Shown here in pieces: positions 1 to 64,000 of a stretch of 64,000 nucleotides of DNA. Under the pieces are notes generated by a model. The model worked only from the letters and a program-made list of their open reading frames with translations, did not search any database and was not told where the DNA came from. A program made the translations under genes and the position numbers. The stretch covers positions 380,807-444,806 of the forward strand of contig RDEW01000031.1 of assembly GCA_011109175.1 (NCBI GenBank). Reading direction: 5' to 3'. The stretch's first letter is position 1. Each line of letters opens with the position of its first letter. The DNA comes from Dicyema japonicum. Lineage: Eukaryota; Dicyemida; Rhombozoa; Dicyemidae.

Positions 1-9
1 CCTGAAGTA

Positions 10-550
10 TTGATATACATGGATGAAACTGGACTTTTTTTCTATCTTTCCCTTCGAGAACAATCTAAAGATAGAAAAGGCATAAAGCAATCAAAAGTGA
101 GGATCACTATAGCTCTTTGTGCTAATGCAACTGGAACAATAAAAGTTAAACCTTTCTTTATTGGACATAGTAAAAGACCAAGATGTTTAAAAGACTTAGA
201 TTTTGAAAAAATTTATACCATGCAAATAAAAGTGATGACAACGGAATTTTTTAATTTTTCATCAGTCATCTTAGTGATGAATTAAAATGCTACGGAAATA
301 AGTTCTTTTTACTAATTGATGAAATTTTATTCCTTCCAAAAAACACAATTGCTCATCTTCAGCCATAGATGCAAGAACAATCAATCTGGAATCTCACGCA
401 TGGAATGAAGTAAAAGAAGACACAATAAAAATTGTTTCAAAAAACAGGGACAATAAAATGTCTTGATTCATATGCTAATGAAGATATAATCCAAGATCTT
501 GTTTGGATGTGTACAAAAAAGAACTGGAAGAACTTGCTAATGAGTATAAT
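10..550 (+). pseudogene. pogo/Tigger-type DDE transposase remnant
   Basis: The first open stretch (10-285) reads as the central part of a pogo/Tigger (DDE_1) transposase. It contains MDETGLFFYLS, which carries the first catalytic Asp region, then KGIKQSKVRITIALCANA and KPFFIGHSKRPRC, all typical of the family. After a stop near 285 the homology continues in other frames: a LLID segment around 310, LPKNTIAHLQP around 335-365, then an AWNEVKEDTI-like block and a KTGTIKCLDSYANED tail to about 550. The order matches the family, but stops, frameshifts and a deletion show it is dead. The N-terminal CENP-B-like DNA-binding part lies before the window start. Catalytic integrity cannot be judged because the second Asp block is eroded. 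Confidence 0.8.
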
Positions 551-559
551 ATTTTGATT

Positions 560-1300
560 TTAAATAATTTGTTACTTTTTTTATTCTGATAACTGAAAAC
601 ATAAAAATTAATTACCATTAAATTAGTATATTTATTACCTTCACAATCCGACAGGCATCTAATTTTTTTTGGTTCGGATTAATGAGGGTTTACTGTATTT
701 GGTACAATTTATATAGGGAGGGCTTAGGTCGACAGTCCACATAGCGAGTGACTCTTCGATCAGAAAGTCGGGCTTTAATAAATATCCTAGATTGATACGT
801 CATTTTTATAAATCATATATTCTGATAGTTTGGTTGAGAGGAGCCTGAGATGGACATCATTTCCTGAGGACATCTGTCACAGGACGAATTTGTGGATGGC
901 AAGAAAGGGGATAAGTTCAGTGGATTTGTGTGTAAGCCTGTTTATATTTTGTTAATGACGCTTACGAATTTCCCGTTTTTTTGGGTCAGGGGTTCTGATA
1001 GATGTCTTTAGTAAGTTTTAGCCTCCCCTAGTCGTTCCGTGGTTACTTAGTTTGGACATTTTTATCTGGGAGCTATCAAAGTGCCTAAAATGCGAGGATG
1101 TCCCGGTCCCTGAATCAGACTGAAAATGATACAACAACAACGATTTATTGACAAAAGAGTTAATGAGATTTCTGGAGGGTATTACATCTGAGTCCTACCA
1201 TAAGGCTTGGACTCCACACCTGGACCCTTCCTCCTTTTTTTATTATTAATCCTTTTCAGGACGTTTCTCCCAGCTTTATTTTTCAGACTGAAAATGATCC
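560..1300. other. No recognisable gene
   Basis: AT-rich sequence with no long open frame and no family I recognise. I saw no terminal repeats or tandem array. Confidence 0.4.
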
Positions 1301-1309
1301 CTTCATTAA

Positions 1310-2440
1310 GCTCTATATACCGTTGCGAAACATCGACTTGATTCCTGTCCCCAGTTTTCGGTGAGGTTCTCCTAATATTTCCTGAGTCAACTGTAAAGAT
1401 TGTCGATATTTCCTTGACATATTCATGATCCCTACGATATCATTTGAAGTCTTCTGTGGAAAATTAAGTCCATGATTTGGTAATCCGTTAAGCTGATATA
1501 ATCCTTCGCGGGAGCCATAATACTCATACAAAAAGCCTAAAATACTCTCTTTACTTTCTTTGATAATAAAGTCCGTAAATAGTTAATAATATTCATAGAT
1601 CTGCTTGAACAGGACGGAGACTTTATTTTAGAGTAAAGAACAGTTAGGATAGTTAATACTTGAACAAAGCTAATGAATGTTTTTTGATTTTTTCTTTTGG
1701 TTACGTAAGTCTCTGTAAAGAATCAGGTTCCTGATGAATTTTTTCACTACTAAAAAGAACTATTTTAGATAGACAGCAGCGAGATTCGATTTTACAAGTC
1801 CACTTTCCTCAATTGTAATTTTTAAATTCTTCTTCAAAGTTATCTATCATATTTTTGATCGAAGTAATCTATCATGACAATTGTATCGAAAGCACGTCGA
1901 TTAACAATAACAATCTCTTCTCCGTTGAGGCAATCTTAAGTGTTTAGTTGCTTCTGAAATCGTTAAAACAGATTCTGTCTTTAATGAAAACTTAATTTTT
2001 TGTGAGCTGTCTGAGGGTAAAGGAATATGTCGAGGATCACCTTGATACAAGGAAGATTGGCCAACTTACGTCCGTTGTCCTTTATTACTTCTATCGTTTC
2101 CCAGAAGCCTGCTGCATAGGCAATTGACAGACGAAGACAACTGAGCTGACCGAGTTTATCAAGAGGCAGCTCAGACCAAGGTCTCCTTTTCAAAAATGTC
2201 CCTGGGGTGAATTTCCCTCTCATTTCCTTTGTTCGGACTCTCGAACAAACATCATCTTCCAAAACATGTCCATCGATCTTTTCAATCTTGATATCAGTTA
2301 CCCTTTCTAGTTTGACCAATCCATATTTATGTTCTATCCTTGCTCACAATACTATCCAAGGATATTACATGGGGTACCATTTTCACTGTAACATCATGGA
2401 CTAATTCACTCCACTAGATGTGCTCTCTACTTAATGATGT
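1310..2440 (-). other. Unassigned, possibly coding, minus-strand segment
   Basis: The minus strand holds two modest open frames (2319-1981, about 112 aa, and 1531-1313, about 72 aa) with balanced composition. I do not recognise either. A stretch in the first (VTDIKIEKIDGHV) resembles a beta-propeller strand, and a diverged copy on the minus strand at 50970-50640 reads DNNINIWKMD at the same place, which hints at a WD40-like repeat. Both copies are broken by stops or would need extra introns. It may be a degraded host gene or an unknown repeat. Confidence 0.25.
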
Positions 2441-2460
2441 GAGAGGTGATCCCAACTTTG
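2200..2460. repeat. Segment duplicated at 50700-50970
   Basis: On the plus strand both copies share, in the same order, a block with ACTCTC..ACAA..ATC.TCTTCCAAA, then TTATGTTC or TTCATGTTC, then TAACATCATGGACTAA against TAGCATCATGAACTAA, then a TTAATG.TCTCTACTTA block and ATCCCAA. They are diverged but collinear over about 250 bases. Confidence 0.55.
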
Positions 2461-2634
2461 ATCAGAGTGATCGTTTTCCTCGCCTTATACATAAAGATAT
2501 CTGCCTTATTATTATCCACCCTTCTTCATGCTTATTGCTGGAGTTCGTATCTACTGAGTCTCACGGTCTCATTCAAGATTGTGGCAGCACAGACTGAATA
2601 TTTCAGTCTCTTTGACTGCTTTATTCCATATGAT

Positions 2635-2790
2635 CCTTTTTTATGCCAGTCTGACACTGGGCACCACCTAGACAGGTAAATCACATGACGCCACTCTAAT
2701 AGGAAGGGAAAAAGGAGGAACAGAGAAAAAACAGAAAACTTCAACCAATTAGCCACGTAGCACCACATGGCACACGCGGAAATTGATAAT
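2635..2790 (-). repeat. Dispersed repeat block R, copy 1
   Basis: Read on the minus strand, this contains GGTGGTGCCCAGTGTCAGAC followed by TGGCA. The same block recurs on the minus strand near 24345-24460 and 45940-46030, each flanked by a purine-rich AAAGAGGAGAAACA..ACAGAAAAC-like tract or a CATGACG motif on the plus strand. It looks like the 5' head of a short retroelement. Confidence 0.45.
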
Positions 2791-2867
2791 AATACTAGAA
2801 AAAAGGAAAAAAAACGTTAGTTAGTTAAAGCACATCCACGTTACCAGTAAACACTGTTTATGGCGTC

Positions 2868-3045
2868 GCCTGTGCCATGTTTTCGATTATCTCTCCATTA
2901 GTCTTCTCCATCTTTTTCGCTGTCGTGCTCGTTTCCAGATTTCGTCCAGATCGTCTGCATCCAACAGTCGGCCCCCGATCGCTGCATAATCCTCCACAAG
3001 TGTCCTTGGAAGACAACTTCTTGGACATCCTCTGAATAACAAAAA
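2868..3045 (-). pseudogene. LINE B, C-terminal coding fragment
   Basis: The minus strand reads FRGCPRSCLPRTL, then LLDADDLDEIWKRARQ and RKRWRRLMER. This is the same C-terminal signature found in LINE B copies at 39.9 kb, 14.8 kb and 62.4 kb (FRGRRRITLPETL...GDDLDELRKLSND). Only this end is present, as expected for a 5'-truncated insertion. It lies just upstream of the PCCA gene in the opposite orientation. Confidence 0.75.
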
Positions 3046-3171
3046 AAACGTCGAATAATAATTAAATGAAAATTTTATTCAAATAAATAGTTATATTAAA
3101 AATTATTTAATTTAAAGTGTGGTTAACCAGACTTCATTATTCTAATAAATGCAAGTGATATATATCGTAAG

Positions 3172-5696
3172 ATGTCATATTATCTGGTGTTTCTTGTATT
3201 AATCATTCCAAGCAAAGGACCTCATTTTCAGCTCTCAGAAACATTTTCTTAGTAAGAAATTTCTCCCTAACTGGATCGTCCAGTAATATGTATTGGAACG
3301 ACATGTTCACTCCCGGCGAGCCTGTATAATTTAACATAAATTAAAGAAATTTGAGAAAGTTCTCATTGCCAATCGGGGGGAAATCGCATGTCGAATTATC
3401 CAGACTCTGAGAAGACATGGAATCAAAAGTGTGGCTGTGTACAGTGAGGCAGACAGTGCTTCGGTAATCTGATTTGTAACCATTAGAAACACGTGCGGAT
3501 GGCGGACGAGTCTATTTATATTGGACCATCCCCCATAAATCAGAGCTATTTGCTTTTTGATAAGATAATTGATGCTTGTAAGCTAACTGGGGCTGATGGG
3601 GTATGGGTTCGGTTTACACGAGGTCCACCCGGGATATGGACTCTTGTCAGAGAACATGGATTTCTGCAAGGCACTTGATGCTGAAGGGATTACTTTCATT
3701 GGGCCAAATCCCAAGGCTATTCGAGCAGTGGGGGATAAAATAGAGAGCAAGAGAGTAGCTGCTAAGGCAAACGTCAACTGTATCCCTGGGTTCTCGGGGG
3801 AAGTTAAAAACGCTGACCATGCCGTTGAAATTGCTCGCCAAATCGGTACCCCTAGTTAACGATGGTAGGATATCCCGTCATGATAAAGGCCTCAGCTGGG
3901 GGTGGTGGGAAAGGAATGCGAGTTTCATGGGACGATGAAGAAACTCGGTTAAACTTAGCATTATTCCAGCCAAAATTACAAACTGTGTCACCAAGAAGCC
4001 TCCGTGATGTTCCTAGACGACAGATTACTCATAGAGAAGTACATCACATCCCAGCGACACATAGAAGTTCAGGTAGTCACGTGGTACAATTGTAGTTATT
4101 GGCGGATAACTACGGAAATTACATCCATTTAAATGAACGGGAGTGTTCGATTCAACGGAGAAACCAGAAGGTTGTGGAAGAAGCTCCCAGGTAGACTGAT
4201 TGGTGGATGGTAGTCCATTCGTTGACTCTGAAATGAGGAAGAGTATGGGGGAACAGGCGATCGCTTTGGCGAGGGCTGTTGGGTACACAAGTGCTGGTTA
4301 CTTCGATGATCTATTTTTAGGAACGTGTGAGTTCTTGGTGGACTCTGAACGGAATTTTTACTTTCTGGAGATGAATACCCGCCTTCAGGTGGAGCATCCA
4401 ATCACAGAATGCATAACTGGGATCGACATTGTCCACCAAATGTTGAGGGTGGCCAAAGGTACCACGTGGGTTTACATAGGCAACAAACTGCTCCACAAAC
4501 AGTCCGACATCCCTGTAAAGGGATGGGCTATAGAGTCACGTGTGTATGCTGAGGATCCTTACAAGTCGTTCGGGATGCCCTCTATTGGAAGACTTTATAA
4601 GTATCTTGAACCCACTCACGTGGATAATGTAACCCACGTGAATTACTGTTAGATCCGGTGTGACAGTGGAATTACTGAGGGATCGGAAATATCGGTCTAC
4701 TACGACGCCATGATTTCTAAGGTTGTGTCAAGTTTTATACTTTAGTTGATCTCTTACGGAAACACACGTGATCAGGCTATCAAGACGATGGTAAATGCGC
4801 TTGACTCTTACGTGATTTGCGGTTTCCTTGAAATTGTTATTTTTAGGGGTCACTCATAATGTGTCATTGCTGTGTGATATTATGGATGATGAGAAGTACA
4901 GAACGGGGGATACGACCACCAACTACCTACATGAGGCGTATCCTCAGGGATTCAAGGGTTGTAGTCCGAGAGTCAATTTAGGTCGCAATTTGAGTGAGGA
5001 TGAGTACCTTACTACCGTGGCTGTGGCTTCTGCTTTGAAATGGGAGTCGTTAAGTGCGATCAATTTTTCTCCAATTAAGCCGACCGGTGCTAAATTCTCA
5101 GTGAAAACGGAAAATGGGAAGGATTATTCGGTCTCTGTCCAAAAGAATGGAAGATGTTCTTATAATGTTGGAGAATGATGGACTTTTAGGTTTCTGTGGA
5201 TGGAAAGGAGTTGAATGTGGAGTGTGAGTTAAGAGGTGATGTTCTGACGCCTGTAAAGGTGGATGGGAGAGCTAGAATGTACCAACTATTGGGAATGGAG
5301 GCCAATGGGATCACGGAATTGCAGTATAAGGGGACAAAGGTGGAGATTTGTGCTTAAATAGATAAAAATGGACGTGATTGAGGAGAGGTTTGCCAGACTA
5401 GGGAAATACATGAAGGAAAGACCGGTGGAGGCCGAGAGCAAGTCCGTGAAATGTCCAATGCCAGGTCTTCTACGACAAGTTTTGGTGGAAATTGGCCAAT
5501 TGGTGGTGATTTATTGGATATGGTAGGTTAACAAGGGGATGGAGATTTGTGTGGTGGAGTCTATGAAGATGCAGAATAGTCTGAAGGCTGATTATGACGG
5601 GAAAGTTTGTGTTGATGTGATTGGTAGGTTAAGAATGTTATGTTTAAATCGGGGGATTCAGTGAATGAAAATGAGGTTATTGTTGAAATTGAGTAA
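3172..5696 (+). CDS. PCCA: Propionyl-CoA carboxylase alpha subunit, 19 exons with 21-26 nt introns
   Basis: Biotin carboxylase subunit of the mitochondrial enzyme that makes methylmalonyl-CoA from propionyl-CoA with ATP and bicarbonate; the partner is PCCB. Removing 18 GT..AG introns (3187-3212, 3324-3346, 3464-3486, 3601-3622, 3846-3868, 3948-3969, 4073-4095, 4191-4213, 4297-4320, 4459-4479, 4629-4652, 4722-4745, 4822-4846, 4958-4981, 5167-5189, 5340-5361, 5503-5526, 5605-5627) leaves 2106 nt, or 701 codons plus stop; human PCCA has 728 aa. Visible in order: a basic Ser/Arg-rich presequence, [20 protein letters not shown], the ATP-grasp loop [33 protein letters not shown], a PCC-type linker, and a biotinyl domain with ESMKMQN. 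The biotin Lys is about residue 667, 34 residues before the end, as in human. The first exon and intron are inferred from a mitochondrial-like N-terminus. Intron 17 could instead be 21 nt (5506-5526). Confidence 0.95.
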
Positions 5697-6840
5697 TTAT
5701 TTGACTTTGGTGGTTGTTTTTCAGTCATTATTATTTGGGGTTATTTGAGTAATAATATTTAATGATTTCGAGATTTAAATGTAAGGGGGACATTATTCTT
5801 TAAGCCATTTTCTGGATCTTTCTTTATGTTCCCATTCAGTCTTGTTGGGATTGAGTTTTTTATCATCCGATCAAATCCTCAAAAAAATACCCAGGAGGTT
5901 ATTAAATTTCCCTCATTAAAATAATAGGAGTGTTGGCCGTAAGTGAGGAGTAGTATGGCGTTGAATGCATATTAGGTAAAGTTAATGTACAAGAACACCA
6001 ATGTGTTCCATAGATAGGCACGAGACTTCCAAGTTATCCCATCTGTTTGAGATTACGTCATACCAGCTTGGCATCTGCTGAGTCGCCTCATAGAGTTCCA
6101 ACAGAATCAGTGATCATTTCTAATGTCCTGATAAATTTGAGGTAAATAAAACACCTCGCATCTAAGGTGGGGAGACTATCACCTCGAATAAGTCCTCTCC
6201 ATCTTTTATTTCTCCATGATTGGATTCTTAAAAGATAGCAGTTGAGACCCCCAGTTTTACATTAAAGCCAAGCAGAGCACTCCCAATTCGATTGGACGAC
6301 CGATAAAGAAAGTTAATTAGGATGCATGTAGTACGAACCTTAATGTGGTCCCTAATAACGACTTCTTACCATATGTTTCTACAAATGTAGGAAATAGCAC
6401 GTTAATTTAATGGGGACAACGTGAAGGACCTTGCATGATCACCAAAAAACTCGTCTCTAATATATAATGATATTCGAATTTCGATTTAGATGTTAACTCA
6501 AGAGATTACGGTCAGCTTCACGTAGGTCCCCTCATATTTACACTGCAGATGACATTCTTTCTCTTCGACTGACTAGGCAACACTCCTGCATGATAGGGAC
6601 TTTACTTCAAGGCTCATTTCAATCAGTGTCTTGTATCACTTCTAGTGATGACTTCAATCTTATGTACTTTTATAATGCAATTGATATGAGTCATCGATAA
6701 ATCTTGAACACAAAAAGACATAATGACTCTTCCAAGGAAATAATGAGGGGATACTCTCAATCAGTCGCAAATGTCAATCCCCCACTAACATATAAAATTA
6801 TTTACACCGACATCAGGAACTATGTCCGGGCAGGAAAAAA
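5697..6840. other. No recognisable gene
   Basis: No conserved family, long frame or clear exon-intron pattern was found on either strand. Short minus-strand open pieces around 5900-6300 are unassigned and could be worn repeat sequence. Confidence 0.4.
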
Positions 6841-7400
6841 ATGTCTCTAGGTCTCCCTAGCCTTTTAAGGAAAGGTGATGTTTACGGAGTATTCGTGCAA
6901 GGGACAGTCTGAATTTTCTGGGCAGAGAGGATTCAGATGAATTGATTAAGGGTGGGGTATCGAGGTGTTTGTTGTCCTTTAGCTTTCTAATTGTGCGGGT
7001 GGATACGAAGTTGTTTATTTTGTTTGTCCACGTCCGCCTGACTAATAGAGTTCTATGTAGGTCAAAGACAGTTCTTCGGATATTCCTAGTTTCCAGACTC
7101 AAGGAGCGAAACAGTCTGGTGGTGAGAATCCAAAGACTGCTGCAGAAACTGTAAGATCACAACTACAAATAATCGGCAAGGATCCTCGTTTCCGAGGGTA
7201 GATGGTGATGAGGGTTGATCTTATGCATCCTATAATGGTTCGCAAAGCGGAGTTTTGGATTAATGAGAGCTTCTGGTTTAGATTGTGACAGGAGTAGGAT
7301 ACCCAGCTAGAGCAGGCGTAATTGAGCGTGGTCCTGAAGAACTGTATTTTAGATATTCGTCAGGGATTCTTTGTTGTGGAAAATCGAAAATAACCTCTTC
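6840..7400 (-). pseudogene. Jockey/CR1-like LINE, C-terminal fragment
   Basis: In minus-strand order it shows FRTTLNYACSSWVS, then QKLSLIQNSALRTIIGC, then, after frame breaks, SSLPRKFRLSLARILRKHH. These match the post-RT region of Jockey/CR1-type LINEs (an L..YA...W block, a QN.ALR.I.GC block, and an LPR..R..LA.LR block). Stops and frameshifts show it is inactive. Confidence 0.65.
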
Positions 7401-7930
7401 ACTTAAAGTGTGTTGCCTGTATTTAAACAATGAATGATGAACAGAGAAATACTATTTCATTAATTCCATAATTGACTAAATGTCTGTCTTCATTCTTTTC
7501 CCTATGTATTCTCCAACTTTACAAGAATCTTATTAAAATCAGCATTCTTTAACAAATATTTGCATTTGCCTTGGATATTGCAAATTTTTTTTATTAATTT
7601 AATTTAAAATATTCGTTAATAAATTAGGTCAGGATACGTCTTCCCATGCCATTTTTGTAAAAAAGACCATTTTCTGTAAGAATTACAAACCGAAATACAC
7701 TCATCAAGTTGAGCATTCTGAATCCGTGTCTCTTTTGAATCTATCCAAGAATCCATTAGAATTTTTGACATGTCTACTACCTCCATCCATTCAACCAACT
7801 ACTCTTGAAGCTTTGGTTTATGTGCAGTTTTGAAACACCGCTGATAATTTTTTGAATTTTTTAAAATAATTTCCTTCTTCAGTAAAAAATTATTTTATTT
7901 TCGATATTGTCTTTGGATACATTTTTAGGT
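7401..7930. other. No recognisable gene
   Basis: AT-rich spacer. One minus-strand frame of about 60 aa (7798-7616) resembles nothing I know. Confidence 0.4.
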
Positions 7931-8720
7931 TTATGAATGTCCTCACTGAATGGACAGCGGCCTCTATCCCAAGCGAATACCGACGCCTAATTGAGGGGGA
8001 TTCAAGAATTTTGTGACTAGTGGAATAGATTGTCTGGAGGCAATTTTAGCAGCCAGTCTTCTGAAGACAAACCCGACCGCGACTGGTCGTACTCCGCCTC
8101 CCTTATTATCAAAAACTATCAAATTGGCGGGGAACAGGACATGGCGGATAACTTCGGGAAGAACTCCAGACATGATCCGATTCATAAGTGAAGTAATTGA
8201 ATTCGTAAGACAAAGTATCTGGTCTCCTACGGACAAAGAGGTTAGATCCTTCAGGTTGCCAGGTCTCATTCCGTCGAGCCTGCCACTGCTACTAGATGCA
8301 AAATTCCGTATTGCGAGAAGAACTTCATCGTTTAATGCAATCATGGGACTCACTCCGGATGGGGGCCGACTTGGCGTAGGTTTTGAGGTGGCAGTGGATG
8401 CTTGTTCAGTAAAATATTGTAAGCGTTTGGAGTCGGTTTTCGTGGTCCACTCGAGGAAAGTTCCTGATGGCTGCGCGGGTGCCACCTTCGATTAACTTCG
8501 ACCGGACAGTTCTCTTGAGACGGAGCACATTCGACTTCCTCGTTGTGACCACGTGTCTTCCTCGTACGGTTAAAAGCCATGGGACAACTGGGGATGTGGA
8601 TACCTCCAAAAAAAGAGCGAATGTTGGTCCTCATGGTGGTAGCGAGAGACTCCTTTCTGTGACCATCTCGATCAAGTCCCAGTGCGGAAGGCGCAAAACT
8701 GAATAAGCGCATTTAATCAT
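7930..8720 (-). pseudogene. RLE-LINE reverse transcriptase, N-terminal half
   Basis: The minus-strand frame 8485-7964 reads as the fingers region of an RT family common in invertebrate genomes: VLLAIRNFASSSSGRLDGM, RPGNLKDLT, VRPVAVGFVFRRLAAKI. Upstream, in a second frame to about 8712, a basic linker with a FAPSALG..RDGHRK block is also typical. The palm motifs with YADD are absent, so the copy is truncated at its 3' side. The C-terminal halves of the same family occur at 34.4-35.7 kb and 47.9-48.6 kb, so this is one repeat family and not a host gene. Confidence 0.75.
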
Positions 8721-8889
8721 GTACTGCGTTAGTCCGGAGGGCATCTTCGATCGTTTTAGAAAGGGTTGGCTTGAGCAATTCCAAGCAAGCGAGTCCAATG
8801 TGAAAGTACCAAAACTTCCAGTTTTTGCAGTTATGAAAAACCTTCCAAGGAGAAGGTAAAACGGTGTTAGTCTCCCTCGTTCAGGACTA

Positions 8890-9203
8890 GTCATAAGTAG
8901 TCATTCTTCTATTGGATAGGAAAGGCGATGAAGATGATTTTCCTGGCACGTGGTCATAGAATTAGTGTTCAGCAATTCATTCAACCAGTGAAGCATTAAA
9001 CAGTAACGAAAACAAAAGTGATCCTCGTGACACGCCATTGGGAAGGAATTTTGAAAAAACAACATGATTTTGTTATTACTCTTAGTGAATATGAAAGATT
9101 TTATTAAACCAGTTTTTCATTAAATATTATTTAAATAAAATTAAAATATTTAAATTTTTTGTTTGTGGACATAGTATTTAATAAGGGGTTCCTCAAACCA
9201 CAG
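8890..9203. other. Spacer upstream of the TMEM223-like gene
   Basis: Probable LINE 3' debris to about 9060, then an AT-rich tract to the ATG at 9204. A GT..AG segment ending directly before the ATG (CCACAG|ATG) could be a 5'UTR intron. I see no other feature. Confidence 0.3.
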
Positions 9204-9818
9204 ATGCTGAGAATATGTAATAAAATTGATAAATTCATATTTTTGTTAAATCATCGGTTTTTTTCGATGTATAAGATCCCCAAAGTCCTTCCAGGGACGG
9301 TGATTTACGAAAGCAATTTCCCTATAAATATCCGACTTTTATCGTACCTCGGTCTCTTCTCAGTCTCAGGATACGTCGTGTTGGGCCTGAACATCTTGCA
9401 AATGGAAGTTCTAACAAAATCTGAGAATGAAGGCTACATTCAACGAATTAGTCACCTAATTTCCAATAACAAAAAGTCTTGGAGTTTTTTGGCGTTCACG
9501 TGTGGTTAAAGATGACTTTAATTGTTAGCATTCCTGATGGCCGGAGCCTTCGCTTTTTTGCCCCACAGAATTATCAAGTCAATTACACTCTTAGACAACA
9601 AGAATGTGAGAATTGAAACTTTTTTTATTCTGAAAAAATATGCCGGATTTGATTCTCCAATTGAAAAGATCTCTTTTTTGATGAGGAGGAGTGCTGATGT
9701 GAGGTACTTCACGTGCGTTGTTAAGGATAGGAAGTGGAAGTTCTTTCTTAGCAAAAGCGCTAATTATTGCAATTTAAATTACTTTGATAACTATTTTGCC
9801 TTGAATAGAATGATTTGA
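9204..9818 (+). CDS. TMEM223: TMEM223-like mitochondrial inner-membrane protein, one 24-nt intron
   Basis: Two frames join when the 24-nt intron 9505-9528 (GTTAAAG...TTGTTAG) is removed, giving 196 aa. Human TMEM223 has about 200. In TMEM223 order it shows VIYESNFPINIRLLSYLGLF (family: LFEHDRGRFFTILGLF), two hydrophobic segments at about residues 40-62 and 92-113, the second spanning the splice junction, and a C-terminal block RRSADVRYFTCVVKDRKWKF followed by LNYFDNYFALNRM (family: HRGEVPAMLPLKVKGRRFYF, LFDNTVGAYR). The family acts in cytochrome c oxidase subunit 1 biogenesis in the mitochondrial inner membrane. ATG 9204 is chosen because only non-ATG codons open the frame further upstream. 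Identity is inferred from motif order. The intron junction is strongly supported because it sits inside a transmembrane helix. Confidence 0.78.
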
Positions 9819-9859
9819 CTTATTTGCTGTGTCCGTGGTGGTTGTAGGAGTGGGGGGTT

Positions 9860-10335
9860 CGTTCTAGACAAGTTAATGGCTAATTGGTCGGAGGTTGAGG
9901 TCGTGTCCTTTATTGCACGGAATGTCTATTTGGTTTCATGGTGGATGAACCCTTTGTCTAAGGAAAAGTACTTGGAAGACATCGAGAGTTCTGAAGAGAG
10001 AAGGCACGGAGTATCTGGTTTACATCCCGTCCATTACAGTACAAACTCAGACTGTCCTGTGGAGGAAGCTGGCTAAATATTCTGCGTTTGGGGACCGTTT
10101 TAGTTTTGTCCCAATTACATTTGAGACTTCAGTTTCCCTGAAATTCTTGCCAAACACAACAGGAGCTGTAATTAGACAGCTTTTGTTTTTCTCAAGAGCC
10201 TGGGATGTCTGGCCACTCCGAAGCCATGATGTCCTCGACACCCAGTGGTTTCTCCAATTGATCTCGATATCTGTCGTAAGGGCTAACCTCACATCGGGGA
10301 TAAATAATCGGAATTTAAATATTTTAATCCATTAG
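9860..10335 (+). pseudogene. RLE-LINE C-terminal nuclease fragment
   Basis: After frame shifts the plus strand reads LAKYSAFGDRFSFVPITFET, then about 35 residues later FLQLISISVVRANLTS. This parallels the intact end at 35.5-35.7 kb (AKYSDISDRYIFAPVAIETS...LKERLSLAVVRGNSLC). It is therefore the last ~110 residues of the RLE-LINE protein, more diverged than the other copies. It lies just downstream of the TMEM223-like gene but has no relation to it. Confidence 0.6.
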
Positions 10336-10339
10336 AGCC

Positions 10340-10950
10340 GCGACATTGTATTATCCGAGATACTAGTCTCCCAGGCTCTGCAGACAGCTGAGGTCTTCAC
10401 GTCCCCTAGTGCCCCGTTTACTTGTTTCAAATCTCCATTAAGAACTTTGGGAATCGTTTATACGCGGACAGTCTCTGAACTTTTTCCCAGACGTTTAAGA
10501 TTTCTTCCATGATAATGTTGCTGGATATCTCGTTTCATTCTTAATGTGACCAAACAGGCTAGCGCATCTTTACTTTCATGGTGCTCAGACGTCTGGAGGA
10601 GCATCACTCCTTACACGCATTGTCCACTTCAATCCAAGAGAGACCCAAGTCGATTCCTATGAAAGTTGAACCTTTTTTCCATCGGTTTTCTAGATTCAGA
10701 TGTTACAGATTTATGCGTAAGGATCGTTTCAGGAAAGCCTCATGCAATCTGAGTCGGAGTGATAGCAGACTGGACGCCTTTGGATCCGTCCTTTCAAAAG
10801 CTTTTGCATAATCACCGTGTTCACCTTTGTCGACACATTGACATTCTCAAATACAAACTTGACTATATTTATCCACAACTTTCTGATAGACCATAATTTT
10901 TGCACAAAAATAGGTGGATATGCCGCACTCATCATTACAGTCACTATTTT
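10340..10950 (-). pseudogene. LINE B, C-terminal fragment
   Basis: The minus strand reads LLSLRLRLHEAFLKRSL, then RLFGHIKNETRYPATLSW, then a LNGDLKQVNGALGDVK block. The order and spacing match the LINE B copy at 40.3-39.9 kb (RLRLYEAFVKPIL, RLFGHILRMDLGAPANIAME, LDGDLKLVNKRLRSGDD). Frameshifts and stops are frequent. Confidence 0.65.
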
Positions 10951-11159
10951 TTTATTTTTGTCTACAAAATATAAACTATTTTGACTTGTAAATTTTTTTA
11001 AAATAATTTGTTAAATTTACTATTTGGATATGAAAAAAAAGTTTTAAAATTTTTAATTGTTATTTAGAGGTCAATAAGCGTTAACACAGTACATTATCAA
11101 TACGCTGCGCATGTCATTTTGCAACTGCTTCTAATCTTTTTTATGCTTTCATTAATTTG

Positions 11160-12670
11160 CAACATTCTTTTGATTTGAAAATGTTCTAGAGAGATTGAAG
11201 AATTCTTTGTAAGAAACGATATGTCTGTCCATCGGGAGCGACCACATTCCGCAAGAGATGACACTGAACCTGGCTCCGGACACTACGGAGTCAGTGTTCA
11301 CAATATATGACCTTTCAACGATAAATTGGGAACACTACAGAAGATACATATCTAGGACCTCAAAAACTGGAAGGAGGGACCTTATTCCCGAAGTGATATT
11401 GATATCATGGACAGATACCTCTCAATTGTTATGAAGCGATACTTGTCACTTACGCCAGGCGGAGACTGTCCGTGCTGAGTGCAAGAAGAACATTGATTTT
11501 CCCCCTTTTACGTTAACTCTGATTGAAGAGAGAAACTACTAGATGGACTCGATTACATTGACCGGTCAACTAAAGATAAATCAAAAAGCCATTGAAAGAG
11601 AAAAGACTAACTCTAGAACAGTTTGAAGTCGAGGCAAGCACTAAACACAAGACCCTCGTTCTGGAAGATTTACAAAAGAATAACTAGCCAGAAAAAGAAG
11701 GATATGAAAATCTTTTTGAACAAGCCAGAAGGTGGGTCATATTCTGCGGAAGAAGCCCCATAATATCTTTAAGAAGCAACTAGACCGTATCCAGGGAGTC
11801 GACCCAATGGAGTTGATCCCGAGGGAAGAATTGGAGCGTTACAAGAACTTCTTACCTATTCTCCGGATGATCTCAAAGATACCAATATGAGGATAACGAC
11901 AGAGGACGTTGATTGCATCAGAGCATGCAAAGCTAACGCTCCTGACATGATCATATTAGCATAGAATGTTCAAGGAAGGTCCAGAGGATTTGTTGCACGT
12001 GCTAAAGAACTTATTTAACGCAAGCATTGATCATGGATATGTCCTAAGACGCTGGAAACCTCTATTGTCAGGATGATACTTAAACCAGGGAGGGACTACT
12101 TAACTATAGGCCGATCAGCCTGATTTGCCCTCTATCTCCAAGATTGCTGAGAGAATTATCTTCAAGAGACTAAACGAGCACATGGAAGAGAGTTGCTTCC
12201 TCCTCGCGGAACAATGTAGCTTCAGACTTTGGAAGTCCTGCACGGATTGTATCCACCACATGCATTCGATGGTACTGAGAGGACTGGAATTCAAGAGCAA
12301 GTCAACCTGTGTGTTTGGACCTGTCCAAGGCATTCGATAGCGTGCGGCATGAAGCCCTCCTATCAAGGCTAGCAGCTGCTGACATCCAAAAGAATCTCTT
12401 CACATGGATAAAGACTTCCTAACAGGACGGACTTCCCGAGTACGTGTTGAGGGAAATATGTCATGAGATATCCTATTGAAGAGGGGCGTTCCACATGGCT
12501 CTGTCTTGAGCCCACTTTTTGTTCAATGTTTTGTCAGACTTCCCTACTCCGCCGGATGCGAACACCAAATTGTTAATATGATGGGTATAGAAACATACAT
12601 ATTAGAAAGAAAAATCAAGTTTTTCACTAATCAAGTGAGGACCTTGGTAAAATGTTCCACTTACCCATAG
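11160..12670 (+). pseudogene. LINE D (Jockey-like) endonuclease-RT remnant
   Basis: From about 11640 the plus strand carries a LINE linker and RT domain in shifting frames: an ISLICPLS..AERIIFKRL block at 12110-12175, EQCSFRLWKSCTDC near 12205, LSKAFDSVRHEALLSRL (RT motif A) at 12330, WIKDFLTGRTSRVRVEGN, and GVPHGSVLSPLF (motif B) at 12485. No YADD motif follows, because the copy is cut off near 12600. A second copy of the same family is at 56.5 kb. The 11160-11640 part is probably endonuclease but too worn to prove. Confidence 0.75.
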
Positions 12671-12820
12671 GACCCCTTAAAATCAATTTTTATGGGATTT
12701 AAAAAAGATGACTTTTTTACCTAAAGATGTCAAACATATTGTAAAATATCTCGTGATGTTTATTGATGAACTTATCCAAAACCTGAAAAAAATTTATCGG
12801 AGGCCATTTTGAATGGGAAC

Positions 12821-13318
12821 CCGAAATTTTGATTTTTTTATATTATGGTTAAAATGCGATTTGGAGATTATTCGGCGATATGAGTCACGTATCCTGTGAC
12901 GGTAGGATCTATGAAAATTAATGCTAATGCTTTAAGAATTCAACGCATTGTAAATGACTTCGATAATCGCGAAATTTTTTGATTATTTAAAAGCATTACC
13001 TATAATTTAGCATTTTAGAAATTAACACAATGTTTTGTTAATAATTGTCATAAACTTGTTTTCTAAAAATTATATTATCATAAATATTCATTTAAAGTTT
13101 AGTTTAGTCAATAATCAGTAAGATAATCAATAATTTTTCTATCACTTTAACCAATACACACACGTGTGGTGCATATCGTTGATTAAAATTTAACACTATT
13201 TGGAGAATTGAAGTTTTCAAATTTCTTCTATCTTGGGGATCTGGCCACGTGACTCATATCGTCAAATTAATCTCCAAAATCACATTTTAATGGTAATATA
13301 AAAAAATCAAAATTTCGA
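12821..13318. mobile_element. Foldback/MITE-like element with ~70-bp inverted arms
   Basis: The left arm 12821-12890 (GAAATTTTGATTTTTTTATA...GATATGAGTCACGT) is an imperfect reverse complement of 13244-13318. Conserved pieces are GAAATTTTGATTTTTTTATA, TTAAAATG.GATTT..GAGATTA and CGATATGAGTCACGT. About 350 bp of AT-rich non-coding DNA separates the arms. A Tc1-like transposase relic starts about 100 bp downstream and may belong to the same element. Confidence 0.65.
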
Positions 13319-13419
13319 CTCTTCTTTCAAGAACCTACGTGGTCGCTTGAATTTACAGGCGATGAATTTACCTAGAACCCGTTAAAAAATACCCTTTAAA
13401 CTAACTTCTGGTTACTGTT

Positions 13420-13862
13420 TGAATAAAGTGTTTCCTTTCCTTTGTAACATTCGTCCAATTGCTCTTCAACTTTAATCTATTGATGAAGGAAATCAAACAT
13501 TTTCGTAAATGATAACATACTTTTGGGCGTTTAATATTTCATCTATAAAAATGTTCACTCCTTGCGATGAAAAACTTTATTCCCATAGTCTGTAAATCAT
13601 CCACCAAGATGTTTCGGGTGATTCTCGGTTCATTGCCACAATTCTTTTCATCTTGTGAGAGAACGGCTAGATAGTTTTTGGATGCGCCAGATCTTGATTT
13701 ATTTGAAACAATCCCTCGTTCTTTCAGCTGAATGTTATATTTCTCACTGAACTTTTAGGAATGCTGAATAGTTTTGAAATTTCTTTTATAACTTTTTTTA
13801 TCTATGTGAGACTCCACGACCATCTGTTTTAGCTCAATGGAATATTCTTTTCGTTTTCCCAT
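13420..13862 (-). pseudogene. Tc1/mariner transposase, N-terminal part
   Basis: It starts at a minus-strand ATG (13862) with MGKRKEYSIELKQMVVESH. One frame step later come YKEISKLFSIPKSSVRNI and LKERGIVSNKSRSGASKN, then RITRNILVDDLQTMGIKV. These are the paired helix-turn-helix DNA-binding domain and linker of Tc1-like transposases, including the GRPR-like RSGAS region. Frameshifts and the lack of a recognisable DDE domain show it is a dead fragment. Confidence 0.8.
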
Positions 13863-13869
13863 AAGCATA

Positions 13870-14750
13870 TGAATTACTTAGTTCCATATGTGCCGGACTC
13901 TTATCTATCCATCTACACTACCGTAGTTCTTGAGGTCGTCTCCCGTTTTCATTTTCTACCAAATTGGCATATCCTGATCAAACCATAAAGGAAATTCTAG
14001 TTCTCATTCACTCCACGAAAACCCCCAGTTACATTTCGCATATAAAAAATATGCGCCAGCGAGATTTTGCTCCCTCACTTATCAACCCCCATTTAAATAT
14101 CCATGATCCTTCCATTAATTTGGTAATAACTTTTCACAAACAAGCACATGGATAGCAAAAGTCCTCTAAAATAGCGTTCTCTCCATTCTGAGGACACAAG
14201 AGAGTTTAGAGTGTGTATTCTCCAAAATTGGTGTACCCACTCTCTTTTAACTTCAGCCATCGAAAACATCATTTTTCTGATAACTGAATTATGAGACTTC
14301 CATGCCTGAGTGATGGATCAACTTGAAGGCTGTTCGATTTGAGGTGTTGGCACTCAAGTCCTGACACTCTGAGGCATATAGACGGTCCACAGAGACAACA
14401 ACCACCCACCAGGACGTTTTAATAATCTTTACTAGAAATATATTGCAGGTTATGTATACCAGAGTTTCTGCATTTTGTGGATACCTTTCAATCGTCCTTA
14501 TTTCCCCTCGGTGATGACTGACAGTTGGCAAGGACATAATCAAATTAAAACATTATTGCATTATCTTCGCCATCCCTCACGCTGTACGGTATTTTGTCTC
14601 CAAGTTTATAATAGGCAGAATCATGGTGAAATCGTTGGCTTCTGACTGCGAATCCTAATCCTGAAATCCAATACCAGTTCAATTACTGTTGTTGTAGTTG
14701 ATGGCTTCGAGCAAACTCCTTATCTTCAATAAAATAGTTAAACTCAGTGA
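13870..14750. other. No recognisable gene
   Basis: Frames of 60-85 aa exist on both strands (13964-14155 plus, 14543-14289 minus) but match nothing I know. There is no exon-intron pattern and no terminal repeats. Confidence 0.4.
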
Positions 14751-15010
14751 TGATTACATCTGGGGGATGTCCAATTGTGAATGTTTTTCGATTATCCTTT
14801 TCGTTAGTCTTCTCCATCCTTTTCTGTGTCGTGCTCGTTTCCTGATTTCTTCCAGATCGTCTACATCCATCAGTCGGCCCCGATCACTCCGTAGTCCTCC
14901 GCAAGTCTCTTGGACGTCTTCTAAATGCAGGAGATACAGCATGGCCGAATAATTCTTCCATGGCGGCATTGCATGGTGTCTGTTCACCCATCCGTAGAAT
15001 ATTTCAAAAA
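14750..15010 (-). pseudogene. LINE B, C-terminal fragment
   Basis: The minus strand reads CNAAMEELFGHAV, then SPAFRRRPRDLRRT, then, after a frameshift, LMDVDDLEEIRKRARHRKG and WRRLTKRIIEKH. This is the LINE B tail (compare PANIAMEDYF...FRGRRRITL...GDDLDELRK). Confidence 0.75.
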
Positions 15011-15099
15011 AGGCGCCAGCGGACTTTAAGTACGTTCAGACTAATTGGTCCACAATCAGTCTATCTGTATAATGTATTGTTTGAGATTTTTTTGGCCAA

Positions 15100-15380
15100 G
15101 AGTATCCAATGTATTATTAGTTAGTTAAGTAACCCCAGCCTCACTAACTTGTAGGAGGCCAACAGCTATTAAGTAGGACGCAGCAGATGTTGGTCGCTCC
15201 CATAGATCGGTCAGTCCCGGCATTGTAGAGAAACGTTGTGCCAATTCATGACATTCAAATAGGTGATTTGTTGTTAGCACGTGGAGGTTGCAAAAGGGGC
15301 AGAGTATATCATATGTTGGTAGATATGGGTGGTGCCCACATCGTAGACGAGCCATATTTACTCGCACGTCCCTTGAAAGA
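15100..15380 (-). pseudogene. Jockey/CR1-like LINE C-terminal tail with CCHC knuckle
   Basis: An uninterrupted minus-strand frame reads VRVNMARLRCGHHPYLPTY, then CPFCNLHVLTTNHLFEC, then LTDLWERPTSAASYL to a stop at about 15125. The LR.GH/Y block followed by C-x2-C...H-x3-C and LWE.P...A is the standard end of Jockey-group LINEs, where the knuckle is thought to bind nucleic acid. Only the tail is kept, but it has no stops, so the insertion may be fairly recent. Confidence 0.75.
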
Positions 15381-15459
15381 AAGGATTCTGATTAGTCTAT
15401 TGGAGGAGGGGGTCCCTGTAATATTTTATTGTCTCCGAGTCTTCGGATGCTTCTCGTAG

Positions 15460-16010
15460 AAACAAAATCGTGTATCTGTTTCAGACGACTCCTGTCATTG
15501 GGGATGGAAGGAATGGATGATAACATTCGAGACAAATCACTGGTTGTCATAATAATTTTCCTTTTGTTTTGCGGCTTGCATAGGGAGTGGCAGGGTATTA
15601 TAACTATATTATTATTAAAAACTAAAAATCACCGACAAATTAAATAACTACATAGCCGTATACGTGTTTTGATGGCGGATGGCCGAAAACCACATAGCCG
15701 TCGAGTAGCCATCTCATTCTTGCTAGGTGTTCTTCCCGGGTTCCAACGCATTTCCGGATTGGGCGGGGGTTTCTAACTTTTTTGGAGGGTAGTAAGGATC
15801 CGGTTTTCCTCACTAATTCTTCAAAAAGTGTAGGGTTTAGAGGTGTCCAAGAAATATAAAATGGTATTTATAACTTTATAAAATATTCAAAAATTTTTAT
15901 TAAATTTTTAATTAATTTTAAATGTTACCTTATTAAATCGTTGTGGGATTAATGCAAAAAAATCTCCGACCGATAGCTTTATATATATTGGTTGAAGTGG
16001 TGACGTGCTT
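15460..16010. other. No recognisable gene
   Basis: AT-rich sequence with short plus-strand frames that I cannot assign. A CACATAGCCGTA-like motif occurs twice near 15650-15700. Confidence 0.35.
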
Positions 16011-16019
16011 CTGTTTTTC

Positions 16020-16515
16020 CCCGGAAAAATTATGTCTTTATCATGTTTACATTCAAACTCCTTGTTCACCATCGCACATACAACGTTCGAGGCCTCTCAT
16101 CTTTTACCAAGAGGGAACAACTATCTAAGATCTGTCACGTTACAAAATTGACATCTGCTGCTTACAAGAGACAAAGAATGCCCTTGGATACGAAGGAACC
16201 TTTAGAAATTACCAGATTATTTTACTCCCATCAGACAATCGTCATGACCCCGTAATAAGAGAATTGTCGGAACAGCAGAAGGAAACACGTTCGGAACTGG
16301 GAAGTTCAAATTCGAATAAAAGTGCATTAAAGAGAAAACGTAATCAAATATCACATTTGATAAGAAAACGATCGAATGACCTCTGGCACAAATATTTGGA
16401 CGATAAGGCCACTGAAATTGAAAACTGTCTGTTTTGGAAGACTAATGTTGGCGAAAATGGCGGTAAAGCATGGCCCAAGCGAAATCCTTTTAGGGCTACG
16501 CGAAGGAGCTTTTAA
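16020..16515 (+). pseudogene. LINE endonuclease fragment with internal deletion
   Basis: The start reads TYNVRGLSSFTKREQLSK and, one frame over, DICCLQETKNALGYEG. These are the N-terminal beta strand and catalytic QETK block of an APE-type LINE endonuclease. From 16264 the frame reads a Lys/Arg-rich linker (SALKRKRNQISHLIRKRSN). Most of the endonuclease core (GDFN, SDH blocks) is missing, so a deletion joins both parts. The family is distinct from LINE A and LINE B. Confidence 0.65.
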
Positions 16516-16611
16516 CTAACTATAGCTTTATATTTCCATTCTAAAGGCACATTGAAGATCATTCAGACCCACGTGATGGTTTTCGGGCCATTAAAACACG
16601 TATACAGTTTA

Positions 16612-17622
16612 CCCTCTGTTGCTCGCCAATTCTATTGGTCGCCATTTCTATAACTCGCCATTTTTTGGAAAAAATCCAATTTTACTAAGGAAATCCATTG
16701 CTCGCCAAATTCTCTTACTCGTTTTAGTATTAGAAAATTAAAATTTATTATTAAAAAAATAATTTTTTTCATGGTGAATTGGGATATACTGCGGATGAGT
16801 TTAAAATAGAAATTGAAGACTTTAAAAAATTATCTTCTCAAAAATAAATGAATATGCTGCCGAAAATGTTTATAATGCTGACGAAACTGGTGTGTTTTAC
16901 AAGACTATTCCTTCAAAAAGTGTATGCAGGAGACGCAGATCAGGACAGAAATTACTTAAAGATCGGTTTAAAATTTTTTAGCTAATCTTCAGATTTTCAT
17001 TAATGCTTTGAGCAAATATGACTGGATCTGATAAAAGAACCCCATTGATGATCGGAAACTATAAGAAACCAAGATGTTTCAACAACATGAACGTTGATAA
17101 ATATTTACAATACCACAATTCTTCAAAGGCTTGGATAAAAATGCAACTTTTCAACGAATAGTTGTATAAATGGGACATGAATCTCAAACAAAAATAAAGA
17201 AGGATACTTTTGGTTGTAGACCATTGTCCTCATAAAAAACAATCGAATTAAGTATGATAAAAGTTTTATATTTACCAAAAAACAAGACGACTGTGCTTCA
17301 ACCGATGGATCAAAGGATTATTAGATCATTCTAATTCTATTTTAACAAATTTAAATTTAAACATATTATGTAAAAAATAAATTATAGTGAAGAAAATATT
17401 GAATATTATAAAAATTAACGCTAAAGGATGGAGTCTTATTTTCTCATCTTGCCTGGAAAAATGTGTTGTGGATAATGTTTATAGTCACTCAAATAGATTT
17501 TAAAAAATTATACAAAAATTTTTGTTTAAATAGAAGATACGATATCGATTATTTCTATTACTCGCCAAATTTTCTTAGTCGCCAATTTTTGCTTGGTCTC
17601 AAAAATGGCGAGCAATAGAGGG
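16612..17622 (+). mobile_element. pogo/Tigger-like DNA transposon with both terminal inverted repeats
   Basis: The left end CCCTCTGTTGCTCGCCA (16612-16628) and the reverse complement of the right end (17606-17622, CCCTCTATTGCTCGCCA) match at 16 of 17 positions. Both are flanked by TA (16610-16611, 17623-17624), the target site expected for pogo/Tc1-mariner elements. Copies of TCGCCA-type hexamers recur inside both ends. Inside, a plus-strand transposase relic reads YNADETGVFYKTIPSKSV near 16870, PLMIGNYKKPRCFNNMN near 17042, WIKMQLFN near 17132 and ILLVVDHCPHKKQ near 17205. These are the DDE_1 catalytic blocks (first and second Asp visible), but with several stops. The body is 1011 bp, about half of an autonomous element. 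Confidence 0.85.
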
Positions 17623-17639
17623 TAACTTAGATGAGCTTG

Positions 17640-18440
17640 TATTGACTTTTCAATAGCCAAGATTGTTTTCTGTCTCCCAGATATAGTTTCTTCAGACTCA
17701 AATTTCCAAAGCCACACCTCAATAGCCTCTTACTGGAGCACTACCTTTTTTATAACTTGCCATGTACTGCCGGTTTATGCTCACCGAACCATAGACTTTA
17801 TTCTCCCTCAGAACATGGTGGATCAATCTCAGCATACTCTAATTGTTCAGAGTGACCAATATGCCAAGATACTTAGATGCCTCATATTCACCTAACACTA
17901 AGTCGTCGTAAATGGGACCATTAGTTGCTTATTCGACATAATTCAACTATCATGGCATGGATAGTCATTTATTTGAGGATCTGTTTTAAAAACAGAAAAA
18001 AGAGTAGCGATAAAATTCTTAGTGAAATCCTCTCTCTCAGGGTTGAACTCCCTATAGCTCTTTTTGTTGCAATGTAGTCGAAGCCATTTTCAGTTAACCA
18101 TAGAAGCTGTGAACAGAGCAGACATTTAGCTTTACCGTGCAATCTTTAAGGCACTTGTGATTAATCTAATCGAATGACTTCCTAAACCCACGTTGCCTTC
18201 AACTCATCACATCGTCTATAAAGGACATACATTCAACAAGAAGAATAAAGGTAGTGAAGAGAATTCCTTGGTTCTCCCTCTGCGATTAGTTATAATAAAC
18301 GTCATTTACTTAAATAAACTGTGTCCTGCCTGAGCAGAGCTACAGCTAATATGGCTCTGCGTATAAGTGCAGAGGACCTTGTTAGGATGACGACCATACG
18401 ATTTATCTCCCTCCTGCATTTACAGTGATGCAAGCGTTTA
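17640..18440 (-). pseudogene. LINE RT remnant (third RT type)
   Basis: In minus-strand order there are a SFIDDVMS..RGFRKSFD.INHKCL block (motif A region), long degraded palm sequence, EYEASKYLGILVTL (the .KYLG. block after the YADD motif) and KVYGSVSINRQYMASYKK. This combination is typical of the RT palm-thumb region of non-LTR elements, but it is not LINE A, B or D. Stops are frequent. Confidence 0.5.
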
Positions 18441-18443
18441 GAG

Positions 18444-19344
18444 CAGAGCTTTTCAAAAAATAATTCTCACGGCACATTAATCGTAAAAAATAATCCACGG
18501 CACACATTAAAAAATAAAAAAATTAATTTTTTAAGATGTGTAAAACTAAGTACAAAAATTGGTAATTTAATGCCAAAATTTTTATTAATAAAAAAATGAA
18601 TTCTTAATTATTATTGTTTTTGCATATATCATCAATATCAGGTCGAATGGTTAACAAAGGCACTCGCATTTCAGCACAAATCCGACAAGAAACAGTGTTA
18701 TCTGACAAAGGTATCTTCATTATTTTTTGTTCAAATTTATGACCAAACATAGTCCGAGCAATAATACGACAAGCAGGATCAAGTTTTCGCCAATATTGTG
18801 AGGTTTTAGTTCACTTCTGAGATCAGGTATGAACATTTCAATGATTCCTTTGTGTTTAAAAAAGTTTCACTGAACATCATTTGACTAGATCTACGATTCA
18901 TGGTAAAAACCAAATAATACTTAAGTTGTTTTTTTCAAATGGATAAAATAATCCACAGATTTTTCGGAATAGTCCGGATGCTTGGAAGTAAAATGTCTCT
19001 TTAGTTTGCTAGGAACCATAGCATCACTTGCCAAAAATCCATGCAAATTAGACATTGAGGTAGTTTATTTTTATCTTTGCATATACATCCAAATGACAAA
19101 TAAGAATCTTTATAAGAACGACGAACTGATTTACCCATAAGCTCGTTGATGCGCACGTTATTAAAAAATTAATAAATAATGGTTAACCAATGTAAATGTC
19201 ATTTAATGTATAATAAAAAAATGATTATTTTAATTTTAGTAATTATTTTAATTCGTTTATCTTTTTAAATTAATTAGGTCAAAAATGTATATAAATTTAT
19301 TCAAATTTGTATTTGGCAGGCGGCACACCGTTTGATAACCTCTG
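18444..19344 (-). mobile_element. hAT transposon with 8-bp target-site duplication
   Basis: Identical GTTTAGAG octamers (18436-18443 and 19345-19352) flank a 901-bp element. Its ends are CAGAGCTTTTCAAA and, reverse-complemented, CAGAGGTTATCAAA, a hAT-type terminal inverted repeat. The minus strand inside reads VRRSYKDSYLSFGCIC, then PQCLICMDF and a downstream H-x-H-like part. This is the BED-type zinc finger region of ZBED/FAM200-like hAT transposases. A LISEVN..LTILAKT..SC piece follows, then an internal deletion removes most of the catalytic domain. Not autonomous. Confidence 0.85.
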
Positions 19345-19539
19345 GTTTAGAGTGTAAGATATCGGGAAAAACATCGAATGATGCTACTAAGGGAAGTAAC
19401 GAAGCACGTGTCTTTCTTTTTTATAATTTAAAGTTTCGAATGCTGCGGAATTGCAACAAGAAACAAAGTTCCTCTAGATTTTTTTGTATTCAAGGCTACA
19501 GTCAATTTTAGCAGAAAATTCTGTAAAGGGCAATGTTGC

Positions 19540-19870
19540 ATATGTTGAATTAGAGAATTTATTTATTAACTCCGGGATCACCGAGAAAGATAGACAAAGT
19601 AAAGTCAACTAGTTAGGTGATCCCAGTTCCCGCAACCAAACATGTCATCCTAAGCATGTGCGTCTCCATTGTTCCCATTGTTAAAAGGAATGCCTTCTTT
19701 GATCCTTGCAGAGGAAGCCGATTGGGAAAAGAAATTTCTTAGCCAACCGATTTTTTTTTGCGTGGAAGTGAGAGGCTTAGTGGGTGTCCATCTTCCTCGC
19801 AAATGCGGAGAAATCCGGAACCACATCTACGAGTTGTAGATTCCGTCAGCAGGGGAGGTATTTAGAGAAT
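19540..19870 (-). pseudogene. LINE A, 3' end fragment
   Basis: Read on the minus strand it aligns base by base with the LINE A end at 38270-38545: a TTCCGGATTTCT.CGC block, AATCGGTTGGCTAAGAAATT, GCTTCCTCTGCAAG, GAACTGGGATCACCTAACT, a TTTCTCGGTGATCCCGG 3'UTR block and a final GTTAATAAATAAA tail. Confidence 0.8.
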
Positions 19871-20469
19871 GAAAATGACGGTATTTCCGATGAAATGGAA
19901 ATAATTATCGATGATATTGAAAATATTGATTTAATAAATTCTTAAACGTTTTTTTTATTCGATTATTTTTTGGCATGGTTATTTTCGTAAAACACCGGTA
20001 GTTCAGAAAGTGTCTAACATTACTCCCGTTCCAGCATGTACCCAAGCAACAATTTAGTGGTGTACAGTCAGGTGACACCCACATTGGTTACTTTTAACTC
20101 AGAAAACAACAAAGACAACAAAACATTACCCATTTACGTACAGCCATCAAATGGACTGCACTTGTGGAACCGAACCCTATTTGCCTATCAAAGCCCACAA
20201 AAAGAAATCCTTGTGGGAACCGACCCCACACCTAAATAAGACGCGAGCGACATCACCAACCACTAGTATCTGCCTATGACGTTGGCCACGTGTTTCCAAT
20301 ATCCCAATTTTCATTGTACCACCTTTGATCTTTCATTAAGAATCCCATATAAATTATTGATTTTCAATACTTCAAAGAAATCAACGTTAATTAAAGGCCC
20401 AAGAGTTAATTAGTTAATATGGGAGTAGCTACCAATGTACCTCCACCTATCTCCACTCAACGTGAAATA
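19871..20469. other. No recognisable gene; 3' flank of the ORP9-like gene
   Basis: One plus-strand frame of 67 aa (20036-20239) is unassigned. I see no repeat ends or exons. Confidence 0.4.
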
Positions 20470-22445
20470 CTAAAATAACAAAGCGGACGAAACCTTTGGT
20501 TTGTACTCAATATTTTTCTCCATTCTGTGCTTTCGTTCATTCCGCTGCTTCTCCTCCAATTTGCTCTTGTAGAAAGTCGCTTGAGTGATATCGTCCTTGA
20601 AGAGGTTCTTAGTCACATCGTACCACTGTCTAATAGAGAATTAGGTCAGAGTCACCTCCGGGATTCATTTGGCTCCTGGACTTTCAGTGGTTGAACGATT
20701 TTTTTCATTACCGGAGTACTTTTGCAGTCAAAAAAAACTTGTGGTTCCTAAATTCATAACACGGTTAACCTGGTCCTTGGAGTACGAAATCATCATGACT
20801 CCGTTCCATGTCCCCTTAATTGTGCAGAACGATGACTTATTCCCCGGCGCGAAAATCTCAGCGGTAATCTCGTTTTTAAGGTTCTTGTACATCGGCTAAA
20901 ACTCATCAAAGAGGCTGACCTTGGTATGAAAGTTCACGGAGGCTGAGTAACCAGTCGTAGCCTTTAATTCCACCTTCCCTCCAAGTTCAAACCACGGGAC
21001 CGTCAGTATGGATCTGCATAAGTCAGAGTTTCATGGAAACCTTGCATATCCTGAGGGAAATGAAATAGTGTATGTCTCATTATGCTCCTCTAATCTTATC
21101 TGAGTCTCCCCAATCATGTCAACTCCCACGGAAAATCCCATAAACCGCGATTTCGTCCAGATTTGTCCTTCAATCGAAAATTTTTTGTTTTTGTTTTCAG
21201 CAAAAAAGGCACTCACTAAACATAATTGGGTTGATCACCTGGGGGATGGTGTGATACCTGTTCTACCAGGAAGGTCATGTCCCCTTCAGTAGCCCAGGGG
21301 ACGGGTCCAGTCTTCGTCAAGTTCTCAGAGTCCTCCAACTTCCAGTAACACCTGAAGATTTCCCCCAAAATTGGATTGTAAGGTTTTTTGGCGATATCAG
21401 GATTTCTCCCGGCGTGGAAGCAACTTAGATAAGCTCTGACCATCTCCACCATACGATCACGTGGGTTATTAACATTTGTAATTCTACTCACAGCTTCACA
21501 TTACTTAACGTATCCTACCTAGCAAAAAAATCACAGTGGGAGAAGAAATCAGCCAGCATTTCCAGAAGAGACCGCCTCTCAAGGATAAACGTGGGCAGAG
21601 TTATCTTAGTGAGGTCCATCCCGACTTTGACTTGCTTTAGGAGGTGTTTTATCACACTCTGGTTAGAAGGGGAACTTGAACTATTGGTGGCTTTGTCCAC
21701 CCCATAGAGGATGTCCTCGTCCACTGCTTCATCATCAGATCTGGGTCTTATCAAGCAAAAATACTGTAAATTCACGCAGTCGACAAATTCAGAAGACTCT
21801 ACCCGGGAGATGGATTGACACGTGCTCTGATAACCTCTCAGGGTTTGATCGATGTCCGTAAAAATGACTGAGAGTTTACTGAGGTTACTCTAAGAATTCC
21901 GATGTGAGTTACCTGTAAGGAATCGACTATGAGGTTGGCGTCCCCCGGGTTTTCAATCGATGTCCTCAATTTCTTAAATTTTAATTTTTGTCTTACTAAG
22001 GTCTCCTCGTAGATGACTTCGATCAGAGATTTTCCAGATTGCACGTCATTGGAAACGATGTTGTAAATCTCAAAGGTGGATTCGACCGGCTTGACTTCTT
22101 CCAACTGGAAGATCACCTCTTCGATCTTGTTAACCCAACTCATTTTCTCGTCATTACTCTTGGCTTGGAAGTAGACGACCGAATTATCTGCCGTGGAAGT
22201 CAATGTGAAGCCACTATCTTCAACATCGTCTACTCCTACGAGGGAATCCTCGGGAATTTGCAAATAAATTTACTTTTAGTGAGAATCGTCCACGTGGGTT
22301 CTTCCTTTTAGCCTTATCTTTCGACTGAACTTATTATAACTAATACAGTAAAGTATGTTAGCTCTGATTGGTCAATGTCCAGTACAAAATATCTCTCCTG
22401 CCATCCATTCGCATCACTTGTCCATTTACTGAGGAATCCTTCCAT
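20470..22445 (-). CDS. OSBPL9: Oxysterol-binding-protein-related protein (ORP9/10/11 type), 10 exons with 22-32 nt introns
   Basis: Lipid-transfer protein of membrane contact sites; ORP9-type proteins exchange PI4P and phosphatidylserine or sterol between ER and Golgi. Removing introns 22325-22346, 22249-22273, 21890-21912, 21487-21518, 21216-21238, 21014-21040, 20896-20919, 20748-20769 and 20630-20655 leaves exactly 584 codons (583 aa). An N-terminal PH domain (about 1-105) starts [21 protein letters not shown] linker follows, then the ORD (about 265-583) with [15 protein letters not shown], the family signature EQVSHHPP (about 361-368, split from VSAFFAE by a 23-nt intron), [37 protein letters not shown] and a C-terminal coiled [14 protein letters not shown] helix. 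Start ATG 22445 opens directly into the PH fold. It looks complete and functional. The exact paralogue (ORP9, 10 or 11) is inferred from PH-ORD layout and overall similarity. Confidence 0.95.
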
Positions 22446-23380
22446 TGCAGAAAAAACAATAAAAATTGATTTCTAAAATGATTTTGATTTTATTGTTAAA
22501 ATTATTTATTCAAATTAAATATTTTTATAAAATATTAATTTATTTTAAGATTTTTTATGAAAATTAATTTTCAATTTGATATGCGGTTTATTTTTTATTT
22601 TTTAACAAAATTATTTTTATTTTGTGGTTTCGTGGATTATATCTTTTTTTGGAAATCATAAAATTAGATTATTCGAGAGGTAAAAAGGAATACGATTTCT
22701 ATGGTGAAGTCAACGTGGCAAAATCAGTCACTGAGACAACAATAGCAATGTACCACGTGGATCAGTGATCTCTCTTTGAAGCTATTTTCTATGCTAAATT
22801 GTCGTAATTGTGGTTTTGTGAACAAAGGACAGTTATTCAGAAAATTTTAATTATTCTTGGATTAATTAAATTACTCCCCAAATCCTCTCCCTCTCAGAGA
22901 GCCCCTAGTATCTCCCGTAGACTATGTTTCCATTACATATTATTTATCTAGTGTCTGACACCTTGCTTAGTCCATCAAATGGAATCAATATTTTATTCAA
23001 TCATCGATATTGACTGATTATTAAGAATAGGCCGAGAATGCTGAATGTTTTAACTGGATTTCATCGGGGATCATCAAGGTTGAACGGGGGTCTGTCAGTG
23101 GGATGGTGTATTTAAGAATTTGATGTACTCTAAGTGTGTAATTTTCAAAATTTGTTTAAATTGATTTTTGTGGGATCAATTAGCATGCAATAATTTTAAT
23201 TGATTGAACTCATTAGGGGGATATACGATTATTGGGGAGTTCATATATCAAAATAATCATGGTTGATCAATTGAGTCTCTCAGGGACATTTTATCTATAT
23301 TGGAATTATCTGGATTTGATACTGGATACTGCGTGCATCCGAAAAGTCGGGTTACTGATGTCTCCCGAATCCATCACCTC
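22446..23380. other. Upstream region of the ORP9-like gene, no other gene seen
   Basis: Very AT-rich from 22460 to 22680, then unremarkable sequence. No conserved frames were found on either strand. Confidence 0.4.
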
Positions 23381-23389
23381 GTCTATGTT

Positions 23390-23822
23390 TGGCCTTCTGG
23401 CTGAATGTAACGTCTGATGACATCGGATCTGAAGGTCGTGGGTTCAAATCCATAAGATGGAGTTTTCAGCGAAGGTCAATTCTTGTCAAACAGATCTCAC
23501 CCGTGAGGCGACGAGTCCTTCTGGCACGACACAGTTGTTAAAAGGGATCTTCCTACCTTTCTCCCTGACCAAACCCTCTGATGAAGATTGCATTATAAGA
23601 AAACTATTCCGCTAAAGAATGAAGTGACGTGGGTCAAAAATGGAAGAGGGCGGACCTACTTCTCCACCTCCCTTCGGAAGCGGAAGCCTGTAATGAAGTA
23701 TTGGAAGATGGATTTGGTCGGCACAAGCAGATGTTTTCCCTTTGGTTCCTTCCTTGGATTAGTTAGTTATGACTGTTTGTGCTGGGCTTACAATGGTAAG
23801 CCTGGGTTAATAATAATAATAT
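23390..23822 (+). mobile_element. tRNA-headed SINE, copy 1 (full-length)
   Basis: The head has a degenerate A box (TGGCTGAATGT, 23398-23408) and a near-perfect RNA polymerase III B box (GGTTCAAATCC, 23441-23451) preceded by ATCTGAAGGTCGTG, as in tRNA T-arms. A ~330-nt body follows. The tail has a hairpin, GGCTTAC/GTAAGCC (23785-23802), then TGGGTTAATAATAATAAT. Two other copies share the body (minus strand at 28110-27770 and 53560-53140). The last 20 nt are identical to the 3' end of a LINE A copy at 52354-52373. No protein-coding capacity. Confidence 0.8.
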
Positions 23823-23999
23823 GTTGACGAGAAAAGAGACATCATAAAACCAAGCAGACATTCCGTGCAATATAGGTACCACGTCAACCAATTAACCACT
23901 TGGAGTGGGTTTAACTAATTATATTTTTACTATCAGTTCACAAATGTCCTAAAAATTAAGAAAACATAAGGGACGCCTGTTTCGAGCTCGTTTCAGTAG

Positions 24000-24160
24000 T
24001 AATTTATTATTTAAAACCCCAAGATCACCAAGAAAGTTTAAAGCCACTAATTAGATGAACCCAGCTTCCAATAGCTTCGAACTCTCTTGAATTCCGCCTG
24101 CGACCCAGCTGGCCTCTGGAAGCGCATTCTTCCGATCGACCATAAAGGAGGGCTAAATTT
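24000..24160 (-). repeat. LINE A 3' end fragment
   Basis: On the minus strand it ends with a GGTTCATCTAATTAGTGG...TTTCTTGGTGATCTTGGGGTT block, the LINE A 3'UTR pattern (GGATCACCTAACT...TTTCTCG.TG..CCCGGGGTT) seen at 38490-38545. Confidence 0.6.
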
Positions 24161-24164
24161 AATT

Positions 24165-24460
24165 AATTTTTTAACCCCGGATACACCGAGAAAGAAGTTA
24201 TAAGTAAACAACTAGTTAAGTGTATCCAGTTTCCACCGCTATAGAAACAGAGTCCATCCGGAACCAGCATAAAAGGTAAAAGACGTCTATTACATACAGT
24301 TGTGAAACCCCTCCAGTCTAGTAAGGGAGAGCAAATGATCCTTTGTCGTGCCAGTCTGACACTGGGCGCCACCTGACACAGATGGATCGCATGACGTTAT
24401 TCTAGTAAGAAAAGAAAGAGGAGAAACATACAAAACAAACAGAAAACTTATCTAATGTCT
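24165..24460 (-). mobile_element. Short composite retroelement: repeat R head plus LINE A tail
   Basis: On the minus strand the order is the R block (GTCAGGTGGCGCCCAGTGTC), GGATCATTTGCTCTCCC, a ~120-nt body, then GGATACACTTAACTAG...TTTCTCGGTGTATCCGGGGT. The last part is the LINE A 3' tail. A short non-coding head joined to a LINE tail is the architecture of a SINE. It carries no clear pol III boxes, so its class is uncertain. Confidence 0.5.
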
Positions 24461-24769
24461 GGTCGAGGAAGATGCTCTATGATGACTCGAGAGATAAAAT
24501 ATTTTCATTGGGTCTCTACAGGAGATGAAGATTGCCTGCAATCTTAGCGGGAATTATGGAAAATATCGATTGATATGTCTAACCTAATGAATCAAAGCAT
24601 TATAGACTCGGAGACCTTATTCATTCAGTTCTGAAATCTGACATCCACCATATGTGGCGTCTGAAAGACTGGATTGGTGTACTTCAAATGCTTCTTAACT
24701 GCCACTGCCATTCCTAAAGTCTCATGACAAATATGAATGAGCATGCGCCATATTGGGAGAGTGGGGAGA

Positions 24770-26055
24770 AAGATGGAGGTTTGTTCCCATGTATAACCAG
24801 ATTGACTACATGTGTCGGGTTAAAGACAAGCGCTCTCTCTTAAATTCACGTTCGTATGAGGGTCGACAACTGTCACAGGAAGGTAATTGAGACATTTTAC
24901 CTAAGGAAACAAAGCTGCTTACCGAACAGAGACAGCAGAAAGGTACCAGGAGTACATTGAGACTCATCTACCGGAAGTATCATCGGATGTCTCACTAAAT
25001 GATTCCTGAGACAAAGAACACTATAAATGAAGCAGTTGGGAGATAACTTGGCACAAGAGTAGTATATGCATGATTACATCAGGACAAGTTGATTTTATCG
25101 CGACTTATTTTGAAAAGCTTTATACGTTAATACCGTGGTAATACCTGCATTTGATGGAATGCTGAGACCTTTAGAAAGGTTAATTATTCCCAAAGAGGTC
25201 AAAATGACTTGTCGTAAATTCACGTACAGGTCTGCCTGTACGTCATCACAGCAGTGCTACTAAATTGAATGTTCTCCGCCAACTGCACTTTACCTTTGGG
25301 ACAGGATTATTAACTCTGGATAAGTTCTGGCACATATTGTGCTGGAACTAATAAAAGGACCGTCTTACAGACACTTACCAAAAGCTGAAGTGGATTTCGT
25401 GAAAGGGAGTCAACAGCCGATGCTGTCTGAAGTCACATATGGAGGTGTGCAAAGCATCAAAGATACAATAACCATCAATATTCTGGGGATAGAACTTTAA
25501 CGGTTAACAGGCATACACTAATGGGGTACTTGAACAATTTCTGGTGATTCAAGCCTAAAATGATCTGAATTTTACTCTCAATTAAATAACTCTTTTTTGA
25601 GAGTCAGAAATACCTACTCAAGAAAATTTAAAACAAACCCGAGTATCCTCAAGGAGACTCTCTACCTTCTACTATACATGATATATTTGGTAGCAGCTAT
25701 GAGGGAACTCAGACCGCTATACCAAGAGGGAATAGAAGATTAATCTATGCAGACGATGTCGAACTAATTTCCGATGACAGAGTGCTCTTGCAACATTTAT
25801 TAGAAAAACACCTGATTTAGTTGGGGATAATTCCTATCTGTAAACAGAGACAAAAAAGAATTCACAGAAATAAAAGAATGAGTAACCTCAAAAGGGGTAG
25901 TGGAGAGGCTAGACTCTTCATGGGGACAATGCGGATGCAAGCCAGTAAGCCTGAGATAATTGAGTCTCACTAAAGACTATTCGGGCATATCCTGAGGATG
26001 GAGTTGGCATCCTCGCCGAACAGAGATATGGAAAGCTACTATATCTGTCGATAAA
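24770..26055 (+). pseudogene. LINE B remnant (endonuclease to RT)
   Basis: Plus-strand pieces in LINE B order: NQIDYMCRVKDKRSLLNSRS near 24800 (compare FNQIDYIICRVKEKSLLPDS at 41.7 kb), DFIATYFEKLYTLIP near 25090, an RT fingers relic near 25250-25400, then RLIYADDVELISDDRVLL (the YADD catalytic box) near 25740 and a HILRME-like GHILRMELAS piece near 25985. Many stops and indels make it dead. Confidence 0.75.
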
Positions 26056-26059
26056 TTCG

Positions 26060-27560
26060 TTTTTTGTGGAAGGTCGAAGATAATTTTACCGCTCGTTTGC
26101 GTCTTTCCATCCTTCTTCCAATTTAACTAAAACAGATAAAATATCTTATTGCACAAATTCAAAGGATTGGTGGACAAATTAAAGGAAATCGAAGAAGTAA
26201 TTTATAAAATTAGATAAAACTATTTTTTTGGGTTTTGATAAAAGTTAGGGACTACTTGAGATCGATCTTCAAGTTAAGAAGAGGTCGAAAAGTCATCTCT
26301 AAAATGAAATAAAAATGACATTTTCGGTATCATAATAAAGCTATCGTTTATATCAGAAAGGGGAGAGTCACACGAGACTTACATATGCCTGTTGTAAATT
26401 GTGCCTATTAGAGGTGGATGGCGAGGAAGGACTGTGGATATTGCCGCGAAGGGAACTGTAAGTACTAAAAGATTGTGAATTTTCTCATAGGTATCGACTG
26501 TCCGACATCACCCCTATCTTCATTTATTTTATTTACTCCCGATCCTTTCAAGTGAAGAAATTTGGTGGCTAACAAGAACGTAGCTACAACAACGGACGTT
26601 CCCAGGCATCCAAAAGGTTGACGCAAGCAGAGGAGAAACAGAATACTGACAGGACACGATCTGTCCCATGTGCATGAATAGGAAAATGGGGACTATTCCT
26701 GCCATATCTTGTATAGGTAGGATTGATACCCACGTGGTAGTCATATTAAGCCAACTTCACTCCAATCAATATTATTTGATTTCATGAAACTATAAGACAA
26801 CAAATATATTGATTTCGCGTGCTGCCTGAAAGTTCAAAAAAAGAAGAAAATACTAAATTGTAGACAAAAATATAAAAAGGAAGGAAATTGATGTTATATC
26901 TGTGGATTAATCAAATTTGAGAAAGTAAGACTTTCTTTAATGCGGTTCACTGTCTGTGACAAAATATCACAAGCCATATCTCAAGTCTGTGAGATATTGT
27001 ATCATTCTGCCACGGAGACAATAGAATGTTTTATTTTCGCAACTATAAGGAAAAACTAACCTCAGAGTTCGATCACTAATCGTCGCCATGGTAACCAGCG
27101 TATATTTTTTCAACCTCTACAGTGGTTTCGAAGGCGATTCGGAAGATGCGAAACAATCTATGAAGGCTGAGTACTTATGCAGTTTCTTGTGCTCAACAAA
27201 ATCGCCATTTATGAAGACAGGTAGAAAAAGTCACATCTCAACGAGAAATCTCCCATTCGAGAGCGGAAAATTGTTTCCAATCTCCAAGGTCAATTTAGTT
27301 GGTTCGAGGCGGGAAAAATCAACTATTATATAATAATGTGATATTTCCTCTGAGTTCATTTAATTTCGGTGTGTATGGGATTCGAATTCGGATCCTTTCG
27401 AGTATCCGACAGTTCCTTTTGCCAGAAATTCTAATTTTCCAATGTCTCCCACTTCCTTTACAACGCTCATGCTTGTGAGAAGAAGGAAGGCAAATAATAA
27501 CTATACCAAACTCCATCACCAAATTAGGCAGACAATAACTATATTAGTCTGATGACATCA
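26060..27560. other. Unassigned region, possible worn host exons on the minus strand
   Basis: Minus-strand segments read conserved-looking sequence (MSVVKEVGDIGKLEFLAKGT from about 27476, IVDFSRLEPTKLTLEIGNN near 27300, FLPVFINGDFVEHKKLHKY near 27200). An in-frame stop separates the first two, and I found no set of mini-introns that joins them cleanly. An FKBP-like domain is conceivable but unproven. The plus strand shows nothing better. Not called as a gene. Confidence 0.2.
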
Positions 27561-27769
27561 TCAGTATTCGAGGTTTGAGAGTGGATTGTCCACCAAAAAA
27601 CAGACCTAACTATTCCTCCAAATGTAATACCAAATCATCTACCATCTCAACTCCCAGAGTAACAACAACAGACGTCTGAATAATTCAAATATGATTTACT
27701 ATTGCTTAATCGTAATATTGATGAAATAACGTAAATTAATGATCTTACATAAATATTCTGCATAACAAC

Positions 27770-28110
27770 AAAACAAAATCCAGCCTCCAATAGTCCATTA
27801 CAGACATCCGTTCAGAAGAGAGGTGAAGTTTGTCCGGCCTCTTCTACTTTTATCACACGTCATACCCACATCACTTCATTCTTAGGCAGAAGAGTTTTCA
27901 TAATGATAATCCTCACTACTTTGTGAGTGAAGAAGATCCATTTCAACAGCTGTGCCGTGCCAGAAAGACTCATCGCCCGACGTGTTAGATCTGTTTGACG
28001 AGAATTGATCTTTGCTGAAAAATCCATCTTTCGATTCGAACCCATCATTGTCAGATCCGATGTCATCAGACGTCAAGCTCAGGCAAGAAGACTGGGAATC
28101 ATATACTGCT
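27770..28110 (-). mobile_element. tRNA-headed SINE, copy 2 (3'-truncated)
   Basis: On the minus strand the head reads GACGTCTGATGACATCGGAT, then a B box GGGTTCGAATC, then GATGGA.TTTTCAGC. The following body is collinear with SINE copy 1 (TCTTTCTGGCACGGCACAGC, AAGAATGAAGTGATGTGGGT). The GGCTTAC hairpin and TAA tail are missing, so it is truncated at its 3' side. Confidence 0.75.
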
Positions 28111-28568
28111 GACGTTGTCCGTATTTCTTTTCGTGCTGAGGTAAACGTACATGCGACTTACCTGGTGATACTTTTATGCGATTCTTCAATAACCAAGGTG
28201 GCGTGGAGAAGGTTGACTATTTTAGACAAGGATTCCTTATCCTGCCTCGTTCCGGTGAAACCATCATTAAACAGTGACTGAATTAAGAGACACCCAGAAA
28301 AAAAATTAATTCTAACAATTTTTGAAGAACACTAAGAGAAGAATACAAAAGTAGGATATTTAAGAATGAAACAAAAATTATGACACAAAAACCGAATTAT
28401 AGTTGCTTTTTCTGAGAAAGAAGTTGGCTCTGTTTGCCACAGCCGTGAAAGCTGGTGACCACGTGGATACCAATGATGACTCAGAGACTAGACAGAATCA
28501 TTGTTGAGAAAGTTTGAGTTTATTAAAAGAATTATTATTATTAGTAAATTAAATATTAATACAACAAA

Positions 28569-28782
28569 TTACGGCTTTTGTGATTTTTTTGTTTTTGTGG
28601 ATCCTTTGGTCTTTCTCGCCTTAGTTGATTTGACTTTGGTTGTTTTTTTAGAAACGCTTTTCTAAAATAATTCAAAAAATACAGATTTTTTAATTTTTAC
28701 GGGTTTTGTCTTTCTCGGGTTTTTAGCCCTAAAATGCAATTTAAAGTTACATTATGCACAGATTTGAACTGAACGAAGCCAT
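28569..28782 (-). CDS. Small lysine-rich basic protein (candidate)
   Basis: From ATG 28782, removing GT..AG introns 28729-28750 (22 nt) and 28662-28700 (39 nt) gives 51 codons ending in TAA. The product is MASFSSNLCIMAKNPRKTKP followed by a Lys/Ser/Thr tail (KSVSKKTTKVK, KARKTKGSTKTKKS). Translation may instead start at the second Met, created at the splice junction. The composition resembles a linker-histone or protamine-like tail, but there is no globular domain, so function is unknown. In favour: both introns have host-like ends (TTTTAG) and the frames join. Against: it is very short, and Lys-rich peptides arise easily from AT-rich DNA. Confidence 0.35.
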
Positions 28783-28799
28783 AATGTTATTTATGTCAT

Positions 28800-29580
28800 T
28801 ATTTGCGTATTTCCATTTCTAATTATCACGATAATCAATACAAATCGATATTTATATCTCAGCAGGACTCCGATCAATATTACTCATTCGAGTGTCCACC
28901 ATTTGCATCGACTCTATCTCCCATCAACATTGCCGGGAGCGTGGTAAATGCAATCTACTGCAGAAACGGAAAGAAGGCTAAGTGGTTCTGGGCCGGTTCA
29001 CGTTGGGAAATTGGCGTCAAGAAAACTGAGGATATAAACAAAAAGTCTGTATATTCTCAAGAGACAGGGAGGTCTGGATACATTCAGAACCCATGATGTT
29101 GTTCATCAAGGCTCATTCTAATTTTACTTTTTTTGTGAAATGCCTTTTAGAATGTGTTCCAAAGGTTTAACTCCTTTATTCTCTCTCCTGGAAGTACTAC
29201 TCAATCGGATATAGTCTCTCTTAAGGAATAAGTAGTCCCCTTGGGATATATCTCCAGTATTTGTTCCATTTTTCTTAAATGACCTCTTAGGTCTCGCCAT
29301 CTCGATTCCGCTTCGTCAATCGTGGAACCCCCGATTTGACTGAAAACCTAGATAATTGCCCACGAGTAGGATTCGAAGGAATTGTTATCAACAATGTGAT
29401 AGTGCTCAAACAAATCTGAATTTATAAGTCAGATCCTGTTGTCTCTGGGGGTTACATTCTCTAGTCGTCAAAAACCGACAGTTGTGTCCTCTTTATTCAT
29501 ATACAATAATCCTAATATATGCACTATCGCAATTTCCGCTGGGCATGTCAACTATAGCTCCGCTTAGGCAGAACACACAC
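28800..29580. other. Unassigned, with a weak RT-like piece
   Basis: A plus-strand frame (28803-29096, about 97 aa) is unassigned. Around 29230-29300 the sequence CCCCTTGGGATATATCTCC and a nearby NDLLGLA-like frame faintly resemble RT motif B (G.PQG..LSP) followed by NDL, so worn LINE sequence is likely. Confidence 0.25.
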
Positions 29581-29581
29581 T

Positions 29582-29790
29582 TTATTTAAGTAAAGAAAAG
29601 TTATTATAACTATCGTAGAGGGAGAAGCAAGGAATGCTCTTCACCTCTTTGTTATCTTTTTTGGCGTGTATGTCCTTTACAGATGATCCGGTTCTGCAGT
29701 GAAGTAAGTGTTCACTGATGACAGCGTCACTCGTCAACCCAAAGCATTCACATCCCTCACAATTCTGAGGACGTGACAGAATCTTCATTT
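29582..29790 (-). pseudogene. Possible RLE-LINE zinc-knuckle fragment
   Basis: The minus-strand frame contains CEGCECFGLTSDAVISEHLL followed by HCRTGSS. The intact RLE-LINE at 35.2 kb reads CKCGCLSDELGLHLLSCRSG at the corresponding place. The C-x-C ... HLL-x-CR-x-G pattern agrees, but nothing else in the fragment does. Confidence 0.3.
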
Positions 29791-30119
29791 ATCTGGAGGT
29801 TACTTTCATGTCTACCTACAAAATCTTGTCCTTCTGCGATATTAAGGAAAAAGTGGAGATCACCAAGAAATATAGTCAAATTATGTCCCAGAGTTGTTCA
29901 GTCCTCGATTACACGCATGAACACATCGCTAAAAGTCAACCGTTTTAAAAATGAACGAATCCAACGTCCAACACATATAAGAACTAAGTTGTCACTTAAA
30001 ATATGTGATTCACCATTCTGTGACAATCAAACAATTCTTAGGCATAAGTCAGGTATAAATAATAAAATATGACAAATTAGATTTTTCGATGATAATTCTA
30101 TTCAAGAAAAATAAATTGG

Positions 30120-30520
30120 AAAAGAGATGTTTTCTCTAATAAAGAATTATTTTGTCGACATCACATTAGAAAATCTAGTTGATAGTAACGGATGGAGCCA
30201 GGGAGATGGTTTAAAAATGCAAATAGTTTAAAGTATTTAAAAAAAATTATGCTCTGGAATAATTTATGTAGTGTTCTTCATCGGCATAATCTTGTTTCCA
30301 AGATTGTGTCTAGTGTACTTAATGAAACCTTTGTCATAAAAATTATAAGTAAATCCAACAGTGATAAATATGACCGATTATTTAATAATTTTTGCACTGA
30401 TGGAGATGAATCGTACAAACGTATATTATTTAATGGTGAGGTGTACATCTTAAATTGCCTTATTTAGGTTCGCTGGTTATCGAATGGAAATACGTGAACA
30501 GGGAGGTGATATTCAACATT
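30120..30520 (+). pseudogene. hAT (ZBED/FAM200-like) transposase fragment containing a 27-nt mini-intron
   Basis: Plus-strand pieces follow the ZBED5/FAM200-type hAT transposase order: TDGAREM (family CTDGA.AM) near 30186, CSVLHRHNLVSKIVSSVLNE (family IHREALASK) near 30270, DRLFNNFCTDGDESYKRILF near 30385, then NGE|VRWLSNGN near 30437-30485. The family motif EVRWLS is interrupted exactly once by GTGTACAT...TTATTTAG (30441-30467). This 27-nt GT..AG segment has the size and ends of host introns in this window, and removing it restores the motif and frame. One frame slip near 30200 shows the copy is probably dead now. Confidence 0.7.
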
Positions 30521-30779
30521 AAGTCAAATCATGCCTCATATTGAAATGCTGGCTAAGACTACAATTCGTTGACAAGTGTGAAACGCCTGGACATCCACCT
30601 CACAGTCTTTGGATCTCCACAAAAGGAGTATTATTCCTACTCTTGGTGATCAAATTCGGTTTTTACGAACTATCCTAGAGACTGGGTTTTCTCAGTCTCG
30701 ATAGGATACAATCCATGACTAGATATCAACAAAGCCATCAGAAGCTTTAGTATCAACGGGCTTCTGGACGTATTTCACC

Positions 30780-31075
30780 AGTAATTGACGGAAGCGAAGA
30801 TTTCCTACCACGCACGACTATGCTGTTGTCTCACGTGGAGTTACATCCACAACTGTACAAGTGAGGACAATCATCTTCTCCACTATGCCCATCATGCTTT
30901 CTTGACGACCAGGATACGAGTCACCTCTTGTCCGGGTCCACCTTCTAGTTCTGCACAAAACCAAATATACTTGTCAGATCTCTGGGAGTTTTTGAGTGAT
31001 CCAAGATTTGTGTCAACTAAGACTATTCGTTGCCCTGAGGACGGTCCTCCATGCAAATAAACGACTCAGAGAGAA
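30780..31075 (+). pseudogene. Jockey/CR1-like LINE C-terminal tail
   Basis: Across two frames the plus strand reads a FLPRTTMLLS block, HPQLYK, CPSCFLDDQDTSHLLSG and SDLWEFLSDP. This is the LPR..R..L..LR.GYHP, C-x2-C...H knuckle and LWE series seen intact at 15.1 kb. Confidence 0.55.
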
Positions 31076-31439
31076 CCCTCAACTGAAATTCCAGAAGAAC
31101 ACTATCAAATCTCCTTGAGACAATTAATATACAAATGCCATCAAATGTCGCTATAGAGGGTTACTTGAAGGACCTGGGTATGTCCTCGTATCGTGGTTTC
31201 GGAAAATGAGGATCCAAGGCCTATGATAGAGCTGAAAAAGATCAAATAAGATGACTGTACCTAAGTCCTTTTACTAGTGTGTTAAGGGGGAGGCATTTCA
31301 CTGGAGTGGAAAATTTCTTTTAGGCAGAAAGTCTTATTTTTAGTTGTGTTTTTCTAATATTTTTGATTGATTTGAATTTTATTTAACAAGAAAATAGTAT
31401 TCATGTTGTCAAAAGTCATCATAGAGTAGAAGTTGACTC

Positions 31440-32080
31440 CAAATATTTAAAATTTTTGGCCCCTTCCACGTACTCGATGTAACTTTCCCATCCCCTCCAC
31501 GCTCCTAGTTTAGCGTTCCAATCCCCATTGATAAAAAGACGCGTGAAGGACGCCAATTAGGTTAAGGTCCGGAAGAGATCCTCGAATAAAACATCAAGCT
31601 CTTCTGATCTTTTAAGACACGATCACTATACGCTGACGATGGATATTAATCTCCGAAATTTAATAGCTCCAGCGTAATTGAATAATGTTTATTCTATCGC
31701 TGATCCCACAGAAACGGTATATTCTATTAAGCAAGCTCTTGTGCACAGCATTTCCCTGTCTATAGTGTCAATGACATTTATCAAGCCCTTTTTACACTTT
31801 CGTCTCTTTAAGGTAGCATATCGATCTTATCAGTATTTTCCATCCTCCTCTGTTTAATGCCAGACTCCCTCAAACACCAAGGTCTTCACCGTTCATCAAT
31901 GTTTTCTTTACCAACCTCAGATCATTATCGAAAATTTCAGGAACCTTTGTACATGGTCGTTCACGGAAGTTCCCCAAATAAAGAAGAACCCACTTAGGTG
32001 TCATTGTCGTGGAAACGGAGGTGCTCAAGACTTTGATGCAGGAAAGGAAATTTATCCGGATATATTAGAGGCGGTGTCTA
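31440..32080 (-). pseudogene. LINE B endonuclease fragment
   Basis: The minus strand reads RSEELDVLFEDLFRTLT then FINGDWNAKLGAWRGWE. This corresponds to the LINE B endonuclease at 42.0 kb (EELDLFYEELGRTLTD, FIAGDWNAKVGTREE). It includes the catalytic GDWNAK block, but flanking sequence is full of stops. Confidence 0.7.
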
Positions 32081-32194
32081 CACTGCGTAAAAAATGAAAC
32101 CGTGAAACATTGTCTACCAATAAAGTGTGGAAGTCTTTAAAAAAATTACTAAAAATTAGAACAATAAAGCTTTATTTGAGTGAATTCCTCGTTG

Positions 32195-32565
32195 TGATTC
32201 TAGTAATCGATAAAAGACTCACTATCGAACAAAAAGTGCAAATATTGCGTTATAAGGACGACAACAACTTATTATGCCGATAAATTTTGCTCGATAAATT
32301 TTGCTCCTTATAATTATCCCTCTCATTGCTTGCTATCGAATTTGGAAAATATAATGTTCTTTCCTAAAAATGCTACAGGAATAATTCAGCCAATGTATTT
32401 GGGAATTATTAGAACATTCAAAATCAACTTTAATTTGGGTGTCTTACTGGATTATTGAAAAAAAAACATTCCAGTATTTCAATCATATAAAAATTTGAAC
32501 CATAAAAACACTGTTCTATTTATAATAAATACTAATATTGTCTCATCATAAACAAAAACTTGCGT
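32195..32565 (+). pseudogene. pogo/Tigger transposase with large internal deletion
   Basis: An N-terminal piece KRLTIEQKVQILRYKDDN (CENP-B/pogo helix-turn-helix) at about 32212 is followed closely by a C-terminal piece FFPKNATGIIQPMYLGIIRT then FKINFNLGVLLDY (family: FLPPNTTSLIQP.DQGII.TFK..Y). The intervening catalytic core is gone. Confidence 0.7.
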
Positions 32566-32569
32566 TCGA

Positions 32570-33600
32570 TTCGGTGGCGTTAAATCGCTCTCGAGTTGGT
32601 AAAAATGTTGGAATGAAAAAAAAGAGGTGGCAACTGACCCAAAAAAATTAGCGAGGCAGGTAGACCTCCAGGTATGTAACAGGCAATCTCGGATGCCTTG
32701 GAATGGCTAGCCATACCTGGCGGAACTCTGCAGTGACAGATTCAGTATTGCAATATCTGTGAGTAAGATCAAGAAAATAGCTGTAGACAATGAGATTCAA
32801 AGAAGGAATACTGGTCTAAAGGACTAGGACCAGATGACCACAACTATCAAAAAAATCACGACCACCAGAACTGTGATGCGTTGCAGCTCAAGCATATTTA
32901 TGAGGCCTTCGGGCGGAACCTGGCTGCTGCGGCAGATGTCACTTTTGAAGACCTAGAGTTACCCACAAGATCCTTTATAGGATAGTAAACGGATTAGTGT
33001 TAACTTGTATCAATAAGGATATGGCTTATGTGGTAGAGGCTAAACTAGTAAATGATATCTCCCTAGTGCTGTATGCAGCACAGATCACCTATGAGAAGTT
33101 GACGTACATGCTCAGACCACCAAGTAAATTGAGAGCAGACCTGTGCCAAGATTGTTTAGAGACAGACAGAGCTGGAGCTCTGGAGGGGCACATAAGTAGT
33201 GTGGCGAGGGGTTAAAGAAAAATCACCGCCTATATTAAGATGGTTACTTAGTAACCCCCGTGTTCTCAAATGGGACCTCGAAGAGTTGAAGAAGTCAAGG
33301 TGAGTTAGAGGAGGCAATATGGTGTATAAGAGGAAATTATACAAACGAAGGTCGGTGTAAGAGAAGAAGAGAGAATAATCTGTTTGTGTTTAATCGCATT
33401 AGTCTCTCTCAAATCTGAATAAAACATTTTCACCAACTGTACATGGATGGCTACAACAAACTTAACCTTAAAACATACCCTAAAAACATCAAGTCATCAA
33501 CATATTACTAAGAACCCCAGATGTATCAATTATTAGGTCAGAACTCGTTTATTATCAGAAATTGAAGAATGAGACTCAGACAAATTACGGAATTCAACTG
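32570..33600. other. Unassigned, probably worn retroelement sequence
   Basis: A plus-strand frame at 32997-33215 (about 72 aa) and its surroundings resemble the linker of a LINE polyprotein, but I cannot place it. No host exons were recognised. Confidence 0.25.
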
Positions 33601-33819
33601 CCTCGGTTTTCTATGTTAAAATATTTGTTGAGTAACTGATCCACAGGAACACTCCCCCGAAGTGAAAACAGTCTGTAGCTTCACTTGCACGTGGTTCATT
33701 TTTTGATAAGCTCCGAGACAAATTGGAATTTTGAACAAGGAAAGGGATTATTAAATCTCGACTTCCTTCCCATCATCACCAGAACTTTGGTTCCAGTTTC
33801 AAAATCTTCACTGACAGAA

Positions 33820-34294
33820 TTATTTCTGTTTTCTGACCTCAGCAGTGTGGATGACGTCATCTTGGTTGACTATGGAGGGGGAAGGGGTAATAGTCTGAGA
33901 CCTCTTCAGATTGATAACAGAAGTTATCCTCTCGAATATAAGCCTCTTATGTTCGTTGTCTACAATGATTATGCATTCCTTGTTTGTCAGTCTCCTGCTT
34001 CCCATATAGACTACCCCCTTTTCAGAGCATTCAGTCTCAGATAAACACTCATAAATACAGCTCCTGTGGTCGGGTGGGTCAGGGTCACTGAATCACCTTC
34101 AAAATCTATTGTCCCGTTGTTCTCATCCATCGAAGCAGGCTTGAAGTCGTCTAAATAGATACAATAAATTTACAGCGGATAGTATGGTAATCATTTCTCC
34201 GTTTGTTGGGACTATCATTATAAAAAGAATCCCCCAGGACAATTTTGTATGATCCTTCGCTTAGGACGTCGTTTCCAACAATTTTAAAAATCAT
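33820..34294 (-). CDS. EAF: ELL-associated factor (EAF) family, 3 exons with 23-nt introns
   Basis: EAF proteins bind ELL and stimulate RNA polymerase II elongation as part of super/little elongation complexes in the nucleus. From ATG 34294, removing introns 34151-34173 and 34036-34058 (both 23 nt) leaves 143 codons (142 aa). Exon 1 ends and exon 2 begins inside the family hallmark, here FYNDSPNKRRNDYHTIR|YDF then KPAS (EAF1: FHTIRYDFKPAS). A SVTLTHPTTGA block follows, then NKECIIIVDNEHKRLIFERI (EAF1: DCVLIINHDTGEYVLEKL) and VINLKRSQ (IQVKKTR). The conserved N-terminal ELL-binding half is complete. The Ser/Asp-rich transactivation tail of the ~265-aa animal proteins is absent or reduced to about 25 residues. 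Further short 3' introns could extend it, but the obvious candidate (GTCAGAAA...CTGTCAG) leads straight to a stop. Confidence 0.88.
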
Positions 34295-34414
34295 ATTAAG
34301 AACCAACACCAAAACATAAATTTTGAAATGTTTAAATTTACTTTAATAATTTAATTTTTTTATTAAAACAGTTGTTTTCAATTTCCTGATTATTTATTAT
34401 TATTTAATAACAAC

Positions 34415-35727
34415 AACAAAGTATGACAATGACCAGTTTAAATACACTCTCGAAAATTATGCATCGGTTCCAGTTGGGGAGTCTCTGTTCCTTGGTTCTC
34501 CTATATTCGAAGACCGAATTGTGGACGTGTTTAAAGAAAGGACAATAGAGCTCGGTACTTTTGAGACCCGTTTGCGGCATGTTGACAACCATATTGCCCT
34601 CTTCCATTTGAGAAACTGCTTGTCCATTCCAAGATTAAACTATTTACTAAGGACTGCACCATGTTATAAGTGTGATTCCTTTTTAATGGAATACTCTGAT
34701 TGCCTCAAAAGATGTACTGAATTCGTACTTAACGTTTCCCTTGACACCCCTGGATGGATACAGACTCAATTACCAATATCATTGGGTGGAATCGGTCTTA
34801 CTACTCCCTGCCAAATTGCTGGCCCGGCGTATTTTGCCTCAAAACTTTCATGCAAAAACCAAGTGGACTCAATTCTTTCAAAGCTTCCATCTCGGAAACT
34901 GTCCAATGACTTGGTTGAATACATGGACGTGTGGCGGAGTGAAGGGCTTAGCGAGCCGCGTAATCCAGACCAACAATCGTCTTGGATGATCCATAGATGG
35001 AATGCTCTGGCATCCAACCTAGTCAGCCGGCTCTCTGGACATCGCCTGGACTGTTTCCAAAATTCGAGGGAGGCGGTTGATGGATTTTGGCTTGGGTTTA
35101 CCCATGTCAAGAAGTTGGTGGATTGTTGGATGATGACTCCCTTCGTACAGCTGTATGTCTACACCTCGGATTGCCTGTTTGCACCAAATCGAAGTGCAAA
35201 TGTGGCTGTCTATCGGACGAACTGGGTCTCCACCTCCTCTCATGCCGGAGCGGAATTGGCAGATCTTCTCGACATTCGGCAATGAACGGCATCATTAAGA
35301 GGGCATTAGAATAGGCTAAATTCTTTGCCGGACCGAACCAACTGGTCTATTTGACAACGGAAGACGCCCTGACGGCATGACCTCCTTTCCTTTCGAGCGA
35401 GGGCGAAACCTTGTATGGGATGTGACCTGTGTCTGCTCTTTCGCCCCAAGCAAAAAAAATAATTCACCGGGCAGACCTTCTTCTCAAGCAGAGGAAATGA
35501 AAAATGCTAAGTATTCGGATATCAGCGACAGGTACATTTTCGCACCTGTCGCGATTGAAACTTCGGGGAACTTTGGCCCTAAAACGCTGAAGTTCCTGAA
35601 TCATCTTGGAAAACTACTATCCGACAAAACTGGTGATCTTCGTGAGACGAGATGGCTCAAGGAGAGGCTCTCGTTGGCTGTTGTCCGTGGAAATAGCTTA
35701 TGCATCTCCCAACAGCTGAATAATTAA
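34415..35727 (+). pseudogene. RLE-LINE: RT thumb and restriction-like nuclease (5'-truncated)
   Basis: The frame 34415-35285 reads VPVGESLFLGSPIFEDRIVD, HIALFHLRNCLSIPRLNYLL and LPISLGGIGLTTP, the region after YADD in this RT family. It then shifts frame to a zinc-binding CKCGCLSDELGLHLLSC (C-x-C...H-x4-C, about 35190-35250) and GRRPDGMTSFPFERGRN then LVWDVTC. The zinc knuckle, RPD and a following D are the signature of the PD-(D/E)XK restriction-like nuclease of R2-type LINEs, which nicks target DNA for target-primed reverse transcription. The tail FAPVAIETSG...LKERLSLAVVRGNSL ends at TAA 35727. Only 2-3 frame breaks and one internal stop are present, so this is the best-preserved copy of the family here. 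Confidence 0.8.
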
Positions 35728-35785
35728 AATTAACTATTCTTTTTCCTTATAATTAAAATATTAAAGATATATAAAACAAAGTAAC

Positions 35786-38545
35786 ACATTCTCATGGAGA
35801 CGTCGAAACCAATCCTGGTCCATGGAGAAGTTTTACAATTATACAACTGAATACGAATAAGATCAGGAAGAAAATCTTTGAACTCCGGGCACTCCTCCGC
35901 GAAAATGAGGCTGACCTCGCTTTAATACAGGAGTCCAAGCTATCTCCCTCCATACCAACACCCTCTTTTCCCGGATACACAGTGATCCGTAAAGATCGTC
36001 AGGGAGGACGCGGAGGAGGACTACTTACTATTATAAAGAACGATATTCCTTTTATGGATACAACTCAACGAACCTCAGAGCTTCTTGGCTCCGACAAGAC
36101 TTTGGAGCAGATTACTGTCAAAATCGAGTTATTCCCGTCCTTTTGGATCCATTTGGCTAATTTATATATTCCTCCACAAGGATCGTGTCCGTCATCTTAC
36201 ACCCCTGATTTATCACGCATTTCAACATTGAAAAATCTACTGTTATGTGGGGATCTTAATGCACGACATCCAGTTTGGCTCACTTCCCAATCCTCTGATA
36301 ACCGAGGAGAACTCATTGCAAATTATCTTCCTGACCTGATTATACTGAACAACCCTAACTCACATACGAGGACCCCATTAAGGATGACTGATAGCTGCAC
36401 ATCCCCCGACTTAACACTATGCTCACCTTCTCTGGCTGGACTCATTTCCTGGAACGTCTTTTACGGCTTCTCCAGTGACCACAATCCAATCCTTCTAAAA
36501 TTGAGAGGTCTTCGACGATACAGGAGACGGCCGGCGGAATCAAAAAGATTCAAGGATTATACGAAGGTTGACTGGTCTGGTTTCAGTAACCTTGTGGATA
36601 AATTCTTGGCTCGGAGATTATCCTTCCAATACGCTCTATTGACGAGGCCGCAGAAATTATCAGCGCTGCCATTCAGAAAGCTGACCATATTTTTATTCCT
36701 ATATCGTCATACAAGAAGTTTATTCCTACCCTCAGCTCTTATACAATAAGTCTTATAAAACAAAGAGACCGGTTGAAGAGATGCCATCTGATGGACCTGA
36801 AGTCCTTGACAGCCTCAGACAACTGAAATAAAAGGATCTGTCAGAGCATAAAACACAAGGACAAGAGATGGCAACATCTAGTTAACCACCTCGACAGGAA
36901 AAGTACATCCCGACATTTCTGGAAAACTCTTAAACAAGTCAAGTCGGAGCTAGATGATGCAGACGGAACCGGAAAGTCTTCTCCTGAACACTTATGCCAC
37001 CAACATCCTAACACCCTTATGAAACATTACGCTGGAATTAGCTTCAAACCATTCTCGAAACACCTGGACATTAAGGTGCGTGCCCATAAACCGAAGAAGG
37101 AACCTTACCACGAACTATTCACAGATGACCAAGTCTTGGATGTGATCACCAGATTAAAGAGCTCACGGGCGTGCGGGCCTGACAAAGTATCTTCTATTCA
37201 CCTAAAACACCTAAGCCACAATTGGCAACCTCACGCAATATACAACCTGTCCATTAACTAAATATTATTCTCAAGATTTGGGAGAATTCTATCATCAGAC
37301 CGATATTGAAGGCTGGGAAACCAGAGACAGAACCTGCATCCTACAGGCCTATTTCCGTTACCAGCACACTGTCAAAAATTATGGAGAAACTTGTATTATC
37401 AGTCAATATTTCGTATCTTCCATCAAACGCACAATCTTGGTTTCTATTGACATCAACAGAGCCTTTGACACTGTTTCGAGGAAAATCCTGGTTGGAAAAA
37501 TATTTTCTACTAATATTCGTCCGAATGTGAAATTATGGCTGGCCAACTTTTTGTCTGGAAGACGTGGAAGAGTAGTCAGTGGTGATCTCAGATCTAGATC
37601 ACGATTACTACCGAACGGGGTACCCCAGGGGTCTCCACTTTCACCAATTCTATTCAACCTATTCCTACACGACCTACCTAATGATAGAGACGAAGATTCC
37701 CTGCTATTATCCTACGCAGACAACGTAGTCATTGCAATACGGAACCGCTTGACGCAAGTCGCAGGACTCGCTCGCTTGGATCCCTTAAAACTCAGACAAA
37801 ATTGAACACTCTCCACGATTGGATTGTTGGCAATCGACTTACGATTTCTGCAACCAAGTCCATCTGTTCCACTTTCACTTCGGACCGTCGTTCCAAGGAT
37901 GAACCGAGTATCTTTATTGATCCCACTCGGATTCCAGTGACAAGGTCCCCCACTGTCCTTGGAGTCAAGTACGACAGTCTACTCAATTTCAACTCCCACG
38001 CAAAAGACATGATTACCAGGGGCCTCCAGAAAGTTAACGTTTTACGCGCCCTTGTCCGGAGGACCACGAGGAACATGGACTTTTCCGTTTCTACCCTCTA
38101 CCAACAAACAATCGCGCCTGCCGTTGAGTATGCCTCCGTTGCATGGAGATTCGCGCTATCGGAGTCTATGGTCCAAAGAGTCAACTCGATACACCGGAAA
38201 ACAATCAGTATGCTTTGCCCACGTAATGGATCAACAGTCGACCCACTACTCATGGAAGCTAAGATCCGTAGTCGTGGCTCCGGATTTCTTCGCGTTTGTG
38301 AGGATGATGGAAATCCGCTTCGCCTGATCCTTTCCATGGCAAGAGAAAAACCGATTGGATAAGAAATTCCCCTCCCCGATCGGATTCCTCTGCAAGACCG
38401 AGAGTAGGCTCTTCCGGAAAGTATTGGGGACGATGGAAGATCACAGACGTCGAATGGCACAATTGATTGCGAGAACTGGGATCACCTAACTGTTTGACTC
38501 TTTTGTCTTTCTTTCTCGATGTTCCCGGGGTTATTAAAATAAATA
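35786..38545 (+). pseudogene. LINE A: 2A-like peptide, APE endonuclease and RT (nearly full-length)
   Basis: It opens with HGDVETNPGP (35793-35822), an exact match to the 2A consensus D-x-E-x-N-P-G-P. The APE-type endonuclease follows: IQLNTNKIRKKIFEL, LIQESK, NLLLCGDLNARHP and SSDHNPILL (catalytic N, E, D, SDH). After a linker with frameshifts comes the RT: YRPISVTSTLSKIMEKLV, IDINRAFDTVSRK (motif A), LPNGVPQGSPLSPILFNLF (motif B), SYADNVVIA (motif C) and LGVKYDSLLNFNSHAKDM. The C-terminus ends near RRRMAQLI..TGIT and the 3'UTR in CCCGGGGTTATTAAAATAA. Motif C is YADN, not YADD, and there are at least four frame breaks, so it cannot be active. Everything upstream of the 2A is lost (in-frame stop five codons before). 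Confidence 0.85.
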
Positions 38546-38549
38546 AAAT

Positions 38550-39765
38550 AAAAACACATTCTAATGGTGCAGATGGAATTCCCATAATCCTCCTGAAAAA
38601 CCTAGGAAATGAAGGAATCGGTACCCTGACCAAAATCTACAACTGGTCGATTAATTATAACTCAATTCCAACAATATGGAAACTTGCAAACATCCTCTCA
38701 GTATCGAAGCCAGGAAAACCGAAAGAAGACCCAGCTTCCTTCAGGCCTATTTCTCTCTTATGCTCCATGTCAAAAATTCTGGAAAGCTTATCCTCGCAAA
38801 AATCATTGAAAGGACTCCCGATAAATTATTCCATCATGGTTTCAAAAAGGATCGGTCCACAACGAGTTTCCTCACATCCCTGACTAACTTTATTCGCTCT
38901 GGATTTCTGTGCAAGCCAAGACACCAAAAACTGTGTTCTGCTCACTGAACGTCCACAAAGCCTTCGATTCTGTGCCGAGGAAGAACCTAACATGGAAATT
39001 TACCAATCAGATATCCCTGAAAACCTAAAACGCTGGCTGATGAACTTCCTTAGCGGACGAAGAGGTAGAGTGTGCATTGGAAACATTAATTCTGTCTCCC
39101 GTTTATTCCCAAATGGAGTACCCCAGGGCTCGCCGCTATCACCATTACTATTCAACCTGTTTTTTGTTGACTACTCGAGTGGTTTAATGAAACTCGGATG
39201 TCAATCAATACCGAAAAATTTGTTACAACTCTATACCTCGGACAAAAGATTGTCGAACAGGACAATAGAAGTTACTGCGGAGGGAAGAGAATTGCCTTCA
39301 GCAAATGGCAAAAAATATTGGGTATGACTTTCGATACCACATGAACTTTTCGAGACATGTCACTAACGTGCTGAACAAATGTGAGAAAATCAACCTTCTG
39401 AAATGCCTAACAGGTCTATGGAAAATTAGACATCACCCTATACTTAAAACGCTCTACTCACAGTACATCGAACCATGCATTTCATATGCGTGTACTTCAT
39501 GAGGACCACTGGCCTCTTATACGAACATCCAGAAAATCTCCGCAACCCAGAAAAGGGACTAACTGAAAGATGGTATACAAAGGAACATATCAAATCACCG
39601 ACGCCCTTGGAGACACTAATTGAAAAAAATGAGAAAGGAAACCAATGCCAAAAAGAAAGTGCTCGTCCGCAACGAACTTGTGTAGGTTCAAGGGATTAAC
39701 ATCGAGAAAAGATGAGAGCCTTGATCCAATTCGTCGGGATCACTTAGTTTAGTTTTTCAGTTTAA
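38550..39765 (+). pseudogene. LINE A-related RT fragment
   Basis: It begins abruptly at the RT fingers (NGADGIPIILLKNLG, WKLANILSVSKPGKPKEDPA, FRPISLLCSMSKILE). Motif A is shifted (NVHKAFDSVPRK), then LFPNGVPQGSPLSPLLFNL (B). Motif C is deleted, and after the gap come ISYACTS and the C-terminal IEKNEKGN region. It sits immediately after LINE A in the same orientation but differs in sequence, so it is an independent insertion of a related subfamily (same as the copy at 51.9 kb). Confidence 0.75.
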
Positions 39766-39839
39766 CAGTGGTCTTTGGAATTTAATTTAATTAATATTAT
39801 TTCAACATTCGTAAAATCATAATAATAATTTCACTCGTG

Positions 39840-42440
39840 CAGCATTCAAAACAATCCTCCGAACCAACTTCTTTTAACCTCCTCGATCGTTGGAGAGTTT
39901 CCTCAACTCGTCCAGGTCGTCCCCACTTCTTAAACGTTTGTTCACGAGCTTTAGATCTCCGTCAAGTGTTTCAGGTAGTGTAATACGCCGGCGTCCACGA
40001 AAGCACTGTCTCATAAAGTAGTCCTCCATTGCTATGTTTGCCGGAGCGCCCAAGTCCATACGCAAGATATGTCCAAATAGCCTCCAGCGCATATCAGCAA
40101 TTTCGAGACTCTGTGGACCCGTGCAACATTTCTTGTACAGCGATTCCTTTTTTATTCTTGCTGGCCAGTTCAGTCCTAGTAGGGATCTAAGTTGTCTTCG
40201 ATGGAAAGAGTCTAGTCCAAGTTGTTCGGTTTTAGACGTTCCCCAGGTCGATGAATTGTACATTAGGATCGGCTTGACAAAGGCTTCATACAGTCTCAAA
40301 CGAACTGATGTGCAGGATCGTCGTTTACCAATCCACTTTTTCTTCAACTTGTTTATCGTTACCCAAACGAGGGCCTTCCTTCTGGCAATATCTTGACTGT
40401 CTCCAAGTAAAGGGCCAAGTTTGTTTGTTTTTCGCCATGTTTCACTTGATCTGCTTTCCATTCTCCTGATTTTCACAATGTCAGTTTTTGCGGTTTTCAT
40501 TCCAAGGAACCATTGGTTCAGCTCAGCAGAGGCCACCTCGAGGAGTCGAAGTAGGGCCGATTTGTCTTCTGACACAAAGTCGATGTCGTCCGCATGGCTC
40601 CATAACATCTGCAATGGATCTTCCTGTCCTGAATCCACTGTGACTAGGAGATAGATAGTTGTCCACTTGTTCTCTGATTCGGTTCAACGTAACTAAAGCC
40701 AGAAGTTTCCGTAAGGTGTTTAGCAGAATTATTGGACGTAGGTTTTCAACAGACCAGCATGCTTGTTAGGTTTTTGTATTGGTATTAATAGTCCGGATCC
40801 AAGAGCTGGGTATTCTTTTTTTTATAAACATAGAGTTAAGTAGTTTTGCCAACTTGTATGTTAGTGCAGATGGTCCATATTTGACAAGTTCTGAATTGAT
40901 TCCATCCGGTCCAAAAGAGGGACCATTCTTAAGTTTGACCATTGCATTTGAGATTTCGCCAGGTGTGATAGCTTTATCAAGTTGGGTGGCGTATCCACAA
41001 GATGATCAGATATTTCTCCGCGGACAGTTAATATATCCTCGAAATACGATGTAATATATTCAGCCTGATCTATGGGATTTGTTAAGAATCTTCCATTTCC
41101 GTCATGGAGTTTGAGTTTGTTCGTTTGTTTTCTTCTGTTGAGCAGACGGATTGCAGTGAACATTTTTGATGAGTCTTAACTGTTCAACTTCTGCAGCTCT
41201 TAGATCAAGTAGGTTAGTGGCGTGCTTCTTATTCAAAATCTTTATGGTTTTCTGGCTGGATCTTCTAGACTTCAAGATTTGTTTCCTGTCCGGATCAGAC
41301 GTATTTTCCAGTTGTAATCTTAGTTCCCTTTGTAATTTAATGAGGACGGGAACATCTGGATGTATACATTTTTTAAACAGTGCTGGGGACCAGGTTCCGA
41401 TACTCCCATTTGCTGCCGAAAGGATCCATTTCATTGTCTCCGTCCAGGTGCCTCCTGGAGAAAGTCCGGATCCAGGTTTCGGAGAAATTTCGTAACTGAT
41501 AATTGGTAGTTGTCTCTGATCGATGTAGAGTAGCACAGTTGTTCCATTTATAGTTTCTTCTTACATCTAAGTTTGGCTCTCTTCTTATTAAGTTAGTCAA
41601 AGTCCTCATTGTGAACTTGGAAGAGACTATCTTGTGATTACTGTTGATAGATGCACCTCCGTAAGACCTCGAGTCAGGTAGGAGTGATTTTTCTTTGACT
41701 CGGCAGATGATGTAGTCGATTTGATTGAAAATGTTAATAGAGCCTTTGGTAGGTAAAAGTCGTTGCTTAGTCCATGTCGTTTTATGACGTGCGGGATGTT
41801 GGAAACCAGTATTACATAGGAACAGATCAAATGCCTGGCAAAACTCTGCCAAGATGGTTCCGGGGAAGTTTCTGATTCCTCTTCCGTGCTGGCCAATGAA
41901 GCTTTCATTTCCTCACGGGTTCCCACTTTCGCATTCCAGTCCCCGGCAATAAACAATAAGTATGATGAACAGAGGTCTGTTAATGTCCTTCCCAATTCCT
42001 CGTAGAACAGGTCAAGTTCTTCCGGATTTTTTAGGATACGTCCACTGTGTAGTGCGTAAACGTTAATAATTGAGATTAGTCTCCTCGAATTTCTGCTTGA
42101 TCTTGTACGTAGTTGTAAGACACTGATTCTGTCATTGACTTTCCAGTAACGATATACTCTCGGAATATAGTCCTTGTGTATGGCAAAGCCTTGTCCATAA
42201 TGCCTAGATTCCGAGGGAAGCAATAGTAATCTGTAATGTGTTTCATCGAGTCCATTTTTTATTTTAGTCTCCTGCAGGCATACAGAACCCCGGTATTTCT
42301 CAACATCGGAACATAGAAGCTGCCTCTTAGCCACGTTATTCAGGCCTCTGACAATGAAGGTTAGGATAGTCAGGACATTAAATTGTTCTGAATCCTTTGC
42401 AGACATCGGTGCAAGAGAGGCACGTCACCACCTCAAGCAA
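39840..42440 (-). pseudogene. LINE B: endonuclease and RT, most complete copy
   Basis: The minus strand starts at ATG 42406 (MSAKDSEQFNVLTILTFIVR). The APE endonuclease has VCLQETKIKNGLDETHYRLL, FIAGDWNAKVGTREE, then after a frameshift NQIDYIICRVKEKSLLPDSR and NSNHKIV. A linker follows to 41100, then HDGNGRFLTNPIDQAEYITS. The RT fingers (NLRPIILLNTLRKLLA, SHSGFRTGRSIAD) run directly into HADDIDFVSED near 40600: motifs A and B (roughly 100 residues) are deleted and the YADD Tyr is His. The C-terminus is well kept (RLRLYEAFVKPILMYNSSTW, RLFGHILRMDLGAPANIAM, FRGRRRITLPETL, GDDLDELRKLSND). Inactive, but the reference copy for this family. Confidence 0.85.
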
Positions 42441-42444
42441 ATAA

Positions 42445-43790
42445 TAATTTAATTAACATAAAAACGGTTTAATTAACATCTCCCAATCTTCGTATCTGAA
42501 AATATTGTAAAAGTCAAAAATGGTTGGTTTATATTTTTTGATTCTTCAGTAAATACCGACTAATACAAAGTTCTAACCATTCAACAAGTCTTCCTACATT
42601 AAACCCAATGTGTTTACCCCTCGTGGATTCGACTCCCTTCTCTTTTGGCTTTTGGAGAGTACGGTACCATAATTACATCAAAACAAGTACTGTCTTCTGA
42701 GTTAATTCTGAGTTGCCAAAAGGCATCCATTCTGTGGTGCTTAGAAGACTCTCAACTATACCGTAAAGGACTTGCCCACTTTTGCATTTCTATCTTCAGC
42801 AACGAGCAGAGTACGGGACAACAATAAACCAATGAAGCATGGTAGAAGACAGAGTAGAAAGAATTTTGAGATAAATGACGAATTGATCTTTTATAGCGAC
42901 CCATGATGGCTGTAGTTCATGGGATCTCGATAAAATAGTGCGATTTCTGTTTAAAAAAAGTTTATCTTGGCCACAAACCGTGCTAATTTTACTTTCCTCG
43001 GATCCATGTTTGTCGTTTCTTCAAAGCTTACTCCCAAAACCTCTGCTATAAAGAGTATCCATTCATAGAATTCAATTTTCTCCTCATTTCATAAATCGTA
43101 GTATCCTTAGAATTGAGTGAAGACGGACAGAAAAAATGAATTTAAAAAAAATTCAAGAAATGAGGTTTTTTGTATACAGAGTTTTTATGGATGAGACAAA
43201 GTTAATTTTAAAAATACTAATTTATTAGCAATTTCCGAATCAACAGATCCCTGCTAGTGACTCCTGAAGTGTTTGGCCGCACATGGCGGATAGCCGAGTA
43301 TTACTATAAAATTGGGTTTGCTTAAGAAATTGTCAAAGTAAACAATAATATTGTGAACCTGGCGAATTATAATATAAAAGAGCCTGTTGAAGAAAAGCTC
43401 AGATTTGATGAATAGTCATCACTGAAGGCTGAATTTTAAATTTTCCATTGAAAGAGATCTCTTACCCAATCTTCGACTTACTAACCTCCTATAATGTAGT
43501 CAACTCATTAAACGGCTGCGTTGTTCATACGGTATTTGAATCTGAATACGACACTTCCATCCTTTGCTCAGAACTAGGGATTTTTATGAAAATTATACCA
43601 AATCAGTCCTGCGATAAATAAACAAGTAGGCTAGCTGGTTAATAACAACTTGAGCTGATAACAGTAATTTAAATTATTCCTATCTGATAAATTTTTGAAA
43701 AATTACTGAGTGCAGTTTTTTACCAAATTTTTGAGCTAAACCTAAGGACAGTAGTAAATGATCCATGATTGTCAAGAACACCAAGAGATG
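42445..43790. other. Unassigned region
   Basis: A minus-strand piece near 43075-42940 reads KIEFYEWILFIAEVLGVSFE then ETTNMDPRKVKLARFVAKI. It is conserved-looking, but I cannot name it, and no set of introns links it to neighbours. A plus-strand reading ANFTFLGSMF near 42990 faintly suggests LINE sequence. Otherwise nothing recognisable. Confidence 0.2.
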
Positions 43791-44275
43791 GAGTAAACCA
43801 ACTAATTAAGTGATCCCGGTACGCCTCAACAGGATCGATAGGTTTTTCCTATGTTCCTCCAGAGTACCCACGGCTTTCCTGAATAGACGACGATCATCTT
43901 TCATTAGAGTTCGAAGAGAGGTGGGTTTTTTCCCAAATTTCGTGTATTTGAGGCCTCTATCCTTGAATGGAAGAAACGACTTTTTCTTGGCCACACAGAC
44001 AGATGAAGCCGGAGCCATTATTTTTGATTGCGGCGTGGTCAAGCATTGGGGGGAAAGATCGGGGGTAGATTCGTTAGACGTGTCAGTTTGCCAATTAGGG
44101 AATTGATCTTGAATGAATTTGATATCGAAGCTCCATAGGCCCATGAGGCACAAGCATACTCAATCGTCGGTTTTAGGAGTTGATTGAACAAGACGACAGC
44201 GCATTCCTGTGACGGCCTGGAAGTCAAATTCGTGATTGTGAGAGATTCCTTCTTTGGGAAATTCAAAATTATGAT
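43790..44275 (-). pseudogene. LINE A-type C-terminal fragment
   Basis: The minus strand reads LFNQLLKPTIEYACASWAYG then, after a frameshift, a basic linker and KDDRRLFRKAVGTLEEHRKN, LSILLRRTGIT and stop. The end matches the LINE A terminus (RRRMAQLI..TGIT) and is followed by the LINE A 3'UTR block GGGATCACTTAATTAG. Confidence 0.7.
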
Positions 44276-44400
44276 CTGTTCTTAGGCTTCCTCTGCATCC
44301 TTGTGAAGATTTTTTCACACATTTAAAAATTATATAGTTTTTTGTCACCGAGTGTTTTGTATACATAAAACCCTTAAACAAATTTTCTTTCCTCCTTTGT
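44225..44400 (-). pseudogene. FLYWCH-type zinc finger fragment (MULE-like)
   Basis: The minus-strand frame reads FKGFMYTKHSVTKNYIIFKC, then CRGSLRT and ISHNHEFD. The G-x-x-Y ... C-x(5-8)-C ... HNH arrangement is the FLYWCH zinc finger found in MULE transposases and their domesticated relatives. It is cut at its 3' side by the LINE A fragment ending near 44225, and no transposase domain remains. Confidence 0.6.
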
Positions 44401-44469
44401 TAGTTGATATTATCTCCATTTTGTCTCTTATGTTTGCGGCAAGCATAATATTTAAAATACGCTTAATTA

Positions 44470-44815
44470 TAACCTTGAAATCCGTAAATTGATTAAGTCA
44501 AAAAGATTAAACCAAAGCGAAAAAAGTCAAGTCAATTTTATTATTACCTTGAAATTTTTAAATTGATTTAGTCGAAGCGATTATACCAAAGCGGAAAAAA
44601 ATTCAAGTCCGCTAACGAAATCACGGACTTGACTTTTTTTCCGTTTTGCGCTAAAATTCGAAAATTTATAAGAGAAAATTTAAGATAATTGGAAAAAAGT
44701 CAAGTGTTGAAAAAATTATTAAAAATTAAAAGATGCTATTAGTATTACAAAAATGCGATGTAAACTAGAAAAGACGACTTGACTTTTTTTTCCGCTTGAT
44801 TTTTTTTCCGCATTC
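44470..44815. repeat. Cluster of direct and inverted GCGGAAAAAAAGTCAAGTC motifs
   Basis: The motif occurs on the plus strand near 44517, 44591 and 44692 and inverted near 44617, 44778 and 44797. The pair 44598-44630 forms a perfect-to-near-perfect 20-bp hairpin (CGGAAAAAAATTCAAGTCCG with CGGACTTGACTTTTTTTCCG) with a 12-nt loop. No coding potential. It may be the terminal region of a DNA transposon, possibly the MULE-like one next to it. Confidence 0.65.
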
Positions 44816-44825
44816 CATTATTTCA

Positions 44826-45965
44826 TTAGGTTGTTAGCTTGCACATTGTATTTGGAGCAGAAATAGATTCTGATTCATCTGATAAGTTTAGCTTGATACG
44901 ACGAATAGTTTTCCATAAAAGACTCGTGGATTTCATATGTCCAATAGATGATAGGCGGTTCCACGCCCTATCTTTCTTTTCTCTGATGAGCTTTGTAATT
45001 CTCTGATTTAAGCATTTTATATTTTCCAAATCAGAAGAGGTTTGCAGATCAGGGAGTTTCTTTGTTTGACGAGGAGACGAGTCTTTGAGTCCAGAGTAGG
45101 CTTGTAGGATTTTAAACTGCACGTGGTACAAACAACTTTTCAGCTTGAAGATTACACGGTTTAGATGGTCCACTGCTTTGTCGATGGAGCAAAATGAGGT
45201 GGGATCATAATGTATTAGGTTATGGTCAATGAAGAGCTTGAAATTCGACCAGTCAGCTTTCTTGTAGACTTTGAAGGTTGCGTTAATTCTACGTGAGTTA
45301 TTGAATCGACTCAGTTTTAATATAATCGGATTATGATCACTATGAAAATCGTCAGTAAAGACGTACCATGAAATCTTGGGGCAATCCTAGAGGAAGCAAA
45401 AGATATGTCGGGGGAGGTTGAATTGTCATTTCTTCGGATAGGTGTCCTTGTGAAAATTCGGGTGATTTAGAATCACCATTTTTTGGAGAGAGTCGATAAT
45501 TAGACTCCCCCTCTTGTCTGCCGACTGAATATTAAGCCATTGCGGATGTTTGGCGTTGAAATCCCCACATAGTAACAAATTTCAAATTTCTTGTAGTTTG
45601 TCGAGCTTCGGAACATAGTTATTAGGACAGAATCCCGGCGGTGGAATGTAAATGTTGAATAAGATGTTCTGACCCATTAATAAGATCAATAGAAATTTGT
45701 TCCGCGGTCTGTCGTGTAGAATTAAATCATCCACCTGCGAGCTCACATCGTGGAAGGATAAACCGTTTTTAATAATGGTGAGTAAGCCGCCACTACGTCC
45801 AATACGGTCTTTTCTGATAGAGATGTATCCAGGAAAAAGTGTTCATTATCTCCAGAAAGCAATAGAATCCAGAGGAACAAACAACATATCGAGTTTCCAG
45901 TTGAGGTATACCATCCAGGCATAAGGAGTCTAAATGGGGAAGAGCAAATGGTTCTTTTTGGTGTA
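44826..45965 (-). pseudogene. LINE A endonuclease fragment
   Basis: In minus-strand order it shows SIRKDRIGRSGGLLTIIKNG, NLLLCGDFNAKHPQWLNIQS, FHSDHNPIILKLSR, DWSNFKLFIDHNLIHYD and a long linker DHLNRVIFKLKSCLYHVQFK. It is homologous to 35.9-36.7 kb. Catalytic D (GDFN) and SDH are present. The 5' side runs into repeat block R near 45940 with no 2A motif, and the RT is absent. Confidence 0.8.
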
Positions 45966-46035
45966 TTACTACACTGAGCGCCACCACAAAAGGTTAATCA
46001 CATGACGCCACGTTCCATAATCCAACGCGTCTTGC
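45935..46035 (-). repeat. Dispersed repeat block R, copy 3
   Basis: The minus strand reads GGTGGCGCTCAGTGTAGTAA, then GAACCATTTGCTCTTCCCC, parallel to copies 1 and 2 (GGTGGCGCCCAGTGTCAGAC, GGATCATTTGCTCTCCC). It joins the LINE A endonuclease fragment. Confidence 0.5.
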
Positions 46036-46039
46036 TTTT

Positions 46040-47205
46040 GCGCGTGACACACATGACGTATAGATTACAGAAAGAGCAAATATTAAAACAAAAATAAGAG
46101 AAGCCATAAGTCTGAAAACAAAGAATAAAATACTCGATCAGATTAAAATGATTGAAACCCTCAAGGACAATGGATAGTGAGGATGTTAGACAAATTAGAA
46201 GCAAAGTACTGAAATACCAGTACCTTTTCGGGACGACCAATTAGAGAGATCATAAATCAAGTGAAAATGGCAGAGCATATCGTTGACCACTTTGAAAAAT
46301 TGTTCAAATCAAATGAATATGGTAGGATAGGACTGCTCCAGAAAAATGCGAACTTGAAGAGAAAATAGTCCTACAAGAAGTACATGTAATAAGCTCATAA
46401 ATTAAAAAAATGNATAAGAGAAGCCATAAGTCTGAAAACAAAGAATAAAATACTCGATCAGATTAAAATGATTGAAACCCTCAAGGACAATGGATAGTGA
46501 GGATGTTAGACAAATTAGAAGCAAAGTACTGAAATACCAGTACCTTTTCGGGACGCCCAATTAGAGAGATCATAAATCAAGTGAAAATGGCAGAGCATAT
46601 CGTTGACCACTTTGAAAAATTGTTCAAATCAAATGAATATGATAGGATAGGACTGCTCCAGAAGGGGGCGAACTTGAAGAGAAAATAATCCTACAAGAAG
46701 TACATGTAATAAGTTCATAAATTAAAAAAATGACAAGAAGTTCTTACTGCTATATTGGAGGAAATTCCCGGGAAGTTGGCTGAATGGTCCTAACGATAAA
46801 CCTGAAGTCACAGAACNGATAGGACTGCTCCAGAAGGGGGCGAACTTGAAGAGAAAATAGTCCTACAAGAAGTACATGTAATAAGCTCATAAATTAAAAA
46901 AATGACAAGAATTTCTTACTACTATATTGGAGGAAATACCCGGGAAGTTGGCTGAATGGTCCTAACGATAAACCTGAAGTCACAGAACTAAGATGAGAGG
47001 AAATGAAAACGAAGGAGTTTTGGCGCAAAATCAAAATGCTGGGCACCCTTCTCAGAGACAGTGAAGTGACATAAAAAGAAGAAAAACATTATCAAATGTA
47101 GCACTGCGCAAAATCAAGAAAATTTAATTTGTGGATGCAAGAGTCCGCCTGTACAACGTACTTGCCAATACTCTTGTATAACGTGGGCAGTTAGACTTTA
47201 CCACG
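46040..47205 (+). pseudogene. LINE B remnant with duplicated blocks
   Basis: Plus-strand pieces: REAISLKTKNKILDQIKMIE, INQVKMAEHIVDHFEKLFKS (compare IDQAEYITSYFEDIL) and, near 47125, FVDARVRLYNVLANTLVYNV (compare SVRLRLYEAFVKPILMYN). The middle is inflated by two near-identical duplications meeting at single Ns: 46094-46412 with 46414-46732, and 46646-46816 with 46818-46988. Confidence 0.5.
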
Positions 47206-47381
47206 TGCTATGACATAGAGTAAGTACGTATAATAATTTCTAAAGTGAAGTAATAAAATGAGTAAACACAAATAATCATCATTAAAGCTATTATAATCGA
47301 GTTTAAGAAGCACGTGGACAAGCACATGGTCTTATACTGATTCTGAGGCTGTTTAACGCATAAAACTGAATTGTTGTTCAA

Positions 47382-47842
47382 CTGGAAAAAGTAGGCAGTA
47401 ATATTATTTAAATTCTGGGTCTTGTGGTGATGGCGTTGGATTTGGAAGTCAGGAGTGGCTAGCAAGACCCTCTCCTATGTGAAAGGACAAAATTGATTTT
47501 ATTAAAAAAAAACTCGCTCTTAGTGAAGAGGACATTATAAATGTGTCTAATTTAACGGTTCGGTTTTAGGGAGATATTTCGTGTGATATTATTTCTCTAG
47601 AGTTATCCCTTNCTGGAAAAAGTAGGCAGTAATATTATTTAAATTCTGGGTCTTGTGGGGATGGCGTTGGATTTGGAATTCAGGAGTGGCTAGCAAGACC
47701 CTCTCCTATGTGAAAGGACAAAATTGATTTTATTAAGGAAAAACTCGCTCTTAGTGAAGAAGACATTATAAATGTGTCTAATTTAACGGTTCGGTTTTAG
47801 GGAGATATTTCGTGTGATATTATTTCTCTATAGTTATCCCTT
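47382..47842. repeat. 230-bp duplicate across a single-N join
   Basis: 47382-47611 and 47613-47842 are nearly identical and separated by one N at 47612. The unit contains a plus-strand frame (KLALSEEDIINVSNLTVRF) that I cannot assign. The duplication is best explained as overlapping contig ends. Confidence 0.7.
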
Positions 47843-47899
47843 GATCCTTGTGCTCTTTCATTGATGTCATTCATTAATTTCAATCTTGTATCTTCTTTA

Positions 47900-48640
47900 T
47901 CGATTAAATGATTGTGATTTTTTCCTGTTTCAGTATCATCCCAGTTGATGATATTAAAAGAAATGCTGAACATTTCAAGATACGTTTTCTACAACGACAT
48001 CTGGTATTTTCTCCAACAATTTTGTTTTTATTATAGAGAAAATTTTCGTGAACTAAAATCTCTCCACCTCGCGTATAGGCTAAAAACAGTCGATCTTGTC
48101 TCAGCATCGGCATGGATGTGGAACACATACTTTTAACCCAAGTCGCAATGAGATCCTAATACTGAGGTATTTATCATCCAGGAATGTACCCAGAACTCCA
48201 TTGGGAATAGCGTTGAGCCAGGCACCGCTCTCGGAAGACGCCCCCGACAACAAACAGGAACGGCAATGTTGGCTAGATGACACTAGCAAATCTTTGAAAG
48301 AATTCCAGCAGATAGCATCGTCCAAGTTTCGTTGAGAGAACGAGGAAGGCAGGGAAAACTGATAAGTGCGGCTTCACGAGCATGGCCGGCGACCATTCAA
48401 TAGAGAATTCAGGTAGAGAGTGTAAGATCCTCTTGACATGGGAGTTACAGGCCACTAGCGATGATAGGTATGAAGGGAGTGAAAGGTCCACAGGGTTGCG
48501 AATTCCAACTCCTCCAAGTCTCACTGACAGCGTGGCTTGCTTCCATGAGTAATTTTCGAACAGGATGTTGAAGATGCGTTTCGCTGACGAACGGAAGATC
48601 TCGTGCGTCTCTGTTTGAGAACTTATTCTTTATGACCACC
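47900..48640 (-). pseudogene. RLE-LINE C-terminal half
   Basis: In minus-strand order it shows MRLGGVGIRNPVDLSLPSYL, a TWDDAICWNSFKDLL-like block, SGASSESGAWLNAIPNGVLG, LSIRISLRLGLKVCVPHPCR and the start of the zinc knuckle. It overlaps the region kept at 34.8-35.2 kb. It ends before the RPD nuclease core. Confidence 0.75.
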
Positions 48641-48644
48641 ATAA

Positions 48645-49080
48645 AAATAGATGGAAGGTCCTAGTTGCGGTGAGGTCACAAAATACTTCCATTAAAAAAT
48701 ACAAAATTAAAATTATATTCAAATTTTTATCCACAATATGTCAAATCTCGAAAATGGAATGAAAAGATCCATTCTTGCCAAACAATAATAATCAAATATT
48801 CAATCATGGATTTTTTGTTAATAAAAAATCATTCCTATTTGAAGCCTAACCTGAACTTTTAAATATTTCTTCTTTCCTTCAATTCTTTTTTTGTCAGTTT
48901 TTTTCAAAAATTGCAGAACCTTAATCAACCATAACTCGACACAGGTTTCATGCTTTCTACATAAAACTAATTAAAGTCTTAAACGATCACGCCTTTCTAT
49001 AATTAGTATATCGAACTTGAAAATGAAGTAAACAACAGGTTATGGAATATCTATCAGTACGCCGGTTGGCCTGGACTGTT
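48645..49080. other. AT-rich spacer, nothing recognised
   Basis: No conserved frame, repeat end or exon pattern was seen. Confidence 0.4.
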
Positions 49081-49119
49081 CATCCGGGTACCCCTTTTCC
49101 TTGCTAACCGTCCATTTGC

Positions 49120-49690
49120 TAGTCTAGGCACATACACATCCTAATTTCATCTCCAGAACGTTGTAGGTACAAAGCCAGTAAGCCCATCTCCAGTTAGTTC
49201 TCCCTTTGTAGGTCCTTTCCCCAGTATGTTCTTCCACAGTGGTCCCAACCGTCCTGTAGGGGCCGATAATGTGGTTAACAAATTTACATGAAGATTCCAA
49301 TTCGAATGTAGGGAACAATTGGTGTGGGTACCCCCTGTAGGTCTTAACTCCAGTATGTACTTCCACAGTAGTCTCAGGTCCCGTAGGGATCAATAGTCTG
49401 GGTAACAAAGTTCCGTGTAGATCCGGATACGAATGTAGGGTTCAATTGAAGTGGATACTAGGTCCAACTTGGAATATATCCGGAGATTTTGACTCTTTGG
49501 CTACTGCGTCCCCCAAAAGGTTCCTTCGTCTTGTAGAATATGTCCATTCGGCCCGTAATATGTTTCTCCACCTTGTAATATGTTCCTTCGTCTTGTAGAA
49601 TAAGTTCAATCGACGTGTAATACGCTTTTCGCCTTGAAAAGATTCCNTCGCCTTGAAACTCTTTTGACTTGAGATAATAAAGTAGCACCA
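49120..49690 (-). repeat. Tandem-repeat coding segment (126-bp and ~21-bp units)
   Basis: On the minus strand an open frame 49408-49124 holds two 42-residue units: LIPTGPETTVEVHTGVKTYR and IIGPYRTVGTTVEEHTGERT begin equivalent stretches, 126 bp apart. The adjacent frame 49688-49458 carries shorter units of about seven residues (EGTYYKV, EKHITGR, MDIFYKT) from 21-22-bp DNA repeats. The DNA repeats keep the reading frame, which suggests a repetitive extracellular or structural protein exon. A single N at 49647 interrupts it. No homology recognised; MORN-like resemblance is superficial. Confidence 0.45.
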
Positions 49691-49795
49691 GTTTATTATT
49701 TTTTACTTAATATATTAACAAATTTTCTTAAATTTTTAATATTAACAATTTTCTTAATAATCAAATTTATTTAAAAACACAAAATTTGTTCAGGA

Positions 49796-50571
49796 ATGAT
49801 TTTTATGATTTTGTCAATTTTGTTCTTTAAGATTCTCAATGATTCAGAAAATATAACCGAAATTGCATTGTAAGTATAATTTCAGTAATTCAAGGGATAA
49901 ATTCAATTCAATGGATAAAAATAAAAACGGTAAAGTCGGAAAAAATGAATTCGTATATTACACAAAAGAAATGGGTTTCAACCGAATCTTGGAAAAAAAC
50001 AAAAAACTATTCACAGACAACAACATCACAGGCATGAACATTTCTCAATTGACAACTATTATGAAAATAGAGATCCCTGAAAATATATTTGAGACTCATG
50101 ATTTGAACAAAGATGGAGTTATCTCTCCGGAAGAACTGGTTTCTATATTGGATCCAGAAATCGATATAAATTACCAAATAATAAACGCCATGGTAATAAT
50201 GTGCGGTTAATGTCCTTTTAGAATTTTTTTATGGAGTTTTACGACAAAAATAATGACGGGATCCTCGATTTGGAGGAGTCAATTGGTTCTCGTTAAACTT
50301 AGTTTAGCGTGCAAACATTTGAATTTATATGCGTATGACACGGATGGAGACAACGTGCTTACAACAGAAGAATTAAAGCCTCTTGTGATTCAAAAATATG
50401 TAGACAATCGTCAAATAGACAGAATATTCAACCAAATTGATTTGGATAAAGTTGGTGAATAAATATTCATGTTAGAATAATTACATCTCCTTCGGTGAAT
50501 ACGTAGAAATGTTCAAAAAAGACCGAACATCAAAATCCTATGAAAATTTAGAATTCGACAAAGAATTATAA
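49796..50571 (+). CDS. Secreted five-EF-hand calcium-binding protein, introns 22-29 nt
   Basis: Removing introns 49870-49894, 50193-50221, 50286-50307 and 50451-50475 (25, 29, 22, 25 nt) leaves 225 codons (224 aa). A hydrophobic start MIFMILSILFFKIL looks like a signal peptide. Five canonical 12-residue EF loops follow: DKNKNGKVGKNE (32-43), DLNKDGVISPEE (94-105), DKNNDGILDLEE (132-143), DTDGDNVLTTEE (156-167) and DLDKNNYISFGE (190-201). The last is assembled across the fourth intron, which otherwise introduces a stop. Each has acidic residues at positions 1, 3 and 12. The signal peptide and multiple EF hands suggest a secretory-pathway protein of the CREC/calumenin kind. The C-terminal DKEL resembles but is not a canonical KDEL signal. 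Start ATG 49796 is the only one upstream in frame that yields a signal peptide. Exact orthology is not assigned. Confidence 0.88.
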
Positions 50572-50639
50572 TTCCAGTTTGTGATTATTTGGTTTTGATG
50601 ATTCAATCCTCTTTATTTTTATCCATGAATTAATACCAA

Positions 50640-50970
50640 TTTGAAGCCACAATCAATTCCTCGAAATAGTTAGAGACTTGAATCCGACTCAATTATTAAC
50701 CTTTGAGCGAGATCAATGTTGGTAAATTTATAGTTTCCCAGGGTGAGTTTTTTCTCAAATACTAAGCTCAGACTCTCAAACAATGTCCATCTTCCAAATA
50801 TTGATATTGTTGTCCTGTGTGATCACCACATATTCATGTTCCATTCGTTTGCTTTCAATGGTTCTCTTGATCACTAGAGTAGGTTATATTCACTTTAGCA
50901 TCATGAACTAACTCACTTATCCGCAGATTATCTTAATGTTCTCTACTTATTAGTTTTGATGACAATCCCA
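50640..50970. repeat. Second copy of the 2200-2460 segment
   Basis: It is collinear with 2200-2460 as described there. On the minus strand it reads SELVHDAKVNIT and DNNINIWKMD between stops. It directly follows the EF-hand gene and runs toward the assembly gap. Confidence 0.5.
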
Positions 50971-51098
50971 ATTGCTATTAATGATATTTTTAATCGTTTT
51001 ATCAAACACAAAGTCTTATTATTGAATGACCAGATATTCACAATAAAAATCGATAATAAAAGTATGAAATTTTTAATAATAAACATTATGCTCAAACT

Positions 51099-51939
51099 NN
51101 NNNNNNNNNNNNNNNNNNNNNNNNNNNNNNNNNNNNNNNNNNNNNNNNNNNNNNNNNNNNNNNNNNNNNNNNNNNNNNNNNNNNNNNNNNNNNNNNNNNN
51201 NNNNNNNNNNNNNNNNNNNNNNNNNNNNNNNNNNNNNNNNNNNNNNNNNNNNNNNNNNNNNNNNNNNNNNNNNNNNNNNNNNNNNNNNNNNNNNNNNNNN
51301 NNNNNNNNNNNNNNNNNNNNNNNNNNNNNNNNNNNNNNNNNNNNNNNNNNNNNNNNNNNNNNNNNNNNNNNNNNNNNNNNNNNNNNNNNNNNNNNNNNNN
51401 NNNNNNNNNNNNNNNNNNNNNNNNNNNNNNNNNNNNNNNNNNNNNNNNNNNNNNNNNNNNNNNNNNNNNNNNNNNNNNNNNNNNNNNNNNNNNNNNNNNN
51501 NNNNNNNNNNNNNNNNNNNNNNNNNNNNNNNNNNNNNNNNNNNNNNNNNNNNNNNNNNNNNNNNNNNNNNNNNNNNNNNNNNNNNNNNNNNNNNNNNNNN
51601 NNNNNNNNNNNNNNNNNNNNNNNNNNNNNNNNNNNNNNNNNNNNNNNNNNNNNNNNNNNNNNNNNNNNNNNNNNNNNNNNNNNNNNNNNNNNNNNNNNNN
51701 NNNNNNNNNNNNNNNNNNNNNNNNNNNNNNNNNNNNNNNNNNNNNNNNNNNNNNNNNNNNNNNNNNNNNNNNNNNNNNNNNNNNNNNNNNNNNNNNNNNN
51801 NNNNNNNNNNNNNNNNNNNNNNNNNNNNNNNNNNNNNNNNNNNNNNNNNNNNNNNNNNNNNNNNNNNNNNNNNNNNNNNNNNNNNNNNNNNNNNNNNNNN
51901 NNNNNNNNNNNNNNNNNNNNNNNNNNNNNNNNNNNNNNN
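51099..51939. other. Assembly gap (841 N)
   Basis: Unknown sequence. The long open frames that appear to cross it on both strands are artefacts of translating N. Confidence 0.99.
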
Positions 51940-52375
51940 TTTGGTGGCATTAAAACCTCTTTCCCAGCTTTGAAATTATTGTACAAACAATTCATTGAGC
52001 CATCTGTCAGCTATGCCTGTACGTCATGGGGAATCAATCTGTCTTGGACGAACAAACAAAGAATCCAGGACATTTCGACCTTAACAGCCACTACTATTAG
52101 TAATCTCTGGAAACTAGAAAAACTAATATCCTCATCACTTGAAGACCTTATCCGACAAAATGAAAAGGGATTTGCTACCCTGTGCAGGCAGTGAAACTTT
52201 CAACAACACACAGCCATGACGCGTCTTATGAGAAAGGTATACATCACCTCTATCCGTTGATCCCAGAAGGCGCACAAAAAGAAAATGAGAAATCTAATTG
52301 AGGCCTTCAAAATCATTAAATAATTTAATAATTAAATTAACTATTGGTGTTCTTGGGTTAATAATAATAATATCC
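51940..52375 (+). pseudogene. LINE A-related 3' end
   Basis: The first bases after the gap read LKLLYKQFIEPSVSYACTSW, then ISSSLEDLIRQNEKGFATLC and stop. This is the same end as 39.4-39.7 kb (LKTLYSQYIEPCISYACTS, LIEKNEKGN). The 3'UTR ends TGGGTTAATAATAATAATAT (52354-52373), identical over 20 nt to the tail of SINE copy 1. Confidence 0.8.
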
Positions 52376-53135
52376 GTAATGGCATTAGTTGTTATCATAT
52401 TTCCATTCGTTTTCAGTCAATAGCATAGAATCAAATGGGTTGTCATATTTGTTGACATTTTAAGGATTTTGATAACGAGAAACATCGTGCTTTGCTTTTC
52501 CAATTATCACGAACATTAATTTTGTTATATTTGGTGAAATTGACAAAATTTTATGCACGGAAGGAATTTCTATGCATGGACAATACGTGTTGAATGTGGT
52601 AGAGCTGAAGAGAGGAGTCCCACAAGGCTATATCCACAGAGCTCTACAATTAATATTAATATAGTTTTCACTTTTCTGTCAAAGTAATAATTTGGAAGAA
52701 AGTTAAGAATATGTTAGAAATTAAGAGATGACACACCTAGAAGGATTGCTATTCAGTGCAGTGAACTCAAGAGATGCAGCCATAAAAGAAATTTGTTGAT
52801 GAAGTAAATCATGTAGACCTAAAATATTTACCAACCAGGCACTCCTCTGCAAGCGGAAAGTAAGACTAGGTGCGGAAATATTTTTGTTCATTTATGCACA
52901 TACAGTGATCCCTTATTTATGGACTTAAAATAGTACTTTTCAATTAAAAAAATAGTCGACTAATGGAAAATTAGATCCAATCAAGATAGCTCTCAGATAA
53001 TGTCTAGTGAAACCTTTGTTGTTTATCTAACGAAAACAGTCATATCTAGAGAAATTATTTATTGCAACTAAATTTCTATAAATGGCATTTTATGGCATCT
53101 AAATTTAAAGAGATTGCATTTATTATTAAATTAAC
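52376..53135. other. Mostly unassigned; short RT motif B relic
   Basis: Around 52590-52660 the plus strand reads VLNVVELKRGVPQGYIHRA, an RT motif B (GVPQG) piece. The rest is AT-rich with no recognised feature. Confidence 0.35.
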
Positions 53136-53139
53136 TACA

Positions 53140-53560
53140 GGCTTACAATCTTTGGTAAGCCCAGCACAAACAGTCATACCTAATTAATTCTAGGAAGGAA
53201 CCTAAGGGATAACATATGGTTATTCCGACCAAGTCAATCTTCCAAAACTCCATTACAGACTTCCGCTTCAGAAGAGAGGTGGAGATGTAGGAACGCCTTA
53301 TTTCATTTCCGACATCACTTTATTCTTCGGCAAAATAGTTATCATAGTGTTATCTTCAAAAAATTATGTTCAGGGAAAAGGTACGAAGATCACTTTTAAC
53401 TACTGTGCTGTACCAGAAAGAGTCGAATACTCCATTCTTCGGATTTTTGCCCACTAGAAAATCGACTAGTAATTCTGGTCGTAGAACTCGTGGCGAAGAT
53501 GTCAAATTTTATGAAAATAATATAACCATCATTCTTGGATTTTAAAAGTATTAGGGACAA
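53140..53560 (-). mobile_element. tRNA-headed SINE, copy 3
   Basis: The minus strand is collinear with SINE copy 1 from TTTCTGGTACAGCACAGT through AAGCGGAAGTCTGTAATGGA and GTATGACTGTTTGTGCTGGG to the tail hairpin GGCTTAC/GTAAGCC (53140-53161). The hairpin stem is unchanged while its loop differs from copy 1. The tRNA-like head has diverged beyond recognition. Confidence 0.75.
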
Positions 53561-53669
53561 TTGCGGAGGACACTGGAGAAGACTCTAATCTACGAAGGAT
53601 CTTGTGATGATTAAAATATTTACGAAAAATCCTCTTTTCCGTTAGTACTAAACGTTTGTATTATAAATC

Positions 53670-55090
53670 ACATTTTCATTTCTTTTACTCAGAAAACTCT
53701 CAAATCATGATATGCTTTATTTTTGTGAGTTTTGATGTTATGTCACTTACAATATGGAATCTATTTCCCCGGTGGCCTTTAGTTCTAAGATTTCTCTTTC
53801 TTTCCTCTGTTCTTTATCTCTTTATTACGTTAGCGTCAAGTGATCAAACTGTCTCGAATGAAACCCAATGTCTCCACGGAACTAAACCGGTTGAGTTAGC
53901 AAGAGTGAAATCAAGAAATTGAGGTGGTTGAATTATGTAACTAAAAATTAATTTTTTATTGAAAAGGTAACAAGTTTGTTAGTGCTGTCACTCAATGCGA
54001 GATTGGGTTTGATTTCCTCACTCCTATCTGCCAGGTCGATGGATTCTGTTCAGCTAAGTATCTCATTAAATTCTAAGAAAAACCAGTTGAGCTATTTGTA
54101 TTAGAAGGCGCCCACTGCATCAAAAAAAGTATACCTCCTTCCTACCCCACTTGAGGGTTTCCCATAATGAGAGTGCAACGTATTTCACCATACATTTGCC
54201 ACCTTAATATCCCCACACTCATCAGTTGATCTGTCTTTACGATTTCAGTGGCGACTTTAACCATATTCTCATCTTGATAAAGGGAAAACTCCTCACGGAG
54301 AGGAAACTGGTGTTAATCAAAAACTAACTTCAACTGGAAGAAATATGCAACGTATTTCACCATACATTTGCCACCTTAATATCCCCACACTCATCAGTTG
54401 ATCTGTCTTTACGATTTCAGTGGCGACTTTAACCATATTCTCATCTTGATAAAGGGAAAACTCCTCACGGAGAGGAAACTGATGTTAATCAAAAACTAAC
54501 TTCAACTGGAAGAAATAGTGGAATTGGAATTGTAAATCAGAAGAAAGACATATAATAAATAAATGAAAGAACTTATAGTAGATTCCAAGAAAGATTTATG
54601 GTATATTTCAAAAAAAGACTTGTTCAATACTTAAGAGGGTTCTATACTTGTATGTAAGCGTGGATATTTCTACCCTTCCAACAAGATACATCCATGGAAC
54701 TTAGTAACAATGCCATGCCAATTGCATAAATTAAACAGTGACTTTTATCATCAATTGTTCGAAAAAAATTCCGGTTTTGTCTGCAAATGTCTTGGTGATA
54801 TATTCTCATCTCAACAACTCCCACAATATCTTNTTCTACCCTTCCAACAAGATACATCCATGGAACTTAGTAACAATGCCATGTCAATTGCATAAATTAA
54901 ACAGTGACTTTTATCATCAATTGTTCGAAAAAAATTCCGGTTTTGTCTGCAAATGTCTTGGTGATATATTCTCATCTCAACAACTCCCACAATATCTTAG
55001 TATAAATTCTAGTATCAGACTCAATGTTCCGAAAAAAAATAATTTTAACATAAGATTCAAAAATTTCTAAAGAGCGATGTGCCACGTGGA
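53670..55090 (+). CDS. Possible Cys-rich, EGF-like secreted protein (fragmentary)
   Basis: A plus-strand frame starts with a hydrophobic leader (FLFLSSVLYLFITLASS, about 53800) and continues NETQCLHGTKPVE. With mini-introns of about 19-34 and 30 nt between 53880 and 53975 it would join LCNKFVSAVTQCEIGFDFLT then PICQVDGFCSAKY, giving an EGF-like Cys spacing. Downstream, 54720-54830 reads a KNSGFVCKCLGDIF frame with another C-x-C. The exon links are not certain, the region contains a 172-bp tandem duplication and a single-N duplication, and no homologue is recognised. Treat the limits as provisional. Confidence 0.3.
54175..54518. repeat. 172-bp tandem duplication
   Basis: 54175-54346 and 54347-54518 are nearly identical, with no N between them. 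The unit starts GCAACGTATTTCACCATAC. It could be real or a collapsed assembly join. Confidence 0.85.
54668..54998. repeat. 165-bp duplicate across a single-N join
   Basis: 54668-54832 and 54834-54998 are almost identical and separated by one N at 54833, most simply two overlapping contig ends. Confidence 0.8.
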
Positions 55091-55249
55091 TCATCAATGT
55101 TTTATATAAATGAAAAAAAAATTTCTTTTTCTCAGTAAGTTCTGGAATGTGATTCTTTTGACCGTAGTTATATAACATTGTTTTCAATTCCGAGACTTCC
55201 CCTCTTATCCACCTCCACTATCTTTAAATATAGAAATTCGGTTCTAAGA

Positions 55250-55440
55250 CAGTCAAACCCCGAGGTCATCCATGCGTGAATGAAGTTCTGATTTTGACAT
55301 ATCCACGTATCTGTTTCTGCTTGCAATAATTACATCGTCAGCATATGTTAGAAGAATTGAATCAGACCCCCCAGGGCAGGGTAAGTCGGTTAAGAATCCC
55401 CGGACAGTAAGAAAATTGGCTTTAAAGTCATATGGATGGA
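55250..55440 (-). pseudogene. LINE A RT motif C fragment
   Basis: The minus strand reads SDSILLTYADDVIIASRNRY, the catalytic YADD box of LINE A, here with both Asp kept. Flanking sequence is worn. It lies opposite in orientation to the LINE A end that follows. Confidence 0.7.
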
Positions 55441-55544
55441 GACGTTGAAGACCATTTTTTCTTTTTTAGCAGGATTCTCGGGACTGAGTCAAACGCCATA
55501 GATGCCGCTTGGGTTCTTTGAAGCCTTCAAGATGAATTGTGCCA

Positions 55545-55950
55545 TTGAAATTAAGTCCGTTGCATGGAGATTCGCGCTATCTGAATCTATGGTCCACAGA
55601 GTCAATTCAATACATCAGCTTTCTCCACGTAATGGATCAACAGTTGACCCACTACTCATGTAAGCTAAGATCCGTAGTTGTGGCTCCGGATTTCTTCGCG
55701 TCTGTGAGGATGATGGAAACCCGCTTCGCCTGATCCTTTCCATGGCAAGAGAAAACCGATTGGATAAGAAATTCCCATCCCCGATCGGATTCCTCTGCAA
55801 GACAGAGAGAAGGCTCTTCCGGAAAGTAGTGGGGACGATGGAAGATCACAGACGTCGAATGGCACAATTGATTGCGAGGACTGGGATCACCTAACTGCTT
55901 GACTCTTTTGTCTTTCTTTCTCGGTGTTCCCGGGGTTATAAAAAATTAAG
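55545..55950 (+). pseudogene. LINE A 3' end
   Basis: Highly similar (few differences) to 38150-38545: TTGCATGGAGATTCGCGCTA, GGCTCCGGATTTCTTCGCG, AATTCCC.TCCCCGATCGGA, GACTGGGATCACCTAACTG and CGGTGTTCCCGGGGTTAT. The low divergence from the 35.8-38.5 kb copy indicates a recent relationship. Confidence 0.85.
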
Positions 55951-55954
55951 TGTT

Positions 55955-56500
55955 TTTTTAGAACGCTTCGATGTAAATACGTGTTGGTAGTGACATAATG
56001 GAAACTGAGGCTTAATTTTCCAAAACACAAGTTTTTCCACGAGGCGCGATAACGCACACGTCAGGGATATCGGGAGGAAAGATGAAGGTGAGACTTTCGG
56101 TTTCCCTGATTTTACGACGGGTATGATATGTGGGTTCTATTTAAAACAAAGTAAAAATTCAAGTAATTGATCTGATTGCATTATCTCCAAGAAGCTTTAG
56201 CAAAATTCTAGGAATACCATCTGGAACACACGTATATGACTTCTTCGTAGATTAGCTTCCTTAATATTTGGAGGTGTAATACTTCATCAGGGATTCCTGG
56301 ATTTAATGAAGTTGAAAAAAATTAAATAGAATAAATAAAATATTTGTAATTAAATTATTTTTATTGGCCTTGAGTTGATGGGTCATAGTTCTATTTGAAT
56401 GTCTTTTTTCGAATGTTCGTGTCTAAAATTTTTTTGAAAGTAATTAGTACAAAGTTGAAATAGTGGTTGGTAATAAAACAACGTTGAAATTTTGATGGTG
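55955..56500. other. No recognisable gene
   Basis: AT-rich DNA with no supported feature. Confidence 0.4.
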
Positions 56501-56504
56501 GAAT

Positions 56505-56720
56505 AAGCTGTAGTGAGGATGATTCCAAAACCAGGGAAGCCAAAGAGAGATTCGGCGAGATACAGGCCACTTAGCTTAATATGTTCTTTCGCGAAAGTGA
56601 ATGAACGTATCAATTTCAAAAGGCTAAGCAGACATATAGAGGAGAATGACTTTCTGATTCCGGAGCAGTGGGATTTTCGTATCGGAAGAGGCTGTGCAGA
56701 CTGTTTCTACTAAATTCTGA
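56505..56720 (+). pseudogene. LINE D RT fragment
   Basis: It reads RMIPKPGKPKRDSARYRPLS, then LICSFAKVNERINFKRLSRH and EENDFLIPEQWDFRIGRGCA, homologous to the RT fingers at 12.1 kb (ERIIFKRLNEHMEESCFLLA). It is cut before motif A. Confidence 0.75.
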
Positions 56721-57039
56721 AATCATAAAAGCAAGGAATTTCAAAAAATCATGCGAACTCTGAATAAGCCGTGGGAAAAGTACTTGAAACAGAAATACAC
56801 AGAAAATGAACAATGCACACAATCTGCATTATTTGGGACTGGACTATGGACAGGTGGGAGATAACATTGACGACATAAGGAGAGGAGGAAGAGAGCCTTT
56901 TAGTCAATCCTATGTACACAAAAGTTACACGTTAGCCGTGGCATTTATTTGTTCATTTTCAAGTGAGTTGTTTTGCCTAGTCTACTTTATGGGTCCGTAA
57001 CCATGCAAGGGATTTCATTAATGGCTCCGTAACCATTTG

Positions 57040-57420
57040 ATTTGGAGTGATAAGTTGACTTATCAGTCCGGACACAAAGATTGCCCCGGGTTCTCATGCT
57101 ATACAACAATAACTAACAGTGCAGTTAGGCTACTCAAACTGGTAGAGACTGACATTTCGCTAGAGGGAAGAATCGTAAAACACAGATTGGCGTTCTTTGG
57201 GCATGTTGTCCGCTCTGATTCACTGGAAAGAACCATTATGCTGAGCAATATTACTGGGAAGAGAAGACCTGGCCGACCAAGGACTCGTTGGGTATCGATG
57301 GTGGAAGACGTCACGGGAATGCCTATATCAAGGCTACTCAAAATTGCAAAGGATCGGGGAGAGTGGAGGAAACTCGTTCATGAGATCTCCAAGGGTCGGA
57401 CACGACTAAATTGAACAATA
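57040..57420 (+). pseudogene. LINE C-terminal fragment (L2/RTE-like)
   Basis: An open frame reads LEGRIVKHRLAFFGHVVRSD, then ITGKRRPGRPRTRWVSMVED and VTGMPISRLLKIAKDRGEWR to stop. The FFGHV.R, GKRRPGRPRTRW and D.R.WR series is the common end of L2/RTE-type LINE polyproteins. No stops within the frame. Confidence 0.75.
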
Positions 57421-57424
57421 TAAC

Positions 57425-58050
57425 ATAACATAGCAGTTAGGGACCGTTAACATTCCGCTGTGAAATTTTTAAATCAATGTTAAAATGATTTTTTCGAGAT
57501 TAAATCAAAGATGGAAGACATGGGCAGATATCCAGGTTACAAGTACAGAGATGAAGTGGACCTTACATGTGGTTACAATGACTTAATGTCAGTTTAATAG
57601 GAATAATTTATTTTTTAATGAAGCCGACAAATCTTAAATATCATATCTCAAAAAGGCAGACGAATTTGTTTCTGGCCAGAAGTCAAACTATTTCTAGAGA
57701 TCTGCTTTGTGGAGATTAATTAAGAAACCTTCACCTTTGTGGAGATTTATCCAGGATTCCAAAACTAACCTCTGGAGAAAGCTTGGAATGGACACAAGGA
57801 TCACTTAATTTGACGGCATCTTGAAAGGGACACTGGTTAATAAATTAAATTAATATATAAAGAATTTAAATTCGAAAAATAAGATCATTTTAAAGGTAAA
57901 ATGTGTTAGATAAGTTATCTGAGGTTAGTAATTCAAAAATTAGGCAACAGATCCCCGTCTACAAAAAATTAAAAAAATAAACCTTTGCCTGAAACTTCCA
58001 AATGATGAAGAAATGTTAAATGAAGAAGGATTTTTTCTGAGGATTATTTA
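57425..58050. other. No clear gene; weak LINE A-like tail
   Basis: Near 57770-57850 the sequence reads NLWRKLGMDTRIT and stop, followed by a TTAATAAATTAAATTAA tail, faintly like the LINE A terminus. The rest is AT-rich and unassigned. Confidence 0.3.
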
Positions 58051-58051
58051 A

Positions 58052-60285
58052 TCAAATATACTTTTTGTATATAAAGACGCCAACTACAACCGCGATAACT
58101 GCGAGAATGCCGAAAAAGATGCCGACCCCAAGACCAACACTTTTTTTGGAAGGACCTATATGCTAGAGAACAAAGTTCTACCAGATGTTGATGCTGAATA
58201 GGTTGCCGAATCTAAGAAAATAAAAATTCATCATACGGTATCCAACACAGACAGCTATGTGTTTTTCTTTGCATCTTGTGGCAATCCATGATCCATTTTG
58301 TGCAACAGTAATGCAAACTATTCCATCGTCATTATAAAATGGTTCGTTAGGAGCCCATGGAGTACGGTCCTAATAATGAGACTGTTAATAGAAACAGGTT
58401 CATCCCCAATCCACGTAAGAGTGGTGTCATTCCATAAAACTCTGTAGTCCATAAAAAATCTCTGATTTTTGATTTCTAAAATCAGGTTTGCTATTACCTT
58501 TATTCAATTCCTTAATTACGTAGGTAGAAGTTGTCTTGACCAGGGAAAGACCAAACTGAGAACAGAGTCTTGCAGAATCGTGATAAGATAATATTCTCCC
58601 AAACATTGTGTAAGTTTTTGAATTTAATTTAACTGAGTATGTCTCATTTTCTAAATCTAAAAATATTTATTCATTTATACGCCAGAAATTATTTGTGCAG
58701 TTTATGTTGGAGTAATTGTCTAAATAAATAACAAATTAAACAATTATTGTCATTTTTATAACAAACGAATCGAGTGTTGTAGCATTTATCGTTAATCCAT
58801 TTCCCCGAAGCATATTGAGCATAGACGCACCCATATTTTTTGGAATCCTTAGGATAACCTGTATCCCAGTTAGTAAAATTCTTAAATAAAATAAGAAAAG
58901 TACTGATTTGAGTTGGTCTCCTCTCATGAGCACGTGATTAAGGTAGACAGAACCATAGTTTAATCCAATATCGAATTCGACATTTTCTATAATTCAGTTT
59001 TAAATAAAAACCAAAAACAGCACAATTTTCGACAGAATTAAATGGAGCATAGAGAACCGCATTCTTCATAGCACAAACATTAAGTGCCTGATCTCTTGTA
59101 GCCAAAAAGTCAAACACATAGAAAGAATTGTTCTGAAAATAAAATATCTGTGAAAAATAGTCTAAAGTAAATATTAGAATTCTACGGAATTTGTTTTCTT
59201 CACTGCAGTCTTTTGGGGTGGCACCATTAATTACGGAATCTGTTTTTATTAGATTACAAAAACACCTGATTCACAGATAATATATGCAGGTTCTTGACAA
59301 TCCATGGTTGCAAATTCTCCAGTCATATAATCACGTACCACACATTCTTTGTATATCATATCCAGTGACCCCCATGGAAGATATGACTAAATTATTTAAA
59401 ATCTAAAAACCGCTAAATAGTTTTTTTCTGTCATATAAGTATTGTTCCCATAATTTAGAATTCCAACGAAAGATGGAGCAACAACTAACTCTATAATTGT
59501 ATTGATAATTTATAAATACCATGAACAGCACAGTTTTCAGTTCCATCATTTGGAATGAAGAGATAACCATTGTGGTCGTACTTGCAAATTTGTCTTGCGG
59601 TTGCATAGTCCCTGGCTGCCTTATAGATGTAATATGTGTGTCCTCTGAATGTAGTCATACTGTCGTAGGGTACTAAAGTTATAATTCGCTTTCAACTATT
59701 AATCCTTTTCCCGGAAGTTATATTTAGTCCATTTGATGCGATTTTATCTATTTTTATTATTGTTACTACCTGCTTCACAAATCCAGAATGCTTTACGATA
59801 TTGGTTGGCGACTCTCCATTTGCCTGACCGTGCCATCATTTTGACTGCTGACCAATAGTAAGGTTTTGAAGCTGTAGTATCCCAATTGGAGTATGTCTAC
59901 TTTATTAAATGAATAATACAATAGCTTTATATGTGTGATCAACGTAAAATATTTCTGTTCCATAACCCAATCTCCATACTCCAATACCTCTGTCTCTATA
60001 GATAACGCCTAAAATTGCTAGACAGTTCAAACTATTCAAAGCATCATTTTCTTCTTGATTTTCAATATACACGTTATAATATTTATAAACGTGGCAATAA
60101 TAACTGTGGTACACATAGTACCAGTCTAATGCTGAAAGGTAATACGCATGTCCATTGTAATTGTATGGAGTTTCATAAAACTTCACTAAAAATAATAGAA
60201 TTAGTGAATACATCCGAAGCAGTCACTGATCAATACTAAAATTGTTAAAGATATACTTACGAGTCACAGCTAATAGTAGAATCAT
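58052..60285 (-). CDS. Type I membrane protein with four C-type-lectin-like domains, 18 exons
   Basis: Removing 17 GT..AG introns of 22-29 nt (first 60236-60260, last 58156-58181; lengths in order 25, 26, 23, 22, 24, 29, 24, 26, 24, 25, 23, 22, 24, 22, 26, 25, 26) leaves exactly 606 codons (605 aa). A signal peptide (MILLLAVTLLISDCFG) is followed by four diverged CTLDs. CTLD1 has ITYSNWD...GKWRVA...FWICEA. CTLD2 has ENCAVHG...MDCQEPAYIICES. CTLD3 has NFTNWDTG...SGKWINDKC...FVCYK. CTLD4 has LTWIGDEPDRTPWAPNEP...GSWIATRC...AVCVG. A transmembrane helix (about 578-600, VGLGVGIFFGILAVIAVVVG) and a KKYI tail end it. The four domains repeat the Cys and Trp framework, pointing to internal duplication. 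Classical EPN and WND sugar-binding sets are incomplete, so ligand type is open. A surface recognition or adhesion receptor is inferred. Confidence 0.9.
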
Positions 60286-61205
60286 TTAACATTATTCTGA
60301 TTCGTCGCCTTATATTTACTTTTTAATGTTCAGAACATTTAAATATCTTAATTATTCCTTTGTTTGAAAATATCATTAAAAATAATCATTCTTAGATTAT
60401 TTTCTGTAAATATTGCTTATTAATATATTGGATTCCACAGTCGACTGCTTCTGTCATCGGATTGTTTCGACAAATTCCATAATGCAGAGCTAAACAGTCA
60501 CGTATCTGAGATTGGAGGAAAAACCCCATCAATGTTGGTATTTTTTATTATCTGCCCATTTCTATTGTTGAATTAATTACATCCAATTATGTCAACTGTT
60601 TGGATTTTTGAGTTATATATTTATCCTTGAATATTTTTAAATTAGGATTCTTAGAAGTGAATTCTATGTCCAACAAGTCTTCATTGGATGCCGTGGAAAC
60701 TTGAATTCTGTTAATCGTCTGTCTGAAGAACCACGTCCATCATCCAACCAATGTACCATGACTACTTTCTAGAATTTGGAGGCTAATTTATTTGGCTAGT
60801 AGAGGGATTATTGATTTGTCATCATTTCACTGAGGTCAGCATCCAACAGTCAATAGATTAAAGTCCCTCTTGGATCTCTTAGATGATGTCTAACACTTAT
60901 TAAGGAAATATCCCTTCGTCTTGGTCTCTCTATGTTGGCAGAATCAGTATAGAACAGACGCATTTATAAAAGTTTCGAATTCGCATCTCAGATGAGTGCC
61001 TATTCTCTAGGAAGAACGCAAACAATGGAAGAAGGAGGATATACCATGAGGTAACATGCATAGAGTTAGTATTTTTGCCAATGCACGTGCATAGTTATGC
61101 CATGACTCAGAGGCGATAAATCGTTTAGAATGGCAATTTATCTGAATTTAAGCTGGTATATTGTTAGAACGAATTGTTACAAAATAAACCAGTTTGCTGT
61201 TAAGA
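60286..61205. other. No recognisable gene
   Basis: The upstream region of the lectin gene is AT-rich to about 60440. The remainder holds only short unassigned frames. Confidence 0.4.
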
Positions 61206-62530
61206 AAGTTCTTTGTATGAGAAATGTAATGCTTCTGATAATTTACAGATTAACCCATTAAACTGCGGTAAAATAATTAAATGCAAACCTCACGTTGTCC
61301 AAGTATCTCTGATGAGCCTCACACGATACCAAAAGGAACATTACACTGGATCATTCTTTGGGGGGACCAACTCACTGCGCAAAATTCTATTTCTAATTGC
61401 TCTGGACAGAATAAAAGCCCCACTACGTGGATGTATCGAAGCTAGCCAAAATGGGTTTGTCTCTGTAAGATCAACTTCCGATGCCGTTTGGAGCCACAAA
61501 TGGATGTATGCTTCATGCCAAAAATATAAAGAGGAGTACCACATAATCAACCTATCTAAGGCATTTGACTCAATCAGCAGAGTCAATATGATACAAATAT
61601 TAACACCACTACTCGAGGAAGATTGCATCAGAATAATTCGTTATCTACTCTCATCCACTCAACTATTTATCCAGCTCGGAAATTAGAAATCCAGAGTATT
61701 CGGAATAAACAAGGGCACCCCAAGGAGACGCCCGATCCCCGGTCTTATTCATCGCATATCTGGAGGCGACCCTACGAGATGCCAGGAATAATATCCCCAG
61801 ACATATAATAGAAGTCATCTTAGCAGATGACATAGATCTCACGGCAACAGACCACCAGTTAAAAGGTATTATTGACAAATTGACCAAAACATTTGAAAAT
61901 CATTCCTAAAAATTAACAAAGAAAACAGAATATACTATAGTAAGGCATACTTCGAAGAAAATCACTAGCAGCTTTTGCTCTTGAAAGACTAAACAACGTA
62001 TGGTTACGAGGTAAACAAATTTCTGCCTCTTTAAAAATCAAATTATACAATATGTTCGTGAAACCGGTTTTACTGTTCAACTCTTCTACCTGGGCACTCA
62101 CAATGTCTGAAATGGAAAGTCTGAACTCCTTTCATAGAATGCAGCTCAGATACATTCTAAGAATTTCCTGGCCAAAGCACACCTCAAATAAACACCTCTA
62201 TTTCCACTACAATATCCACTCATTGGACGGAGAAATAAGAAGTAACAGATGGGACTTATTTGGTCACATCTTAAAAATGGACAGCAATACTCCCGGTAAT
62301 CTTGCGATGTAACACCACTATGCTCCTCATCCGGAATCGACTTTCCGCAGAAGACCACAAATTACTCTCCCAACCCTTCTACATCAAGACCTAACTTCGA
62401 TTGAGGAAAGGGTTGACGTCGGCAGATGGTCTTGAGCACCTGAGAGGCCTATCGAGGAACAGAGGGAACTGGAAGCGATTAACAAAGCGCATCCAGGAGA
62501 GGGTGACATAAGCGAGATAACTTTACTAAC
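61206..62530 (+). pseudogene. LINE B RT and C-terminus
   Basis: One frame 61213-61686 covers the RT fingers and motif A (SQNGFVSVRSTSDAVWSHKW, IINLSKAFDSISRVNM). After a frame slip come GTPQGDARSPVLFIAYLEAT (B) and EVILADDIDLTATDHQLKGI (C, here LADD). The C-terminal part has SLKIKLYNMFVKPVLLFNSS, RWDLFGHILKMDSNTPGNLA and FRRRPQITLPTLL. Motifs A and B that are deleted in the 40-kb copy are present here, so the two copies together define the family. Confidence 0.8.
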
Positions 62531-62534
62531 GTTG

Positions 62535-63440
62535 TTTTGCAATGTGTTTATCAATAATAATTCTTTGTGAGGACATATTCAATATTTCTTTATCGCACTT
62601 TGTTCTAGGTGGACCTCTGTGGGATTATTGAAAGTACTTGCAACTATCGGATAGTCCACCATCTATTAACATTATCCACCATGGATGTTGTTAATCTCTG
62701 ATTCCGTGTTATATCACAACTATGTTTGACATTGAATTCATGAAAAGTTTGACTTCGACTTTTTATTAATTTACCTATTCGAAAAAACTTAATTATTGTA
62801 AAATAAACTTAACAATTAAACCATTATTTAGGAAAGTTTTTATTGCACATAAAAATGTACTAACAAAAACTTTGACAAAATTAAACGATCACAACTACTG
62901 AGTTATTATCTATTATTTAAGTTATATATACCAAAACTTTTTTAAACATTTTTATTTCCCCCACCCCTCCATCCACTCGTAACACGAGGTTGGTTGACAG
63001 CTTCAGAGCAGAGAATTTTATTTCGCATCAAATTCAAAACACTAAAGTTGTGAGAAAACTAATCCCATGAAACCAAATTTGAGTTTGAAGACTTTGATAA
63101 TCGTTTTTCAATACATCCTGTTAACTGGGGGTGCGAATTTTTATTTAATATTCGAAAAAGAAACAGTCAGCTGATGGTTATACAACAGCCGCCCTAACTG
63201 AGTGACTATTTCTTCTCAGGATGGCCAGCGAGATTCTCTCAAATAGCCAGAAGAGTTCACGGAGATCTCCTATTCATGTAGAAATCCGATTCCCTAGACG
63301 TCGCAGGAGCAAGGGTCTCAACCATTGGTGGAATAAATCAGCGGTTTTTTTAAATTTATGATAAAAATAGTTAACATTAAATCTTTTACTTCTAAATCAT
63401 TCAATAATTACATAACTACGTAATTCTTTTGGTTTAAATA
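62535..63440. other. No recognisable gene
   Basis: AT-rich; nothing supported on either strand. Confidence 0.4.
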
Positions 63441-63443
63441 GAT

Positions 63444-63580
63444 CAGAGGTGTCAAACATGTGGCCCTCGAAAAGCATAGGTGCGGCTCGATTTAATCGCC
63501 ATAAACCACAAAAAATCATTTTTTTTATTTTTTTACATATAATTAAATTTTTTCTCAATAATACTATAGTACTCAACAGC
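63444..63580 (+). mobile_element. hAT transposon terminus
   Basis: It starts CAGAGGTGTCAAACATGTGG, then GGTGCGGCTCG, a pattern typical of hAT (Tip100/ZBED-like) ends (CAG.GGTGTCAAAC...GGCC...GCGGC). The element is interrupted by the LINE A copy that begins near 63590, and the other end is outside the window or lost. Confidence 0.5.
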
Positions 63581-63587
63581 CGACATG

Positions 63588-64000
63588 CCGTGTGACTCGC
63601 CTACGTGGTGGCATCGCTCACTTGCTGTGTTGGAAAAGAGTCGCAAACTCAATATCCCGGAACCATGCACGCGCGGATGATGTCGAGGAAAATACTGGAC
63701 CAGATCTAGTCATATTACAAATTAACATCAATGGTACCCGAACAAAAATTGCCGAACTACAACGCTTTCTCATAAAACACTCAATGGATATAGCTCTTCT
63801 CCAAGAGACGAAACTTATCCCACGGCGGCCAACACCCAACTTTCCAGGATACTCTGTTTTCAGGCGAGACTGAGGTCATGAAAAGAAAAGAGGCTTTATT
63901 ACGTTAATCAGGAAACAAATAATGCCCAGAAATATTTCGGACGACATTCTGAATCCCTTCCTCTAAGACGACACACTGGAACAACTAACTCTGAGAAACT
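63588..64000 (+). pseudogene. LINE A 5' part with degenerate 2A motif and endonuclease start
   Basis: The frame reads a short basic N-terminal stretch (SISRNHARA), then DDVEENTGP (63676-63702), then DLVILQININGTRTKIAELQ, DIALLQETKLIPRRP and NFPGYSVFRRD before a stop at 63871, continuing past the window end with frame breaks. DVEENTGP differs from the 2A consensus D-x-E-x-N-P-G-P only by Thr for the first Pro (ACT for CCT), a residue required for 2A activity. Homologous to 35.79-36.0 kb. Confidence 0.8.

What the first reader, a model, noticed from the sequence alone, without database searches (positions are those of the whole stretch)
3172..60285. All recognisable host genes carry GT..AG introns of only 21-32 nt
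I reconstructed 51 introns in six genes (PCCA 18, ORP9-like 9, lectin-like 17, EF-hand 4, EAF 2, TMEM223-like 1). Nearly all are 21-29 nt (one is 32), mostly GTA or GTT at the start and TAG at the end, with no evident polypyrimidine tract. In all six genes the exon sum is an exact multiple of three and the junctions fall in conserved motifs. Such introns are near the physical minimum for a spliceosome. The intron density of PCCA (18 in 701 codons) is normal for an animal, so introns were shortened, not lost. Dicyemid mesozoans are known for introns of about this size.
Basis: partly seen in the sequence, partly recalled or inferred. Interest (0 to 1): 0.9.

Follow-up and report, generated by a model that had tools for sequence, protein, structure and literature searches.

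The report
Animal introns of about 23 bases
Genes here are interrupted by introns of mostly 22-27 bases, a known oddity of dicyemids, tiny parasites of squid and octopus; the parts of the splicing machinery that were checked look mostly ordinary, so how such short pieces are cut out is an open and testable question.

Summary
Confirmed, and known in kind. A gene finder with a flat intron-length prior (15-150 nt), run on the window and 20 other 10-kb stretches, converged on 22-28 nt (136 of 176 introns, mode 23). Reversed and shuffled sequence gave no introns of 21-28 nt. In PCCA, 10 of 14 called introns coincide to the base with human junctions found in print: they shrank in place, though 6 of 16 printed human junctions have no intron here.

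Dicyemid introns of this size have been published since 2007. That this is a dicyemid is inferred; the rRNA search failed.

Further details: the 5' site reads AG|GTW with +4 to +6 near background; an A is enriched 7-9 nt before the intron end without extra U2 complementarity; U2 and U6 motifs are canonical in the copies read, U1 in 7 of 8; U2AF1/2, SF1, PUF60, SMU1 and RED are present; no SPF45 UHM was found. U2AF2 and PUF60 carry 68- and 77-nt introns. No RNA evidence was available; the mechanism is inference.

The parts
3288..5696 (+). PCCA gene, coding part homologous to human PCCA, 14 called introns of 22-25 nt
3324..3346 (+). PCCA intron, 23 nt, human c.183 (printed junction)
3464..3486 (+). 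PCCA intron, 23 nt, human c.300 (bounded on one side only)
3601..3622 (+). PCCA intron, 22 nt, human c.414 (printed)
3846..3868 (+). PCCA intron, 23 nt, human c.637 (printed)
3948..3969 (+). PCCA intron, 22 nt, human c.716 (printed)
4073..4095 (+). PCCA intron, 23 nt, human c.819 (printed)
4191..4213 (+). PCCA intron, 23 nt, human c.914 (bounded on both sides)
4297..4320 (+). PCCA stopless 24-nt intron, seen as an 8-residue insertion against human
4459..4479 (+). PCCA stopless 21-nt intron, seen as a 7-residue insertion against human
4629..4652 (+). PCCA intron, 24 nt, human c.1284 (printed)
4722..4745 (+). PCCA intron, 24 nt, human c.1353 (printed)
4822..4846 (+). PCCA intron, 25 nt, human c.1429 (bounded on one side only)
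5167..5189 (+). PCCA intron, 23 nt, human c.1746 (bounded on one side only)
5340..5361 (+). PCCA intron, 22 nt, human c.1899 (printed)
5503..5526 (+). PCCA intron, 24 nt, human c.2040 (printed)
5605..5627 (+). PCCA intron, 23 nt, human c.2118 (printed)
9267..9818 (+). TMEM223-like gene (Pfam TMEM70/186/223) with one 24-nt intron
20410..22445 (-). ORP9-like gene (PH + Oxysterol_BP), 9 called introns of 22-27 nt plus one resolved by eye to 32 nt; the last introns lie beyond the Pfam domain
33820..34294 (-). EAF gene, introns 34036-34058 and 34151-34173, both 23 nt
49911..50571 (+). EF-hand gene pieces; Pfam scanned the first (no intron), the second has two called introns (22, 25 nt)
57940..59434 (-). 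C-type lectin-like gene, 12 introns of 22-26 nt called by a permissive model

Best explanation
These are genuine U2-type spliceosomal introns of an animal, most likely a dicyemid, that shrank in place to mostly 22-27 nt and are removed by a largely ordinary spliceosome working at the limit of its geometry. Shown: the lengths, the conserved positions, the base signals, and the presence of the genes and snRNAs named. Inferred: U1 recognises AG|GTW with exon bases -2 and -1 giving the strongest positions outside GT. U2AF1/2 and SF1 (or PUF60) engage a short T-rich 3' end that usually ends in YAG. U2 takes an A about 7-9 nt before the intron end without needing a strong branch duplex. SMU1 and RED hold U2 and the tri-snRNP together when 5' site and branch are only about 14-20 nt apart, where the extended U6/5' site and U2/branch helices described for the human B complex would not both fit. 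The confidence below is for the first sentence; I would put the inferred steps together at about 0.4.
For: Flat-prior convergence on 22-28 nt and empty controls. Spliced PCCA, pyruvate carboxylase (17 introns) and SDHA (7 in the aligned part) align to solved animal proteins over their length with few gaps. Human junctions shared. In 133 introns called without splice-site scoring: -2 A 56%, -1 G 54%, +3 A or T 82%, +5 G 14%, +6 T 29%. In 111 such introns A is enriched at -7 (46% vs 29% in shuffles, p 0.0005), -8 (p 0.001) and -9 (p 0.0055), T at -6 and -5 (13 positions tested). Canonical U1, U2, U6 motifs in the copies read. U2AF2, U2AF1, SF1, RED, SMU1 and PUF60 present. Human B complex estimated to need about 52 nt between 5' site and branch (PMC6692369, Discussion part 1 of 2).
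Against: No transcript evidence. Branch position rests on base enrichment only; U2 complementarity is no better than in shuffled introns (3.65 vs 3.67, p 0.59, 84 introns). Against exon-side reading: intron bases +3 to +7 separate real introns from exonic decoys better than exon bases -3 to -1 do (AUC 0.82 vs 0.73), and U1 matches at +3 to +6 are also raised (1.29 vs 0.95; exon side 1.35 vs 0.74); part of this is the T-richness of introns against coding decoys. Roles of SMU1, RED and U2AF are carried over from human work; presence of a gene is not proof of use. Hits for SF1 and RED cover only part of the Pfam domain. Species not proven.
Confidence: 0.85

Rival explanations
1. The segments are sequencing indels or assembly errors that break continuous coding sequence.
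For: None of weight; two stopless segments in PCCA could in principle be translated.
Against: Sharp length peak in genes on several contigs, a T-rich composition and shared base signals, human intron positions in PCCA, and no such introns in reversed or shuffled sequence.
Confidence: 0.01
2. Splicing here follows the human SPF45 (RBM17) route, in which the SPF45 UHM displaces U2AF65 on short introns with a truncated pyrimidine tract.
For: Short introns without a long pyrimidine tract; the route is described in PMC8363638 (abstract and Discussion read). A G-patch most like that of SPF45 exists on C130 (E 1.2e-6, 56% over 43 residues).
Against: Two six-frame searches with human SPF45 found no UHM of its own; the UHM hits are a PUF60-like gene and U2AF2. 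The C130 frame meets a stop 8 residues after the Pfam G-patch match, with no UHM before it. U2AF1 and U2AF2 are retained.
Confidence: 0.12
3. The host is not a dicyemid but another lineage with tiny introns, such as a ciliate or an orthonectid.
For: Paramecium bursaria has median 24-nt introns with an exon-side 5' signal (PMC12862383). rRNA identification failed here. The mean printed for D. japonicum is 38.2 bp.
Against: Long conserved proteins read through with TAA, TAG and TGA as stops, and PCCA introns sit at human positions. Orthonectid introns have a printed median of 57 bp. Size and GC fit D. japonicum.
Confidence: 0.06

Closest known systems
Dicyemid miniature introns (PMC2222250, PMC6543705, PMC6736024 seen as passages; Ogino 2010 not seen)
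   Same: Short GT-AG introns at conserved animal positions; printed mean 26.2 nt (n=16) and median 27 bp; weak 5' boundary in print for 41 introns (PMC2483917); size and GC near D. japonicum.
   Different: Mode here is 23 nt with a sharp lower edge at 21-22, against a printed mean of 38.2 bp in D. japonicum gene models. An A signal near the 3' end is detectable with 111 introns, where none was reported with 41.
Tiny introns of Paramecium bursaria (PMC12862383; passages and section 18 seen)
   Same: Median 24 nt, signal at exon -2/-1 and none at +4 to +6, SMU1 retained.
   Different: There RBM17 (SPF45) is reported present and LUC7L absent. Here no SPF45 UHM was found, LUC7 genes were not tested, +3 is A or T in 82%, and stop codons are standard.
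Human short introns dependent on Smu1/RED (PMC6692369) or SPF45 (PMC8363638)
   Same: Short 5' site to branch distance or truncated pyrimidine tract; SMU1 and RED genes present here.
   Different: The human model introns are longer (56 nt for SPF45; ~52 nt needed between 5' site and branch in the B complex estimate). Here the whole intron is about 23 nt.

Membership tests
Dicyemid-type miniature introns | Narrow length distribution around 22-28 nt across many genes | tested here: met
   136 of 176 introns at 22-28 nt; 199 of 239 at 21-28 nt in the second model
Dicyemid-type miniature introns | Weak 5' intron boundary | tested here: met
   +4 to +6 carry 0.01, 0.00 and 0.03 bits in 172 introns; the unscored set of 133 agrees
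Dicyemid-type miniature introns | Introns at positions conserved in other animals | tested here: met
   10 of 14 PCCA introns exact to printed human junctions; SDHA c.1064 exact and c.770 under a GC-AG reading, while printed 1260/1261 has no intron here
Dicyemid-type miniature introns | Host is a dicyemid | tested here: inconclusive
   Size and GC fit; rRNA search unanswered
U2-type spliceosomal introns | GT-AG ends with U1, U2 and U6 snRNAs in the genome | tested here: met
   U2 155 bits and U6 108 bits over cut-off; U1 69 bits, just under its cut-off of 69.5. U4 and U5 not searched
U2-type spliceosomal introns | Removed from RNA | not testable with these tools
   No transcripts available
SPF45-dependent short introns | SPF45 with G-patch and UHM | tested here: inconclusive
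   G-patch found, UHM not found in two searches; a divergent or split UHM could be missed
Smu1/RED-dependent short introns | SMU1 and RED genes present | tested here: met
   SMU1 on C123, RED_N on C68 (part of the domain)
Smu1/RED-dependent short introns | Splicing depends on them | not testable with these tools
   Needs knockdown or in vitro assay
Ciliate tiny introns | TAA/TAG read as glutamine (recalled for Paramecium) | tested here: not met
   Conserved proteins read with the standard code

The most novel reading that the evidence does not exclude
This animal splices almost all of its introns with a human-like set of factors but without the two long RNA helices that define the human B complex. 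The 5' site leans on exon bases, there is no selected U2-branch duplex, and the SPF45 UHM has been lost. The only two longer introns that homology verified here sit in genes for 3' splice-site factors (U2AF2, PUF60), where they may act as sensors for autoregulation. Probability lowered from 0.25 to 0.2 on re-checking, because intron bases +3 to +7 discriminate better than exon bases and ten other long calls are unresolved.
Probability: 0.2. Interest if true: 0.8.

Novelty: already known. Interest (0 to 1): 0.5.

Why it matters
[quoted passage not shown] Here the whole intron is about 23 nt, yet U2 and U6 keep canonical motifs in the copies read and U2AF, SF1, SMU1 and RED genes are present. 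An animal in which most introns are minimal offers a direct test of which spliceosome contacts are dispensable. The exon-side 5' signal, also reported for Paramecium bursaria, makes a clear prediction about LUC7-type U1 proteins. Position conservation in PCCA shows that introns were shortened where they stood.

Tried and rejected
Long introns: one search printed 17 calls over 29 nt in genes with at least 2 short introns. By reading them I judge that PCCA 252 runs past the true stop; L023 68 splits into a 32-nt intron and a 36-nt exon; ORP9 41 becomes 32; L040 253 hides an acetyl-CoA carboxylase exon; the two L025 calls (219, 237) lie 5' of the SDHA homology. U2AF2 68 stands by homology. Ten were left unresolved. 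PUF60 77 was found by hand in L052.

Decoy avoidance in exons: rejected. GT..AG pairs at 22, 23, 25 and 26 nt are as common as at 18 control lengths (3.37 vs 3.35 per kb, 31.7 kb of exon). Selection against stopless 3n introns: not claimed. 36 of 172 introns are 3n, but the finder misses stopless 3n introns, as PCCA shows. RNA folding of the two long introns: no significant structure (z -1.12 and 0.51). SDHA: junctions 770/771 and 1064/1065 were seen in print and are matched, 1260/1261 was seen and is not; c.312, 621 and 895 match my recollection only; c.1458 and 1653 match nothing that I know.
Full report
What was checked. The window is C117:380807-444806 of a 64.67-Mb, 191-contig genome. I wrote an exon-intron Viterbi finder (each strand apart) with codon usage, GT..AG introns and a flat length prior from 15 to 150 nt, and let it re-estimate codon usage and lengths on the window plus 20 stretches of 10 kb from five contigs. 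It converged on 22:27, 23:41, 24:25, 25:24, 26:14, 27:4 and 28:1, which is 136 of 176 introns in 56 genes; 2 were shorter, 15 fell at 29-59 nt and 23 at 60-150 nt. With the codon table held fixed, real sequence gave 120 of 169 introns at 21-28 nt, against 0 in reversed sequence and 0 in three dinucleotide shuffles. A second model with splice-site scoring on 42 sources gave 199 of 239 introns at 21-28 nt, with 4 at 21 nt and none at 18-20 nt.

Genes. Elsewhere the same structure appears in predicted genes that read as a dynein heavy chain, pyruvate carboxylase, CAD, dynamin, SDHA, acetyl-CoA carboxylase and U2AF2 (names are my reading except pyruvate carboxylase, SDHA and U2AF2, compared with solved proteins). 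Splicing 17 introns out of pyruvate carboxylase gives a protein that aligns with few gaps, the largest of 9 residues, in the part of the alignment that was printed. SDHA, with 7 introns in the aligned part, has two single-residue gaps.

Shrunk in place. The called PCCA introns map to human c.183, 300, 414, 637, 716, 819, 914, 1284, 1353, 1429, 1746, 1899, 2040 and 2118. Human junctions that I saw in passages of PMC10493020, PMC8073151 and PMC8944130 include 183, 414, 637, 716, 819, 1284, 1353, 1899, 2040 and 2118, so 10 of 14 agree to the base and phase. The other four are only bounded by exon labels. Printed junctions 231, 468, 1209, 1540, 1643 and 1845 have no intron here; 105 lies outside the alignment. 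Two further stopless introns (24 and 21 nt) fall at c.997 and c.1135 by my count and match no junction that I saw printed. For SDHA, c.1064 and, under a GC-AG reading, c.770 agree with PMC7758838 (passages); the printed junction 1260/1261 has no counterpart.

Signals. In 133 introns called without splice-site scoring, the 5' site reads (A)G|GT(A/T), with +4 to +6 near background. In 172 introns of the scored model, -2 and -1 carry 0.49 and 0.89 bits and +4 to +6 carry 0.01, 0.00 and 0.03; that set leans on its own scoring. In 111 unscored introns A is enriched at -7 (46% vs 29%), -8 and -9 (41% each), and T at -6 and -5 (60%, 56%), against within-intron shuffles. In 84 introns U2 complementarity is no better than in shuffled introns, and U1 matches average 4.63 of 9 against 3.70 in 266 exonic decoys; exon -3 to -1 alone gives AUC 0.73, intron +3 to +7 alone 0.82, positions -10 to -3 alone 0.92, everything 0.97. 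So the intron side is not free of information; against coding decoys its T-richness counts. Exons do not avoid decoys.

Machinery. The 12 U2 copies read, of 25 hits, carry GTGTAGTA. Of 8 U1 copies read, of 11 hits, 7 carry ACTTACCTGG and one ACTTACTTGG; all 11 U1 hits lie below the family cut-off, the best just under it. The one U6 copy read, of 10 hits, carries ACAGAGA. Canonical forms are recalled. U2AF2, U2AF1 (56), SF1-HH (76), RED_N (66), SMU1 (89) and a PUF60-like gene (63, 96, 97) are present. An SPF45 UHM was not found (57, 65). A G-patch on C130 resembles that of SPF45 but its frame stops shortly after the domain (69, 70, 96). The UHM piece called PUF60 scores close to SPF45 as well (E 2e-11 vs 1.1e-9), so that name rests also on the two RRMs before it.

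Mechanism. If the branch lies at -7 to -9, the 5' site to branch distance is about 14-20 nt. PMC6692369 (Discussion part 1 of 2) estimates that the human B complex needs about 52 nt, made of a 17-nt U6/5' site helix, a 14-nt U2/branch helix and about 21 nt between. Both helices cannot form in full on a 23-nt intron. Weak signal at +4 to +6 and the lack of branch complementarity are what one would expect if they no longer do. This is inference.

Known or new. Very short uniform dicyemid introns are in PMC2222250 (passages), PMC6543705 (passages, citing Ogino 2010, not seen) and PMC6736024 (abstract and passages). PMC2483917 (passages) reported the weakest known 5' boundary and no branch signature in 41 Dicyema introns, so the weak 5' site is known too. 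I found no dicyemid spliceosome inventory in two searches, of which I saw listings and, for four papers, passages. The library lacks most subscription papers, so this is weak evidence of absence.

Noticed in passing
L049:801-868 and L052:570-646: U2AF2 has a 68-nt intron and the PUF60-like gene a 77-nt intron with GTAAGT and a pyrimidine-rich 3' end, far above the norm; both genes encode 3' splice-site factors.
   Followed up: partly
L053 (C130:234301-234900, minus strand): G-patch most like that of SPF45, with an in-frame stop 8 residues after the domain match and no UHM before it.
   Followed up: partly
L025, minus strand, SDHA, human c.770: A 27-nt intron best read as GC..AG, which restores the conserved junction.
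   Followed up: partly
L040, minus strand, acetyl-CoA carboxylase: By my reading one junction needs a non-AG 3' end; could be a sequence error.
   Followed up: no
window 1-600, 7964-8712, 34686-42406: Pieces that look like DDE transposase and LINE reverse transcriptase/endonuclease between the host genes (by eye, not searched).
   Followed up: no
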